Shown here piece by piece: positions 1-47,232 of a DNA stretch of 47,232 nucleotides. Source of the DNA: Anaerolineales bacterium (GTDB lineage: Bacteria; Chloroflexota; Anaerolineae; Anaerolineales; RBG-16-64-43); assembly GCA_016928575.1 (NCBI GenBank), contig JAFGKK010000091.1, forward strand, positions 1 to 47,232, read 5' to 3'. A model generated the notes under the pieces. It was given only the letters and a program-made list of their open reading frames with translations, was not told the origin of the DNA and did no database searches. The translations under genes and the position numbers were made by a program. Every line of letters begins with the position of its first letter. Positions within the stretch are counted from its first letter, which is position 1.

Positions 1-621
1 CAGGCACGAGGCGATCTGCGAGCGGATCAGGCCCGCCAGCAGGATGCGGGTGATGAAGGATTTGCCGGTGCCGCTCTTGCCGAACACCCCCGAGGAACGC
101 TCGACCAGCCGCGCCAGATCCAGGTTGACCCTGGCCTCCTCCATTTCCAGCGGCGAGCCGATGTGGAAGTGGAGTTTGTCCTCCTCGCCGAAGACCAGGT
201 TGACTTCCGCCTCGCTGGCTTCGTCGACCCGCGAGAAATGGGCCGGGATGGTCTTGATCGGCCGGACTTCGCGCGCGCCCCCTTCAAGCACCAGCATCGG
301 CGAGACGTGCATCGTCCCGTAGGCCATCGTCCCGAGGAAGGCCTGCTTGGAAAACTCGTCCTCTGCCGCGGGCGGGTTGGCGGCGAGCGCCGGGTTGAGG
401 CTTTCCAGCCGGATGTCGGTCACCATCCCGAAGAAGGTCTTGCCCGTCTGGCCGCGTAAAACGACGTAGCGGCCGACCGCCAAATCCTCCAGCACGCTTT
501 GCGGATGGAGTTTGACGGTCAACCCCTCGGCGAGCGAGCCGCCGACGACGATTCCCAGCGGGTGGTGTGCGGCCGAGAGCGGCGCGCGGGCGAGGGCTTG
601 GTCGAGTTCGTTGTCGGGCAT
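1..621 (-). CDS. herA: HerA-type DNA translocase ATPase, N-terminal part (cut by window edge)
   Basis: The first 207 residues are in the window and the frame runs off base 1. An N-terminal HAS-barrel (about residues 18-75, with PLGIVVGGSLAEG and GMVTDIR) is followed by a barrel/linker section and then a Walker A loop, GKSGTGKS at residues 181-188. This is the layout of HerA, a hexameric ATPase that pumps DNA and works with the nuclease NurA in DNA-end resection or, in some bacteria, phage defence. The start is the ATG at 621, with AAGGGAG seven bases upstream. It is the last gene seen of the nurA-HAS-herA set. The Walker B and C-terminal parts lie outside the window, so the exact HerA subfamily cannot be judged. 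Confidence 0.85.
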   Translation of the reverse strand, partial: MPDNELDQALARAPLSAAHHPLGIVVGGSLAEGLTVKLHPQSVLEDLAVGRYVVLRGQTGKTFFGMVTDIRLESLNPALAANPPAAEDEFSKQAFLGTMAYGTMHVSPMLVLEGGAREVRPIKTIPAHFSRVDEASEAEVNLVFGEEDKLHFHIGSPLEMEEARVNLDLARLVERSSGVFGKSGTGKSFITRILLAGLIRSQIASCL

Positions 622-638
622 CGCAAGGCTCCCTTATG

Positions 639-812
639 GTGTCATCCCCAGATTCGGTCTTCGGGCCGAGGGATCGGTGAAGGACGGACGGCGCTCATCG
701 GTGTCATCCCGAAGCCGCTGCGGCGGCTGAGGGATCGGGACTGCATGGATGGAAAATAATGAACGGACCCATTACCTCGCCGATTCTTCGACCCCGGAAG
801 GGATCTCGGGAT
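639..812. repeat. Tandem GTCATCCC-type palindromic repeats between HAS gene and herA
   Basis: GGTGTCATCCC occurs at 639-649 and again at 700-710, each followed some 20 bases later by GAGGGATCGG (668-677 and 729-738). An inverted echo, TCTCGGGATGA, lies near 804-814. These fill most of the 216-base spacer in the nurA-HAS-herA operon. They belong to the same general class as the GTCAT...ATGAC elements at 15332-15454 and 21639-21689. Confidence 0.6.
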
Positions 813-837
813 GATATTCTGCGGTAGATGCGCGGAT

Positions 838-1440
838 TCATCCCGCCAGCTGCGGCAGCAGCCGGTACAGCCGTGCCAGATCCTCCGCCAGCAGCCGGGT
901 GAGTTCGCGCGCGGCATCCAGCCGGAAACGCTTCTGCGGATCGACGGGCTGGGCTTCGGCCGCCGCGCGCACGCAGGCCGCCAGCACTTCGTTCGAGGCC
1001 CCGGCCGCGATCAGGATCGAGAGGAAAGAAAAATTCCATCCGCCGTCCGCGGCCTTCAGAAAGGCGCGCACCTCTTCGCCGCCGCAGGGAACGACCGCTT
1101 CGAGCGCCGAGGGCGGGCGCGGCGGCAGGCGCTGGACGGCGGCGCCCTTGGCAAGGTAGCCGGCCTGCAGGACCCGCACCTCCAGCGGCGTCAACCGCCG
1201 GTCGCGCTGTTCCTTGATGTACGCCGCCTGCGCGTCGCCGGCCACCAGCTGGCGCGCGAAGGCGTCGTCGACGATGCGGATGTCGGCCACCACGCCGATC
1301 GACTCCGTACCGCCCGCCTCCGCGCGCAGGAAGGCGCCGATCCGCACGGCGGCGGATTGATCCTCCACGCAGCCGCACAGGTATTCCGCGGCGCCGCCCG
1401 ACAGCACGCGGCCGATGGGGGCGGGATTCTTTTTTGGCAT
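838..1440 (-). CDS. Stand-alone HAS-barrel protein of the NurA-HerA operon
   Basis: A 200-residue protein between nurA and herA. Its N-terminus (about residues 8-60) aligns by eye with the HAS-barrel of the HerA downstream: an IG.V..GG..AE.L block, then QS, then a G.V.DIR block, with roughly 15 identities in 50 positions. Residues 60-200 form a mostly helical region with many Ala, Arg and Leu and no motif I know. HAS-barrels in HerA are the docking surface for NurA, so a free copy could act as an adaptor or competitor in the complex; that role is inferred. The ATG has AAGGAG about ten bases upstream. It is cytoplasmic, with no signal peptide or membrane segment. Confidence 0.75.
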   Translation of the reverse strand: MPKKNPAPIGRVLSGGAAEYLCGCVEDQSAAVRIGAFLRAEAGGTESIGVVADIRIVDDAFARQLVAGDAQAAYIKEQRDRRLTPLEVRVLQAGYLAKGAAVQRLPPRPPSALEAVVPCGGEEVRAFLKAADGGWNFSFLSILIAAGASNEVLAACVRAAAEAQPVDPQKRFRLDAARELTRLLAEDLARLYRLLPQLAG

Positions 1441-1476
1441 GTGAGTATTTCTCCTTCAGACCCCTCCCGTTCGCTC

Positions 1477-1547
1477 CCTCACCCCCAACCCCTCTCCCAG
1501 CTTATGCTGGGAGAGGGGGAACCGATGCACTTTCGGCGGGGTGAGGG
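1477..1547. repeat. Nested palindromic repeat between nurA and HAS gene
   Basis: The inner hairpin has 13-bp perfect arms, CCCCTCTCCCAGC at 1489-1501 and its complement at 1506-1518, around a TTAT loop. Outer arms CCCTCACCCC (1477-1486) and GGGGTGAGGG (1538-1547) also pair. It is a relative of the hairpin family found at 8929, 18255, 30920, 33162 and 47110. There is no T tract, so a simple terminator role is unlikely. Confidence 0.8.
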
Positions 1548-1569
1548 GAAGGCCGGGGAGAGGCCGGCT

Positions 1570-2760
1570 TCAGTGTTTTCTCGCCCTTCCCTTGTGGGAA
1601 AGTTTCTCGGACCGGCTCACGCGTAATCCGCCGCGGATCAGCGACACCGCCATCTGCTCCTCGAGGTAGTGCTTTTCTTCGCCCGAGACGAAGGCTTCCT
1701 CGTCGGCGCGGATCAGCGCGTAGGGGTAGGGGTCGTTGAGGGTCACGGCGCTTTGCTCGACCAGGGCCGCATGCACCCGGTCCACCAGCGCCGGTTCCTT
1801 CGCCGTCCACTCGGGGATTTCCACCCGGGCGACCACCGGGTAGCGCCGCCCGACGTTGAGGTAGAAGAAATGCGCACTCTGGTTCGGTTCGCGGTTCCGG
1901 TACAAATCGTTCCAATAGGCGGCGAATTCGAACACCGCCGAGCGCTCGCCTGGAGCCAGAAGATCCTCAAACAGCACCCGGTCGTCGAGGCCCGGGAAGG
2001 GGGAACGTCCGCCCTGGCCGCGGCCGGAATCCGCCTTCGGCGAGGGATCCAGCGCCAGGTCAATCAGCGAAAGCACCGGGCTTCCGCCCGGGCGCGCGAT
2101 ATACCCGGCGATGGGGATCTTCTCCCGCGCCAAGCCGTCGATTGTGGAAAAAAAGCGGTTTTGCAGCGCTTGGCGTTCCGCGGGCGGAAAGGCCTTCTCG
2201 TCGATCCGCAGCGCGAAGCCGCCGTCGGCCAGCGCGAACACCGGCCGGCCGGGGGCGGCGGCCTGCTCCGCGGCGGCGAGCCGCGCCAGCGCCGCCATCT
2301 CCTCCACGGTGCGGCGCGCGTTGAGAACCGTGTTGGAAACCGGATTGCCGTCCGGAAGCCGCGCATCCTCCTCGAAGAAGACCGCCGGCTCGGAATCCGC
2401 GGCGGTTTCGCCGCAATCGGAGCGCAGGATGAAGTAGCCGATGTTGATCGCGTAAAAGAGCGAAGCCGAGTGCCGGTCCGGATAGACCTGCGATCCGTCG
2501 ACGGCGACGACCGCAAGCGCGGCGGGCGCGGCGGGCCCTCCCTTTCGGAACGCGATCGCTTCGCCGCAGGCGGGCATCGCTCCGTTCCAACCGTGTTCCG
2601 CTACGGCCCGCGCTTTTTGGGGGAGGTCGTCGCGCTGCGCGGCGAGATCGAGTCCGCGCCGGACTTTGGGCAGATCGGCCCGCAGCTTTTCGGCGCGCGC
2701 GACGGCGCTTTCCCGCAGACGGTCGATTTGTTTCGATACTTTGTGCAGTCGCAGTGTCAT
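1570..2760 (-). CDS. nurA: NurA 5'-3' nuclease domain protein
   Basis: A 396-residue protein with the NurA signature VAVDGSQVYPDRH at residues 86-98; its Asp is the expected metal ligand at the RNase-H-like active site. A coiled, charged N-terminal helix (residues 1-60) precedes it. Later blocks such as FALADGGFALR and GYIARPGGSPVLS fit the rest of the domain, and length is normal. NurA degrades 5' strands at DNA ends together with HerA. A GTG at 2799 would add 13 residues, but a good promoter (2784-2812) overlaps that stretch and would start transcription inside it, so the ATG at 2760 is preferred. The HAS gene and herA follow on the same strand. Confidence 0.88.
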   Translation of the reverse strand: MTLRLHKVSKQIDRLRESAVARAEKLRADLPKVRRGLDLAAQRDDLPQKARAVAEHGWNGAMPACGEAIAFRKGGPAAPAALAVVAVDGSQVYPDRHSASLFYAINIGYFILRSDCGETAADSEPAVFFEEDARLPDGNPVSNTVLNARRTVEEMAALARLAAAEQAAAPGRPVFALADGGFALRIDEKAFPPAERQALQNRFFSTIDGLAREKIPIAGYIARPGGSPVLSLIDLALDPSPKADSGRGQGGRSPFPGLDDRVLFEDLLAPGERSAVFEFAAYWNDLYRNREPNQSAHFFYLNVGRRYPVVARVEIPEWTAKEPALVDRVHAALVEQSAVTLNDPYPYALIRADEEAFVSGEEKHYLEEQMAVSLIRGGLRVSRSEKLSHKGRARKH

Positions 2761-2783
2761 GGGCAGGTGGGTGCCTGGTGCTA

Positions 2784-2812
2784 ACAATAGGGTATCCACT
2801 CCTTATTGTCAA
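2784..2812 (-). promoter_or_regulatory. Sigma-70-type promoter of the nurA-HAS-herA operon
   Basis: A perfect -35 TTGACA (complement of 2807-2812) is followed after 17 bases by TATTGT (complement of 2784-2789). The predicted RNA start is near 2777, about 17 bases before the nurA ATG. The promoter overlaps the alternative GTG start, which argues against that start. Confidence 0.65.
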
Positions 2813-2860
2813 GCCAAGCGGACCAATTTCCCCGGCGGATTTTCTCCGAGACCTCGGGGC

Positions 2861-2888
2861 TTTTCCGAAAGGCGATATTCGATACAAT
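2861..2888 (+). promoter_or_regulatory. Possible promoter of the DUF4013 gene
   Basis: TACAAT at 2883-2888 has a weak TTTTCC -35 sixteen bases upstream, and is placed to give a leader of roughly 30 bases before the TTG start at 2924. It is back to back with the nurA promoter. The -35 match is poor. Confidence 0.3.
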
Positions 2889-2923
2889 ATCCCTGTCCGG
2901 CGTTTTCCGAATCGGAGGGCGGT

Positions 2924-3592
2924 TTGGATTTTTTACGCTCCCTGACTTTCTATTTTCAAGACGGCCGCTGGTTCCGCAAGGTGCTTGTGGCGGCGGTTTG
3001 CCTGTGCGTCCCGCCGGCGGGATGGATTCTCGCGGCCGGATGGGCGCTGGAAATCTGCCGGCGCGCAATCCGCCGCGAGGCGGACGCCGTGCCGTCCATC
3101 CAATTCAGGCGGGATTGGGCGGGCGGCGCGGCCGTGGCGGGAGCGGTTTTGGTTTTCGGGTTGCCCTCGGCCCTGTGGATCGGGTTGGGCGCGACCGGTG
3201 CGGCGGTCATTTGGCGCGGCGGCGGAACGGGAGAAGCCGCCTTCGCCGCCTACTGGTGGATCGTGGAATTGCTGGCGGCGGGATTGCTTCTGGCGGGCGC
3301 GCTGGGCGCCGCGGCGGCGATCGGCCGCCTGGCGGACGGCGAGCGTTTTTGCCCGGCGGTCCGCTTCACCGGCGCCGTCGCCCGCGTTCGATCCGCGCCG
3401 GGTGCCTACCTCGCGGCAATCCTGGCCGGGTTTCCGCTCGCGCTTCTGGCCCTTTCCGGATTTTTGGTCTGCGGCGCGGGAACGGCCTTCACCATGGTGT
3501 ATGCCCTGGGCGCGGAATTCCACCTTCTCGGACAGGCGCGCGCCTCAGCCGCCGAACGGGCCGCTTGTGGGTCGATTCCGGGACGGAGGTAA
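2924..3592 (+). CDS. DUF4013 family integral membrane protein
   Basis: A 222-residue membrane protein. It opens with the DUF4013-like pattern of a 'tFyFqDgrWfrKvL' stretch, a first helix (about residues 15-35), then a GWALEICRRAIRRE segment and VPSIQF, as in this family. Four or five further hydrophobic helices follow (about 55-75, 90-115, 155-180, 180-205). The function of DUF4013 proteins is unknown. The start chosen is TTG at 2924, because GGAGG at 2914-2918 is well placed; the upstream extension of the frame reads through the nurA promoter region and is not protein-like. Transcribed divergently from nurA. Confidence 0.75.
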   Translation: MDFLRSLTFYFQDGRWFRKVLVAAVCLCVPPAGWILAAGWALEICRRAIRREADAVPSIQFRRDWAGGAAVAGAVLVFGLPSALWIGLGATGAAVIWRGGGTGEAAFAAYWWIVELLAAGLLLAGALGAAAAIGRLADGERFCPAVRFTGAVARVRSAPGAYLAAILAGFPLALLALSGFLVCGAGTAFTMVYALGAEFHLLGQARASAAERAACGSIPGRR

Positions 3593-3678
3593 CAATCGGC
3601 GTCTTTCCCCGTACTAAATGGTAGATGGGCAATCCAACAACCGGAGAACCATACTAATTTGATTTTGGAGGATTTGAC

Positions 3679-4065
3679 ATGGAATCGCCGAATGCCGCAC
3701 TGCCGTCACCCGTCCCGCAGGCCAAGCCGCAGAAGGTCCAAACCATCGGGATCCTGATGCTGATCAGCGCGGCCTTGAACATCAGCATGGGCGCGGGATT
3801 TGTCATCGGGATGGCGCTCTCTGTCGTTCTGATCTGCTGTGCGCCGATCGGAGCCCTCCCGCTGGCGCTCGGGATCTTCGAACTGGTGTATGGGATCCGC
3901 TTGGTCGGATCCGGACGGGAACCCGTGTCGCGCCAGACCCTGCAAACCGTCGCGATCCTGGAAGTGATGTCGATCCTGGTCTCCAATATCGGATCCGCGA
4001 TCGCCGGGATCGCCAACCTCGTGCTGTTGAACGAACGCGAGGTGATCGAGTACATACCCAACTAG
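3679..4065 (+). CDS. Small hydrophobic membrane protein
   Basis: A 128-residue protein with a Pro-rich, Lys-bearing start (residues 1-20) and three strongly hydrophobic segments (about 22-45, 48-75 and 92-118). I do not recognise a named family. GGAGG lies eight bases before the ATG, and a textbook terminator (4093-4123) closes the gene, so it is very likely expressed. It follows the DUF4013 gene by 86 bases and may share its transcript. Confidence 0.7.
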   Translation: MESPNAALPSPVPQAKPQKVQTIGILMLISAALNISMGAGFVIGMALSVVLICCAPIGALPLALGIFELVYGIRLVGSGREPVSRQTLQTVAILEVMSILVSNIGSAIAGIANLVLLNEREVIEYIPN

Positions 4066-4092
4066 AGGACGGAAGCGCAGGAGCGCGGATCC

Positions 4093-4123
4093 GGGCGGCG
4101 CCGTCGGCGCCGCCCTTTTTTTT
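4093..4123 (+). terminator. Strong intrinsic terminator
   Basis: A perfect 10-bp GC stem, GGGCGGCGCC (4093-4102) and GGCGCCGCCC (4106-4115), with a GTC loop, is followed by eight T residues. It ends the plus-strand unit 2924-4065. Confidence 0.93.
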
Positions 4124-4302
4124 ACTGGGTGCCGAAGAGCGGAAGCGCAGGTGGTTAAGCGGCCCCGGTGATCGGCCGCGGCCCATCCCCGGACTGACCC
4201 GCGCCGGAGGGAGCGGGGGTTTTCGAAGCAGGCGTCCATGGTTGAAAATCCTGAAGGCGCTGTCAATAAAGTAAATCAATGGTATTTGTGAAAAATTCCC
4301 TG

Positions 4303-4421
4303 CCGGAGATAGTTCGTCATTCCCGCGCGGGGGTAACAGGAATCCAGGATTTCAATAGCTGGATTCCCGCTGCGAACACCCCGCTTCTAGGGGCAGGCGC
4401 GGGCATGACGATCCGGAGATA
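4303..4421. mobile_element. About 100-bp MITE-like element with 9-bp target duplication
   Basis: The ends are near-perfect inverted repeats: TCGTCATTCCCGCGC (4314-4328) and GCGCGGGCATGACGA (4397-4411), with one mismatch in 15. An inner palindrome pairs GGAATCCAG (4339-4347) with CTGGATTCC (4359-4367). The element is flanked by exact direct repeats CCGGAGATA at 4303-4311 and 4413-4421, which look like a target-site duplication. It has no coding capacity, so it would depend on a transposase elsewhere. It sits in a 774-base gene-free stretch (4066-4839); outside this element and the two hairpins at 4093 and 4561 I see nothing there. Confidence 0.7.
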
Positions 4422-4560
4422 ACTTAATGCTGTTTTTCGACAGCCCCTGACGATCAAACGACTGCAAGGCGTCAGCCTAATGACGCCGCCCTCTCGGTCA
4501 GCGGAGGGCTTAAAAGATTTTAACAGCCGCAAGACCGCCTATTGACGCCGTCAACCCGGT

Positions 4561-4603
4561 GCAAAAGACTGCGGTTGCCGAGTTTGTTCAGCGGTCTTTT
4601 TGC
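4561..4603. terminator. Hairpin with T/A-rich arms, possible terminator
   Basis: GCAAAAGACTGC (4561-4572) pairs with GCGGTCTTTTTGC (4591-4603), with one mismatch and one extra T, around an 18-base loop. It could act on minus-strand transcripts leaving the nitroreductase gene, but that gene ends 237 bases away and the loop is long. Confidence 0.3.
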
Positions 4604-4839
4604 TGGCCAACGGCTTCGGCTTTCTGAAATTCATACGAATTTTTCGGAGCGGGTATATCTTTCAAGGGGGTTCCGACGTCCGATTTTCTTTACGCCGGGT
4701 TGGTAAGATGGGACGGTTCCCCAAAAAGCGGCTGGAAATTGCGAAAGACCGAATCCGTCGATTCCGTTATCGGCAATTCGCGGCGGATTTTATATTTTCG
4801 CGGCAAATGGGTTCTGGATCGGGTGGCCGGCCGGCTTGG

Positions 4840-5352
4840 CTACCACTTCTCCCAATGGACGATCTCGTCGAACGCTTTCCGTCCGGGGTGCTGAACCCCG
4901 GACGGAGGCTGGCTTTGCAGATCGAAGTATCCGAAGGAAACGCCGATGCGCGGATGCCATTCGACCGGGATGCCGAGAATCCGGCGCGCCGCCTCGGGAT
5001 CGTAGAGGCTGGCCAGGCAGGAGCCGACTCCGAGCTCCCAGGCGGCCAACTGCATGTAGGCCGCCGCCTGCCCGGCGTCGAAGGCGATCGTGAATTTTTG
5101 GGAGGGGTCCGGCGTGGCGATGACCACCCCCAGCGCGGCGCCGGCGAGGTGTGAGGCGAATTTCCCCGTCTGCGAAAGCCGTTCGAGTTTGGATTTTTCG
5201 CGGACGGCGATGAAATGCCAGGGTTGGGAATTCTTGGCGGATTGGGCGCGCCGTCCGGCGAGGAGAATTTGCCGCGCCACAGGATCCGGAATTGGACGGG
5301 GGAGAAACGAACGGATGGCCTGCTTTTCGCGGATCGCCCGGGCGACGTCCAT
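4840..5352 (-). CDS. Nitroreductase family FMN oxidoreductase
   Basis: A 170-residue protein of the nitroreductase fold: an IREKQAIRSFLPRPIP start, QSAKNSQPWHFIAV (residues 37-50, FMN-contacting), a helix AGQAAAYMQLAAWELGVGSC (about 93-112) and the usual C-terminal ending DEIVHWEKW. Such enzymes use FMN and NAD(P)H to reduce nitro compounds, quinones or similar acceptors; the substrate cannot be read from sequence. The ATG at 5352 gives the family start and length; a longer frame upstream to 5739 overlaps the neighbouring gene in another frame and is not protein-like. A second nitroreductase with the same HWEK ending lies at 27198-27686, but the two are clearly diverged. Confidence 0.85.
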   Translation of the reverse strand: MDVARAIREKQAIRSFLPRPIPDPVARQILLAGRRAQSAKNSQPWHFIAVREKSKLERLSQTGKFASHLAGAALGVVIATPDPSQKFTIAFDAGQAAAYMQLAAWELGVGSCLASLYDPEAARRILGIPVEWHPRIGVSFGYFDLQSQPPSGVQHPGRKAFDEIVHWEKW

Positions 5353-5414
5353 GCGGCACCTGCGGGGGCGCTCCGACCTTTGCGCGGCGCAGGCCGCGCG
5401 GCCGGGCTGGGGGT

Positions 5415-5666
5415 TTATTCGATCGTCTTGCGTTTGAATTCCGGAAGCGCGCGGAGGTAGACGATCCGGGCGTCGAACTGTTCGATGCGCCCGATCAGGC
5501 GCAGGCGCTCGAGTTCGTTGTCCTGCACCGGGTGACCGAAGGCGCCTTCGCGGAGGAAATCCCCCGTTTGGATATCCTGCAGGGTTCCTTCCTCCCACTC
5601 GATGACGATCGTGCCGTCCTGGAGGACGTACACCCAATCGCGGTTTACCGGTGTGCCACTCGCCAT
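5415..5666 (-). CDS. Small conserved-looking protein of unknown function
   Basis: An 83-residue soluble protein, rich in acidic residues, with WVYVLQDGTIVIEWEEGTLQDI near the start and EQFDARIVYLRALPEFKRKTI at the end. A clean GGAGG lies six bases before the ATG. It is 62 bases upstream of the nitroreductase gene and probably co-transcribed with it. I do not recognise a domain; the first half looks like a small beta structure. It has no signal peptide or membrane segment. Confidence 0.65.
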   Translation of the reverse strand: MASGTPVNRDWVYVLQDGTIVIEWEEGTLQDIQTGDFLREGAFGHPVQDNELERLRLIGRIEQFDARIVYLRALPEFKRKTIE

Positions 5667-5847
5667 AAGAACCTCCGTGGGCGGAACCGCCGGTAGGGCT
5701 GGCAGGCGTTAGTGTACCATGCGCGCATTCGGTCGGCAAATCGGCGGAAAGACCGGGTGTCGTGCGCGGCGGGGCGTCGCCGGATTCACATCCTTGATTG
5801 TGCGTGGTTTCGCCCCTGACCGGCGGTGGAGTATTCTTCCATGTGGA

Positions 5848-6855
5848 TTAAACGAGGTGGCAGGCCGCGAAGTGGCCGGGGCTTTTCTCTTCGAGCGGCG
5901 GATGCGCGCGGGAGCGGCAGACGTCGGCGGCCCGCGGACAGCGGGCCAGGAAGCGGCACTCCGGCGGCGGATCCACCGCGGCCTTCACTCCGCCGAGGAT
6001 CTGCGGCGGCTCGCGGCGCGCGTGCGGATCCGGTACGGGCACCGCCGAGATCAAGGCCTGGGTGTAGGGGTGCAGCGGCCGGGCGAGGACTTCCTCGGTC
6101 GGTCCGGTCTCAACGAACTTGCCGAGGTACATCACCGCCAGCCTGTCCGCCATGTAGCGGGCCACGGCCAGGTGGTGGGTGATGAAGAGGTAGGAAATGT
6201 TCATCCGCTGGGCCAGATCGAGCATCAGGTTCATGATCCCGGCGCAGGCCGAGGCGTCGATCATCGAGGTGGGTTCGTCGGCCACGACCAGCGCCGGATA
6301 CAGCGCCAGCGCCCGCGCGATCGCCACCCGCTGGCGCTGTCCGCCGGAGAGTTCCTGCGGCAGGCTGGCGAGGAAGGATTCGACGGGGGGAAGGCCGACG
6401 GTGGCGAGCATCTGCTCCACCCGTGCGCGGCGTTCGCGCGGCGGCGGAAAGCCGTGGATCGCCAGCGGCTCTTCAACGGCGTCGTAGACCGTCATCCGCG
6501 GATCGAGCGCGGCATAGGGATCCTGGAAGATGATCTGGACCCGGGAGCGGAAGAGCTTCTCCTGCGGGCCGCCTTTCAAGGCGGTTAGGTCGGTTTGCGT
6601 TCCATTCTCGTCGGCCAGCAGGATGCTTCCGGAGGCGGGAGTGAGCAGCCGAACGAGAAGCCGGGCGGTGGTGGTCTTCCCGCAGCCGGATTCCCCCACC
6701 AGGCCGAGCGTTTCGCCGCGCCGGATTTCAAACGAGATCCCGTCGACCGCATGCACGAAGGATTTCCGGCGCGCGAAAAGCCCGCGCTCGACGGGAAAAA
6801 CCTTGGTCAGGTTTCGGACTTCCAACAACGGTCCGCCGTTCGGATTCGGGCTCAT
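5848..6855 (-). CDS. dppF: Oligopeptide/dipeptide ABC transporter ATPase, DppF/OppF type
   Basis: A 335-residue ATPase. Walker A is GESGCGKT at residues 54-61, the Q-loop is IIFQDPYAALDP, the signature LSGGQRQR, Walker B LVVADEP and the switch His FITHH. The C-terminal oligopeptide-type extension carries conserved Cys residues (CRFLARCPRAADVC), often an iron-sulphur site in this subfamily. It energises uptake with the partner ATPase. The ATG overlaps the stop of the DppD-like gene (ATGA), indicating translational coupling. The frame extends upstream to 7122 but that part is a shadow of the neighbour. It is the last gene of the importer set. Confidence 0.92.
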   Translation of the reverse strand: MSPNPNGGPLLEVRNLTKVFPVERGLFARRKSFVHAVDGISFEIRRGETLGLVGESGCGKTTTARLLVRLLTPASGSILLADENGTQTDLTALKGGPQEKLFRSRVQIIFQDPYAALDPRMTVYDAVEEPLAIHGFPPPRERRARVEQMLATVGLPPVESFLASLPQELSGGQRQRVAIARALALYPALVVADEPTSMIDASACAGIMNLMLDLAQRMNISYLFITHHLAVARYMADRLAVMYLGKFVETGPTEEVLARPLHPYTQALISAVPVPDPHARREPPQILGGVKAAVDPPPECRFLARCPRAADVCRSRAHPPLEEKSPGHFAACHLV

Positions 6856-7829
6856 GCTTCGCCCCCCAGCGGCGCCCAACAGGCGGCGAAATGCCCGCCG
6901 CCGAAATCCCGCCATTCCGGATCGCGCCGGGCGCAGATCTCCCGAGCGCGCGGGCAACGGGGGTGGAAGGGACACCCGGAAGGCGGATGGAGGAGGTCGG
7001 GCGGTTCGCCCGGCAGGGCGGCGATGCGGACTTTGGGCCCGCGCAGGCTGGGAACGCTGGAAAGCAGGGCATGGGTGTAAGGATGCCGCGGGCGGTCGAA
7101 CACCTCCGCCGTCTCCCCCCATTCCGCCCAGCGCCCGGCATACATCACGGCGATGCGTTGGCTGACCTCCGCCAGGACGGCGATGTCGTGGGAGATGTAG
7201 ATCATGCTCATCCCCAGCCGCCGCTGAAGGGACTGCAATTCGCGCAGGACGGCGTCCTGGACGATGACGTCGAGCGCGGTGGTCGGCTCGTCGGCGATCA
7301 CCAGGTCCGGATCGCAGGCCAGCGCCAGCGCGATCACCGCCCGCTGGCGCATCCCGCCGCTGTATTCGTGCGGATAGCGGTCCGCCAGCCCCTCGTCCAG
7401 GCCGACCAGGCGGAAGAGTTCGGCCGTGCGGGCGCGGATTTGACCGCGCGACAGGGAGCGGTCGTGGGCTTCCAACGCCTCGCGGATCTGGTCCGTCACT
7501 TTGTAGACGGGATGGAGCGAGTTCATCGCGCCCTGGAAGATGACCGCCATCCGGCGCCCGCGCAGGGGGCGGATCGCCTCCTCCGAAAGCGGGACGAGGT
7601 CCTCGCCGTCGAACAGCACCCTTCCCCCGCTGATGCGGCCGTTCTCCGGGAGCAACTTCAGCAAGCTGAGCGCGAGGGTGGTTTTTCCGCAGCCGGATTC
7701 CCCGGCCAGGCCGAGTACTTCGCCGCGCCGCAGGGCGAACGATACGCCGTCGACCGCCGCCGCCTCCCCGCCCCGGACGGCGTAGCGCACCGACAGATTT
7801 TCCACCGCCAAGAGGTTATCGTCCGCCAT
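6852..7829 (-). CDS. dppD: Oligopeptide/dipeptide ABC transporter ATPase, DppD/OppD type
   Basis: A 325-residue ATPase with Walker A GESGCGKT (43-50), Q-loop [12 protein letters not shown], signature YSGGMRQR (156-163), Walker B LVIADEP (176-182) and switch YISHD. The C-terminal oligopeptide-binding-type domain has [14 protein letters not shown] (Cys 286, 292, 299). It pairs with the DppF-like subunit to form the heterodimeric motor of the importer. It starts six bases after the DppC-like gene and overlaps the next gene by four bases, so the three are one translation-coupled block. Confidence 0.93.
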
Positions 7830-7835
7830 CGCCGT

Positions 7836-8780
7836 TCACCGGGCCCGCAGCCGGGGATGGACGACATCCTCCAGCGCGCGGCCGACGAGGTAAAAGGAAG
7901 AGCACAACAGCGTGATGCACGCCCCGGCCGGAAACGCCAGCCACCAGATCTCCGGACGGAGGAGGTAGCCGGAAGAGGCGGCCGTGTGGATCATCATCCC
8001 CCAGGTGATCTTAACATCGATCAGCCCGAAGTAGGAGAGGACCGCCTCGACGAAGACCGCCTCGGTCACGGTGAACATCATATACAAAAAGGAAATCGGC
8101 GCCAGATGGGGGATGATGTGGCGGCGGAGGATATGGCCGCCGCCGGCGCCCAGGGCGCGCGCCGCCTCGATGTAAGTCCGGGTTTGAATCGAAAGCGCCT
8201 GGGCCTTGATCACCAGCACCGTCCCGCCGAGCCCGGCGAACAGCCCGATCCCCACCGCGAGCTGAAGCAGGGTGAGCTTGAAAAAAGCGGAAAGGAAGAT
8301 CAGGATCACCACCAGGGGCGTCATCAGGATCAGGTCGGCGATGCGCATCAGCACGGCGTCGAGCGCGCCGCCGAAGTAGGCCGCCGCCGCGCCGGCGCCT
8401 GTCGCGAGCACGACCGTCACCGCGGCCGCCACCGTTCCGAGCAGCAGGGCCGATCCGGCGCCGTGCATCAGCTGGCTGAGGACGTCGCTGCCGTAGGGGT
8501 CGGTCCCGAGGAGGTGAGCCGCCGAGGGCGGGGCCGGGTTGGGCGGCGGATTGGGCCGGCCGGGAGTCAGCGGATCGTACGCCTGCGGATCCCAGACCGT
8601 GTGCATCAGCACCGGATGCAGGGCCGCGAGCAGGCAGATGAACCCGATCCCGCACAACCCGGCCATCCCGGGCTTGTTGGCGGAGAGGCGGGCAAAACCC
8701 TCGCGGAGTCTGCGCCCTTCCGAGCGCAGGCGCAGGCCAAGAAGCGACTTGGATTCGCGGACCTCGTACTTTTCGATCAT
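7836..8780 (-). CDS. dppC: Oligopeptide/dipeptide ABC transporter permease, DppC type
   Basis: A 314-residue inner-membrane permease. It has a basic N-terminal tail, a first helix at about 38-58, an extracytoplasmic Pro-rich loop with HLLGTDPYGSDVLSQL (the DppC hallmark), then five more helices. The EAA coupling motif EAARALGAGGGHILRRHIIPHL lies at about 207-228. The ATG has AGGA close upstream. It is separated from the upstream permease gene by a 310-base repeat-bearing spacer, which is unusual inside this kind of operon. The final helix region CITLLCSSFYLVGRALEDVVHPRLR matches the family ending. Confidence 0.9.
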   Translation of the reverse strand: MIEKYEVRESKSLLGLRLRSEGRRLREGFARLSANKPGMAGLCGIGFICLLAALHPVLMHTVWDPQAYDPLTPGRPNPPPNPAPPSAAHLLGTDPYGSDVLSQLMHGAGSALLLGTVAAAVTVVLATGAGAAAAYFGGALDAVLMRIADLILMTPLVVILIFLSAFFKLTLLQLAVGIGLFAGLGGTVLVIKAQALSIQTRTYIEAARALGAGGGHILRRHIIPHLAPISFLYMMFTVTEAVFVEAVLSYFGLIDVKITWGMMIHTAASSGYLLRPEIWWLAFPAGACITLLCSSFYLVGRALEDVVHPRLRAR

Positions 8781-8823
8781 GATCCTATGCGCTCAAATCT
8801 CGTCCGGTTCCCTGTCTTTGCAT

Positions 8824-9021
8824 GCCTGCCCGAAAGGGCAGGCGAAGCACTCCCGATCGTCTCCACTCAGCCAGCGTACTAAGAGGGACGGAATCCTGCC
8901 CTTTTCCATCCTTGTCCCTAACCCTTCACCCCTTTCCCCTCTCCTGGCATTAGCCAGGAGAGGGGAAAGGGGGCGGGGAAAGAGGCGAGGAAATCATGGA
9001 GACGGTTGGCTGAGTAGAGAC
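8824..9021. repeat. Nested inverted repeats inserted between the two permease genes
   Basis: There are three palindromes here. A small hairpin GCCTGCCC-GAAA-GGGCAGGC lies at 8824-8843. A perfect 20-bp stem (arms 8929-8948 and 8953-8972, beginning CCCCTTTCCCC, loop ATTA) lies at the centre. Outer arms GTCTCCACTCAGCC (8859-8872) and GGCTGAGTAGAGAC (9008-9021) pair with one mismatch and so enclose the stem. The spacer 8781-9090 holds no gene. Confidence 0.75.
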
Positions 9022-9090
9022 TCCCGTTCCTAATCGGAAACCGCCTTCCGCCCTCCTCGCAAGGACCCTCCTGGGGTTTCTCCCGCCCCC

Positions 9091-10242
9091 TCAACGGTAC
9101 CGGATCCGCGGATCAAGCCAGGCGTACAGGATATCCGCCGCCAGGTGGGCGAGTAGAACCAGCATCCCGGTGAACGCCATGGCGCCCGCCGCGAGCGGGA
9201 TATCGGCCAGCGTGACGGCTTCCATCAGGGTGAAGCCCATCCCCTCCCAGGAAAAAACGGATTCGGTGATCACCCCGCCGGCCACGGAAAACGCCAGCGA
9301 GAAGACGAGCGTGGTGACGACGGGCAGCAGCGCGCCGCGGGCGGCGTGCCGGTCGCGGATTTCGTTCTCCGGCAGGCCTTTGGCCCGGGCGGCGAGGATG
9401 TAATCCTCTCCCAGGGTGTCGAGCATGCTGTTGCGGGTGATCAGCATGGTTCCGCCGAAGGAGATGAGAGTCAGCGTCAGCACCGGCAGGACCATATGAT
9501 AGAGGATGTCGAGCGCGTAGCGGGCCTGTCCGTTGAGGATCCAATAGGCGCAGGCGGCGAGCAGGATCGCGGCGGCGGAGAGAACCCGGGCCTTCCGCCG
9601 TTGCGCCGGTCCCAGGCGGGAGGCCGCGCGGAAGGCCGTGGCGAAGAGAAGCGCCGCCGCCGCGGCCAGGACCAGCAACTGCAGGAAGACCGAATCGGCG
9701 TCGGGAGCGGATTCGCCCCAGACTTCGCAGGTTAAAAATTTTCCGGCCGGGAAGATCCGCAGGGCGCAGGCGAAAATCCACAAGAGGCCCAGCGCGAACC
9801 AGGGGGTGAAGACCGTGTAGAGTGTGATCCCCCCCAGGGTGACGGCGGTTTCCAACCGGCTGTTCCTCCTCCAAGCGAGGATTTTCCCGGCATGAAAGCC
9901 GAGGAAGAAGGAAAGCGCGGTAGCGGCAAGGAACAGCGCGAGCGTCCGCGGCGCCCGTTCGGCGAGGATCTCGATCACCGGGCGTGGATACTGGCTGAGG
10001 GAGAGGCCGAGGTCGCCGCGCAGGAATCCCCCCAGCCAGCGGGCGAGCCTCACCGGCGGCGGATCCTGGAGGCCTAACTGCGCCTCCAGCGCCTCGAGCT
10101 GAGCGACTGAAAGCCGACTTTCCCCGAAAAACGCGCCGAGGAAATTCCCGGGGAGCGATTCCAGCAGGAAGTAGATCAGGACCAGGAACAGAAAATAAGT
10201 GAAGACGATCTGCAGGAGCCGCAGGGCGACATACCGCCGCAT
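9091..10242 (-). CDS. dppB: Oligopeptide/dipeptide ABC transporter permease, DppB type
   Basis: A 383-residue permease, longer than the usual 310-340 because of an extra loop and helix (about residues 175-260: a segment with CEVWGESAPDADS and a hydrophobic run). The first helix MRRYVALRLLQIVFTYFLF and the GDLGLSLSQYPRPVIEIL segment are typical of DppB. The EAA-type motif YILAARAKGLPENEIRDRHA is near residue 285. The start is the ATG at 10242; the frame upstream is not protein-like. It lies 61 bases after the second substrate-binding protein gene. Confidence 0.9.
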   Translation of the reverse strand: MRRYVALRLLQIVFTYFLFLVLIYFLLESLPGNFLGAFFGESRLSVAQLEALEAQLGLQDPPPVRLARWLGGFLRGDLGLSLSQYPRPVIEILAERAPRTLALFLAATALSFFLGFHAGKILAWRRNSRLETAVTLGGITLYTVFTPWFALGLLWIFACALRIFPAGKFLTCEVWGESAPDADSVFLQLLVLAAAAALLFATAFRAASRLGPAQRRKARVLSAAAILLAACAYWILNGQARYALDILYHMVLPVLTLTLISFGGTMLITRNSMLDTLGEDYILAARAKGLPENEIRDRHAARGALLPVVTTLVFSLAFSVAGGVITESVFSWEGMGFTLMEAVTLADIPLAAGAMAFTGMLVLLAHLAADILYAWLDPRIRYR

Positions 10243-10303
10243 GCCTGTCTCGATTCTCCGCCCGGCGCAGGGCCGTTTTTTTCCTCCGGACCGCGTCCGG
10301 CGG

Positions 10304-12238
10304 CTAGGAAAGCGCAACCACCGACGGCAGGCCGTAGAGGTACTGCAATCCGCCGTAGGTTTGGGTGTACGGGAATTCCACCCGCCGGTTGTAGATTTCG
10401 TAGATTCCGGTGTCGAACAGCGGGATCCATGGAACGGCGGTGGCGATCAGCACTTGAATCTGGTCGGCGATCGGCTTGCATTCGGTGTACGATCCGCACG
10501 AGAGCAGCTGGTCCGAAAGCTGGTCGAAGGCGCGGTTCGAGTATCCGCCGGCGTTCCAGCCGCCCTTGGCCGCCTCGCGGCTGTGCCAGAAATTGCGCAG
10601 GTACGAGGGGAAGAGGCCGGCCTGGTTGCCGAGCAGGAACATGTCGAAATCCTGCTGTTGGATGGTGCGGCTGAAGAGCGCGTTGAATCCGAGCGGTTGG
10701 ACGCGGATCGGGATCCCGAACTCGTTCAACCACTGGGCGATCCAGAGCGCGAAGGTAGCCCGCAGTGGATCGGCGCTGTAGGAAAACGACAGCAGTTCGA
10801 GCGTCGCCATCTTATCCCCGTCCGGGGTGACGAGGGTTCCGGCAGCGCGGACGGCGGCGCTTTCCGCATCCCAGACCGGAATCGATCCGTCGCTCCAGGA
10901 ATAGCCGGCGGCGACGAGGATCTCCACCGCCTTGTCCATCCGTTCCGCGCGGGTCATCGGCGCGCCGTCGGGGGTGAATCCCCAGCGCGGCAGGTCCGGC
11001 TTGTACCAATCGGCGTTGGCTTCGGGGACGAAAGAATAGACCGGATAGGCGACGCCCTGCAGGATGGTGTCGGTCAGAAACTCGCGGTCGATCAGCGTGG
11101 CGACGGCCTGGCGGAACGCGGCGTCGCCCATCGGTTCGCGGCGGGTGTTAAAGCCCAGAAAGCGGAAGGCGACGGATTCGTTCTGGACGACGGCCAGGTT
11201 CGGATCGTCCTGGACGGATTCCGCGAGCCCCTTCGGCAGGCCCTGCGGATTGAGGAGAATGTCGATCTCGCCGTTCTGCAGAGCCAGGACCGCGGCGTTC
11301 AGGTCGCCGTAAACGGAATACAGCGCCTTGGCCGCGAACGGCCCGCTTTTGTATGCGAAGGCCTGGGCCCCTTCGGGGGTTCCGTAGGCGCTGAAGGTGT
11401 AGCCTTTCGGTTTGGACTCGCGGTACGCGCCGTTTTCGTATCCCTCGAAGGCGACGCCGGAAAAGAAGTATTGCTTGTTGGCCTTCAACTCCAGGAAGCT
11501 GCCGGCTTCCTCGCGCGAGAACAGGAACGCGCCGGCCAGCGGCTCGTCCTCGTCGGCGAGGGCGAAGAGCTTCTCGGCGGCTTCGGAACGCCGGGCGAGA
11601 TACGCGGCCCAGCCCGGATCCTCGACCCCGCGCTCAGGCCGGTCCGGATCCGCGAGCCCCTGGGCGGCTTCCTCCACCAAGGGTGCCCAGTAATGCTCGC
11701 AGGCGATCGTCGCCGTCAGGGTTCCCCATTCGTGGCTGGCCATCCCCGGTTTGGCGGAGTAAACCAATTTGACGGTGAGGTCGTCCGGTGCTTCCACCGA
11801 CTTCAGGTAATCCCCGTCCGCCCAGACGCTCCAGTTCCCGCCGGTCAGGCCGAACCGCAGCGAGGTATTGAGGGTGAATGCGACGTCGCCGGCGGTCAGC
11901 GGTTCGCCGTCCGACCAGCGGATTCCCTCGCGGAGTTTGACCGTGCTGACCCAGACGTCGCCCTCCTGTGCGAGCGGCGAGGCGAAGTCCGCGGCGACCT
12001 GCGGAATCAATTGGAAACGCTGGTCGCTGACCCCGAAGAGCGACAGGCGCATGGGGCTCTGCACGGCCAGATCCCAATAGGTCGGCAGGGCGTTGATTCC
12101 CCAGACATTGCCCTGCGAAGGCTGGGCGAGGATGCCGATCCGGTAGGTGTCTTTCGACGCCGAAGCGCCGCCGCAGGCGGAGAGGGCGAGCAGAATCGCG
12201 AGCGGCCCTCCCAAGCGGAGAAGGGATGTTCGTCTCAT
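10304..12238 (-). CDS. ABC transporter substrate-binding lipoprotein, SBP family 5 (second copy)
   Basis: A 644-residue extracytoplasmic binding protein. The signal peptide ends in a lipobox (LALSAC, Cys near residue 21), so it is membrane-tethered. Family-5 features include VKLREGIRWSDGEPLTAGDVAFTLN, FNTRREPMGDAAFRQAVATLID and a C-terminal VPWIPLFDTGIYEIYN segment. It delivers peptides or similar solutes to the DppB/DppC-like permease encoded 61 bases downstream. AGGAG lies seven bases before the ATG. It has its own promoter (12432-12461), just downstream of a terminator that ends the first binding-protein gene. The ligand cannot be deduced. Confidence 0.9.
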   Translation of the reverse strand: MRRTSLLRLGGPLAILLALSACGGASASKDTYRIGILAQPSQGNVWGINALPTYWDLAVQSPMRLSLFGVSDQRFQLIPQVAADFASPLAQEGDVWVSTVKLREGIRWSDGEPLTAGDVAFTLNTSLRFGLTGGNWSVWADGDYLKSVEAPDDLTVKLVYSAKPGMASHEWGTLTATIACEHYWAPLVEEAAQGLADPDRPERGVEDPGWAAYLARRSEAAEKLFALADEDEPLAGAFLFSREEAGSFLELKANKQYFFSGVAFEGYENGAYRESKPKGYTFSAYGTPEGAQAFAYKSGPFAAKALYSVYGDLNAAVLALQNGEIDILLNPQGLPKGLAESVQDDPNLAVVQNESVAFRFLGFNTRREPMGDAAFRQAVATLIDREFLTDTILQGVAYPVYSFVPEANADWYKPDLPRWGFTPDGAPMTRAERMDKAVEILVAAGYSWSDGSIPVWDAESAAVRAAGTLVTPDGDKMATLELLSFSYSADPLRATFALWIAQWLNEFGIPIRVQPLGFNALFSRTIQQQDFDMFLLGNQAGLFPSYLRNFWHSREAAKGGWNAGGYSNRAFDQLSDQLLSCGSYTECKPIADQIQVLIATAVPWIPLFDTGIYEIYNRRVEFPYTQTYGGLQYLYGLPSVVALS

Positions 12239-12431
12239 GGGGAATCTCCTGTCGGACGGGTGTGGGAGCGATGCGCGCGGAGCAGGGCGAGGCGGGACGG
12301 GAATGCCGCGGTCCCCTGCGCCCCTGGTTTTTCCGATCGGACGGTTTGCCACCGCTCACCTGTTTTCGCGCGAAGAGGGATGCCGACTTCCGCAGGAATC
12401 CGGGGAATCCTCACGGATGAAAATTTTCCCT

Positions 12432-12461
12432 ACTATATCCGAAGAGGGAAAGGCGCGTCAA
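12432..12461 (-). promoter_or_regulatory. Promoter of the second binding-protein gene and the permease/ATPase genes
   Basis: TTGACG (complement of 12456-12461) and TATAGT (complement of 12432-12437) are 18 bases apart. RNA would start near 12425 and carry a leader of about 187 bases before the ATG at 12238. The promoter lies immediately after the terminator at 12466-12499. I saw no riboswitch-like structure in the leader. Confidence 0.6.
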
Positions 12462-12465
12462 GCAG

Positions 12466-12499
12466 AAAAAGCCCGCGCGGGAGAAATTTCCGCGCGGGC
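12466..12499 (-). terminator. Intrinsic terminator between the two binding-protein genes
   Basis: Read on the minus strand, GCCCGCGCGG (from 12499) pairs with CCGCGCGGGC (to 12471) around a short A/T-rich loop and is followed by TTTTT (complement of 12466-12470). It should stop, or weaken, transcripts leaving the first binding-protein gene. Confidence 0.85.
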
Positions 12500-12535
12500 T
12501 CTGCGGCGTGCGGCGCGAGGGCGGTGCGGCAAAGG

Positions 12536-14443
12536 CTACGAGGGAATGTCGAAGGCTTCGAGATTCCACAAGGCGGAGGCGGCGGTGGGATCCAGCGCCA
12601 GCCCGGTCAGGTCGGGGCGCGCGATAGCCGTCTTCACCGTCAGGTACAGCGGAATCGAGGGCAGATACTCGGCGAAGATCCGCTGGGCCAGCAGGTGGTT
12701 CTGAACGTACGCGGCCGAACCCGGAAGCGAACGCCGCGCCAGATCGCAGGCCCCGTCGTATTCGGCGTTCGAAAAACCGGTCAGGTTCGATCCCAGGTAT
12801 CCGTTGTCGACGTCCGGGATTTCCCCCGAGGTGTACAGGTCGCAGGGCGGTTCGACGCCCGCGACCCAGGAGAATTGGGCGGCCTCGAAGAGCCGTCCCA
12901 GCAGGAAGCCGTCGGCGTTGGCCACGAACATCGAGCCCTCGCCGTAGGTGGCGACGTATCCGATTCCGCATTCGAGCAGGCTGTTGCCGAGGATCCCGAC
13001 CGTCTTTTGCCGAAGTTCGGTGAAGATCATCGCGGCGTTGAGGATCAGCGGCGTTCCGTCCTTCACGCCGGACACGCCGGCCGCGGTCCGCGGGGTGCGG
13101 GGGTCGTCGTCCGCGTCGACCCAGCCGATCTGGTTCAGCAGGATGCCGGCTTTCTGCGGATCGAACGCGTACTGGGCGACATCGCTGTTGTGAAGCGGAT
13201 GCTGGGCGGGAAGGTAGGCGTCCGGAACGGAGGAGAGTCCCATCAGGGCGTTGTCGACAACCTTCTGGCGGTCCAGGCACATCGCGACCGCCTGGCGCAG
13301 GCGCACGTCCTGATAGTAGGAGGGAACCGAGGGCGACATCGGCTGAAGGTTGAAATCCAGGTGCTCCCAGGCCGTGCCGGTGGTGAACGAAGCCTGCAGG
13401 GCGTTCTGGTTCTTCAGGTCGACGATTTCGGAAAGCTGGTCGTCCAGGTGGACGGTCTGGTCCACGACGTCGCATTCGCCGGAGATCAGGGCCGAGACGC
13501 CCATCCGGCCTTCGTTGTTGATGAAGCGGAGGTGCAGGGTGTCGAAGTGCGGGAGCCCTTCGGCGGCGCGGAAGTAGAACGGATTCTTGCGCAGGACGAT
13601 TTCGGTCGCGGCGGTCCAGGATTCGATGACGTACGGCCCCCAGCCGATGGGCGTCCGGGAGGATTCCTCCGCGGTCAGCAATTCGGCGGGGGTCATGCCG
13701 CCCCAGGCGTGGCGCGGCAGGGGGGGCCAGAACTGGCGGGAGTAGGCCGGGTCGATGTTGCCCGGCAAGCCGGTCCAGCGGACGGTCCGTTCATCCAAGG
13801 CTTCGTAGGATTGCGTGCCGACGATCGCCCGGCTCATCCCGTGCGGGGAGGGGGTTTCGGCGGAGGAAGAGACCTCGAAGGAGTAGATGGAGTCGTCCGC
13901 CGTCAAGGGCTGGCCGTCGGACCAGACCAGGTCCGGCAACAGGCGGAAGGTCGCTTCAAGCTGGTCCATCATCACGGTTCCGCCGGAGTAGGAGGCCACG
14001 CAAGAGGCGTCGTAGCATCCGGCGGGGCGGTATCGGATTCCGGGGATCAACAGGACGGCGGCGCCGTAGTCGTCGTAGATTTTGTCGCCTTGTTTGACCG
14101 CGACCGTCCGCAGAGTGGCTCCTTGGTTTTCGAGGGTTGGCAAGGATTCGAGGATCACCGGTTCGTAGGCGTAATTGAGGGCATCGATCGGGCCGTCGTA
14201 GATCGCTTCGAACACGGTTCGGGCCGCCAACCCCCCGCTTCCGTAAAGGTAAAGGCTCTTCGGCTCCTCGCCCATGCAGACGGTGAGGCTGCGGGCGGAG
14301 GGAGAGGTGGCGGTCGGCGCGTCGGAATCCGTCGGAAAGGCGGTCACCGGCGTAATCGGCGAACTTCCGGAGCAACCGGCGGCGAACAGCGCCGGGAGAA
14401 TCGCGAGCAGGGTTCGAAGGGCGGAGCGCGGATTGCGTTTCAT
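12536..14443 (-). CDS. ABC transporter substrate-binding lipoprotein, SBP family 5 (first copy)
   Basis: A 635-residue binding protein. The signal peptide has the lipobox LFAAGC (Cys 24), followed by a Ser/Thr/Pro linker to about residue 50. Family-5 motifs include LLPDLVWSDGQPLTADDSIYSFE, a WGPYVIESW segment and DVRLRQAVAMCLDRQKVVD. It is clearly related to, but distinct from, the copy at 10304-12238, so one permease may be served by two receptors with different ligands. The gene ends in a strong terminator, which separates its transcript from the rest of the importer. TrmD lies 68 bases downstream of its reading direction's far side, that is, trmD is upstream on the same strand. Confidence 0.88.
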   Translation of the reverse strand: MKRNPRSALRTLLAILPALFAAGCSGSSPITPVTAFPTDSDAPTATSPSARSLTVCMGEEPKSLYLYGSGGLAARTVFEAIYDGPIDALNYAYEPVILESLPTLENQGATLRTVAVKQGDKIYDDYGAAVLLIPGIRYRPAGCYDASCVASYSGGTVMMDQLEATFRLLPDLVWSDGQPLTADDSIYSFEVSSSAETPSPHGMSRAIVGTQSYEALDERTVRWTGLPGNIDPAYSRQFWPPLPRHAWGGMTPAELLTAEESSRTPIGWGPYVIESWTAATEIVLRKNPFYFRAAEGLPHFDTLHLRFINNEGRMGVSALISGECDVVDQTVHLDDQLSEIVDLKNQNALQASFTTGTAWEHLDFNLQPMSPSVPSYYQDVRLRQAVAMCLDRQKVVDNALMGLSSVPDAYLPAQHPLHNSDVAQYAFDPQKAGILLNQIGWVDADDDPRTPRTAAGVSGVKDGTPLILNAAMIFTELRQKTVGILGNSLLECGIGYVATYGEGSMFVANADGFLLGRLFEAAQFSWVAGVEPPCDLYTSGEIPDVDNGYLGSNLTGFSNAEYDGACDLARRSLPGSAAYVQNHLLAQRIFAEYLPSIPLYLTVKTAIARPDLTGLALDPTAASALWNLEAFDIPS

Positions 14444-14511
14444 AGGATGTTTTCCCCCGATGGGTTTGGATGCCGGACTCTAGCACGAGCCGCGTCAACC
14501 GGCAAGGGAGG

Positions 14512-15264
14512 CTAGTCCTCCGCCGGATCTACTTCTTCTAGCCGCCAGGCGCGGACGCGGCGCCGCTCTTCCTCGCTCAGCGAGGCGCGGAAAAGCAAGT
14601 CCGGACGGCGCAGGTAGGTGCGCCACAACGCTTGTTCGCGCCGCCAGCGCGCCAACTCGGCGTGATTCCCGGAAAGCAAAATCTCCGGGACGGCCCAGCC
14701 GCGGAACACCGGCGGGCGGGTGTAGTGCGGGTATTCCAGCAATCCGCCCGCGTGGCTGTCGTCGCGCGCGCCCTCCTGGTCGCCGAGCGCGCCGGGCAGC
14801 AGCCGGGCGACGGTTTCCACCACCACCAGCGCCGCCAGTTCCCCGCCCGAAAGCACGTAATCGCCGATGGAGAGTTCCTCCGTCGCCAGATGCTCCCGCA
14901 CGCGCTCGTCCACGCCCTCGTAGCGGCCGCACAGCAGGGCGAAGCCGCCGCTTTCCGAGAGCGCCCAGGCCTTCTCCTGGGTGAACGGCCGGCCTTGGGG
15001 CGTGAGCAGGATCACCGGCGCCTTGGGCGGCGCACCGAGCGCGGATTCCACCGCGGTGAAGATCGGCTCCGGCTTCATCACCATCCCTCCGCCCCCGCCG
15101 TACGGGGCGTCGTCGGTCACCTGGTGCTTGTCGGCGGCGTGGTCGCGGATGTTGTGCAGGCGGACCGCGAGCAAGCCGCGGGCGACGGCGCGTCCGAGGA
15201 TGCTCTCGCGCAGGGCGGGCTCGAGGATGCCCGGAAACAAAGTGAAGATGTCGATCGTCAGCAT
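14512..15264 (-). CDS. trmD: tRNA (guanine37-N1)-methyltransferase
   Basis: A 250-residue SPOUT methyltransferase that methylates G37 of tRNAs using SAM and so prevents frameshifting. Recognised by the opening [13 protein letters not shown], the [17 protein letters not shown] block, and the trefoil-knot motifs [12 protein letters not shown] and [17 protein letters not shown]. Length is normal. A GTG at 15279 would add five residues, but the promoter at 15280-15308 puts the RNA start inside that extension, so ATG 15264 is chosen. It is not beside rpsP/rimM/rplS, its common neighbours; here it is divergent from recO. Confidence 0.95.
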
Positions 15265-15279
15265 GGGCTTGGCGGACAC

Positions 15280-15308
15280 ATTCTAGCCGGTCGGGAGGAG
15301 GTCCGCAA
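15280..15308 (-). promoter_or_regulatory. trmD promoter giving a very short leader
   Basis: TTGCGG (complement of 15303-15308) and TAGAAT (complement of 15280-15285) are 17 bases apart. RNA would begin near 15273, about nine bases before the trmD ATG. No Shine-Dalgarno is visible. Confidence 0.5.
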
Positions 15309-15331
15309 CCTGGGCGGTTTGGCCGATACAG

Positions 15332-15454
15332 GCGTCATGCCGAGGGGCTGAAGACTCCGAGGAAGCGGAGGCGCCTGGACGGAGGAAGGCGGTCAGCGGG
15401 TTGGGTTTCATGCGAAACCGATTCCTCGGCCTCTGAAGGGGCCTCGGAATGACC
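15332..15454. repeat. About 120-bp palindromic element between trmD and recO
   Basis: The ends pair: CGTCATGCCGAGG (15333-15345) with CCTCGGAATGACC (15442-15454), with one internal mismatch. The interior has further partial palindromes (CCGAGGAAGCGGAGG and CCTCGGCCTCTGAAGG). It has no coding capacity, and I see no clear target duplication. Confidence 0.6.
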
Positions 15455-15521
15455 TCGTTCAGACGATGACGATTCCTCGGGCTGTCGGCTGTCGGAAAGA
15501 CCTGCTCAGGATGGCTGCCGG

Positions 15522-15527
15522 TATAAT
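15522..15527 (+). promoter_or_regulatory. recO -10 element, near-leaderless
   Basis: A perfect TATAAT lies nine bases before the recO ATG, so RNA would start at or next to the start codon. There is no Shine-Dalgarno and no clear -35. Confidence 0.5.
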
Positions 15528-15536
15528 CGAATCGCC

Positions 15537-16304
15537 ATGGCCCGCGAGCGGACGTATCAAACCGAAGCGCTGGTTCTGCGGCGGCGGAACTGGGGCGAAG
15601 CCGATAGGATCCTCACGCTCTTCACGCCGGGGCGCGGCAAGATCCGCGTGCGGGCGGTGGGAGTGCGCAAACCCGCTTCGCGCAAGGCCGGCCACCTGGA
15701 GCTGTTCCACCGCGCGAAGTTGTTCCTGGCCCGGGGGCGGGATTTCGACATCGTCACCCAGGCCGAAACCATCGACGCCTATGCGGCGCTGCGCGAGGAT
15801 CTGGTGCGGTCGGCGGCGGCTTCGTATGCGGCGGAGCTGCTCGACCGGCTTTCGCCCGAGGAGTCGGATAATCCCGACGCCTACCGGCTTGCGGTCCGCA
15901 CGCTGGAGGAGCTTTCCGGCGGGGGCGATCCGGCCTGGATCCTGCGCTGCTACGATCTGAAGCTGTTGGAATGCAGCGGGTACCGGCCCGAGCTATCGCT
16001 GTGCACCGTCGGCGGCGAGCAGATCCGCGCCGAGGACCAGTTCTTCTCCCCGGCGCGGGGCGGCGCGGTCTGTCCGCGCTGCGCCGAGAGGGCGGAAGGG
16101 CGATTTCCGGTGACGCTCGCGGCGCTGAAGGTTTTACGCCACGTTCAACGCTCGCCGTTGGACGCGGCGCTGAAACTCCGGGTGCGGCCGGAGACCTTGG
16201 ATGAATTGGAGGAGCTGTTGCGCCGATCCATCCAGTTCGTGCTCGAATCCCCCCTGCGCTCGCGCAATTACCTCGCCGAAGTCTCGCGCGGGGGAGGGTT
16301 ATAA
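15537..16304 (+). CDS. recO: DNA repair protein RecO
   Basis: A 255-residue protein with an N-terminal OB fold: TYQTEALVLRRRNWGEADRILTLFTPGRGKIRVRAVGVRK is the classic RecO start. A helical domain follows, and a Cys cluster (CTVGG ... CPRC, about residues 155-182) corresponds to the zinc-binding site, though one of the usual four Cys is less obvious here. RecO loads RecA onto SSB-coated single strands in the RecFOR pathway. The start is ATG 15537, preceded directly by TATAAT and lacking a Shine-Dalgarno, suggesting a leaderless message. The stop overlaps a TATAAT that serves the next gene. Confidence 0.93.
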   Translation: MARERTYQTEALVLRRRNWGEADRILTLFTPGRGKIRVRAVGVRKPASRKAGHLELFHRAKLFLARGRDFDIVTQAETIDAYAALREDLVRSAAASYAAELLDRLSPEESDNPDAYRLAVRTLEELSGGGDPAWILRCYDLKLLECSGYRPELSLCTVGGEQIRAEDQFFSPARGGAVCPRCAERAEGRFPVTLAALKVLRHVQRSPLDAALKLRVRPETLDELEELLRRSIQFVLESPLRSRNYLAEVSRGGGL

Positions 16305-16305
16305 T
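16300..16305 (+). promoter_or_regulatory. -10 element of the M50 protease gene, overlapping the recO stop
   Basis: TATAAT spans the recO TAA stop and ends six bases before the ATG at 16312. This is the exact geometry of a leaderless promoter. A purine-rich GGGGGAGGG lies just before it and could alternatively serve as a distant ribosome site for read-through from recO. Confidence 0.4.
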
Positions 16306-16311
16306 CCGGCC

Positions 16312-16962
16312 ATGTACCCGCGGACGATCGCCGAGTTCCTCTGCCGCGCGCTGATCCTGCTGATCGTGTTCCCCGCCCACGAGCTGGCGCACGCCGTTGC
16401 CGCCACCCGCCTGGGGGATCCCACCCCGCGCCTGCACGGGCGCCTGACCTTGAATCCGATCAAACATCTGGATCCCTGGGGGTCCTTGCTGTTCCTCTTC
16501 GCCGGGATCGGCTGGGCCTCGACGCCGGTCAATCCGGCCTACTTCGGGGAAAACCGCCGCTTGAAAATGGGACTCGTCTCGTTGACCGGGCCGGCGGCCA
16601 ACTTCGGATTGGCTGTGCTGGGGGCGGTTCCGTTGTATTTCTTTTCGTGGACTCCGACGCTGACATCCACCAATGCCTTGTTGCCGGAACCGGCTTACTT
16701 CTTCACCCTATTCGTTTATTTGAACTTGCTGCTGGCCTTTTTCAACCTGATTCCGATCGCTCCGCTCGACGGCGCGCAGATCCTCGGGGCGGTGCTCCCG
16801 GAAGGATTAGCCGTGAAATACGAATCCGCGCAGCGCTACGGTTTCTACGCCCTGCTGATCCTGTTCTTCGTCCTGCCGATGATGGGCGTTAGTGTGGTGG
16901 GTTTGCTCGTCCGATTTCTGGTGGCGCCGGTCTTTTTACTGCTGTTCCTCGGTCTGCCCTGA
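16312..16962 (+). CDS. Site-2 protease (M50) family membrane metalloprotease
   Basis: A 216-residue membrane protein. The zinc-binding HELAH lies at residues 23-27 within the first helix, and the third ligand region NLIPIAPLDG at 145-154 (Asp 153). Four to six hydrophobic segments include 92-112, 128-148 and 175-215. This short class without a PDZ domain cleaves or remodels membrane proteins; substrates are unknown. It starts seven bases after recO and may be read both with it and from its own -10 element. The frame upstream of ATG 16312 is a shadow of recO. Confidence 0.88.
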   Translation: MYPRTIAEFLCRALILLIVFPAHELAHAVAATRLGDPTPRLHGRLTLNPIKHLDPWGSLLFLFAGIGWASTPVNPAYFGENRRLKMGLVSLTGPAANFGLAVLGAVPLYFFSWTPTLTSTNALLPEPAYFFTLFVYLNLLLAFFNLIPIAPLDGAQILGAVLPEGLAVKYESAQRYGFYALLILFFVLPMMGVSVVGLLVRFLVAPVFLLLFLGLP

Positions 16963-16976
16963 GGCTCCGTCCGCGG

Positions 16977-17285
16977 ATGAAAAAGCCCTCTTCCCCAACA
17001 AAGGGGATCCCTTGCTGCTACGTTCTGCGGTGCGCCGACGGGTCCTTCTACACCGGATGGACCAACGACCTGCCGCGCCGGATCCGCCAACACGAAACGG
17101 GCCATGGCGGGCGCTACACCCGCAGCCGCCGCCCGGTGAAGCTGATGTATTTCGAGCGCCAGGAGGACAAGCGCGCGGCGCGGCGGCGCGAGGCGGAGAT
17201 TAAAAAACTCCCGCGGGCGAAGAAAGCGGAACTGGCGTCGGGGAAAAAGAAGCCGCGGAAGCTCGGGAAAAAGGCCGAGAAGTGA
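16977..17285 (+). CDS. GIY-YIG nuclease superfamily protein (UPF0213-like)
   Basis: A 102-residue protein with a single GIY-YIG domain: CCYVLRCADGSFYTGWTNDL (residues 13-32), then RRIRQHETGHGGRYTRSRRP with the catalytic-type Arg, and LMYFERQEDKRAARRREAEIKKL. The C-terminus is Lys/Arg-rich. Small stand-alone GIY-YIG proteins of this type are widespread; most have no defined role and some bind or cut nucleic acid. It follows the M50 gene by 14 bases and is probably the last gene of the recO unit. Confidence 0.88.
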   Translation: MKKPSSPTKGIPCCYVLRCADGSFYTGWTNDLPRRIRQHETGHGGRYTRSRRPVKLMYFERQEDKRAARRREAEIKKLPRAKKAELASGKKKPRKLGKKAEK

Positions 17286-17509
17286 TTTTTCGCCACGTTG
17301 CCGTCCTCCGCCGTCCGCGGCATCGGCGTTGAACGACCGGCGAAGGATGTTATGACAAGCTAAAAAACGGTTGAGCTTCCGATAGCCGCGGGCGGTTTCG
17401 AGACGCCTCGCCTGGATGCCGAGGCTGCGAGGCCGCCTTCCCTTCCTTTTCATCAACTAAAAAAAGGAATACAATTCGGAAGGCTTATCTGCAAAGGAGG
17501 GTGCCGCGA

Positions 17510-18181
17510 ATGAAAAAGCCTTTGCCGGATCGACGGAGTTCTCCATCCCCGAATCCGCCCCAACCCCGTCAACCCCTTTTTTTCGCGATCGCGTTTGGCG
17601 CCGCGTTGGTCTTTTCGTGCAGCATCTTCACCACCGCTCAAACGCCGTCCGCCGCCATGCCGTCCGAAGCCGCGTCGCCGCCCGTTACAGCCACCCTGAG
17701 CGGCCCGTCCGTGGAATCGACGGGCGAGCCGCAGGCATCCGTTCCGACCGCCTCGCGAACGCGCAAGCCCACAGGCACGCGGGTGGCTAGAACCCCTACG
17801 GACATTTTCGACGCGTGCGCCGAAGTCACCGGATTGACGGCCGATGAAATCCGGAATTTTCTTAACATGATCAAGGACTTCATCGCCAACGAAAAGCGCT
17901 CGGACCTGGCCGGATTGGTCAAGTATCCGATCCAAGCGTATCTGGGGGAAACCCGCACGGCCATTTCGAGCGCGGATCAATTCGTACAGCATTACGATCA
18001 GATTATCAATTCGAAAATCCGGAACGCCGTCCTGCATCAAAAGGATGAAGATCTCCGCTGCACCTACGAGGGCGTCGGATTAACCCACGGCGAAATCTGG
18101 TTTTCTGGCATCTGCGGCGATGCCTCCTGCGGGGAATATGCCATTTACATCATCGCGATCAATAATGATATGGGCGGATAA
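17510..18181 (+). CDS. Secreted lipoprotein with NTF2-like domain
   Basis: A 223-residue protein. A basic start and hydrophobic run end in VFSC (lipobox, about residue 35). A Ser/Thr/Pro-rich linker (about 36-95) leads to a folded domain that reads like an NTF2-like or polyketide-cyclase-type cone: LNMIKDFIANEKRSDLAGLV, then FVQHYDQIINSKIRNAV, then GEIWFSGIC. The last match is to a recurrent small periplasmic domain of unknown ligand. AAAGGAGG is nine bases before the ATG; the GTG three codons earlier is too close to it. The final codons and the TAA lie inside the repeat hairpin at 18172-18245, so the C-terminus may have been set by the repeat's arrival. Confidence 0.72.
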   Translation: MKKPLPDRRSSPSPNPPQPRQPLFFAIAFGAALVFSCSIFTTAQTPSAAMPSEAASPPVTATLSGPSVESTGEPQASVPTASRTRKPTGTRVARTPTDIFDACAEVTGLTADEIRNFLNMIKDFIANEKRSDLAGLVKYPIQAYLGETRTAISSADQFVQHYDQIINSKIRNAVLHQKDEDLRCTYEGVGLTHGEIWFSGICGDASCGEYAIYIIAINNDMGG

Positions 18182-18245
18182 GGGGGGGCTGAGCGGATAC
18201 GAAAAATTTTATTTTTTCGTATCTGCTCAGCCCCCCTTATCCGCC
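18172..18245. repeat. 34-bp-arm hairpin covering the stop codon of the upstream gene
   Basis: The arms 18172-18206 (GGGCGGATAAGG...) and 18212-18245 are complementary over about 34 pairs with one mismatch and one bulged G; the loop is T/A only. It reads as two copies of one repeat end (TTCGTATCTGCTCAG) meeting head to head. It could also terminate transcription, since the loop side is T-rich, but that is secondary. Confidence 0.85.
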
Positions 18246-18350
18246 CCTCGGGCGCCTTCTCCCAGCCCTACATCTGCGGATGAAGATATGCATTTGTTGA
18301 AAGCCCTCCAGCTTAAGGGATGGGCTGGGAGAAGGATGGGATGAGGGGGG
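18212..18350 (+). repeat. Composite modular repeat, copy 1
   Basis: Block order: TTCGTATCTGCTCAG, then TTATCCGCCC, CCTTCTCCCAGCCC (18255-18268), a 53-base middle, GGGCTGGGAGAAGG (18322-18335) and the tail GGATGGGATGAGGGG. The same blocks in the same order occur on the opposite strand at 39690-39894. A short copy with only the stem and tail is at 33162-33202. The rest of the spacer to 18480 shows no gene. Confidence 0.75.
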
Positions 18351-18480
18351 AATAATTGGATGATTTTTCGACTTTTTTCAATCCTTGCATCATGCTGAGC
18401 AAATGTATTTTTTCTTTTGTTCCTCTTGTGGCCAAAATGGCCGCATGGGGCACAAAAGGCGCATAGAAAAACGCATTCGT

Positions 18481-19485
18481 CTATTGGTAATACCTTCGAA
18501 GCACGCGGCAAACGGCCAGGCTGATCCAGCATCGGGCGCCGCGGACCTTGGCGGTCTCTTTCACACGCGCGTGCGGTTTGGCGTACGTCACCCGCCACAG
18601 TCCGTCCCTTTCCTGATGACGGACGAGCCAATCCAACGCCTTGGCGATCCGCGGATCGTCGGCGGGCAAGCCGATGCGCGAGACGGAATCCAGCGCCGCG
18701 ACGAGGTTGTTCCACCAGAAGGGATATTCAAAGCGGATCCAGTATTCCGCCGACTGGTAAGAGGTGTAGACGTCCGGCTGGAAGAAACGGTCCGCGAGCA
18801 GCGACGCGGCGGCTTTCGCCTCCCGCGTCCTACGATACTTCGGGTGGACGGCGAACGCGCGCAGAACCATGCCGGTCCAGTTGTGGGAGAAGGGTTTTGT
18901 GCGGTCGGGCTCGACGACGTCCATGTGGCTGCCGGTTAGGCGGTACATCTGCTTGCCGTTGAAGGGATGGGTGAGAATCGGGATCGTCCATCCGCCGTCG
19001 TCCTGCCGCATGGAGCGCAGCCAGCGGAAGCATTTTTCCGCGCGCGGATCGCTCCCGTATCCCGCTTGGACGAGCAGGGAAAGGACGGCGCCGGTGTAAT
19101 ACGTGGCGTATTGGTCCGCCAGGAATCCGCGGAAGTCGCCGTCCGCGGTCTGGCAGGAAAACAAAAATTCCGCCGCGCGCTCGGCCTGCGGATCCTCGCG
19201 GGTGAACCCATACATCTCCACCAGGATTCGGAAATATCTCCAGGTTTCGACCAGGCGGTAGTTGACGGCGGGATGCTTGACCCGCGCGGCGGGAACCGGA
19301 AAGGAGCCGTCCCTTTGCTGCTTGCGGAGGATCTTCGCCGCGTCCGGCAACCGCCACAATTCTTGGATGGGGCCGGCGTCCTCTCCCAGAAGGTCGCGCC
19401 GGACGAAAAACCGCAGGGCTTCGTTCCCGTGCGCGTGCAGCGGCGGGATCGGATCATGGGCGAGGGATTTCTGCCAGGGCTGCAT
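18481..19485 (-). CDS. Alpha/alpha-toroid (prenyltransferase/squalene-cyclase-like repeat) protein
   Basis: A 334-residue soluble protein built of helical-pair repeats, each carrying a QW-like turn: QQRDGSFP (about 56-63), CQTADGDFRG (about 112), MRQDDGGWTIP (about 159) and HQERDGLWRV (about 290). This is the alpha-6/alpha-6 toroid of terpene cyclases and protein prenyltransferases. The cyclase DXDD motif is not visible, so cyclase activity is doubtful and the enzyme class is open. It lacks a signal peptide. The family is often annotated only as a hypothetical protein with prenyltransferase repeats. Neighbours give no pathway. Confidence 0.75.
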   Translation of the reverse strand: MQPWQKSLAHDPIPPLHAHGNEALRFFVRRDLLGEDAGPIQELWRLPDAAKILRKQQRDGSFPVPAARVKHPAVNYRLVETWRYFRILVEMYGFTREDPQAERAAEFLFSCQTADGDFRGFLADQYATYYTGAVLSLLVQAGYGSDPRAEKCFRWLRSMRQDDGGWTIPILTHPFNGKQMYRLTGSHMDVVEPDRTKPFSHNWTGMVLRAFAVHPKYRRTREAKAAASLLADRFFQPDVYTSYQSAEYWIRFEYPFWWNNLVAALDSVSRIGLPADDPRIAKALDWLVRHQERDGLWRVTYAKPHARVKETAKVRGARCWISLAVCRVLRRYYQ

Positions 19486-19635
19486 TCGGAGGGAAACCTA
19501 TGGGTTCGGACAATGTAAAGAATATTGTATTCCGTTTGCTGACGGACGGCGGCAAAAAAACCGAGGTGCGGAGATGTGAAGCTGCAATGTTTTGCCTTGG
19601 GCCATCGCGTCTCAGCGCCTCCGCAATGCAGAGAT

Positions 19636-20166
19636 TCAATTCTTCGCGCGGGGGCGCGTAGGCGCAGAAGCGCGATGCGAATTGCCGTCCCGGATCTCCG
19701 GAGTCGTATCGTTTCGAATCATTTGGACGAATTCGAATTCGCCGCCGTTGGTTCGCTGAAGATGGGTCTTTTCCTTTAGAAAGCCCAGCTTTTCGTAAAG
19801 CCGGATCGCCCTTTGGTTGAAGGCCGCCACTTCCAGGTGGAAACGCTTCGGATGAAAGCGGCGGCGGGCGAATTCCAATCCCGCCTGCACGAAGGCGCGC
19901 CCCAGCCTTTGGCCGGTATCCTCCGGCCTCATCCCCAATCCCAGCTCCACGGCCCCGCCGCGGACGTCGAAGCAGAAGAAGCCGGTCAGCTGGCCGTTCC
20001 CGTTCAGGACGGCGAAATATCGGTTTTCCCAATTGCAGGGGTCCAGCAATTCCGCCAGATCCTCGGGACCCTGCGCGAAATCGTAAAATGCATAGACGCC
20101 GTCGTAATGCCAGCCGGCGACGGTTTGGGCGTATTTGGTGTTCATGGGCGCAAAATGATAGGCCAT
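19636..20166 (-). CDS. GNAT family N-acetyltransferase
   Basis: A 176-residue protein. The acetyl-CoA-binding motif A appears as LGLGMRPEDTGQRLGRAFVQAGLEFAR (about residues 75-101), and motif B as EVAAFNQRAIRLYEKLGF (about 112-129). It probably acetylates a small amine or a protein N-terminus; the substrate is unknown. GGAGGA lies upstream of ATG 20166, whereas the alternative ATG at 20145 has none. The last 20 residues are Arg/Pro/Ala-rich and probably disordered. It is divergent from the flavodoxin gene. Confidence 0.88.
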   Translation of the reverse strand: MAYHFAPMNTKYAQTVAGWHYDGVYAFYDFAQGPEDLAELLDPCNWENRYFAVLNGNGQLTGFFCFDVRGGAVELGLGMRPEDTGQRLGRAFVQAGLEFARRRFHPKRFHLEVAAFNQRAIRLYEKLGFLKEKTHLQRTNGGEFEFVQMIRNDTTPEIRDGNSHRASAPTRPRAKN

Positions 20167-20246
20167 CGGCGCGCCGGTCCTCCGGGGTGCAACGGATTAT
20201 AATCCGGTTGCGTATGCATCAATGTATATTTTCGGAGGATTCTTCC

Positions 20247-20729
20247 ATGAAAACCGTCGTGGTCTACGATACGGTGTTCGGCAACACGGAAAAAGTGGCG
20301 CAGTCGGTGGGCGCGGCCTGCACGCCGGCCGCCGCGGTCGTTCGGGCCGGCGAGGCCGGCAAGGACGCGCTGGCCGGCGCGCAACTGGTGATCGTCGGGT
20401 CCCCGACCCGGGCTTTCCGTCCCACGCCCGCCCTGAGGCAGTGGATAAAATCGCTCCCCAAGAACAGCCTGCACGGCGTCCGGGTCGCCGCGTTCGACAC
20501 CCGGATGGACCTTAAAGCGCTCGACAACAAGTTCCTGACGTTCATGGTGGGCCTCTTCGGATATGCCGCCAAGCCGATCGCCGACGCGCTGGCGAAGAAG
20601 GGCGGAACGCCGGTTCTTGCGCCGGAAGGGTTCATCGTCACCGCCAGCGAAGGGCCGCTGGCGGAAGGCGAACCGGAACGGGCGGCGCAGTGGGCGAAGC
20701 GCGTGCAATCCGCAGCGAAAGGCGTTTGA
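20247..20729 (+). CDS. Flavodoxin-like protein
   Basis: A 160-residue flavodoxin-fold protein. The FMN phosphate loop is VVYDTVFGNTEKVA (residues 4-17), with LVIVGSPTRAFRPTPALRQWI as the second FMN-contacting strand and loop, and AAFDTRM the third. It carries electrons or acts as an FMN-dependent reductase. GGAGG lies eight bases before the ATG. The frame to 20088 upstream is not protein-like. TATAAT at 20198-20203 may be its -10. Confidence 0.88.
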   Translation: MKTVVVYDTVFGNTEKVAQSVGAACTPAAAVVRAGEAGKDALAGAQLVIVGSPTRAFRPTPALRQWIKSLPKNSLHGVRVAAFDTRMDLKALDNKFLTFMVGLFGYAAKPIADALAKKGGTPVLAPEGFIVTASEGPLAEGEPERAAQWAKRVQSAAKGV

Positions 20730-20992
20730 CCGCCGATTCCAGACACCGTTTCTTCGTTGCGTATGGATTCGATGAGACGGGAGTGCGGACAGCAAAAGGC
20801 ATCTCATTACCTTGTGAATGGATTGTTGTTGAGTGTGTGTGAGGAATTCCGGGATCATCCTGCCGGGATCGATATGGAAATTGAAAATGGGATAGAGAGG
20901 AGGGTGATGACATATTTCTATTCACCGTATCGGCAAGGGATTGATTTTCATTCTTTTCGGGCAATGACACAATCTACACCAGGGAGGATGCC

Positions 20993-21574
20993 ATGGAATA
21001 TTATAAAATTTGCCCGTCTTGCGGAATAAAAAACAAGTGCAGTAATTCGTTCTGCGAATGCGGGGTCGACCTTGCTTCGGTGAAGACCATGGCCGCCGCT
21101 GCCGGCGACGAAAAGGCGGCCGGCGCATTTTCCGCGGACCGGCCGGGTTGCTTGACCGTATACGCCCTGCTGATCTACGGATCGGGAGTGGCCTTCAGCC
21201 TGCTGGGGGTTGCCGGAGGAATCGCGGCCCTAATCTACGAGCTGATCAATGGCCCAGCTTCCTATATCTCGATGACGGTTTTCATCATTGCGGGATCGGC
21301 GGGGTTCGCCGCCTTCTATTCTTTCTTGACCCGCGGATACTTGGAAATGCGCCCATGGGCGCGGTATTGGGCGATACTCGTTCACGGAATGAATGTGCCC
21401 GGCAGCCTGACTATGAGTTGCTCTGCGGTTGGATTTATCACCGCCGCAATCGATAGGGGCGATTCCGGCGCCGTCGCCATCGCCGTTCTCGCGGCCGCGA
21501 CGATGATCGGCGTGGTCGCCTTGAACGGATACACCCTGTATTGGTTCATTAAAAATGGTAAATATTTTTCATAA
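20993..21574 (+). CDS. Zinc-ribbon membrane protein
   Basis: A 193-residue protein. The N-terminus has Cys 7, 10, 16, 21 and 23 (CPSC ... FCECG), a zinc-ribbon-like knuckle of the kind found on many small bacterial membrane proteins. Four hydrophobic segments follow (about 55-82, 92-112, 120-145, 158-182). GGGAGG lies six bases before the ATG. The function is unknown. The plus-strand frame before it (20757-21029) overlaps this ribosome site and start in another phase and looks like chance. Confidence 0.72.
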   Translation: MEYYKICPSCGIKNKCSNSFCECGVDLASVKTMAAAAGDEKAAGAFSADRPGCLTVYALLIYGSGVAFSLLGVAGGIAALIYELINGPASYISMTVFIIAGSAGFAAFYSFLTRGYLEMRPWARYWAILVHGMNVPGSLTMSCSAVGFITAAIDRGDSGAVAIAVLAAATMIGVVALNGYTLYWFIKNGKYFS

Positions 21575-21593
21575 CCACAACTTTCCCATCTCC

Positions 21594-22681
21594 CTAAGTG
21601 CAATTTGAGGGGTGGGGAAAAGGCACCAAACGCCGTCTTTGGATCGTCATCCCGAGTTCTCCCTGCCTTCGCTTGGTATGACGATCCAATGACCGCAAGG
21701 CATCCTCGAGAAACACCGTCCTCCCGTTGGATGGCCCCGCTTTTACAGCACCCTGCTGAATGGTCCGTGCCTCCGCCGGATCCGGCGCGAGATAGCGGTC
21801 CAAGAATCCGATCACCCGCGCCTCGTATTCCCCGGGGCGGGCGAACAGCGCGTCGATGTGCCCGTCTTCCTCGCGGAACCAAGCTTCCTTCGGCTCGAGT
21901 GCGGCCTCGAAATATTGCCGGTTAAAAAGCTTGTCCCTTCCGGCGGCGATCAGCAACACGGGCGTGGGCGAAATCCGCGCCATCGCGTCCCGCATCGGTT
22001 CGGGATTCCAGATCCCGGTGGCGGCTTGCGCGAAGAAGTACGTCATCCACATCGACGGCGCCCAAAGCCTGTCCGTCGGATCGGTGCCCTGGAACCAATC
22101 CGCAAAGGTCGGGTAACCGCATCCTTCGGCGACCACCGCCGAGAGCCGGCCGGTGCCGGCCGCTGCATACAGCGCGATCCGCGCCCCGGCCGAAAGGCCG
22201 AGGACGCCGATCCGCTCCGGATCGACGTCGGGGCGGGTCTGCAGGTAATCGAGCGCGGCAAGACGTTGCGGTGCGCATCCCAGCCGAAGGCGTACAGGCC
22301 GCCTTCGCTTTCCCCCTGCGCCCGCGTATCATAGAGCAGGACTCCGTACCCGTGGCGGGCCAGGAGTTGGGCGTGGTAGAGGGTGCCGGTGCGGTTGCCG
22401 TTAAAGGCGTGAACGAGGATCACCGCCGCGCGGTTGGCGGAAGGGATATACCAGCCCCGGAGAGTCAGGCCGTCTTGCGTGGCGAAGGCCGCGTCCGCAT
22501 ACCCCATCCCGAGATCCGTCGGCGAGGCCGAGCCGAGGGGGAAGCGCTGCGGATGCAGAGCGGCGTACGCGTCGACCGCGGGGATGACAAACAGGTAGAC
22601 GAGGAAGAGCAGGAACAGCGTGAACAGGATCAGGTCGCGCCAGTACTATCGTCCGCGCTTCAGGAAAAAAATCCGAGGCAT
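21594..22681 (-). pseudogene. Membrane-anchored alpha/beta hydrolase, broken by a TAG codon and a frameshift
   Basis: Read from ATG 22681 (GGGAGA upstream), the gene codes MPRIFFLKRGR, then TAG at 22648-22646, then in the same frame YWRDLILFTLFLLFLVYLFV, a membrane anchor. The hydrolase core follows: HAFNGNRTG, and YDTRAQGESEGG. Near 22255-22268 one base is missing; in the next frame LDYLQTRPDVDPERIGVLGLSAG follows, with the nucleophile Ser. Later LIAAGRDKLFN (Asp) and EEDGHID (His) complete the triad. So every catalytic part is present but split over two frames plus a nonsense codon. The 3' end runs into the repeat at 21639-21689, so the stop may also be secondary. It is either a recent pseudogene or contains two assembly errors. 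Confidence 0.82.
21639..21689. repeat. Short GTCATCCCGAG-type inverted repeat
   Basis: TTGGATCGTCAT (21639-21650) and ATGACGATCCAA (21678-21689) are perfect 12-bp inverted repeats. The element lies at the 3' end of the broken hydrolase gene and is related to the 639-812 and 15332-15454 elements. Confidence 0.7.
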
Positions 22682-22802
22682 GCGTTTCTCCCGGAGGCTC
22701 CTCCCCCGATCATACACCAACCCTGGTTTTTCCGGGGGCGCCGTCTGAATCCTCCGCCTTCCGCCTTTGGCCGGGCGGGGGAGGAGCGCAGACCGGTGTG
22801 GC

Positions 22803-23417
22803 TCAGCTCAGCCGCACTCCCGGATCCCGTTCGTACCCCGAGCCCATCCGGCACAACTGGTCGAGCGCCGCGGCGAACAGGTCGAACAGGTCCTTCAGCC
22901 GCTGTTTGTCGGTGATCACGCCCACGGTCTGGAAATACAGCTCGTCCACCCCCTCCGGGAAGGATTGTTTGAACCAGCCCTCGTCGTCTTTGACCTCGAA
23001 GTGGATCGAAGGTTGTTTTTGGATCATCTGGCGGATCTCGAGGTTCGAGAGCAGGCGGTAGACAAGGTCTTCCGAGGAGGATTGGATGATGAACTCGTCG
23101 TCGAAATACGAATCGCCGATTTCGATGTCCTGGGTGCCGAGCAGTTTGGCGATCCCGCTGAAGATGTTCTTGCGGTAGATGTTGAAGCGGAACCCGTCCG
23201 GATTGACGAACGGGGCGCGGAAGCGGGTGTAGGTGACGCGGGTTTTTCCGGTGCTGACGGTGTAGGTGTCGAGCGTGATCCGCCAATCGCGGTGGGTTAG
23301 GGTGACTTTGCTGTCCTTGAAAAATCCGCCCGGGTTGTACTCGGCGCCGATTTCCCGGCTGAGTTGGGACCACATCTCGTCTTTGCTGGGGCCGAACAGA
23401 CCGCGCAGGATGCTCAT
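22803..23417 (-). CDS. Uncharacterised soluble protein
   Basis: A 204-residue protein with a well-formed mixed alpha/beta look: ILRGLFGPSKDEMW at the start, then strands such as SKVTLTHRDWRITLDTYTV, FRFNIYRKNIFSGIAKLLG, QDIEIGDSYFDDEFIIQSS and a C-terminal helix DLFDLFAAALDQL. I have no named family for it; the layout (a strand-rich middle with IEIGDxxFDDxFxI) resembles unnamed conserved bacterial proteins. AGGAG is about nine bases before the ATG. It lies between the broken hydrolase and the GH3 gene, with no evident functional link. Confidence 0.75.
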   Translation of the reverse strand: MSILRGLFGPSKDEMWSQLSREIGAEYNPGGFFKDSKVTLTHRDWRITLDTYTVSTGKTRVTYTRFRAPFVNPDGFRFNIYRKNIFSGIAKLLGTQDIEIGDSYFDDEFIIQSSSEDLVYRLLSNLEIRQMIQKQPSIHFEVKDDEGWFKQSFPEGVDELYFQTVGVITDKQRLKDLFDLFAAALDQLCRMGSGYERDPGVRLS

Positions 23418-23518
23418 AGATGGAACTCCTCTGCGTGAACGCGGCGGCCGCCGGATTTGCGGCCGGTATTACTCATCTACGGAAGGGGGTGCCGTGGGTT
23501 TGCGGAAGGGGAATCCAC

Positions 23519-25831
23519 CTACCCGCGGACGGTGAAGGCGCCTTCTAAACCGGCCGCGGGCCGCATCCCCTCCCGCCACTCGGGTTGCCCGCCGCCGACC
23601 CACACCCGGAATTTTCCGGGCTCGAGGATCCAATCGCCGTTTTCGTCCGCGAACCGCATCTGCTCGCGGCTGAGCGTGAACGTCACGGTTTGCTTTTCGC
23701 CGGGGGCCAGCCGGATCCGCGCAAACCCCTGCAACTGAAGCAGCGGCACGGTCTGCGAGGCTTCTTCGTCTTTGAGATAGACCTGGACCACTTCGTCCCC
23801 CTCGCGGCCGCCGGTATTCTCGACTTCGACCGCGACCTCTACGGATTCGCCCGGGGCGATCTCGGCCGGGCGGATGTCCAGGTTGCGGTACGCGAAGGTC
23901 GTGTAGCTCAATCCGTATCCGAACGGGTAAAGCGGCCGGCCGGTGAAGTAGCGGTAGGTGCGGTTCTTCATGCTGTAATCGTCGAGGCGGGGCAGATCCT
24001 TGGTGGAGCGGTAGAACGTGACCGGCAGGCGTCCGCCCGGATTCGTGAGGCCGAAGAGCGCCTCGGCCACCGCGGTGCCGCCGGCCTGGCCGGGGTACCA
24101 GGCTTCCAGGATGGCGGGGATGTTCTCGTCGGCCCAGGTGACGGCCAGCGCGCTGCCGTTCAACAGCACCAGGATCACGGGCGTCCCGGTTTCGAAAACC
24201 CGCTTGAGAAGTTTTTCCTGGATCGACGGGAGGTTCAGGGTCTTGCGGTCGCCCTGGCTGATCTGCCCCTGAGGCAGACCCTCGGCCTGTTCGGCTTCGC
24301 CTTCCATCAGCTGGGAGAGTCCGAGCACCACCACCGCCGCTTGGCAATCCTTTGCCGCCCGGACCGCAACGTCGATTCCGGAATCCGTTCCGTCGTTGAT
24401 ATTGCAGCCGAGCGCGTAGCGGACGTCCACCCCTTGGGGGGCCAGGGCGCGGATGCCCGCAAGGACCGACACCGGCTCCGCGGGGGTGCCCTGATAGTTG
24501 CCGCTGAGGACCCGGGTGTCGTCGGCGTTCGGGCCGATGACGGCGATGGAGGAGACGGTGTCCATGTCCAGCGGCAGCGCGGCGTCCTCGTTCTTCAGGA
24601 GAACGAGCGACTGCCGGGCGATTTCGAGCGCCGCCTCGCGGTGCTCGGCGGAATCCACGACGCTGTAGGGGATCTGCGCGTAGGGCACCTGCTCCGGCGG
24701 ATCGAACATCCCCAGGCGAAAGCGCGCGGTGAAGAGCCGCCGGACCGCCCGGCGCAGGTCCTCGACGGTGATGGTGTTGCGCTGGACCGCCAGATTAAAG
24801 TAGTTGAAGAAGCATGGAATGCCAAGGACGCATCCGCACTCCAGGTCCACTCCGCTTCTGACGGCCAGGGCGGCGGCTTCCTCCCGCGAAACGGCCGCGC
24901 CGTGGGAGTAAAACAGGAAAGCCACCGCGCCGCAGTCGGCGACGACGAATCCGTCGAAGCCCCACTCCTCGCGCAGGATCTCCTGCAGCAGGGTCGGGTT
25001 GGCGCTGCAGGGCTCCCCGTTCAGGCTGTTGTAGGAGCTCATCACCGAGGCCGCCTTGCCCTCCGTGACGCAGGCCTGGAAGGCGGGGAGGTACGTCATC
25101 CGCAGGTCCTGTTGCGAGACCTTGGCGTCGAATCCGAAGCGGCCTTCCTCCGGCCCGCTGTGGGCGGCGAAGTGCTTGGGGGTGGCGACGGTCTTGAGGT
25201 ATTTCGGATCGTCGCCCTGCATCCCCCGGATAAAATTCACCGCCAGGCGCGAGGTCAGGTAGGGGTCCTCGCCGTAGGTTTCCTGGCCGCGACCCCAACG
25301 CGGATCGCGGAAGATGTTGATGTTGGGGCAGTAGAAATTCAAGCCGCCGTACTGGATGTACTGTCCGTTGCGGACGAATTCGTGGTGCTTGGCGCGGCCC
25401 TCGTCGGAGATGATCTCGGCCGTGCGGCGGATCAGGCCGGCGTTCCAGGTGGCGGCCATGCCGATCACCTGCGGAAACACGGTGGCAAGCCCGGCGCGGC
25501 CGATGCCATGCCCGGCTTCGCTCCACCAGTTGTATTTGGCGACGCCCAGCCGGTCGATCGGCGGGGCTCCGGTGCCCATTTGCATCATCAGTTCGTTGAC
25601 GGTCATGCGGTCGACCAGGTCGGCCACCCGCTCGGCGATCGGGCGCGACGGATCCGGATAGATCGGAACCGCGGGCGAAGCGCTGGGAGTGATGTCGAGC
25701 GGCGGGCGGGTCGGAAGCGGGGTGGCCGGCTCCCGGCCGCCGCAGCGCGTCAGCGCCAAACCGCCCGCGGTGGCGAGCGCAGTTTTGAGGAATTCCCTGC
25801 GAGAGGGCGTTTTCGCTCCTTTTTTCTTCAT
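23519..25831 (-). CDS. Glycoside hydrolase family 3 beta-glycosidase, exported lipoprotein
   Basis: A 770-residue enzyme. The twin-arginine start SRREFLK (Arg 11-12) and a Cys at 30 (LTRC) suggest Tat export and lipidation. The GH3 TIM-barrel carries ATPKHFAAHSG (Lys-His 219-220) and the nucleophile Asp 299 in FVVADCGA. The alpha/beta sandwich follows (IAVIGPNADDTR, VVVLGLSQLMEGE), and a C-terminal fibronectin-III-like domain (about 650-765, SYTTFAYRNL ... GDEVVQVYLKD). Such enzymes release terminal beta-glucose or beta-xylose; the sugar cannot be settled here. AAGGA lies six bases before ATG 25831. A UGT-type glycosyltransferase gene lies upstream on the same strand. Confidence 0.93.
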   Translation of the reverse strand: MKKKGAKTPSRREFLKTALATAGGLALTRCGGREPATPLPTRPPLDITPSASPAVPIYPDPSRPIAERVADLVDRMTVNELMMQMGTGAPPIDRLGVAKYNWWSEAGHGIGRAGLATVFPQVIGMAATWNAGLIRRTAEIISDEGRAKHHEFVRNGQYIQYGGLNFYCPNINIFRDPRWGRGQETYGEDPYLTSRLAVNFIRGMQGDDPKYLKTVATPKHFAAHSGPEEGRFGFDAKVSQQDLRMTYLPAFQACVTEGKAASVMSSYNSLNGEPCSANPTLLQEILREEWGFDGFVVADCGAVAFLFYSHGAAVSREEAAALAVRSGVDLECGCVLGIPCFFNYFNLAVQRNTITVEDLRRAVRRLFTARFRLGMFDPPEQVPYAQIPYSVVDSAEHREAALEIARQSLVLLKNEDAALPLDMDTVSSIAVIGPNADDTRVLSGNYQGTPAEPVSVLAGIRALAPQGVDVRYALGCNINDGTDSGIDVAVRAAKDCQAAVVVLGLSQLMEGEAEQAEGLPQGQISQGDRKTLNLPSIQEKLLKRVFETGTPVILVLLNGSALAVTWADENIPAILEAWYPGQAGGTAVAEALFGLTNPGGRLPVTFYRSTKDLPRLDDYSMKNRTYRYFTGRPLYPFGYGLSYTTFAYRNLDIRPAEIAPGESVEVAVEVENTGGREGDEVVQVYLKDEEASQTVPLLQLQGFARIRLAPGEKQTVTFTLSREQMRFADENGDWILEPGKFRVWVGGGQPEWREGMRPAAGLEGAFTVRG

Positions 25832-25948
25832 CGGGGTTCCTTCCTTAGGGAAATGGTCTTTTCCAACTTGCGGCGGACGGTCCGCTGTAAATAATCCGGT
25901 CCGGCGCACCCGCCCGGGAGGACGTGTGTGGCGATGATAATCCCACCT

Positions 25949-27181
25949 TTACGCCGCCTGCAATATGATTTCCGCGGCTTTTTTTCTCCCTCCCCGTTGG
26001 CGGATCTCCCGGGCGTAGGTTTCGAGGTTGGCTTGGAACGGCCGCCTTTCCAGCAATTGCCGGCACAGCCGCAGGAGCGAATTCGGATTGAAATCCTCGT
26101 TCTTCAGGTTGTAGGCGCAGCCGATGGCGGACGCCTTTTTGGCGTTGTAGTAGCGTTCGAAATGCAATCCCGGATAGATCAGCGCCGGAACCCCGGCTTG
26201 GATGCATTGCAGGGTCGTGTTCTGCCCGCCGTGATGGACGGCGATGTCCGCCTGTTTCAGGACCTCATCGGAAGGGAGGAACCGGAAGAACCGCACGTTT
26301 CCGATCCGGTATTCGCCCCGCTTTTCGAAATACGGATGCCCGGCCCCCGCCAGGACTACGTCGAAATCCGATTCGGCGAACGCCGCCGCCAGGGTTTTTT
26401 CGGCCGCCGGCGCGGATATCTGCCCGATGCTCAAGTACACGTACACCAAGGGCCGCCGTTTCTCCCAGGCCCAGGATTGGCCCGAAAATTTCTCGGGGAT
26501 CAGGCTGCCGAGGAAGCGGTTTTGCGCGTCTTCCGGCACATCCTCCATGGCCGGGATGGAAGGAATCAGCCGCCGGGCATGATCGAATCCCCCGAACAAC
26601 TCGAGGACGTTGGCGACCTCCGGCAGCTTCAAGCGCCGCAGCAGGCGGTTGTAGCTGCGATGCAGGCGGCGGTCCGGACGGGGTTTGTCGTAGAAGAGTT
26701 CGCAGTAGTAGGAGGGATCGCCGGTCGAACTGAAGATGGTGAAGAGCGGCATGCCGTGGGCTCTCGCCGCCACCGGCGCCAGGAAGTCGAAGTCGCTGAC
26801 GACGACGTCCGGTCGGAAGGTTCGCAGGAGCTCCTCCCATTCGCGGTAGGAGGTTTCCACGTACGACCCGGTGAAGATGCCCTTCATGCGGATGACGCTT
26901 TCGATATCCTTGATCGGCGGCACCTCGCCGTTCCATTCGCCCTGCAGGGTTTGCAGGATGCCCCACACCCAAAAGGGAACGCCGTACATGGGCGGTTTAT
27001 AGCCCGGCCGGAAGCGGTAGCCGTGCTTGGACACGTGCTCCGCCTCGACTCCGGCCGCGCGGAAAAGGATTTCGGTTTCCGGCGAACGCTTGCGCACCTC
27101 ATCGGCAATCGCCACCATCCGGGTGACGGTCCCGAGCGCCTCAACGGCGCTGATGCCGACCGAGAAGAGTATCCGTTTCAC
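25949..27181 (-). CDS. UGT-type (MGT/YjiC-like) glycosyltransferase
   Basis: A 410-residue GT-B enzyme. The N-terminal acceptor domain opens with RILFSVGISAVEALGTVTRM and includes PDVVVSDFDFLAPVAA. The C-terminal donor domain has the nucleotide-sugar signature region ADIAVHHGGQNTTLQCIQAGVP (near residue 315) and PALIYPGLHFERYYNA. It probably glycosylates a lipid or small molecule from a UDP-sugar. The start is GTG 27181 with AAGGAG six bases upstream. It is 16 bases downstream of the nitroreductase gene, so the two are co-transcribed. Confidence 0.88.
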   Translation of the reverse strand: MKRILFSVGISAVEALGTVTRMVAIADEVRKRSPETEILFRAAGVEAEHVSKHGYRFRPGYKPPMYGVPFWVWGILQTLQGEWNGEVPPIKDIESVIRMKGIFTGSYVETSYREWEELLRTFRPDVVVSDFDFLAPVAARAHGMPLFTIFSSTGDPSYYCELFYDKPRPDRRLHRSYNRLLRRLKLPEVANVLELFGGFDHARRLIPSIPAMEDVPEDAQNRFLGSLIPEKFSGQSWAWEKRRPLVYVYLSIGQISAPAAEKTLAAAFAESDFDVVLAGAGHPYFEKRGEYRIGNVRFFRFLPSDEVLKQADIAVHHGGQNTTLQCIQAGVPALIYPGLHFERYYNAKKASAIGCAYNLKNEDFNPNSLLRLCRQLLERRPFQANLETYAREIRQRGGRKKAAEIILQAA

Positions 27182-27197
27182 ATCCGACTCCTTGTGG

Positions 27198-27686
27198 TCA
27201 ATACTTTTCCCAATGGATCACTTCCGCCAGCGGCTTCTTCTCCTTGACCGGCGTTTCGGCCGGGATCCCGATCGGCACGAGCGCCAGGATCCGCTTCGCG
27301 GGTGGGATCCCCAGTTTGGCTTTGAATTCCTCCTCGTGCGGGAGCATGTCCCCTTCCACCCAACAGCCGCCGTACCCCAGCGCGGTGCTGGCGAGGAGCA
27401 TGTTCTGGATGGCCGCCGCCCCGTCCTCCACCCACCAGCGGCTGAGCTGCGGATCCATGACCACGGCGATCACCGCCGCGGCCTGTTCGATCCAGACTTT
27501 TCCCGTATTCAAGCCCGCGACCGCCGCCCGGTCCGTGACGACGACGAAATCCCACGGCTGTTTGTTGCTGCCCGTCGCCGCCAGGCGGCCCGCGTCAACG
27601 ATCGTCTCCAGGTCCGGCTTGGGAATCGGCGCGCCGGTGTATTTGCGGATGGTTCTGCGTTTGCGGATGGCTTCCAGTGCGTCCAT
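27198..27686 (-). CDS. Nitroreductase family FMN oxidoreductase
   Basis: A 162-residue protein of the short nitroreductase class: AIRKRRTIRKYTGAPIP (residues 5-21, FMN phosphate contact), AATGSNKQPWDFVVV, a mid-chain AAAIQNMLLASTALGYGGCWVEG helix-turn and the terminal AEVIHWEKY. It reduces nitro-aromatic or quinone-type substrates with NAD(P)H, substrate unknown. GGAGG is eight bases before the ATG. It leads a two-gene unit with the glycosyltransferase. Only about one third identical by eye to the nitroreductase at 4840-5352. Confidence 0.9.
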   Translation of the reverse strand: MDALEAIRKRRTIRKYTGAPIPKPDLETIVDAGRLAATGSNKQPWDFVVVTDRAAVAGLNTGKVWIEQAAAVIAVVMDPQLSRWWVEDGAAAIQNMLLASTALGYGGCWVEGDMLPHEEEFKAKLGIPPAKRILALVPIGIPAETPVKEKKPLAEVIHWEKY

Positions 27687-27831
27687 GGAGGTTCCTCCTT
27701 ACATGCGAATTGTTTACACGAGAATGGTGCTTATATTGAACTCCGCAGCGTAGAAACCGAAACGAATAGGATCCATTTTCTTCCAGCGGTCTCCATTCAT
27801 AAAAATAGCATCTTTGCTTCCATATCTTTAT

Positions 27832-28623
27832 TTATCCGAGCTTGCGGCTCCAGAAAACCATCAGCGGGGAGAAAGTCAGCTCGTCCTTCCACGGGATGGC
27901 GGGATCGTCGGGGAAGGGCGGGGTTTTCGGGTCCGCCAGCGGATAGTCGATCGAGCGGATCCGGAAGCCGGCCCGTTCGATGCAGCGGGCGAGGATCTCG
28001 CGCGACCAAAAGCGGTCCTTCTCCCAGACGATGTTCGAGACCGTCGATCGGCTCTTGACGTAATTGTCGCTCCGGGTCCGGTTTTCCGGAAAAGGGGCGT
28101 AGGTGAAAGCGGTGTACTCCTCGCAGGCGATGGCGTCGTTGTCGCATACGGCGGCAAACCAGCCGCCCTTTTTCGAGATCCGGCCGATCTCGGAGACGGC
28201 GTTCTGCAGTTGTTCCTCGGTCTGCATCTCCTGCAGGACCATCGTCGTCGTCGCGGCGTCGGCCGCGCCGTCCGGGAGCGGGATGACCTCGCGCCCGTGT
28301 TCGCACTGGATCTGCTTATAGACAAACTCCACTTCGGGCAGCGCGGCTTTCGATTCGGCCGTGACCTTTGTCGCCTGGGCGACCATCTCGGCCGAGATGT
28401 CGACGCCGACGGCCGTACCCCGCGGGCGGACGCAACGGGAGGCGGCGCGGGTGGATTTGCCCGCCCCGCAGCCGAAATCTACCAGGGTGCCGATCTCCAT
28501 CCGGAGCGGCATCAGCTTTTGCCACACGCACTGGGCGGCGAGCAAGTAGGTGCCGACCAGGCCGATGCCTGCGTATTCGGCGGCGCTTTGGTGGGTGAAG
28601 TCGACCCTTTGGAAAGATTCCAT
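27832..28623 (-). CDS. Class I SAM-dependent methyltransferase
   Basis: A 263-residue enzyme. Motif I is VDFGCGAGKSTRA (48-60), followed by VGVDISAEMVAQA (motif II) and a post-I region DAATTTMVLQEMQTEEQL and KKGGWFAAVCDNDA. The C-terminal part (EILARCIERAGFRIRSIDYPL) fits small-molecule methyltransferases of the Methyltransf_11 type. The target is unknown. AAAGGATA lies about eleven bases upstream of the ATG. The nearest genes give no pathway. Confidence 0.88.
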   Translation of the reverse strand: MESFQRVDFTHQSAAEYAGIGLVGTYLLAAQCVWQKLMPLRMEIGTLVDFGCGAGKSTRAASRCVRPRGTAVGVDISAEMVAQATKVTAESKAALPEVEFVYKQIQCEHGREVIPLPDGAADAATTTMVLQEMQTEEQLQNAVSEIGRISKKGGWFAAVCDNDAIACEEYTAFTYAPFPENRTRSDNYVKSRSTVSNIVWEKDRFWSREILARCIERAGFRIRSIDYPLADPKTPPFPDDPAIPWKDELTFSPLMVFWSRKLG

Positions 28624-29193
28624 AGAGAACGCTATCCTTTTATGAAAAGGTGACCTAATGCAAAAATTGACGAATTCTTTTCTCCGCTCAGGCCGTTCTT
28701 AGGTTGAATATCTCTTCGGGCGCGCGGAAGGCGTCCTCAAGATAATGCTTGTCGGCCATCTATATACCATTTTTCAGCACTTCATGGCGGAAGCGGAATG
28801 TTACCAAGGAGGATTTTATCAGTTTCTTTTTCCGGCGCCGGTGACTGCGATCCGGGGCTTTCACCCATCCGGAGGGCGGAATTGTTTTCCATCCATCAGG
28901 GGTACGGGAAAAGATGGAAACCCCGGACAATAAGAAAGGTGGTTCTTCGCCGTATTCTTTATGTCAGATTTTGCCCCTCCCGGGGACGAAAAGCGCCTTG
29001 GCATAAGGAGAAGACCGACGCGCGCCGGGAGGTGTATTTCGATGTTCTATGGCATGACGCGAAGACAGCCTCCGCATCGCCGGCTCGACGGACACCCATT
29101 CCCGCGACGCCGAACCCTCCCTGCCGCCCACATAGATCCAGATGACCCTCTTGCAGGAGTTCTCCGATTCTTCGCCGGTGGATAGGTGCGCCA

Positions 29194-29252
29194 CCACAAA
29201 GAACACAAAGGGCACAAAGGATTGCCTGGGGCTGTCTTTGTGCGCTTTGTGG
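29194..29252. repeat. CACAAAG-type inverted repeat
   Basis: CCACAAAGAACACAAAG (29194-29210) pairs with CTTTGTGCGCTTTGTGG (29236-29252), 15 of 17 positions, around a 25-base centre. A lone half-copy, CCGCAAAGACACAAAG, lies at 33014-33029 upstream of the MFS gene. Confidence 0.65.
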
Positions 29253-29589
29253 CTGATATTGTCTACTCCGCAGACGGAGTACGGCAAAAGGGTGAAACGC
29301 CGAAATCGGTGGATTTCTACGCCAGGAGGGCAGTCCGGAGGACAAGCGGCTATCTCGGGCCAAAAGCCCCCCGGCGTTTCTTCCCTTTTTTCGCCTGAGG
29401 GAATTATTCACCTATCCTCGGGATGCCCCATACGTTTTGGAGAAGACCCAAAAGAGTTATTGCCGGCGGATTGTCCGAAAGGATCGCTTGGTAAAGTAAG
29501 TCCGCTTGCGGCAATGATTATCCTGATCGGTTTTCAACCACCCCGGCCTCCTCCCTGATGTTTTTCTACGTACTTCTCCCTGGGAGTAA

Positions 29590-29652
29590 ACTCCCCCCTC
29601 GCCTTTCCGTTGTACGGGAAGGAGAGGGAGGGTAGTGAGGGTAGGGATGGGA
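29590..29652. repeat. Hairpin-plus-tail repeat (degenerate copy)
   Basis: CCTTTCCGT (29602-29610) and ACGGGAAGG (29614-29622) form an imperfect stem, followed by a G-rich run and the shared tail GGGATGGGATGG. It lies just downstream of the Ala/Thr-rich membrane protein gene. Confidence 0.6.
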
Positions 29653-29692
29653 TGGCCGATCGGGAGCGCGGCTTTCTCGAACGGCTTTCTTT

Positions 29693-30673
29693 CTAGAATC
29701 CGAACAATGCCACCCCCGCGGCATACGACATCAGATTCGCGCTGAACGACAGCAGGAACGCCTCGCGGAACCGCAGGCGCAGGATGATCCGGAACCAGAG
29801 CGCCTCGATAAAAAGTTCAAAGGTCTCCGCCGCCAGGACGCCGACGGCATACGGGAGGGGAGTGGCGGTCTGCAACAGCCACATCCCGAACCAGGCGGCG
29901 GTGACGGCGGCCAGGTTGCCCGGGATCACAGCGAGCAAGATTTTCGAGGACCGGATGCCGATCCGGTCGAAAACGCCCCGAACCAGAAAGAACGCCATCA
30001 GCAGTTCGACCAGAATTGCCGAGGCCAGGAGGACGAAAAATTTCAGGGTGAAGATCCGCGGGAGATCCCGCCAGGCGGCGTCCCGCCTGGCCTGTTCCTC
30101 GGCGGCGACGGTCGCTTGCGCTCCGGCGGTCGCGGTCGCCGGCAGGCTGACGTACTCGGTCGCCTGCCGGATCGCGAAGGCGGTGGCCTCCGCGGCGGCG
30201 GCGGCCGAGGCGCGGAAGCCGGCGGTGGCGTTGGCTTGCGCGGCGGCGGTGGAGGTCGCACCGGCGGCCGCCGTCTTGGTCGTCTGCGCGGCGGCGGTGG
30301 CGGCCCTGCGGGTGGATTCCGCGGCGGCAGTGCCGGTCTGTTCGGCGCCGGCGGTGGCGGTGGCCGGCACATTGGCGGTCTGGGTGGCTTCGAATTCCGC
30401 GGTTTGGGTGGATAACGCGGCGGCGGTTTCGGCGGCAAAGACCGCGCCGGTGGCCGAGGCTTTGGCCTCCGCGGTGGCGGACATTTTGGCCTCGAAGGTG
30501 GTGTAGCGATAGCGGCCATCCATGGGGAACCGCCCGCCGCCGGGAAGCGGATCCGCGGATGCGGATGACCTCAGCGCGAAGCCCAGGCAGGCTGCGGCCG
30601 CCAGGGCATACGCCGCCGGCGGGTAGAGCCGTCGCCGCAGCCTGGAAGCGATACCGTCCGATGGATTGTTCAT
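29693..30673 (-). CDS. Ala/Thr-rich membrane protein
   Basis: A 326-residue protein in three parts. First comes an N-terminal signal or anchor (about 18-40) and a short exported region. Then a low-complexity section (about 65-195) is made almost wholly of Ala, Thr, Glu, Gln and Ser in TATA/TAEA-like units, probably a long helix or extended stalk. Last is a membrane domain with about four hydrophobic segments (about 208-326), ending FRIILRLRFREAFLLSFSANL. GGAGG is six bases before ATG 30673; the frame upstream of that is a shadow. The last 42 residues are matched by the small gene at 31076-31294. Function unknown; the domain may be a small membrane-protein family of Chloroflexota (inference). 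Confidence 0.72.
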   Translation of the reverse strand: MNNPSDGIASRLRRRLYPPAAYALAAAACLGFALRSSASADPLPGGGRFPMDGRYRYTTFEAKMSATAEAKASATGAVFAAETAAALSTQTAEFEATQTANVPATATAGAEQTGTAAAESTRRAATAAAQTTKTAAAGATSTAAAQANATAGFRASAAAAAEATAFAIRQATEYVSLPATATAGAQATVAAEEQARRDAAWRDLPRIFTLKFFVLLASAILVELLMAFFLVRGVFDRIGIRSSKILLAVIPGNLAAVTAAWFGMWLLQTATPLPYAVGVLAAETFELFIEALWFRIILRLRFREAFLLSFSANLMSYAAGVALFGF

Positions 30674-30910
30674 CAGCGTCCTCCCCAAACGAGTCGAGGA
30701 ACAGACGGGGGCCGGGCCGGGAATTGCACGGGCGGCGTTTGCCGCTCCGGCCGCCGGACCGGCCGGGCGGAAAGGACGCTTCGAGTATAGCGCAATTTTT
30801 CGGAACGGTTCCGCGCCGTCGCTCCGCCGGCGGTGAGCGCGCCCCAACGGTGCACTGTTTTATATATCCCCGTCTATTCCGCTTATTTTTCTTTTGTACA
30901 AAGCCATGAC

Positions 30911-31065
30911 GGCCATCTCCTCCCCCGCCTTCCCGTATCACGGGAAGGCGGGGGAGGGTAGGGAGGGGAAGGATGGGATGGCTACCCGGCGGCCTCCCGC
31001 AGGAAGGGCATATGGCCGATAGAGTGATCAGGCGGGGGAGGGCAGGGAGGGGAAGGATGGGATAA
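30911..31065. repeat. Two hairpin-plus-tail repeats in tandem
   Basis: The first copy has a perfect 17-bp stem, CTCCCCCGCCTTCCCGT (30920-30936) with its complement at 30940-30956, then a tail GGGTAGGGAGGGGAAGG and ATGGGATGG. The second copy (31032-31065) has only the 3' half of the stem and the same tail with one or two changes. They fill the spacer between the two paralogous membrane genes (30674-31075), which otherwise holds nothing visible. Confidence 0.8.
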
Positions 31066-31075
31066 CGGCCGCCGA

Positions 31076-31294
31076 TCAGAAGCCGAACAGGATCACCCCG
31101 CCGAGGTAGGATGCCAGGTTCGCGGTGAAGGAAAGCAGCAGAGCTTGGCGGAAGCGCAGGGGAAGCACAATCCGGCACCAAAGCGCCTCGACGGCGATGG
31201 TTAATCCGAGAAAAAGAAAATAGTGGGTCCGGAAAAATTCATACTGAGAGTATTCCGAGCCTGGCACGGGGTTGGCCAGGAAACGCTGGACCAT
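31076..31294 (-). CDS. Short paralogue of the Ala/Thr-rich membrane protein C-terminus
   Basis: A 72-residue, mostly hydrophobic protein. Its last 42 residues (LTIAVEALWCRIVLPLRFRQ, then ALLLSFTANLASYLGGVILFGF) match the end of the protein at 29693-30673 at roughly two thirds of positions, and both end in LFGF. It has no clear Shine-Dalgarno, so it may be a truncated relic of a tandem duplication or a real short membrane protein. Confidence 0.5.
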   Translation of the reverse strand: MVQRFLANPVPGSEYSQYEFFRTHYFLFLGLTIAVEALWCRIVLPLRFRQALLLSFTANLASYLGGVILFGF

Positions 31295-31411
31295 GGTGAA
31301 GAGGGCGAAGAAATGAACGCAAGCGCGCGCGGAAATTTTTTACCGTGTGCGGGAATTTGTGAAGCGAAGCCGTGATTCGGATTGCTGAGCGTTCGCCCCC
31401 CCCCCGTCGTT

Positions 31412-32995
31412 TTATTCGTCCCCTCGGCGCAGCAACAGCGCCGGGATCAATCCCGCGGCGGCGACCGAGAGCGCGATCCAGGCCATCTCGGCCGTCACCC
31501 GCGTCACCGTCTGCAGGCCCGCTTCGAGGGTCCGCGCCAGGTCGGTGAGCGGCACGCCCTCCAGCAGCGCGGCGCTGATCTCCGCCGTGCGCCGCAGGCC
31601 GTAGGTCGTCAGCAGGCTGACGCTCAGGCTCATCCCGATCAGCCGCAGGATGATCACCGCCGCGGCGGCGATCCCGCGCTGGGATTCGTCCGCGCCGTTG
31701 ATCACCGCCGTCCCGACCGGCGCGATTGTCAGACCGAGTCCGATTCCCGCCAGCGCGAGCCCGGCCGCCATGTGCAGGGTCCCGGCGAGAGTGGCCGCAT
31801 CCGGCATGGCGCCGGAGGTGAACAGCGCGACCGCCTGGGCGGCCATCTCCGGCCGCCAGGTCGTCATCAGCCCGAAGCCGAGCGCGGCGGCCGACATCCC
31901 GGTCAGCGTGGTGAGCCGGTAGCCGATCCGCGCGGTCAGCAGGCCGCCGGGAATCGCGGCCAGCGCCAGCGGGATGGTGAACGCCGAAAGCAGGTAGCCG
32001 CTGACCAGCGCGCCCTGACCGGCACCGCCGGCGCCGGCCAGGTTGATGAACAGCGGCACGCTGACCAGCCCGGCCATCAGGCAGAATCCCACCAGCAGGT
32101 TGAGCGCGCCGGAGGCGGAGACGTTGCGGTTGCGGAACAACCGCAGGTCCAGCAGCGGCCGCGGCGCGCGCAGTTCGTGCCATATGAAAACGGCGAAGGC
32201 CAGCAGGCCGAGCGCGAGCGGAACGGGCGAGATGCCCGCCTCGGCCGCCGCGCCGGCGCTTGCGTCCCCCGCGGCCAGGCCAAGGTTCAATCCGGCGAGG
32301 GTGAGCGTGATCCAAAGCACGCCGATCCAGTCCATCGGGACGCGCTCCCGGACCGCGGGCAACCCCTTGAAGGCCCAGACGGTCAATCCGAAGAGGACCG
32401 CGATCAGCGGCAGGTTGATCCAGAACAGCACCGGCCAGGCGAAAAACTGCACCATCACCCCGCCGTAGAGGTGGCCCAGCACCCAGCCGGCGGTGTCGAC
32501 CGCGCCGATCACCCCGAGCGGCAGGGCGCGGCGCTGCGGAGGGAAGAGGTCGGCCGCCAGCGCCATGCTCACCGGCACCATCGCGCCGGCGCCGAAGGCC
32601 TGCACCACGCGGCCAAAGATCAACGCGTAGAGAGCCATCAGGCTGCGGTCGGGGCGCCCGCCGGCGAGCGCGCGCGCAATCCGGTATGCCAACTCCGCCG
32701 GCGCGCCAGGCGACGCGGCAACCAGCCACGAGCCGAGGAAGAAGACGATCAGGCACAACAGGTAGACGCGCCGCCGGCCCAACAGATCCGAAACGCGCCC
32801 CATGAAGGTCATGCTGACGGCGTAGGCCAGCAGGTACCCGGTCACCGCCCAGGCGGCGTCGTCGAGGCCGGTCTGCAGCGGCACCTCGAGGTCGGCCACC
32901 ACCGCCGGCAGGACGGCCGAGATGATCGTCAGGTCGAGCGCGCCAAGGAACACCGGCAGGCACACGGCGGCGAGGATCCATGCGGGTCGTTTCAT
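31412..32995 (-). CDS. MFS transporter, DHA2 (14-helix) type
   Basis: A 527-residue drug-efflux-type pump. The first helix has LGALDLTIISAVLP (motif D1, Asp 21), then WAVTGYLLAYAV and motif A GRVSDLLGRRR (66-76). About fourteen hydrophobic segments can be counted. Length and motifs place it in the DHA2 family (EmrB/P55/QacA). AAAGGA lies about ten bases upstream of the ATG. The next gene upstream on the strand is an LppX/LprG-like lipoprotein; that pairing is the lprG-P55 arrangement known from mycobacteria, where lipoprotein and pump together export triacylglycerol-type lipids. The spacer of 212 bases holds a repeat, so coupling is not tight. Confidence 0.9.
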   Translation of the reverse strand: MKRPAWILAAVCLPVFLGALDLTIISAVLPAVVADLEVPLQTGLDDAAWAVTGYLLAYAVSMTFMGRVSDLLGRRRVYLLCLIVFFLGSWLVAASPGAPAELAYRIARALAGGRPDRSLMALYALIFGRVVQAFGAGAMVPVSMALAADLFPPQRRALPLGVIGAVDTAGWVLGHLYGGVMVQFFAWPVLFWINLPLIAVLFGLTVWAFKGLPAVRERVPMDWIGVLWITLTLAGLNLGLAAGDASAGAAAEAGISPVPLALGLLAFAVFIWHELRAPRPLLDLRLFRNRNVSASGALNLLVGFCLMAGLVSVPLFINLAGAGGAGQGALVSGYLLSAFTIPLALAAIPGGLLTARIGYRLTTLTGMSAAALGFGLMTTWRPEMAAQAVALFTSGAMPDAATLAGTLHMAAGLALAGIGLGLTIAPVGTAVINGADESQRGIAAAAVIILRLIGMSLSVSLLTTYGLRRTAEISAALLEGVPLTDLARTLEAGLQTVTRVTAEMAWIALSVAAAGLIPALLLRRGDE

Positions 32996-33156
32996 AATCG
33001 AAGAATCCTTTTACCGCAAAGACACAAAGATCGCTGAGAAAAGCGTGGAAGATTCAATTTCCATAAAGCCCGCCCCGGCCGATCAATGGGTGGGCCGGGG
33101 AGCGCGTGGCCTTTTCCCTCAACCGACCTCGCCTCGCCGCATTATGGGACGGATTC

Positions 33157-33202
33157 AGCCGCCTTCTCCCAGCGTAAGCTGGGAGAAGGACGGGATGAGG
33201 GG
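33157..33202. repeat. Short copy of the composite repeat
   Basis: CCTTCTCCCAGC (33162-33173), GTAA loop, GCTGGGAGAAGG (33178-33189), then the tail ACGGGATGAGGGG. It equals the stem and tail of the composite repeat at 18212-18350 with the middle deleted. It lies six bases beyond the LppX-like stop and could also end that transcript, though no T tract follows. Confidence 0.78.
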
Positions 33203-33207
33203 CGGAC

Positions 33208-33945
33208 TTACGGCAGTTGCACTTCGATCTCCGCGTCGATGTCGTAGAAATCGATCCGCCAGCCGTTCCCGCCGGGCTCGGCGACGTGGACGCGGGCCGG
33301 GACGAAGGCCGCGGCGTCCACCCACACGTCCACCGGATACAGCGTTCCGCTTTGCAGGGTGCCGGCCGTCAGCGCGGCGAGGGCCGCGCCGTCGGCCTCG
33401 CCGCGGATGTGAATCGCCGCGACTCCCTCGATGTCCTCGGTGCCGACGCGCTGTGGGTTTTGGATCCCGGTCCGCAGCACCGCGGGCATGCCGTCGGCCT
33501 GGAAGATTGACGCCCCGTCAAAGCCCAAACCGTCGGAGGCGGGGACAAGCTGGCGGGTCAGCGGATTCGAAAGGTAGGTTCCTTCCGGCAGCCAGTAGAC
33601 CTCGATCTGCAGGACGTTGCCGAACAGCATCACTTTGACGTCCGCCCGCACGCGGTCCGGGGCTTGGTAATCCCCGGCCGCTTCGCTGAAGGTCATGCCG
33701 GTAGCCGGATCGAGTGTGACCGGCTCGCCCTCGCGGATCAGCAGGAAGCGGGCGCTGTCCATCGCCAGCATCGCGTCGCCGGCTTGGGCAAGGATCTCGG
33801 CCGGGGAGGGCGTGGGGGTGAGGGTGACGGTCGGTGTCTTGGTTCGGGTGGGCTGCGAACCCGACCCGGCGGAGGAAGAATCCCGGGCCGTGCAGGCCGC
33901 CGCGAAAACCGCCAGGAGAAACAAGACTGCGAGGGCTTTTCTCAT
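33208..33945 (-). CDS. LppX/LprAFG-family lipoprotein
   Basis: A 245-residue lipoprotein. Signal peptide with lipobox VFAAAC (Cys 18), a Ser/Thr/Pro linker to about residue 48, then an LppX-like fold: a helix AEILAQAGDAMLAMDSARF, strands FLLIREGEPVTLD and SEAAGDYQAPDRVRADVKV, EVYWLPEGTYLSNPLTRQLV, and the closing half with VDVWVDAAAFVPARVHV. In mycobacteria such proteins carry lipids across the periplasm to or from an MFS pump. AAGGAGA is eight bases before the ATG. The DHA2 pump gene is next on the strand. Confidence 0.85.
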   Translation of the reverse strand: MRKALAVLFLLAVFAAACTARDSSSAGSGSQPTRTKTPTVTLTPTPSPAEILAQAGDAMLAMDSARFLLIREGEPVTLDPATGMTFSEAAGDYQAPDRVRADVKVMLFGNVLQIEVYWLPEGTYLSNPLTRQLVPASDGLGFDGASIFQADGMPAVLRTGIQNPQRVGTEDIEGVAAIHIRGEADGAALAALTAGTLQSGTLYPVDVWVDAAAFVPARVHVAEPGGNGWRIDFYDIDAEIEVQLP

Positions 33946-34058
33946 TCCGCATTCTCCTTCCCGCCCGGGGGCGGACGCGGGAGGATTGTATCAGCGATCG
34001 GCCGATCGGATTCCGCCGCCGCGCCGCGGGCCAGGCGCCCCGCTTTCCGCCGACCGGA

Positions 34059-34568
34059 TCAATCGCCGCGGGCCGGAGGAAGATTCGGCGGATTGCTCCA
34101 ATCGACCGGACCGTGTTCGAACCGGTACCGGAGGCGCGGGAGGACGATCCGCTTCCAAGCCCGCTGGAAATGTTCATACGCGGCGTCCCATCCGTCGCCT
34201 TCGCCCCAGCCGTCATGGCGCAGGGTCACGCGGGTTTCGGAAGCCCCCAGCTTTTCCAGCCGGACGGTCACGTGCGTCCGCTGCGTGCGGATCTCCGGCA
34301 ATTCGGGAGGCGCGTTCCAGGTGAAGGACAGCATCGCCGGCGGTTGCACGGCGAGCAGGACGGCCCCTTCGGAGCCCCGTTTCCCGGGGGCGGCCTCCGG
34401 GTCGAAAATCATCTCGTATTTCCCCCCGGAACGAAGGTCGATTTCGCAGCGCGGGGCGAAAAACGATTCCGCGCCCGCTTTCGTCGTCCAGGCGCGCCAA
34501 ACCTCCTCGATGGAAGCGGGCACGGTCGCTTCGCCTTCCACGGTGCGGTCACGCCGTCCGATCGGCAT
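34059..34568 (-). CDS. SRPBCC (AHSA1-type) domain protein
   Basis: A 169-residue START/Bet-v1-like protein: EATVPASIEEVWRAWTTKAG (residues 12-31), SFFAPRCEIDLRSGGKYEMIF, PPAMLSFTWNAPPE, TRVTLRHDGWGEGDGWDAAYEHFQRAW. This matches the AHSA1-like group that binds hydrophobic ligands in a cavity or assists other proteins; the ligand is unknown. AAGGAG is eight bases before ATG 34568. The frame upstream is not protein-like. Confidence 0.88.
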   Translation of the reverse strand: MPIGRRDRTVEGEATVPASIEEVWRAWTTKAGAESFFAPRCEIDLRSGGKYEMIFDPEAAPGKRGSEGAVLLAVQPPAMLSFTWNAPPELPEIRTQRTHVTVRLEKLGASETRVTLRHDGWGEGDGWDAAYEHFQRAWKRIVLPRLRYRFEHGPVDWSNPPNLPPARGD

Positions 34569-34642
34569 CCGTCGCTCCTTTCCTTGCGGGCGATACCTCC
34601 ATGGCCGGGGCTGGTGTCGCTCCGGACGCGGCGAGCCCCCGC

Positions 34643-35401
34643 TCACAGCCTGCATCCTTTGAAAACCCGGCTCCAATCGCCGGAGAATTCCTCATTGATC
34701 ACCAGGCAGATATCGACCCCGTACGGCTTCTTGAGGTAAAGCCAAATATTGGAAAACGCGGAATCCGACAGGGCTTCCGGAAAGAGTCGGCGGAAATCGC
34801 CGAAGGGGGCATTCAAGCAGAGGTCGATTTGAAGGAGCGGGATGGAGGCGACGTCGAAGGAAACCAGCTCGAACTTCGGCCGGCGGAGGATGGAATAATC
34901 GATCGGCGCGCATCCGGCCGTCTCCTCCGGATTCCCCGGAAGGATGAAATCCCATGGTGCGCCGCTGGGGTATCGGTGATACAGGCATTCCCCGCGAAGG
35001 GCCTCCCGCAACTCCCGGATCCCGGGATGCAAATCCGGTCCGAACCAGGGCAGGTTGAAGCCGATGTGGTCGGCTTGAAGGATTTTCCATCCGCGCTCGG
35101 ATAATCTTTGGGAAACCCCTTCCACGGAAATGTGTCGGTAGGGCCGGGGATTCTTTTTCTCGGCGCCGGTGATGTTTTCGATCGGAACGGACCGGCGGAC
35201 ACCCGAAAGCGAAAAAACGGCCCGAACGGTTTCGGCGGGCGCGGTGAATTCGATGGAAAGGAGCGGGAAGAAAGAAGTATCGGAGGCCGGTAGGTCGAGT
35301 CGGCGCTCAGCGGACTTCCCGAGCGGAGCAAGAAAATTCAACAGGCGCCCGTGGAAATCCGGGTGCCTTTCGGGCAGCTGCAGGCAGATTCGTTCCAGCA
35401 T
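34643..35401 (-). CDS. Uncharacterised protein, coupled to an alpha/beta hydrolase gene
   Basis: A 252-residue soluble protein without signal peptide. Striking stretches are DHIGFNLPWFGPDLHPGI, CLYHRYPSGAPWDFILPG and KFELVSFDVASIPLLQIDLC. The His/Trp/Pro-rich middle suggests a metal- or ligand-binding site (inference). I do not recognise the family. It starts ten bases after the hydrolase gene stop and is probably translated with it. Confidence 0.7.
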   Translation of the reverse strand: MLERICLQLPERHPDFHGRLLNFLAPLGKSAERRLDLPASDTSFFPLLSIEFTAPAETVRAVFSLSGVRRSVPIENITGAEKKNPRPYRHISVEGVSQRLSERGWKILQADHIGFNLPWFGPDLHPGIRELREALRGECLYHRYPSGAPWDFILPGNPEETAGCAPIDYSILRRPKFELVSFDVASIPLLQIDLCLNAPFGDFRRLFPEALSDSAFSNIWLYLKKPYGVDICLVINEEFSGDWSRVFKGCRL

Positions 35402-35411
35402 GCGGGGCGTC

Positions 35412-36059
35412 TCATTCTATGAACCCTTGCATCGCCTCGACGATCTTGCTTAATGCTTCCATCGTCCCCGGGATGTCTCCGGTGATTTCCAATCCGTGAT
35501 GCACCTTCTCCAGCACCAGGGTGTCTCCCTGGGTGGCGTTGACCAGATCCTCCAGCACAGCCGGCTGGTAGAAATCGTCCGCGGTGCCGATGATGAACAG
35601 CGACCGCGGGCGGTACTTGCGGATCTGTGCGCACAGCCACTCGCTGGACAGGACCGGCGTGGACCAAACGCAAGCGGCCGCCGCGAAGGCCGGATCCTCC
35701 AACAAATGTCCCAGCGCAAGAGTCCCCAGGGATTTCCCGATCACCGTCAGCTTTTGATATTTGCGTCGCCGCATCCCCGCGGCGCATGCGGCGCGCGCGT
35801 CGGCGGCGAGCCATTTGGCCTGCTCCTCCTGCGGCCGCTGCCGGAAATCGGTTTTCGGGTAGGCGTACTCCACCCGCAGTACGTCCGCGCCGCGCTGCTG
35901 CAGGATCAGGCCGGCGTAATGCAGGTCCGGCATGTCGACCGTGTGCCGGTATCCGGGGAGGATGATCCCTAGATGATCCGTCTCCCCGGGGTGGACGATC
36001 ATCGAGGCCGGCACAGGCCGGCGGTCGTATCCGAGGACGTCCAAGGAAACGATTTCCAT
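35412..36059 (-). CDS. Alpha/beta hydrolase
   Basis: A 215-residue small hydrolase: LGIILPGYRHT (oxyanion region), the nucleophile elbow GKSLGT (Ser 110), an acidic pair in IGTADDFYQP (Asp 161/162) and VHHGLE (His 188). Together these make a Ser-Asp-His triad. It resembles dienelactone-hydrolase/BAAT-type esterases; substrate unknown. GGAG lies eight bases before the ATG. It is followed after ten bases by the uncharacterised gene. Confidence 0.85.
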   Translation of the reverse strand: MEIVSLDVLGYDRRPVPASMIVHPGETDHLGIILPGYRHTVDMPDLHYAGLILQQRGADVLRVEYAYPKTDFRQRPQEEQAKWLAADARAACAAGMRRRKYQKLTVIGKSLGTLALGHLLEDPAFAAAACVWSTPVLSSEWLCAQIRKYRPRSLFIIGTADDFYQPAVLEDLVNATQGDTLVLEKVHHGLEITGDIPGTMEALSKIVEAMQGFIE

Positions 36060-36126
36060 GCGGTTTCTCCGTGCGCCGAAATGACAGCCGCGATCGACGG
36101 CCGCGCGGGAACGGGGCGCGGCCGGA

Positions 36127-36768
36127 TCAGGCGTCCAGGAAGATCCACCCGATCATACAGCCGGTGAGGAAAAGGTGAAACGCCGCGGCCGGCAGGATTT
36201 GCTTGGCCGTTTTCCAGGGATTTCGCGGCGGGAGGGCGTGCGTCTCTGGAAGCTTCCGCTTCACGAGGCAACGGAACTCCGACCAATCCGCTTCGGACGC
36301 GAAATGGGATTTTGGGAAAAGCACCGTCTGGCCGGATTCGTGGACCAGAAGAATCAAATCCCCGCTTTCCCCGAAGCCTCCGTATCCGGACCACTCCGAA
36401 CGAACCGTTTCCCCCTCGACGGCGGTCTCGATAAAATCTTCGGAGGCCGTTCCCCGACGGTGTTTTTTCACCCTGGGATTCTGATTCCACGCTTCGTGGG
36501 CGCGGTTCAGCCATTGAACGCCTTGGCGGGTGAGGATCAATCCGGGCAGGAGCGCGATGGCCGCCACGGCGAGGTAGATCCAATCGCCAAGGATTTTGTA
36601 TCCGGCGAGGGAGGCCAGGAAAAGCGCCAGGTAGTCGATTCCGAATCCGAGCCACAAAAAGGCGGGGCTGGGCGCCCCGGGCCGGCTTCCGGTTTTCGGC
36701 GATTCGATGAACTTGGCGGCGGCGAAGAACTCTTCCTGCGAAAACGAACCGGCGAACGCAATCTGCAC
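36127..36768 (-). CDS. YcxB-like membrane protein
   Basis: A protein of about 213 residues from GTG 36768, giving the usual YcxB-type start VQIAFAGSFSQEEFFAAAKF. Two close hydrophobic segments follow (about 40-85), then a QWLNRAHEAWNQNP linker, and a beta-rich cytoplasmic part ETAVEGETVRSEWSGYGGFGE and DLILLVHESGQTVLFPKSHF, which is the YcxB hallmark. A third hydrophobic segment ends the protein. AAAGG lies seven bases before the GTG. A longer frame to 36828 adds Arg-rich residues and is less likely. Confidence 0.72.
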   Translation of the reverse strand: MQIAFAGSFSQEEFFAAAKFIESPKTGSRPGAPSPAFLWLGFGIDYLALFLASLAGYKILGDWIYLAVAAIALLPGLILTRQGVQWLNRAHEAWNQNPRVKKHRRGTASEDFIETAVEGETVRSEWSGYGGFGESGDLILLVHESGQTVLFPKSHFASEADWSEFRCLVKRKLPETHALPPRNPWKTAKQILPAAAFHLFLTGCMIGWIFLDA

Positions 36769-37194
36769 GGCGGTGCCTTTCCCGGCGCTTCCATTCCGGC
36801 GGCCGAATCGATGGCGGAAGCCCCGCAAGGGTTTCGGCGGTTTTTAATATTGTATCCGCGATTCCGAAACGCATGGCCGCCGCAAGCGGGTGCGCAACGG
36901 GGAGGCGGGCGGTGGTTTTCTCGCAGGGCTATGGGAAATCTTTCCCGATCATTACGGCGCGGCCCCGGGATGGCAGGCACCCGGGCGCATGACCACGGAT
37001 GCGGTGAACGGAAAGAGGCTTTGCGCCACGGCCGAAAGCGCGTCATCCGCCCGGCCGGCGCACGCCGAATCCACCGGATCAATCCGGATGTGGAGGATTG
37101 CCGGGGTCGGCTACGGTTGGCAGGCTCATCCGGGTTGGGCGTTTGACCGGCGGGGAGCGGTGCACAGGGGTTGATTCTGATCAATGAAGACGTA
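36769..37194. other. Gene-free stretch with one weak protein-like fragment
   Basis: No gene is supported here. A plus-strand frame (36890-37174) contains WEIFPDHYGAAPGWQAPGR, which recalls the N-terminus of galactokinase-type kinases, but the GEHTDY that should follow is absent and there is no ribosome site. I treat it as chance or a relic. Confidence 0.45.
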
Positions 37195-39396
37195 TCAGGC
37201 GTTCGGCTGGAATGGTTCCGGCGCCGGCAGCGGCGGGGCTTCCACCACCGGCAGGTCCGCCGCCGAGCCCTCGACGGCCAGCACTTCGTCCGAAAGCCAG
37301 CAGTGCGCAGCGCCGGCGGGAACCAGGATCCACCACCACCTTGGCATCCGATCGTTCCGCCCTTCCAGGTTAACCACCGAGCCCTCCTGCAGAACGGTGA
37401 AGATGTCGTACGCCGTTCCCGGTCCGATGCGGCAGTTGGCGGTCACGATCAATGTTCCGGTTGCGGTTCCGCTGGACGGAGTGGCCGACGCCAGCGGATC
37501 GTATTCGTAGGCGCCGACGTCGCATCCGTCGCCCGCCGGCCGGGCGACGCCGCGCTGATCTTCGGCCGGGCAGGCTCCTACGGCCGCATCCATCGCCGGG
37601 CTTCCCGCCATCAGCGGATGCACGAACGTTCCGCCGATCTCCGTCAGCGGACCCAGCCGGAGGCTTGTGCTGTCAAGGTCGGGCCGGCAGGCAAGGTCGA
37701 ATCCGAGGTGGTTAAATTCCCCCGTCGGATGGGTGTAGCAATCCCCCAGGACGGACCGGTTGGAAACGACGATGTTATTGGCGGAGGTCATCCGCGCGCC
37801 TCCGCCGGCGTAGATCCCCGCTTGGCCTTCATTGAACACCACGGTGGAGAAGGACAGGGAAACCGCCGTGGACGCGGCGGTAATCCCGTTGGCCGCGTTG
37901 CTGCTGACGGTGAGGTTGGTCGCTTCCAGGCTTCCCTCCTGGAGGTTGATTCCGTCGTTTCGGTTTCGGGCGATCGCCACCCGTTCGAAAATCGTCTCCG
38001 GCAGGAGGGAATCGGCCGGGTCGCCGTACTGCCAGAATCCGAAATCGCCGTTGTCCAAGATCTGCGCGTCCATCAGCCGCAGGCTCCCCTCCCGGAGGAG
38101 TACGCCGTAGGAGGTGTTGCCGTTAACTGCGACCCGTTGGGCGGTGGCCGTGCCGCTGTCGATTGTCATGCCGGCCCGATTGCCTGTCACCCGGCTGTTA
38201 TTCATCGTCAGCCGCCCGCCTTCCAGGTAAACGCCGTCGCCGGCGTTGGATTCGAAGACGGCCCCGTTGACGGCGGCGTTTCCGCTGCCGCGGACGACCA
38301 ATCCGTTGCGGTTGCCCGTGACCTCCACATCCCGCAGGGCAAGCCCCCCGGCGGAGACCTCGATTCCCGGATTGGGGTGATTCCGCACCGACGAATCCTC
38401 GGCCTCCACATCGCCGCCGGCGACCGTCAATCCGCGCGCGTTGCGCTCGATCCGGACCGCGTTCAACGACGCCGATCCGCTACGGATTGCGACGCCCGTC
38501 TCATGGTTGGCGTCGAAGACTGTCCCGTTGATTTCCGCGTTCCCTGCTTCAAGCAGGAAACCGTCCCACTGATTGCCCCCGACGGACCCTGCGGACAGAA
38601 CCAGGGATCCTGCGCTCTGCTCAACCCCGGTTCCGGCGTTGTCGCGGAGAACCACATCCGTAAGGGCGGCGTCTCCCCGGTTAAGAAAACCGTAGGTCCC
38701 GAACGTGCCGCCGGTATTGTTGCGGATATCCACTCCGCGGATGTCCGCCGTGCCGGAGTTGAAGATGCCGGTGTCATTTCCGGTCACGGATCCGCCGTTG
38801 AAATACAGCGTTCCCAGATTGTAGACGGCGGTTCCCCGGTTTCCACGGATGGAAACTCCCGCCAGCAGTGCCGTTCCGCCGGAATTTATCATAAGCCCGT
38901 GGGCGGTCGACCGCTCCAAGGGCGCGGACAGACCTTCGATCTGAAGGTTAAATAATTCGGCCCGGATGTTCTCGGCGACTATGACGTTCGGCGCTGTGGG
39001 TGAGGGGGAGGCCGGTTTCACAATCCTGGCGGTGGAAGAGGGTTGGCCGGCCAGAATGAGGTCCTTGGGGATGGTAAAGGAACCGTCGTATGCCCCCGGG
39101 GAGATGCGGATCTCGCTCCGCCATTCCGCCTTTTCGATCGCGCCCGGGATCGTCCGGCATGCCGCAGCCGCAGTCAGGCAGTCGTTATCGTCGTTGCCCG
39201 ACAAGGCGACGTACAATGTCGGACCGGAAGGCAACTCGGTGCCTTCCAGCGGAGGAAGGGGATCCAGGCCGCCGCGATCAATGACCGGAACCGAACCCGA
39301 TTCAAGGATTTCGCGGATCGTATCCAGCGGGGCGCAGGCAAGGATCAAACCAAGCGCCAGGATGAAAACACTGCGGGGGATGCTGTGTTTTTTCAT
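37195..39396 (-). CDS. Secreted parallel beta-helix lipoprotein with C-terminal SH3-like domain
   Basis: A 733-residue surface protein. Signal peptide with lipobox LILAC (Cys 21). Residues about 60-110 have the DUF1565-type start (TLYVALSGNDDNDCLTAAAACRTI). From about 130 to 590 there are about 20 coils of a right-handed beta-helix, each with a Gly-Asn step (SVTGNDTGIFNSG, ESNAGDGVYLEGG and similar). Then comes a choice-of-anchor-like block (DQRGVARPAGDGCDVGAYEYDP) and an SH3b-type domain (about 635-700, TANCRIGPGTAYDIFTVLQEG). Such proteins usually bind or cut polysaccharide; no catalytic residues are evident. AGAGG is seven bases before the ATG. Confidence 0.88.
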   Translation of the reverse strand: MKKHSIPRSVFILALGLILACAPLDTIREILESGSVPVIDRGGLDPLPPLEGTELPSGPTLYVALSGNDDNDCLTAAAACRTIPGAIEKAEWRSEIRISPGAYDGSFTIPKDLILAGQPSSTARIVKPASPSPTAPNVIVAENIRAELFNLQIEGLSAPLERSTAHGLMINSGGTALLAGVSIRGNRGTAVYNLGTLYFNGGSVTGNDTGIFNSGTADIRGVDIRNNTGGTFGTYGFLNRGDAALTDVVLRDNAGTGVEQSAGSLVLSAGSVGGNQWDGFLLEAGNAEINGTVFDANHETGVAIRSGSASLNAVRIERNARGLTVAGGDVEAEDSSVRNHPNPGIEVSAGGLALRDVEVTGNRNGLVVRGSGNAAVNGAVFESNAGDGVYLEGGRLTMNNSRVTGNRAGMTIDSGTATAQRVAVNGNTSYGVLLREGSLRLMDAQILDNGDFGFWQYGDPADSLLPETIFERVAIARNRNDGINLQEGSLEATNLTVSSNAANGITAASTAVSLSFSTVVFNEGQAGIYAGGGARMTSANNIVVSNRSVLGDCYTHPTGEFNHLGFDLACRPDLDSTSLRLGPLTEIGGTFVHPLMAGSPAMDAAVGACPAEDQRGVARPAGDGCDVGAYEYDPLASATPSSGTATGTLIVTANCRIGPGTAYDIFTVLQEGSVVNLEGRNDRMPRWWWILVPAGAAHCWLSDEVLAVEGSAADLPVVEAPPLPAPEPFQPNA

Positions 39397-39689
39397 CGAG
39401 AACCTCTAAATTCCGGTTCCACCATACCGACCATATAGAATCCATTACCGGCTTTTAGTGGAACAGCGGCCATCCTTTAGCAAGGAAGGTTCGGCTTTGA
39501 TGAGCGCTTCTGTCGTGGCTTATTGGCAGAACAGAGAGGCTCACCTATCCATCATGTATATTGGATAATATATACCCATAATGTCTAATAAATAATAAGA
39601 CTTGTATTAAAGCCTCAGAATGGCTGTTTGTATTTGCTCAGCCTGATGTAAGGATTGGAAAAATCGCCGAAAAACACGCCCCATTTTTC
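39397..39689. other. AT-rich upstream region of the beta-helix gene
   Basis: The stretch 39540-39610 is more than 70% A+T with several TATA-like steps (ATGTATATTGGATAATATAT), against roughly 64% G+C for the window. No gene is seen. It probably holds promoter signals, but I could not fix a -35/-10 pair. Confidence 0.4.
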
Positions 39690-39894
39690 TCCCCTCATCC
39701 CATCCTCCCGTCACTGTCCCGCGCTCCGCGCGGGACAGTGACGGGAGGCATTCTCCCAGCCCATCTCTCGAGATTGATGGCTTTGAATAATTACATTTTT
39801 TTTCCGCTGTTGTGGGGCTGGGAAGCCGTTCCCGGCGCAATTCCGGGCAAGGTGTCCGAAGGGCGGATGAGGGGTAATCTGAGCAGATACGAAG
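39690..39894 (-). repeat. Composite modular repeat, copy 2
   Basis: On the minus strand the block order is TTCGTATCTGCTCAG, CATCCGCCC, a CCCGG-type hairpin, TTCCCAGCCC, a middle of about 50 bases, GGGCTGGGAGAA, a 21-bp perfect hairpin (arms 39704-39724 and 39728-39748, loop TCC) and the tail GGATGGGATGAGGGG. Both ends and the order match copy 1 at 18212-18350, but this copy carries two extra stem modules. A minus-strand frame (39711-39995) falls in it and is not a gene. Confidence 0.75.
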
Positions 39895-40024
39895 ATCGAA
39901 AGCTTTCCGAAGATTTCCTGGGCGGTCAGCGAGTAGGCGAATAGACCTATCAGCAGTAGATCGGAACGCGGAAGCGCGATCAGACAGTACCCCATTCAGC
40001 GCTTGGAACGTGCTTTGGAAAGGA

Positions 40025-40975
40025 TTAATCTGTCGTCAATGGATTGCGGAGGAAGAATTCCCACATCACGGCTGTGGCGTCGATGTCCAGCGTCGTGCGC
40101 CCCGCGATCCATTCCGGCAGCGGCTCGCCGCCCGGCCAGGTATGCCCGCCGCCGACGACGGTGTAGAAGATCACTTCGGCCCCGCCGCGGCACCCGCCGT
40201 AGCGGATGCCGCTGACCTCGCCGGCGGCCGGCAGGGATTCGGGCGCGTCGAAGCAGCCGTTCCTTGCCGCCCAGCCCGCCGCCCAGTCCGCCACCGGCGA
40301 AAACGCGTAAGGCGATCCGCCCGATTTCCCGCCGGCGAAGGGCACGATCGGATCCGCCGTGCCGTGGAAGGCGATCACCGGCACGGCCCGCCCCGGACGG
40401 CATTCCTCCGGCGGAACCACGTACGCGCCGGCGACGCCGCCGACCGCGGCGATCCTGTCAGAAAGCAGGCATGCCAGCGCCTCCGACATCCCTCCCCCGT
40501 TGGAAAGTCCGTTGGCGTAGATCCGCGCCGGATCGAGGTTGTATTCCGCCGAGAGCGTGTCGATCAGCGCGGAGATAAACTCCACGTCGACGGCCGTGAC
40601 CTCCGTTCCGGCTTGGTCGCGCAGGATCCGCCAGCGGAGCGGGAAGCCGGTACCGGCGGGATACACCACCAGGAAGCCCTCGCGGTCCGAAAGATCGTTC
40701 CAGCGGCTGATCTGCATCTGGTGGGCGGGCCATTCGGCAAAGCCGTGCAGGCTGATCACCAGCGGAGCGGGGACGGAGGGATCGTAGGTGTCGGGTACAT
40801 GCAGGATGTATCTGCGCTGCTCGCCGCCCGAGAGCAGCCGGCCGTTGATCTCGCCGGCGTCCGGGGCGTACACGGCTCCCGCGTACAGCCCCAAGAGAAG
40901 CAGGACGAGCGCCGCCGCGGCGGCGGGGACGGCCGCGAGAAGAAGCCCGACCTGCAAACATCGATGTCGTTTCAT
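40025..40975 (-). CDS. PHB-depolymerase/LpqC-type esterase, exported
   Basis: A 316-residue secreted or membrane-anchored esterase. A hydrophobic signal or anchor (residues 8-34) is followed by the alpha/beta hydrolase domain: LVISLHGFAEWP (oxyanion), GLSNGGG with Ser 158, HGTADPIVPF with Asp 208, and GGGHTWPG with His 278. The pattern is that of polyhydroxybutyrate depolymerase, LpqC and feruloyl esterases. GGAG is six bases before ATG 40975. No PHA synthesis genes lie nearby, so the natural ester is unknown. Confidence 0.9.
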   Translation of the reverse strand: MKRHRCLQVGLLLAAVPAAAAALVLLLLGLYAGAVYAPDAGEINGRLLSGGEQRRYILHVPDTYDPSVPAPLVISLHGFAEWPAHQMQISRWNDLSDREGFLVVYPAGTGFPLRWRILRDQAGTEVTAVDVEFISALIDTLSAEYNLDPARIYANGLSNGGGMSEALACLLSDRIAAVGGVAGAYVVPPEECRPGRAVPVIAFHGTADPIVPFAGGKSGGSPYAFSPVADWAAGWAARNGCFDAPESLPAAGEVSGIRYGGCRGGAEVIFYTVVGGGHTWPGGEPLPEWIAGRTTLDIDATAVMWEFFLRNPLTTD

Positions 40976-41043
40976 GATTCTCCGCTCCCCTCCGCCTGTG
41001 TCCGGCCGCGGAGACCGGAGCAATCCCGGATCCCGCTGCGGTT

Positions 41044-41721
41044 TTACGTATGCCGATTGATGAATTGCAGCAGCAGAAAATCCCCAAATCCCAGGATCAG
41101 CCCCGCGGTCAGAAGCAGGGAATCCAGGAAGGCGTAGCCGGTCTGTTCGAAGGAGACTAGCGGACCGGCTTCCAACAATTGCAGGGAAATCCAGGCCGCC
41201 GCCAGCAGGATCGCGGCGCTGGCGTTCCAGCGGTGCACCGTCCAGCGGCTGCGCAGGGAGGACGGAACCGGCTCGATGAACTTCTCCGCGGGGACCCGTT
41301 GGCGGACCTCCTCCAGCAATTCGGCGGGGCCGCGATCCAATAACTCCAGGTTGGCAATCGGGAGGGGATTGGTCTTCATGAATTTATAAACCGCCAGCGA
41401 GGACCAACCGCCTTCTTTTTGAATCCCGGTCATGTCCGCGAAGCGGCATTCGAAGGAAGGCCAGAACGGGTTCGGGACTCCTTCCGCCGCAATCCGGTCG
41501 GCGGTGACGCGCAGACGGCGGGCGAATACGACGAGGGCGAGGTAGGCTAATCCGGCCGGGAAGGCAAGGAAAACAAACAACGGCCCGAATGCTTCTTGGG
41601 GGATTGCCCGGACCGCCACGGGCAGGGAGAGGACCGCGGAGGAGGCGGCGATGAGCAGCGCCGAGATTTTTACGGGGGCGGAAAATCGGACGACGATTTC
41701 CTGAGCCGAATCGTTGGGCAT
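41044..41721 (-). CDS. Membrane protein with bacterial PH-like domain
   Basis: A 225-residue protein. Two hydrophobic segments (about 20-42 and 48-70) are followed by a PH-like section RLRVTADRIAAEGVPNPFWPSFECRFADMTGIQ (about 73-105) and a short helical region. Two C-terminal hydrophobic segments (about 160-185 and 195-222) follow. Related small bacterial membrane proteins with this arrangement have no assigned role. TAGAAT lies seven bases before ATG 41721 with no Shine-Dalgarno, indicating a leaderless message. Confidence 0.65.
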   Translation of the reverse strand: MPNDSAQEIVVRFSAPVKISALLIAASSAVLSLPVAVRAIPQEAFGPLFVFLAFPAGLAYLALVVFARRLRVTADRIAAEGVPNPFWPSFECRFADMTGIQKEGGWSSLAVYKFMKTNPLPIANLELLDRGPAELLEEVRQRVPAEKFIEPVPSSLRSRWTVHRWNASAAILLAAAWISLQLLEAGPLVSFEQTGYAFLDSLLLTAGLILGFGDFLLLQFINRHT

Positions 41722-41728
41722 GCCGATG

Positions 41729-41734
41729 ATTCTA
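41729..41734 (-). promoter_or_regulatory. Near-leaderless -10 element of the PH-like gene
   Basis: TAGAAT (complement of 41729-41734) ends seven bases before the ATG at 41721. No -35 at the standard spacing is obvious. Confidence 0.4.
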
Positions 41735-41839
41735 TCAGATGAAACCGGCCGGCGATTGAAATGACGGCCAGCGGATAATGGCCGGCCGGGCCGCATCGAA
41801 AAGGCAGGCCGGGGGAGATGCTCGGATTGCGGGAGGGGG

Positions 41840-42241
41840 TTAGGGCGTGTTGGCCGCTCTCCAGGCGATATCGTACCTGCCGGTCGCGCCGGTCAATTCG
41901 CCCCGCAGGCGCCATTCCCCTTCCATGTATTCCGGGCGCACCTCGTGGCGGAAGGAAGCGGGCGCGGTGAAGGTTTGTTCCCACACGATCGTCCCATCCG
42001 GTGCGGCGAGCGAAAGACGTAAGCTGCCCGCGCTGAGCTCCAGGCTGCGGATGGTCAGGGTGTGCAAGGCCATCCCCGGTTCCACGGTGAGGGTATCCTC
42101 GATTGTTTCCGTCTTGCTTGTGAAATCCGATTTCCAGGAACGCGTGGATTCCAGGCGAGTCCCGCCGGGGAAGGAGGAACAACCGGCGAGCACCATCAGC
42201 GCGCCCGCCGCGGCAGCCGCCAGCATCGGCATTTTTTTCAT
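41840..42241 (-). CDS. Small lipoprotein
   Basis: A 133-residue secreted lipoprotein: signal peptide MLAAAAAGALMVLAGC (Cys 21), then a beta-rich domain with ESTRSWKSDFTSKTETIEDTLTVE, ALHTLTIRSLELSAGSLRLSL and EGEWRLRGELTGATGRYDIAW. This reads like a single small beta-sandwich, perhaps a carrier or ligand-binding domain. AAAGGGA is about nine bases before the ATG. The frame upstream to 42742 is a shadow of the propeller pseudogene. Confidence 0.75.
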   Translation of the reverse strand: MKKMPMLAAAAAGALMVLAGCSSFPGGTRLESTRSWKSDFTSKTETIEDTLTVEPGMALHTLTIRSLELSAGSLRLSLAAPDGTIVWEQTFTAPASFRHEVRPEYMEGEWRLRGELTGATGRYDIAWRAANTP

Positions 42242-42402
42242 CGTCCAAGTCCCTTTCCAAGGCGAGCGTCCCGCGCGAGGCGTCCGAACCGGCGTCGGGT
42301 AACGCTCGTTTTTATTTAGACAGGCTAGGATCGGGTATGTTTCATCGGCGGCGGGGGCGCGGCCGAATTCGACCATTTCCGGCCGCCAGCCCCGCGCGGG
42401 GA

Positions 42403-43600
42403 TCATTCGGCGGCGCTCTTCACCGCATGCATCAGGCACAGCACCGCAGGAACGTACCCGCGGTTGTCGTGGACCGGGACGAGGAAGCCCTGCGGGACGT
42501 TGCGGCCGCTCCGGGCCGTGTAGAAAAGGTGCCGCTCGCCTAGCGCGATCGCCGCCTCGGCCCCGGTCAGGAGGCCGAATTCCTCGTCTGGTGAATCCGG
42601 CCTCCAGTACGCATCCCGCGGTCCGTTGAAATCCGCGGTCCAGGAAACCGCATCCGCGGACCACGCCATCCAAACGCCGAGCGCCGGATTGAACGCGGAG
42701 GGGATGTCCGCGCGTTCCTTGTCCGTATCCGCGGTGAACCATATTTCGAACCGCTCAAGCGCCGGATTCCACGCGGCCGTCGGCTGTTGGCCGCCGGCGC
42801 CCTCGGCGTTGCGCAGGCCGGGGATGGGATTTCCCGGCGAGGGAATCTAGTGGATGCCGTCGGAAGATTCGGCGTGCGCGACGCCGAAGGCCGGGCTGCG
42901 CCGGTCCGCGCCGTAGGCGAAGCTGGAGAACCACAGGTGGTACGTCCCGCCGACGAGTTGCACTTCCGGATCGGCGACCATGCCGCCGGCGAATCCGGGA
43001 AGGTCCGCCAGCGCCTCCTCGGCCCGCAGGACCAATCCGGCCAGGCCGTAGGGGGATTCGGACTCCGCGAGCCGGGTGAACGACCGCCCGTCGGCGGAGA
43101 CGGCCAGCCCGATCTGGTAATCCTGAAAACCCAGATCAAGCATCCGTCCGGTGCCCGAGTAATATAGTTTGCAGCGCCGGTCCGCCGGCGCCGCAGGATC
43201 GAAAACCACGCCGGGAGTCTCGCTGTATGCGGCGTCCCGCGCCGAAGGATCGGCGGGCAGGGAAAACGCCGGTTGCGGATCGACCGTCCAACCCGCCCCG
43301 GGCTCGTGGCTGCGCGCGTGGCGGATCACCACGCCCTTTTCCCCGGAGGCGTAGGTTTCGCCGGGGTGGTTTGATGCCACATTCTCCAAGCGTCCGACGC
43401 CAAGTCGTACAGGGCGTCCGGATCGGCGACGGCGAAATTCCGCAGGCCGTCCGGACCCCGCGCGCCGGCGCAGAGGATGGCCGCGCCGGCGCGGATCCAG
43501 CCGTCAGCGGGAGCGAAAACGTGAACAGTCTGCCGGCGGCCGCGCCGATCCAGGATCCGAGCACAGCCGACGGTAATTTCAGGCGTGTGGTCCTATCCGG
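42403..43600 (-). pseudogene. GH43-like beta-propeller gene, broken by a TAG codon and a frameshift
   Basis: Three pieces read as one protein. Piece one (from about 43590 to 43375) codes VHVFAPADGWIRAG and NFAVADPDALYDLASDAWRMW. A one-base loss near 43361-43380 shifts the frame. Piece two (to 42847) codes GEKGVVIRHARSHEPG, LYYSGTG, GLAVSADGRSFTR and AHAESSDGIH, then TAG. Piece three continues in the same frame (IPSPGNPIPGLRNAEG, FEIWFTADTDKERAD, and a proper stop at 42403). The blade motif is normally SxDGIxW, so TAG most simply replaces TGG. It is the five-bladed propeller fold of GH43/GH32-type proteins. No start codon is clear at the 5' end. Confidence 0.78.
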
Positions 43601-43622
43601 CAATTGAAATCAACGGGCGCCG

Positions 43623-44087
43623 CTACGGCAGGGGCGCAGGCGGGGGTTCGGCCTTCGGCGCCGCCAGCAATCCGGCCAGCGCGCCGGCGCCGGCTCCGAG
43701 GGCCAGTCCCAGGACGCCGAAACAACAACCCGCTCCCAAGCCGCCGGCGTAATACCCGAAAAGCTCGGCCGCCTCGGCCGAAAAACCGGGGACCCTTCCG
43801 AAAGGTGTTTGCGATCCCATGGCTTGGTTGATGAGCAGGATGGCGATTCCGCCGATCATCTGCCCGGCCGTGGTGAACAGGCCGGAGATGATGCCCGCCA
43901 TCGCGCCGAATTTCGGCCCGTCCGCGCGGACGATGGTTTTGTCGGTGTAGACGGCCAGGAATCCGGCGCCGGCGCCGGCCACGAGGGCCACCATCGGCGC
44001 GCAGATGCCCACCAAGGCGGCGAGCGGAAGGGTTAAGATAAAACCGATGATCCCGGCGATGAGGCCGAACTTAACGTAGGATTTCAT
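43623..44087 (-). CDS. Glycine/alanine-rich membrane protein
   Basis: A 154-residue hydrophobic protein with three or four membrane segments (about 5-45, 60-88, 110-145) rich in Gly and Ala, and a Pro-rich cytoplasmic or outer tail PKAEPPPAPLP. I do not recognise a family. AAGGA lies eight bases before the ATG, and a promoter is predicted at 44164-44193. Its stop is about 20 bases upstream of the broken propeller gene on the strand, so they may once have formed one unit. Confidence 0.7.
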   Translation of the reverse strand: MKSYVKFGLIAGIIGFILTLPLAALVGICAPMVALVAGAGAGFLAVYTDKTIVRADGPKFGAMAGIISGLFTTAGQMIGGIAILLINQAMGSQTPFGRVPGFSAEAAELFGYYAGGLGAGCCFGVLGLALGAGAGALAGLLAAPKAEPPPAPLP

Positions 44088-44163
44088 GGGAGTCCTTTCT
44101 TTTAAATAAAGCGGATGGGTTGTATGGCGAATTTGCCGGAAGGGCCTTCATGCCACTAGGCGG

Positions 44164-44193
44164 ATTATATGAATAAACCCCGTAGGCGCGCAA
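44164..44193 (-). promoter_or_regulatory. Promoter of the Gly/Ala membrane protein gene
   Basis: A perfect TATAAT (complement of 44164-44169) has TTGCGC (complement of 44188-44193) 18 bases upstream. The leader would be about 70 bases. The rest of the 44088-44491 spacer shows no gene. Confidence 0.5.
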
Positions 44194-44491
44194 AGGGATA
44201 CGGGTGCTGACCGCGGCCGGCCCCGGCGCCCTTCGACGGGCCGCCGGAAGATGTTGAGCGGCTCCATCGGGGCGCGCCGAAAACGCGTTGGTTGCTGGCT
44301 GCTCCGCCCGCTCCGGCGCGGGCCGGGCCGGTGATGCGCCCCGGGAACCAGCCGGGTCTGCTCAATTGCCTCTCCTCCCCGCCTCGGCGGACTGTCATTT
44401 TTTCTTTCCGGCCGGTTGTATTTTCCGATGGCCGATTGACTATGATCCACGGTCTGAATTACACAGGCCACAGCCCGAGGTCCGCAGTCGA

Positions 44492-45145
44492 TCATTCCAC
44501 TTGCGGATTTCGCAGGGGCGTCGTTTCGCGCAATACCAGCCTTTCCCGTTTGATCTCCGCTGCAACGTCATCCGCCCCCAGCGCCGCCAACACCTCGTCC
44601 GGCCGTCCCGTCGCTTCCGGCAAAAGGCTCAGCCGCATCCGCAGCGTGTTCCCGTCCAATCCAAGTGAGAGGATCCGCGGCCGCAGGTCGTACTTCTTCC
44701 CGCGCCGCTCGCGCGAAAGCTCGGAGCTTCCCAAGAGGTCCGCGATCCGCCGCGGCAGATCCGCCGGCCAAGCGCCTTCCAGCGGCGCGGCGGCATACTC
44801 GCCGGCCAGGATGACCTTCTCCAGTCCGGGCGATCCCTCCGCGCGCTCCTCGATTCGCAGAATCCGGATTCCCGGCGGCGCGTGGCCGTTGAGGCGCGCG
44901 GCGCTGGAATCCGGATCGCACGCCCTGTCGGTCTCGATATCCACGAGTTCGTTCTCCCCGGTCACGCCGAGCGGAAGCGCCGCGCCGATCTGGATCTTCG
45001 GATGCGGGTGGAAGCCTTCGGAGTAGGCGATGGGCACGCCCGCGCGCCGCAGCAACCGCTCCCAGGCGCGCTGCAGGTCCAGATGGCCGGTCCAGCGCAT
45101 CGCTTCGGTCTTGGCGAAGAGGATCCGGTAGCGAAGCCGCGTCAT
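44492..45145 (-). CDS. TIGR03936/DUF2344 protein
   Basis: A 217-residue protein with the family opening RYRILFAKTEAMRWTGHLDLQRAWERLLRRAGVPIAYSEGFHPHPKI. The first part (residues 1-75) is the conserved core, and the rest is less conserved. It is nearly always encoded next to, or fused with, the TIGR03960 radical-SAM protein; here the two overlap by four bases (ATGA), so they are translated together. Its exact role is not established. ATG 45145 gives this overlap and the usual length; the frame upstream is a shadow. Confidence 0.9.
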   Translation of the reverse strand: MTRLRYRILFAKTEAMRWTGHLDLQRAWERLLRRAGVPIAYSEGFHPHPKIQIGAALPLGVTGENELVDIETDRACDPDSSAARLNGHAPPGIRILRIEERAEGSPGLEKVILAGEYAAAPLEGAWPADLPRRIADLLGSSELSRERRGKKYDLRPRILSLGLDGNTLRMRLSLLPEATGRPDEVLAALGADDVAAEIKRERLVLRETTPLRNPQVE

Positions 45146-47025
45146 CGCCGATCCACGATCGGACAGAACCGCTCCTCGGCGGGGAGCGCTTCGCGCAGTT
45201 CGCGGAAGGTGGAAAGGATCCCGCATCCGAAGCATTCCCGGCGGCAATCGCCCTGGGTGCGCCCCGCCAGGCTGTCTTCGTACTGCCGGCGCAGGTATGC
45301 CTTTCGGATGCCGACGCTGATATGGTCCCAGGGGAAGACCTCATCCGCCGCGCGTTCGCGGTGGGTGTAGAACGCCGGGTCGATTCCGGATTCCCGGAAG
45401 GCGTCGTCCCACGCTACGGGTCGGAAGCGGTCGCTCCAGGCGTCGAAGCGCGCGCCGGCGCGCCAGGCCCGCGCGATCACCTCGCCCATCCGCCGATCGC
45501 CGCGTGACAGCCGCGCTTCGAGCAGGGTGACCTCCGGTTTGGTGAGGTCGAGCTTTATGCCCGGGCCGCGCAGTTCGCGACGCAGCAGGTCCTGCTTGGC
45601 GGCGATCTGCTCCCGGCTGTCCATCGCCAGCCACTGGAAGGGGGTGTGCGGCTTGGGGACGAGCGTGCTCACCCCGGCGTGCACTTCCGCCCGGCGCCCG
45701 AGGCGGCGCCGGCCCTCGGCCAGAACGGCCCGGGCCAGCTCGGCGATCGCCCGCACGTCGTCGGCCGTCTCGCGCGGATGGCCGATCATAAAATACAGTT
45801 TGACCGTCGTCCACTTGCGGCGGTAGATCTCGCCGACCGTCTCGAGCAACTGGCGGGCGGATATCGGCTTGTTGAGCACGGCGCGCATCGATTCGGTCGC
45901 CGCCTCGGGCGCAAGGGTGAAGTTGCCGCCGCGGCTGGAGCGCAGCGCCTCCACCAGGTCGACCGAGACGGTCTCGATCCGCAGCGAAGGCAGCGAGATG
46001 CGCAGGCGCGAAGAGCCGAATTTCACGCCGAGCGCCTGCACCAGATCGGTGATGTGCGAATGGTCCGACGAGGAAAGCGAGAGCAGGGCCACCTCCTCGT
46101 AGCCGGTGTTGGCGAGCGCGGCTTCGATCGAGGCGACGATGTCGGCCGCGGAGCGTTCGCGGACCGGGCGGGTGACGTGGCCGGCCTGGCAGAAGCGGCA
46201 GCCGCGCGTGCAGCCGCGCATGATCTCGATCGCGTAGCGGTTGTGAACGGTCTCCAGGTAGGGGACGATCGGCCGGACCGGCGCGGGGGGCAGGCGCGGG
46301 ACGATCCGTTTGACGACGGGATTGGGAAGATCCTCCTTCCCCGATTGCGGCGCCGTACGGATCAGGGTTCCGTCGGAGCGGTATTCCGGAGCGTACAACG
46401 CGGGAACGTACATCCCCCAAACCCGGGAGATCTTTTCCAGGGCCGCCCCCCGGCCGGCCCCTTCCTCCTTCCGCCGGCGCAGGACATCCGCCAGGTCGAG
46501 CGCCAGCTCCTCGCCTTCGCCGATGGCGAAGGCGTCGAAGAACTCCGCCACCGGTTCGGGGTTGAATGCGGCATGCCCGCCGCCGACGATCAGCGGATGA
46601 TCCTCGCCGCGGTCGGCCGCACGCAGCGGTATGCCCGCCAAGTCCAGCGCCAGCAGGGCGTTGGTGTAGAGCGATTCGTAGGGGAGGGTGATCCCCACCA
46701 GGTCGAATTCGGCCAGCGGCCGGCGGCTTTCGAGCGCGAAGAGCGGAATCCCTTCGCGGCGCATCGCCGCTTCCATATCCTGCCACGGCAGAAAGGCCCG
46801 TTCGGCCAGCGCGTCGGGGCGCGCGTTGAGGATCTCGTACAGCACCGCCAGGCCGAGGTTCGACATGCCGATGTCGTAGATGTCTGGGAACAGCAGGGCG
46901 ATCCGCACCGGCACGGCGTTCCAATCCTTGACAACCTGGTTCAGTTCGCCGCCGGTGTAGCGGCCGGGCTTCTCCACGCGGGGCAGAATGCGCGGAAGAA
47001 TTCGGGAGATGGTTGCGGAGTCCAT
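45142..47025 (-). CDS. Radical-SAM protein, TIGR03960 type, with N-terminal B12-binding-like domain
   Basis: A 627-residue protein. The N-terminal part (about 40-200) is B12-binding-like: VRIALLFPDIYDIGMSNLGL, and LIVGGGHAAFNPEPVAEFFDAFAIGEGE. The radical-SAM 4Fe-4S motif RGCTRGCRFCQAG has Cys 272, 276 and 279. Downstream blocks include GGNFTLAPEAATESMRAVLNK, KLYFMIGHPRET and GVSTLVPKPHTPFQW. The C-terminus has a second Cys group CRRECFGCG. It is a putative metalloenzyme of unknown substrate, co-translated with the DUF2344 protein. ATG 47025 gives a full-length family member. Confidence 0.93.
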   Translation of the reverse strand: MDSATISRILPRILPRVEKPGRYTGGELNQVVKDWNAVPVRIALLFPDIYDIGMSNLGLAVLYEILNARPDALAERAFLPWQDMEAAMRREGIPLFALESRRPLAEFDLVGITLPYESLYTNALLALDLAGIPLRAADRGEDHPLIVGGGHAAFNPEPVAEFFDAFAIGEGEELALDLADVLRRRKEEGAGRGAALEKISRVWGMYVPALYAPEYRSDGTLIRTAPQSGKEDLPNPVVKRIVPRLPPAPVRPIVPYLETVHNRYAIEIMRGCTRGCRFCQAGHVTRPVRERSAADIVASIEAALANTGYEEVALLSLSSSDHSHITDLVQALGVKFGSSRLRISLPSLRIETVSVDLVEALRSSRGGNFTLAPEAATESMRAVLNKPISARQLLETVGEIYRRKWTTVKLYFMIGHPRETADDVRAIAELARAVLAEGRRRLGRRAEVHAGVSTLVPKPHTPFQWLAMDSREQIAAKQDLLRRELRGPGIKLDLTKPEVTLLEARLSRGDRRMGEVIARAWRAGARFDAWSDRFRPVAWDDAFRESGIDPAFYTHRERAADEVFPWDHISVGIRKAYLRRQYEDSLAGRTQGDCRRECFGCGILSTFRELREALPAEERFCPIVDRR

Positions 47026-47103
47026 TGCGGGAATAACTTTACCACGGTCCCAGGACCATCCCGTCCTGCCTCCCCATCTTGCTTTTGTATGAGTAAGGGG
47101 TGC

Positions 47104-47170
47104 TTTGATCCCCTCCTCCCTTCCCGTATGACGGGAAGGGAGGAGGGGCAGGGGGAGGTGGGATGGGATG
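47104..47170. repeat. Hairpin-plus-tail repeat at the right edge
   Basis: A perfect 18-bp stem: CCCCTCCTCCCTTCCCGT (47110-47127) with its complement at 47131-47148, loop ATG. A G-rich run and the tail GTGGGATGGGATGG follow. It is the same form as 30911-30978. A further partial GGGAAGGGAGGAG follows near 47200. The spacer 47026-47232 has no gene. Confidence 0.82.
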
Positions 47171-47232
47171 GCAAAAAGGTATCCGCCAACCGGGAAGGGA
47201 GGAGCCTGTCCGCGAACGTAGAGGGCAGGGGG

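Follow-up and report, generated by a model that had tools for sequence, protein, structure and literature searches.

Decayed insertion sequences of fixed form are what bacterial MITEs are commonly taken to be, and the transposition of the ISBst12 branch of the IS66 family has, to our knowledge, been little studied. Variable internal modules are described for BOX of Streptococcus pneumoniae, a dispersed MITE built as boxA-boxBn-boxC (PMC3049150), and the Correia or NEMIS elements of Neisseria form two size classes, of about 107 and 155 bp, which have identical ends and differ by a 50-bp internal block (PMC2229807). Insertion inside other palindromes is known for REP sequences, with their CGTC and GTAG palindromes (PMC3733652), and IS1272 has been reported to replace stem-loops (PMC5678879). 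As for ISDge4, a member of the ISBst12 group of IS66, its ends read GTGACTACTCAGCA and GTAACTGCTCAGCA, with a repeat of 8 bp (PMC12898284).

The window analysed here is a stretch of 47,232 nucleotides of an Anaerolineales genome (assembly GCA_016928575.1, contig JAFGKK010000091.1), in which an earlier note had described two long copies of a composite repeat at 18212-18350 and 39690-39894. The blocks shared by both copies are present in the sequence and were confirmed by direct reading, and the two additional hairpins of copy 2 are real, corresponding to the modules S2 and S3 of Table 1, while the opposite orientation of the copies within the window has no special meaning. The border formerly placed at the GGATGGGATGAGGGG tail is wrong, a second terminal inverted repeat being present about 55 bp beyond it (CTGAGCAAATGT in copy 1 and CTGAGCAAATAC in copy 2); because this 3' inverted end, GCTGAGCAAAT, had been overlooked, the former coordinates are replaced by those of Table 1.

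Table 1. Positions in the window of the MITEs and of their parts.
Feature	Positions	Strand	Remarks
Third MITE, family A-like	8859-9021	+	ends GTCTCCACTCAGCC...GGCTGAGTAGAGAC
Head fragment of another copy, adjoining copy 1	18175-18200	-	about 26 nt, opposite orientation
Left target-site duplication of copy 1	18211-18218		ATTTTTTC
Copy 1, full MITE, M1 middle, without hairpin modules	18219-18406	+	188 bp; terminal inverted repeats and exact target-site duplication
Right target-site duplication of copy 1	18407-18414		ATTTTTTC, exact repeat of the left one
Copy 2, full MITE, M2 middle, modules S2 and S3	39630-39890	-	261 bp
Copy 2, right terminal inverted repeat	39630-39641	-	CTGAGCAAATAC
Copy 2, hairpin module S3	39707-39751	-	
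Copy 2, middle segment	39760-39816	-	type M2
Copy 2, hairpin module S2	39824-39848	-	GCCCGGAATTGCGCCGGGAACGGCT
Copy 2, left terminal inverted repeat	39879-39890	-	GTATCTGCTCAG

Copy 1, which was aligned with 18 other copies, carries the terminal inverted repeats GTATCTGCTCAG on its left and CTGAGCAAATGT on its right. Local alignment of copy 1 with copy 2 reached a score of 122.5, against a maximum of 26 among 500 dinucleotide shuffles, and covers the elements over their whole length, interrupted by just two large gaps, namely the extra hairpins of copy 2. A perfect palindrome of copy 2, CCTCCCGTCACTGTCCCGCGC / GCGCGGGACAGTGACGGGAGG, at 39704-39748 overlaps S3, and no recognisable target-site duplication was seen in the flanks of this copy, CGATCTTC / AAACAGCC. 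The head fragment beside copy 1 forms a long, almost perfect hairpin, and the stop codon of the ORF at 17501-18181 overlaps with this fragment.

The search was extended to the draft genome of 3.84 Mb in 137 contigs, where counts of copies are lower bounds since many contigs end inside copies. Roughly 45 related places were recognised; BLAST with copy 2 gave 62 hits (E <= 0.001), part of which are due to the self-complementary hairpin, and exact GTATCTGCTCAG occurs 34 times, its reversed control not at all. Further copies elsewhere in the genome, whose lack the earlier note had named as the finding that would speak against it, are thus numerous. Many of the 34 exact ends belong to a second family, A, of about 164 bp, which shares these ends and differs in its interior; the family of the window, B, comprises elements of 157-307 bp. 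Family B had no match in the one congener searched, which has its own MITEs with an identical left end. In this congener (G001) the genes flanking copy 1 are present, the intervening stretch differs and no clean empty site was found. A chance origin was considered for two exact 14-base matches in order-level relatives and abandoned for one of them, L065 (1501-1617 in G023), a MITE of 117 bp that has this left end too and an exact 8-bp duplication, CTTTTGGA; such MITEs therefore occur outside the genus as well.

Other repeats were also encountered. At 29591-29656, 30917-30982 and 47107-47172 the window holds a different repeat family, ending in GGATGGGATGGC and having its own internal hairpin, and at 1490-1517 and 33162-33189 solitary CCCTCTCCCAGC / GCTGGGAGAGGG hairpins lie without MITE ends. 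Two MITE copies near contig ends (L049 and L149) are interrupted by the identical sequence TGCAAATTCCGGTCAATTCGGCCACCGATTCCGGTGTAATCCGG, which looks like the end of another insertion sequence, perhaps an IS21-like one.

Copies of the family end in GTATCTGCTCAG...CTGAGCARATAC and lie between 8-bp target duplications. Flanking octamers match at 6 or more of 8 positions in 12 of the 19 family B copies having both ends, and exactly in 4, compared with a mean of 0.9 and a maximum of 6 such matches in shuffled pairings, the choice of family B borders partly by flank fit introducing a mild bias toward duplications. A+T makes up 79% of the duplicated targets, the window as a whole being 64% G+C. Several further exact 8-bp duplications were found in family A, and the flanks of the third MITE of the window, TCCCGATC / TCCCGTTC, make a 7/8 duplication.

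The genome contains a single PF03050 gene, its only IS66 transposase gene, called IS66 transposase by both Pfam and NCBIfam, and a matching end, GTAACTGCTCACCCC, lies upstream of it (L061:892). In an order-level relative, a 1450-bp IS66 element (L085) has the ends GTAACTGCTCACGC...GCGTGAGCAGTTAC, a 7/8 duplication and an ORF related to the IS66 transposase of the genome studied. The length of the duplications together with the GTATCTGCTCAG ends fits IS66, and the end upstream of the gene, with the ends and duplication of L085, leads us to regard the elements as MITEs whose ends are those of the ISBst12 group of IS66: their terminal inverted repeats resemble the ones of an autonomous IS66 element, and the 8-bp duplication is present as well. 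The earlier reading is supported as regards the modules; it overlooked the nature of the elements, MITEs whose ends are of the IS66/ISBst12 type and which lie between target duplications of 8 bp. They are probably moved in trans by an IS66 transposase of the ISBst12 group. The IS66 gene of this genome, on contig 106, is cut by the contig end and its 5' end differs from the MITE end by 2 letters (GTAACTGCTCAC), so that the active partner may be another, unassembled element; once complete, the IS66 element at contig 106 would be expected to have a right end resembling GTGAGCAGTTAC.

Alignment of the family B copies revealed a constant frame with three insertion sites, S1 in the loop of CCGCCC/TTCGGGC, S2 between CACCTT and CTCCCAGCC, and S3 between GGGAGA and AGGATGGG. 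Among 33 parsed copies, the states at S1S2S3 were 111 (n=9), 011 (n=7), 000 (n=5), 001 (n=4), 110 (n=4), 101 (n=2) and 100 (n=2), which is 7 of the 8 possible presence/absence combinations, and every pair of sites shows all four pairwise combinations. On a frame tree with weak support (3 starred among its 30 inner branches), which makes homoplasy easier to find, the module states are without phylogenetic signal, the changes needed compared with shuffled labels being 12 and 11.2 for S1, 12 and 10.4 for S2, and 9 and 9.4 for S3. The segment formerly described as a degenerate middle consists of two alternative middles, M1 and M2, which follow the tree with 3 changes compared with 10.8 after shuffling, an agreement partly built in as the middle belongs to the tree's own columns. 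The best single case of a module difference is the sister pair L009/L012, in separate places with separate target duplications, which differ by 6 substitutions in 241 bp and by one exact 25-bp S1 hairpin. The S2 sequence has 28 matches genome-wide with up to 3 mismatches; solitary modules were looked for, and the inspected S2- and S3-like matches outside known copies sit in family remnants, except for L153 and L155, one-mismatch matches without hairpin context, and L154, in a family A-like copy. The earlier proposal of a defined frame that gains or loses hairpin modules is therefore supported by the three fixed sites, their combinations and the tree-independent states, gain and loss being inseparable on the tree and exchange between copies being a process that could contribute.

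The S1 module was resolved into two arms, the left one built of L units of 10 nt (TTCCCTCGCT) and the right one of R units of 13 nt (GGGACAGGCGCTC), and its length equals 10L + 13R + 2 within 2 nt in 19 of the 19 copies counted. Equal numbers of units in the two arms (L = R) were seen in 11 of the 19 modules, compared with 5.5 expected (permutation P ~0.002), with units counted by eye and L011 and L139, which have a different S1 unit, excluded; an automatic counter, which over-counted left units, gave a rank correlation of 0.80 and a weaker equality of L and R. Up to 5 left and 4 right units occur. Nested insertion of a single 26-nt unit replacing a 3-nt loop would yield the main length series of 25, 48, 71 and 93, while lengths of 34, 38, 57 and 84 look as if one arm had slipped. 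S3 lengths also step through 25, 48 and 71.

Related units occur in family A (L037 and L154), in MITEs of the congener (L064 and L069) and, in a sister genus, within other hairpins (L169, L172, L178 and L184), and four clear cases of the S1 unit in hairpin loops were found in G003. As a general behaviour, loop insertion of the S1 unit found no support, there being no overall excess of complementary flanks among 23 places (mean 3.3, compared with 2.8 and a maximum of 3.6 after shuffling). That the imperfect palindrome of about 23-26 nt, TTCCCTCGCTNNGCTCGGGACAGGCG, moves on its own and enters the loops of hairpins, its own among them, seems unlikely to us; if it did, MITE hairpins would grow from the tip by whole nested units.

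Taken together, we consider it very probable that both copies of the window are non-autonomous MITEs that gain and lose whole hairpins at three sites and are probably moved by an IS66 transposase. The frame consists of the outer inverted repeats and two stems, CCCCTCATCC/GGATGAGGGG and CTCCCAGCCC/GGGCTGGGAG; an IS66 transposase of the single-ORF ISBst12 group would recognise the GTAWCTGCTCAS ends and move this frame in trans, duplicating 8 bp of an AT-rich target. Short palindromic units of about 23-25 bp, of the TCCCG...CGGGA type, would be added or removed whole at the three fixed sites and, at S1, would nest inside one another so that both arms lengthen together. Modules may arrive by insertion, leave by hairpin deletion or be swapped by recombination between copies, and probably by a mixture of these.

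The mix of modules could also come from recombination, by gene conversion, among a few ancestral module-rich and module-free elements without any change in place. The four combinations at each pair of sites are in line with such exchange, as are the remnant L147, where an S1 left arm is joined to an S3 right arm, and copy 2 itself, which joins an M2 middle, the type of 4 of the 5 module-free copies, with S2 and S3. However, the sequences to either side of the 25-bp difference between L009 and L012 are almost the same, and the graded S1 lengths go beyond what exchange alone creates; as a full account, recombination is thus conceivable, yet on balance we doubt it. Still less probable in our estimation is an ancestor with all modules whose hairpins were repeatedly deleted, for instance by slippage across cruciforms. 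Precise loss of hairpins by slippage is established, and the module-free copies are scattered over the tree, but the lengthening of S1 by whole nested units needs gain, and so do the like units seen in family A, in the MITEs that the congener has of its own and, in related genomes, within unrelated hairpins.

Single-strand folding of both copies is far better than that of shuffles (z -4.3 and -7.3) and copy 1 directly follows an ORF, as might be expected of a non-mobile intergenic RNA or regulatory element, such as a terminator or mRNA-stability element, kept at many loci. Terminal inverted repeats and 8-bp duplications refute this as the sole explanation, the congener is without a match and a search of Rfam matched no family, so that we give it hardly any credence, a regulatory side effect of the elements being possible. 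Under the preferred reading of MITEs with turnover of whole hairpins, a single genome with dozens of copies offers a natural data set on the gain and loss of palindromes, and the graded S1 series makes loop-directed insertion testable against slippage.

In the open-licence papers searched, no three independent sites, no two-arm arithmetic like that of S1 and no modular MITEs with ISBst12-type ends were found, and a modular MITE is now linked to the ISBst12 branch of IS66. Among known repeats, BOX and the long and short Correia elements come closest. Compared by architecture alone, the elements resemble BOX in their fixed ends, inverted repeats like those of insertion sequences, target duplications and variable internal units. 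BOX, on the other hand, varies mainly in one tandem boxB array, whereas three sites vary independently here, S1 lengthens by nesting in both arms and the ends are IS66/ISBst12-like, not those of ISSpn2. Correia elements have one internal block, compared with three sites in seven combinations and different ends here. Short palindromic units within palindromic repeats are shared with REP sequences, the units here occupying fixed sites of a MITE; judged by the ends and the 8-bp duplications, a DDE transposase is indicated here rather than the RAYT (IS200/IS605-type) of REP/BIME. The likeness to the ISBst12 group (ISDge4; PMC12898284) lies in the terminal repeats, GTAACTGCTCAGC compared with GTATCTGCTCAGC, and in the 8-bp duplications, but the members of that group are autonomous and carry a transposase gene, whereas the elements of the window type are MITEs.
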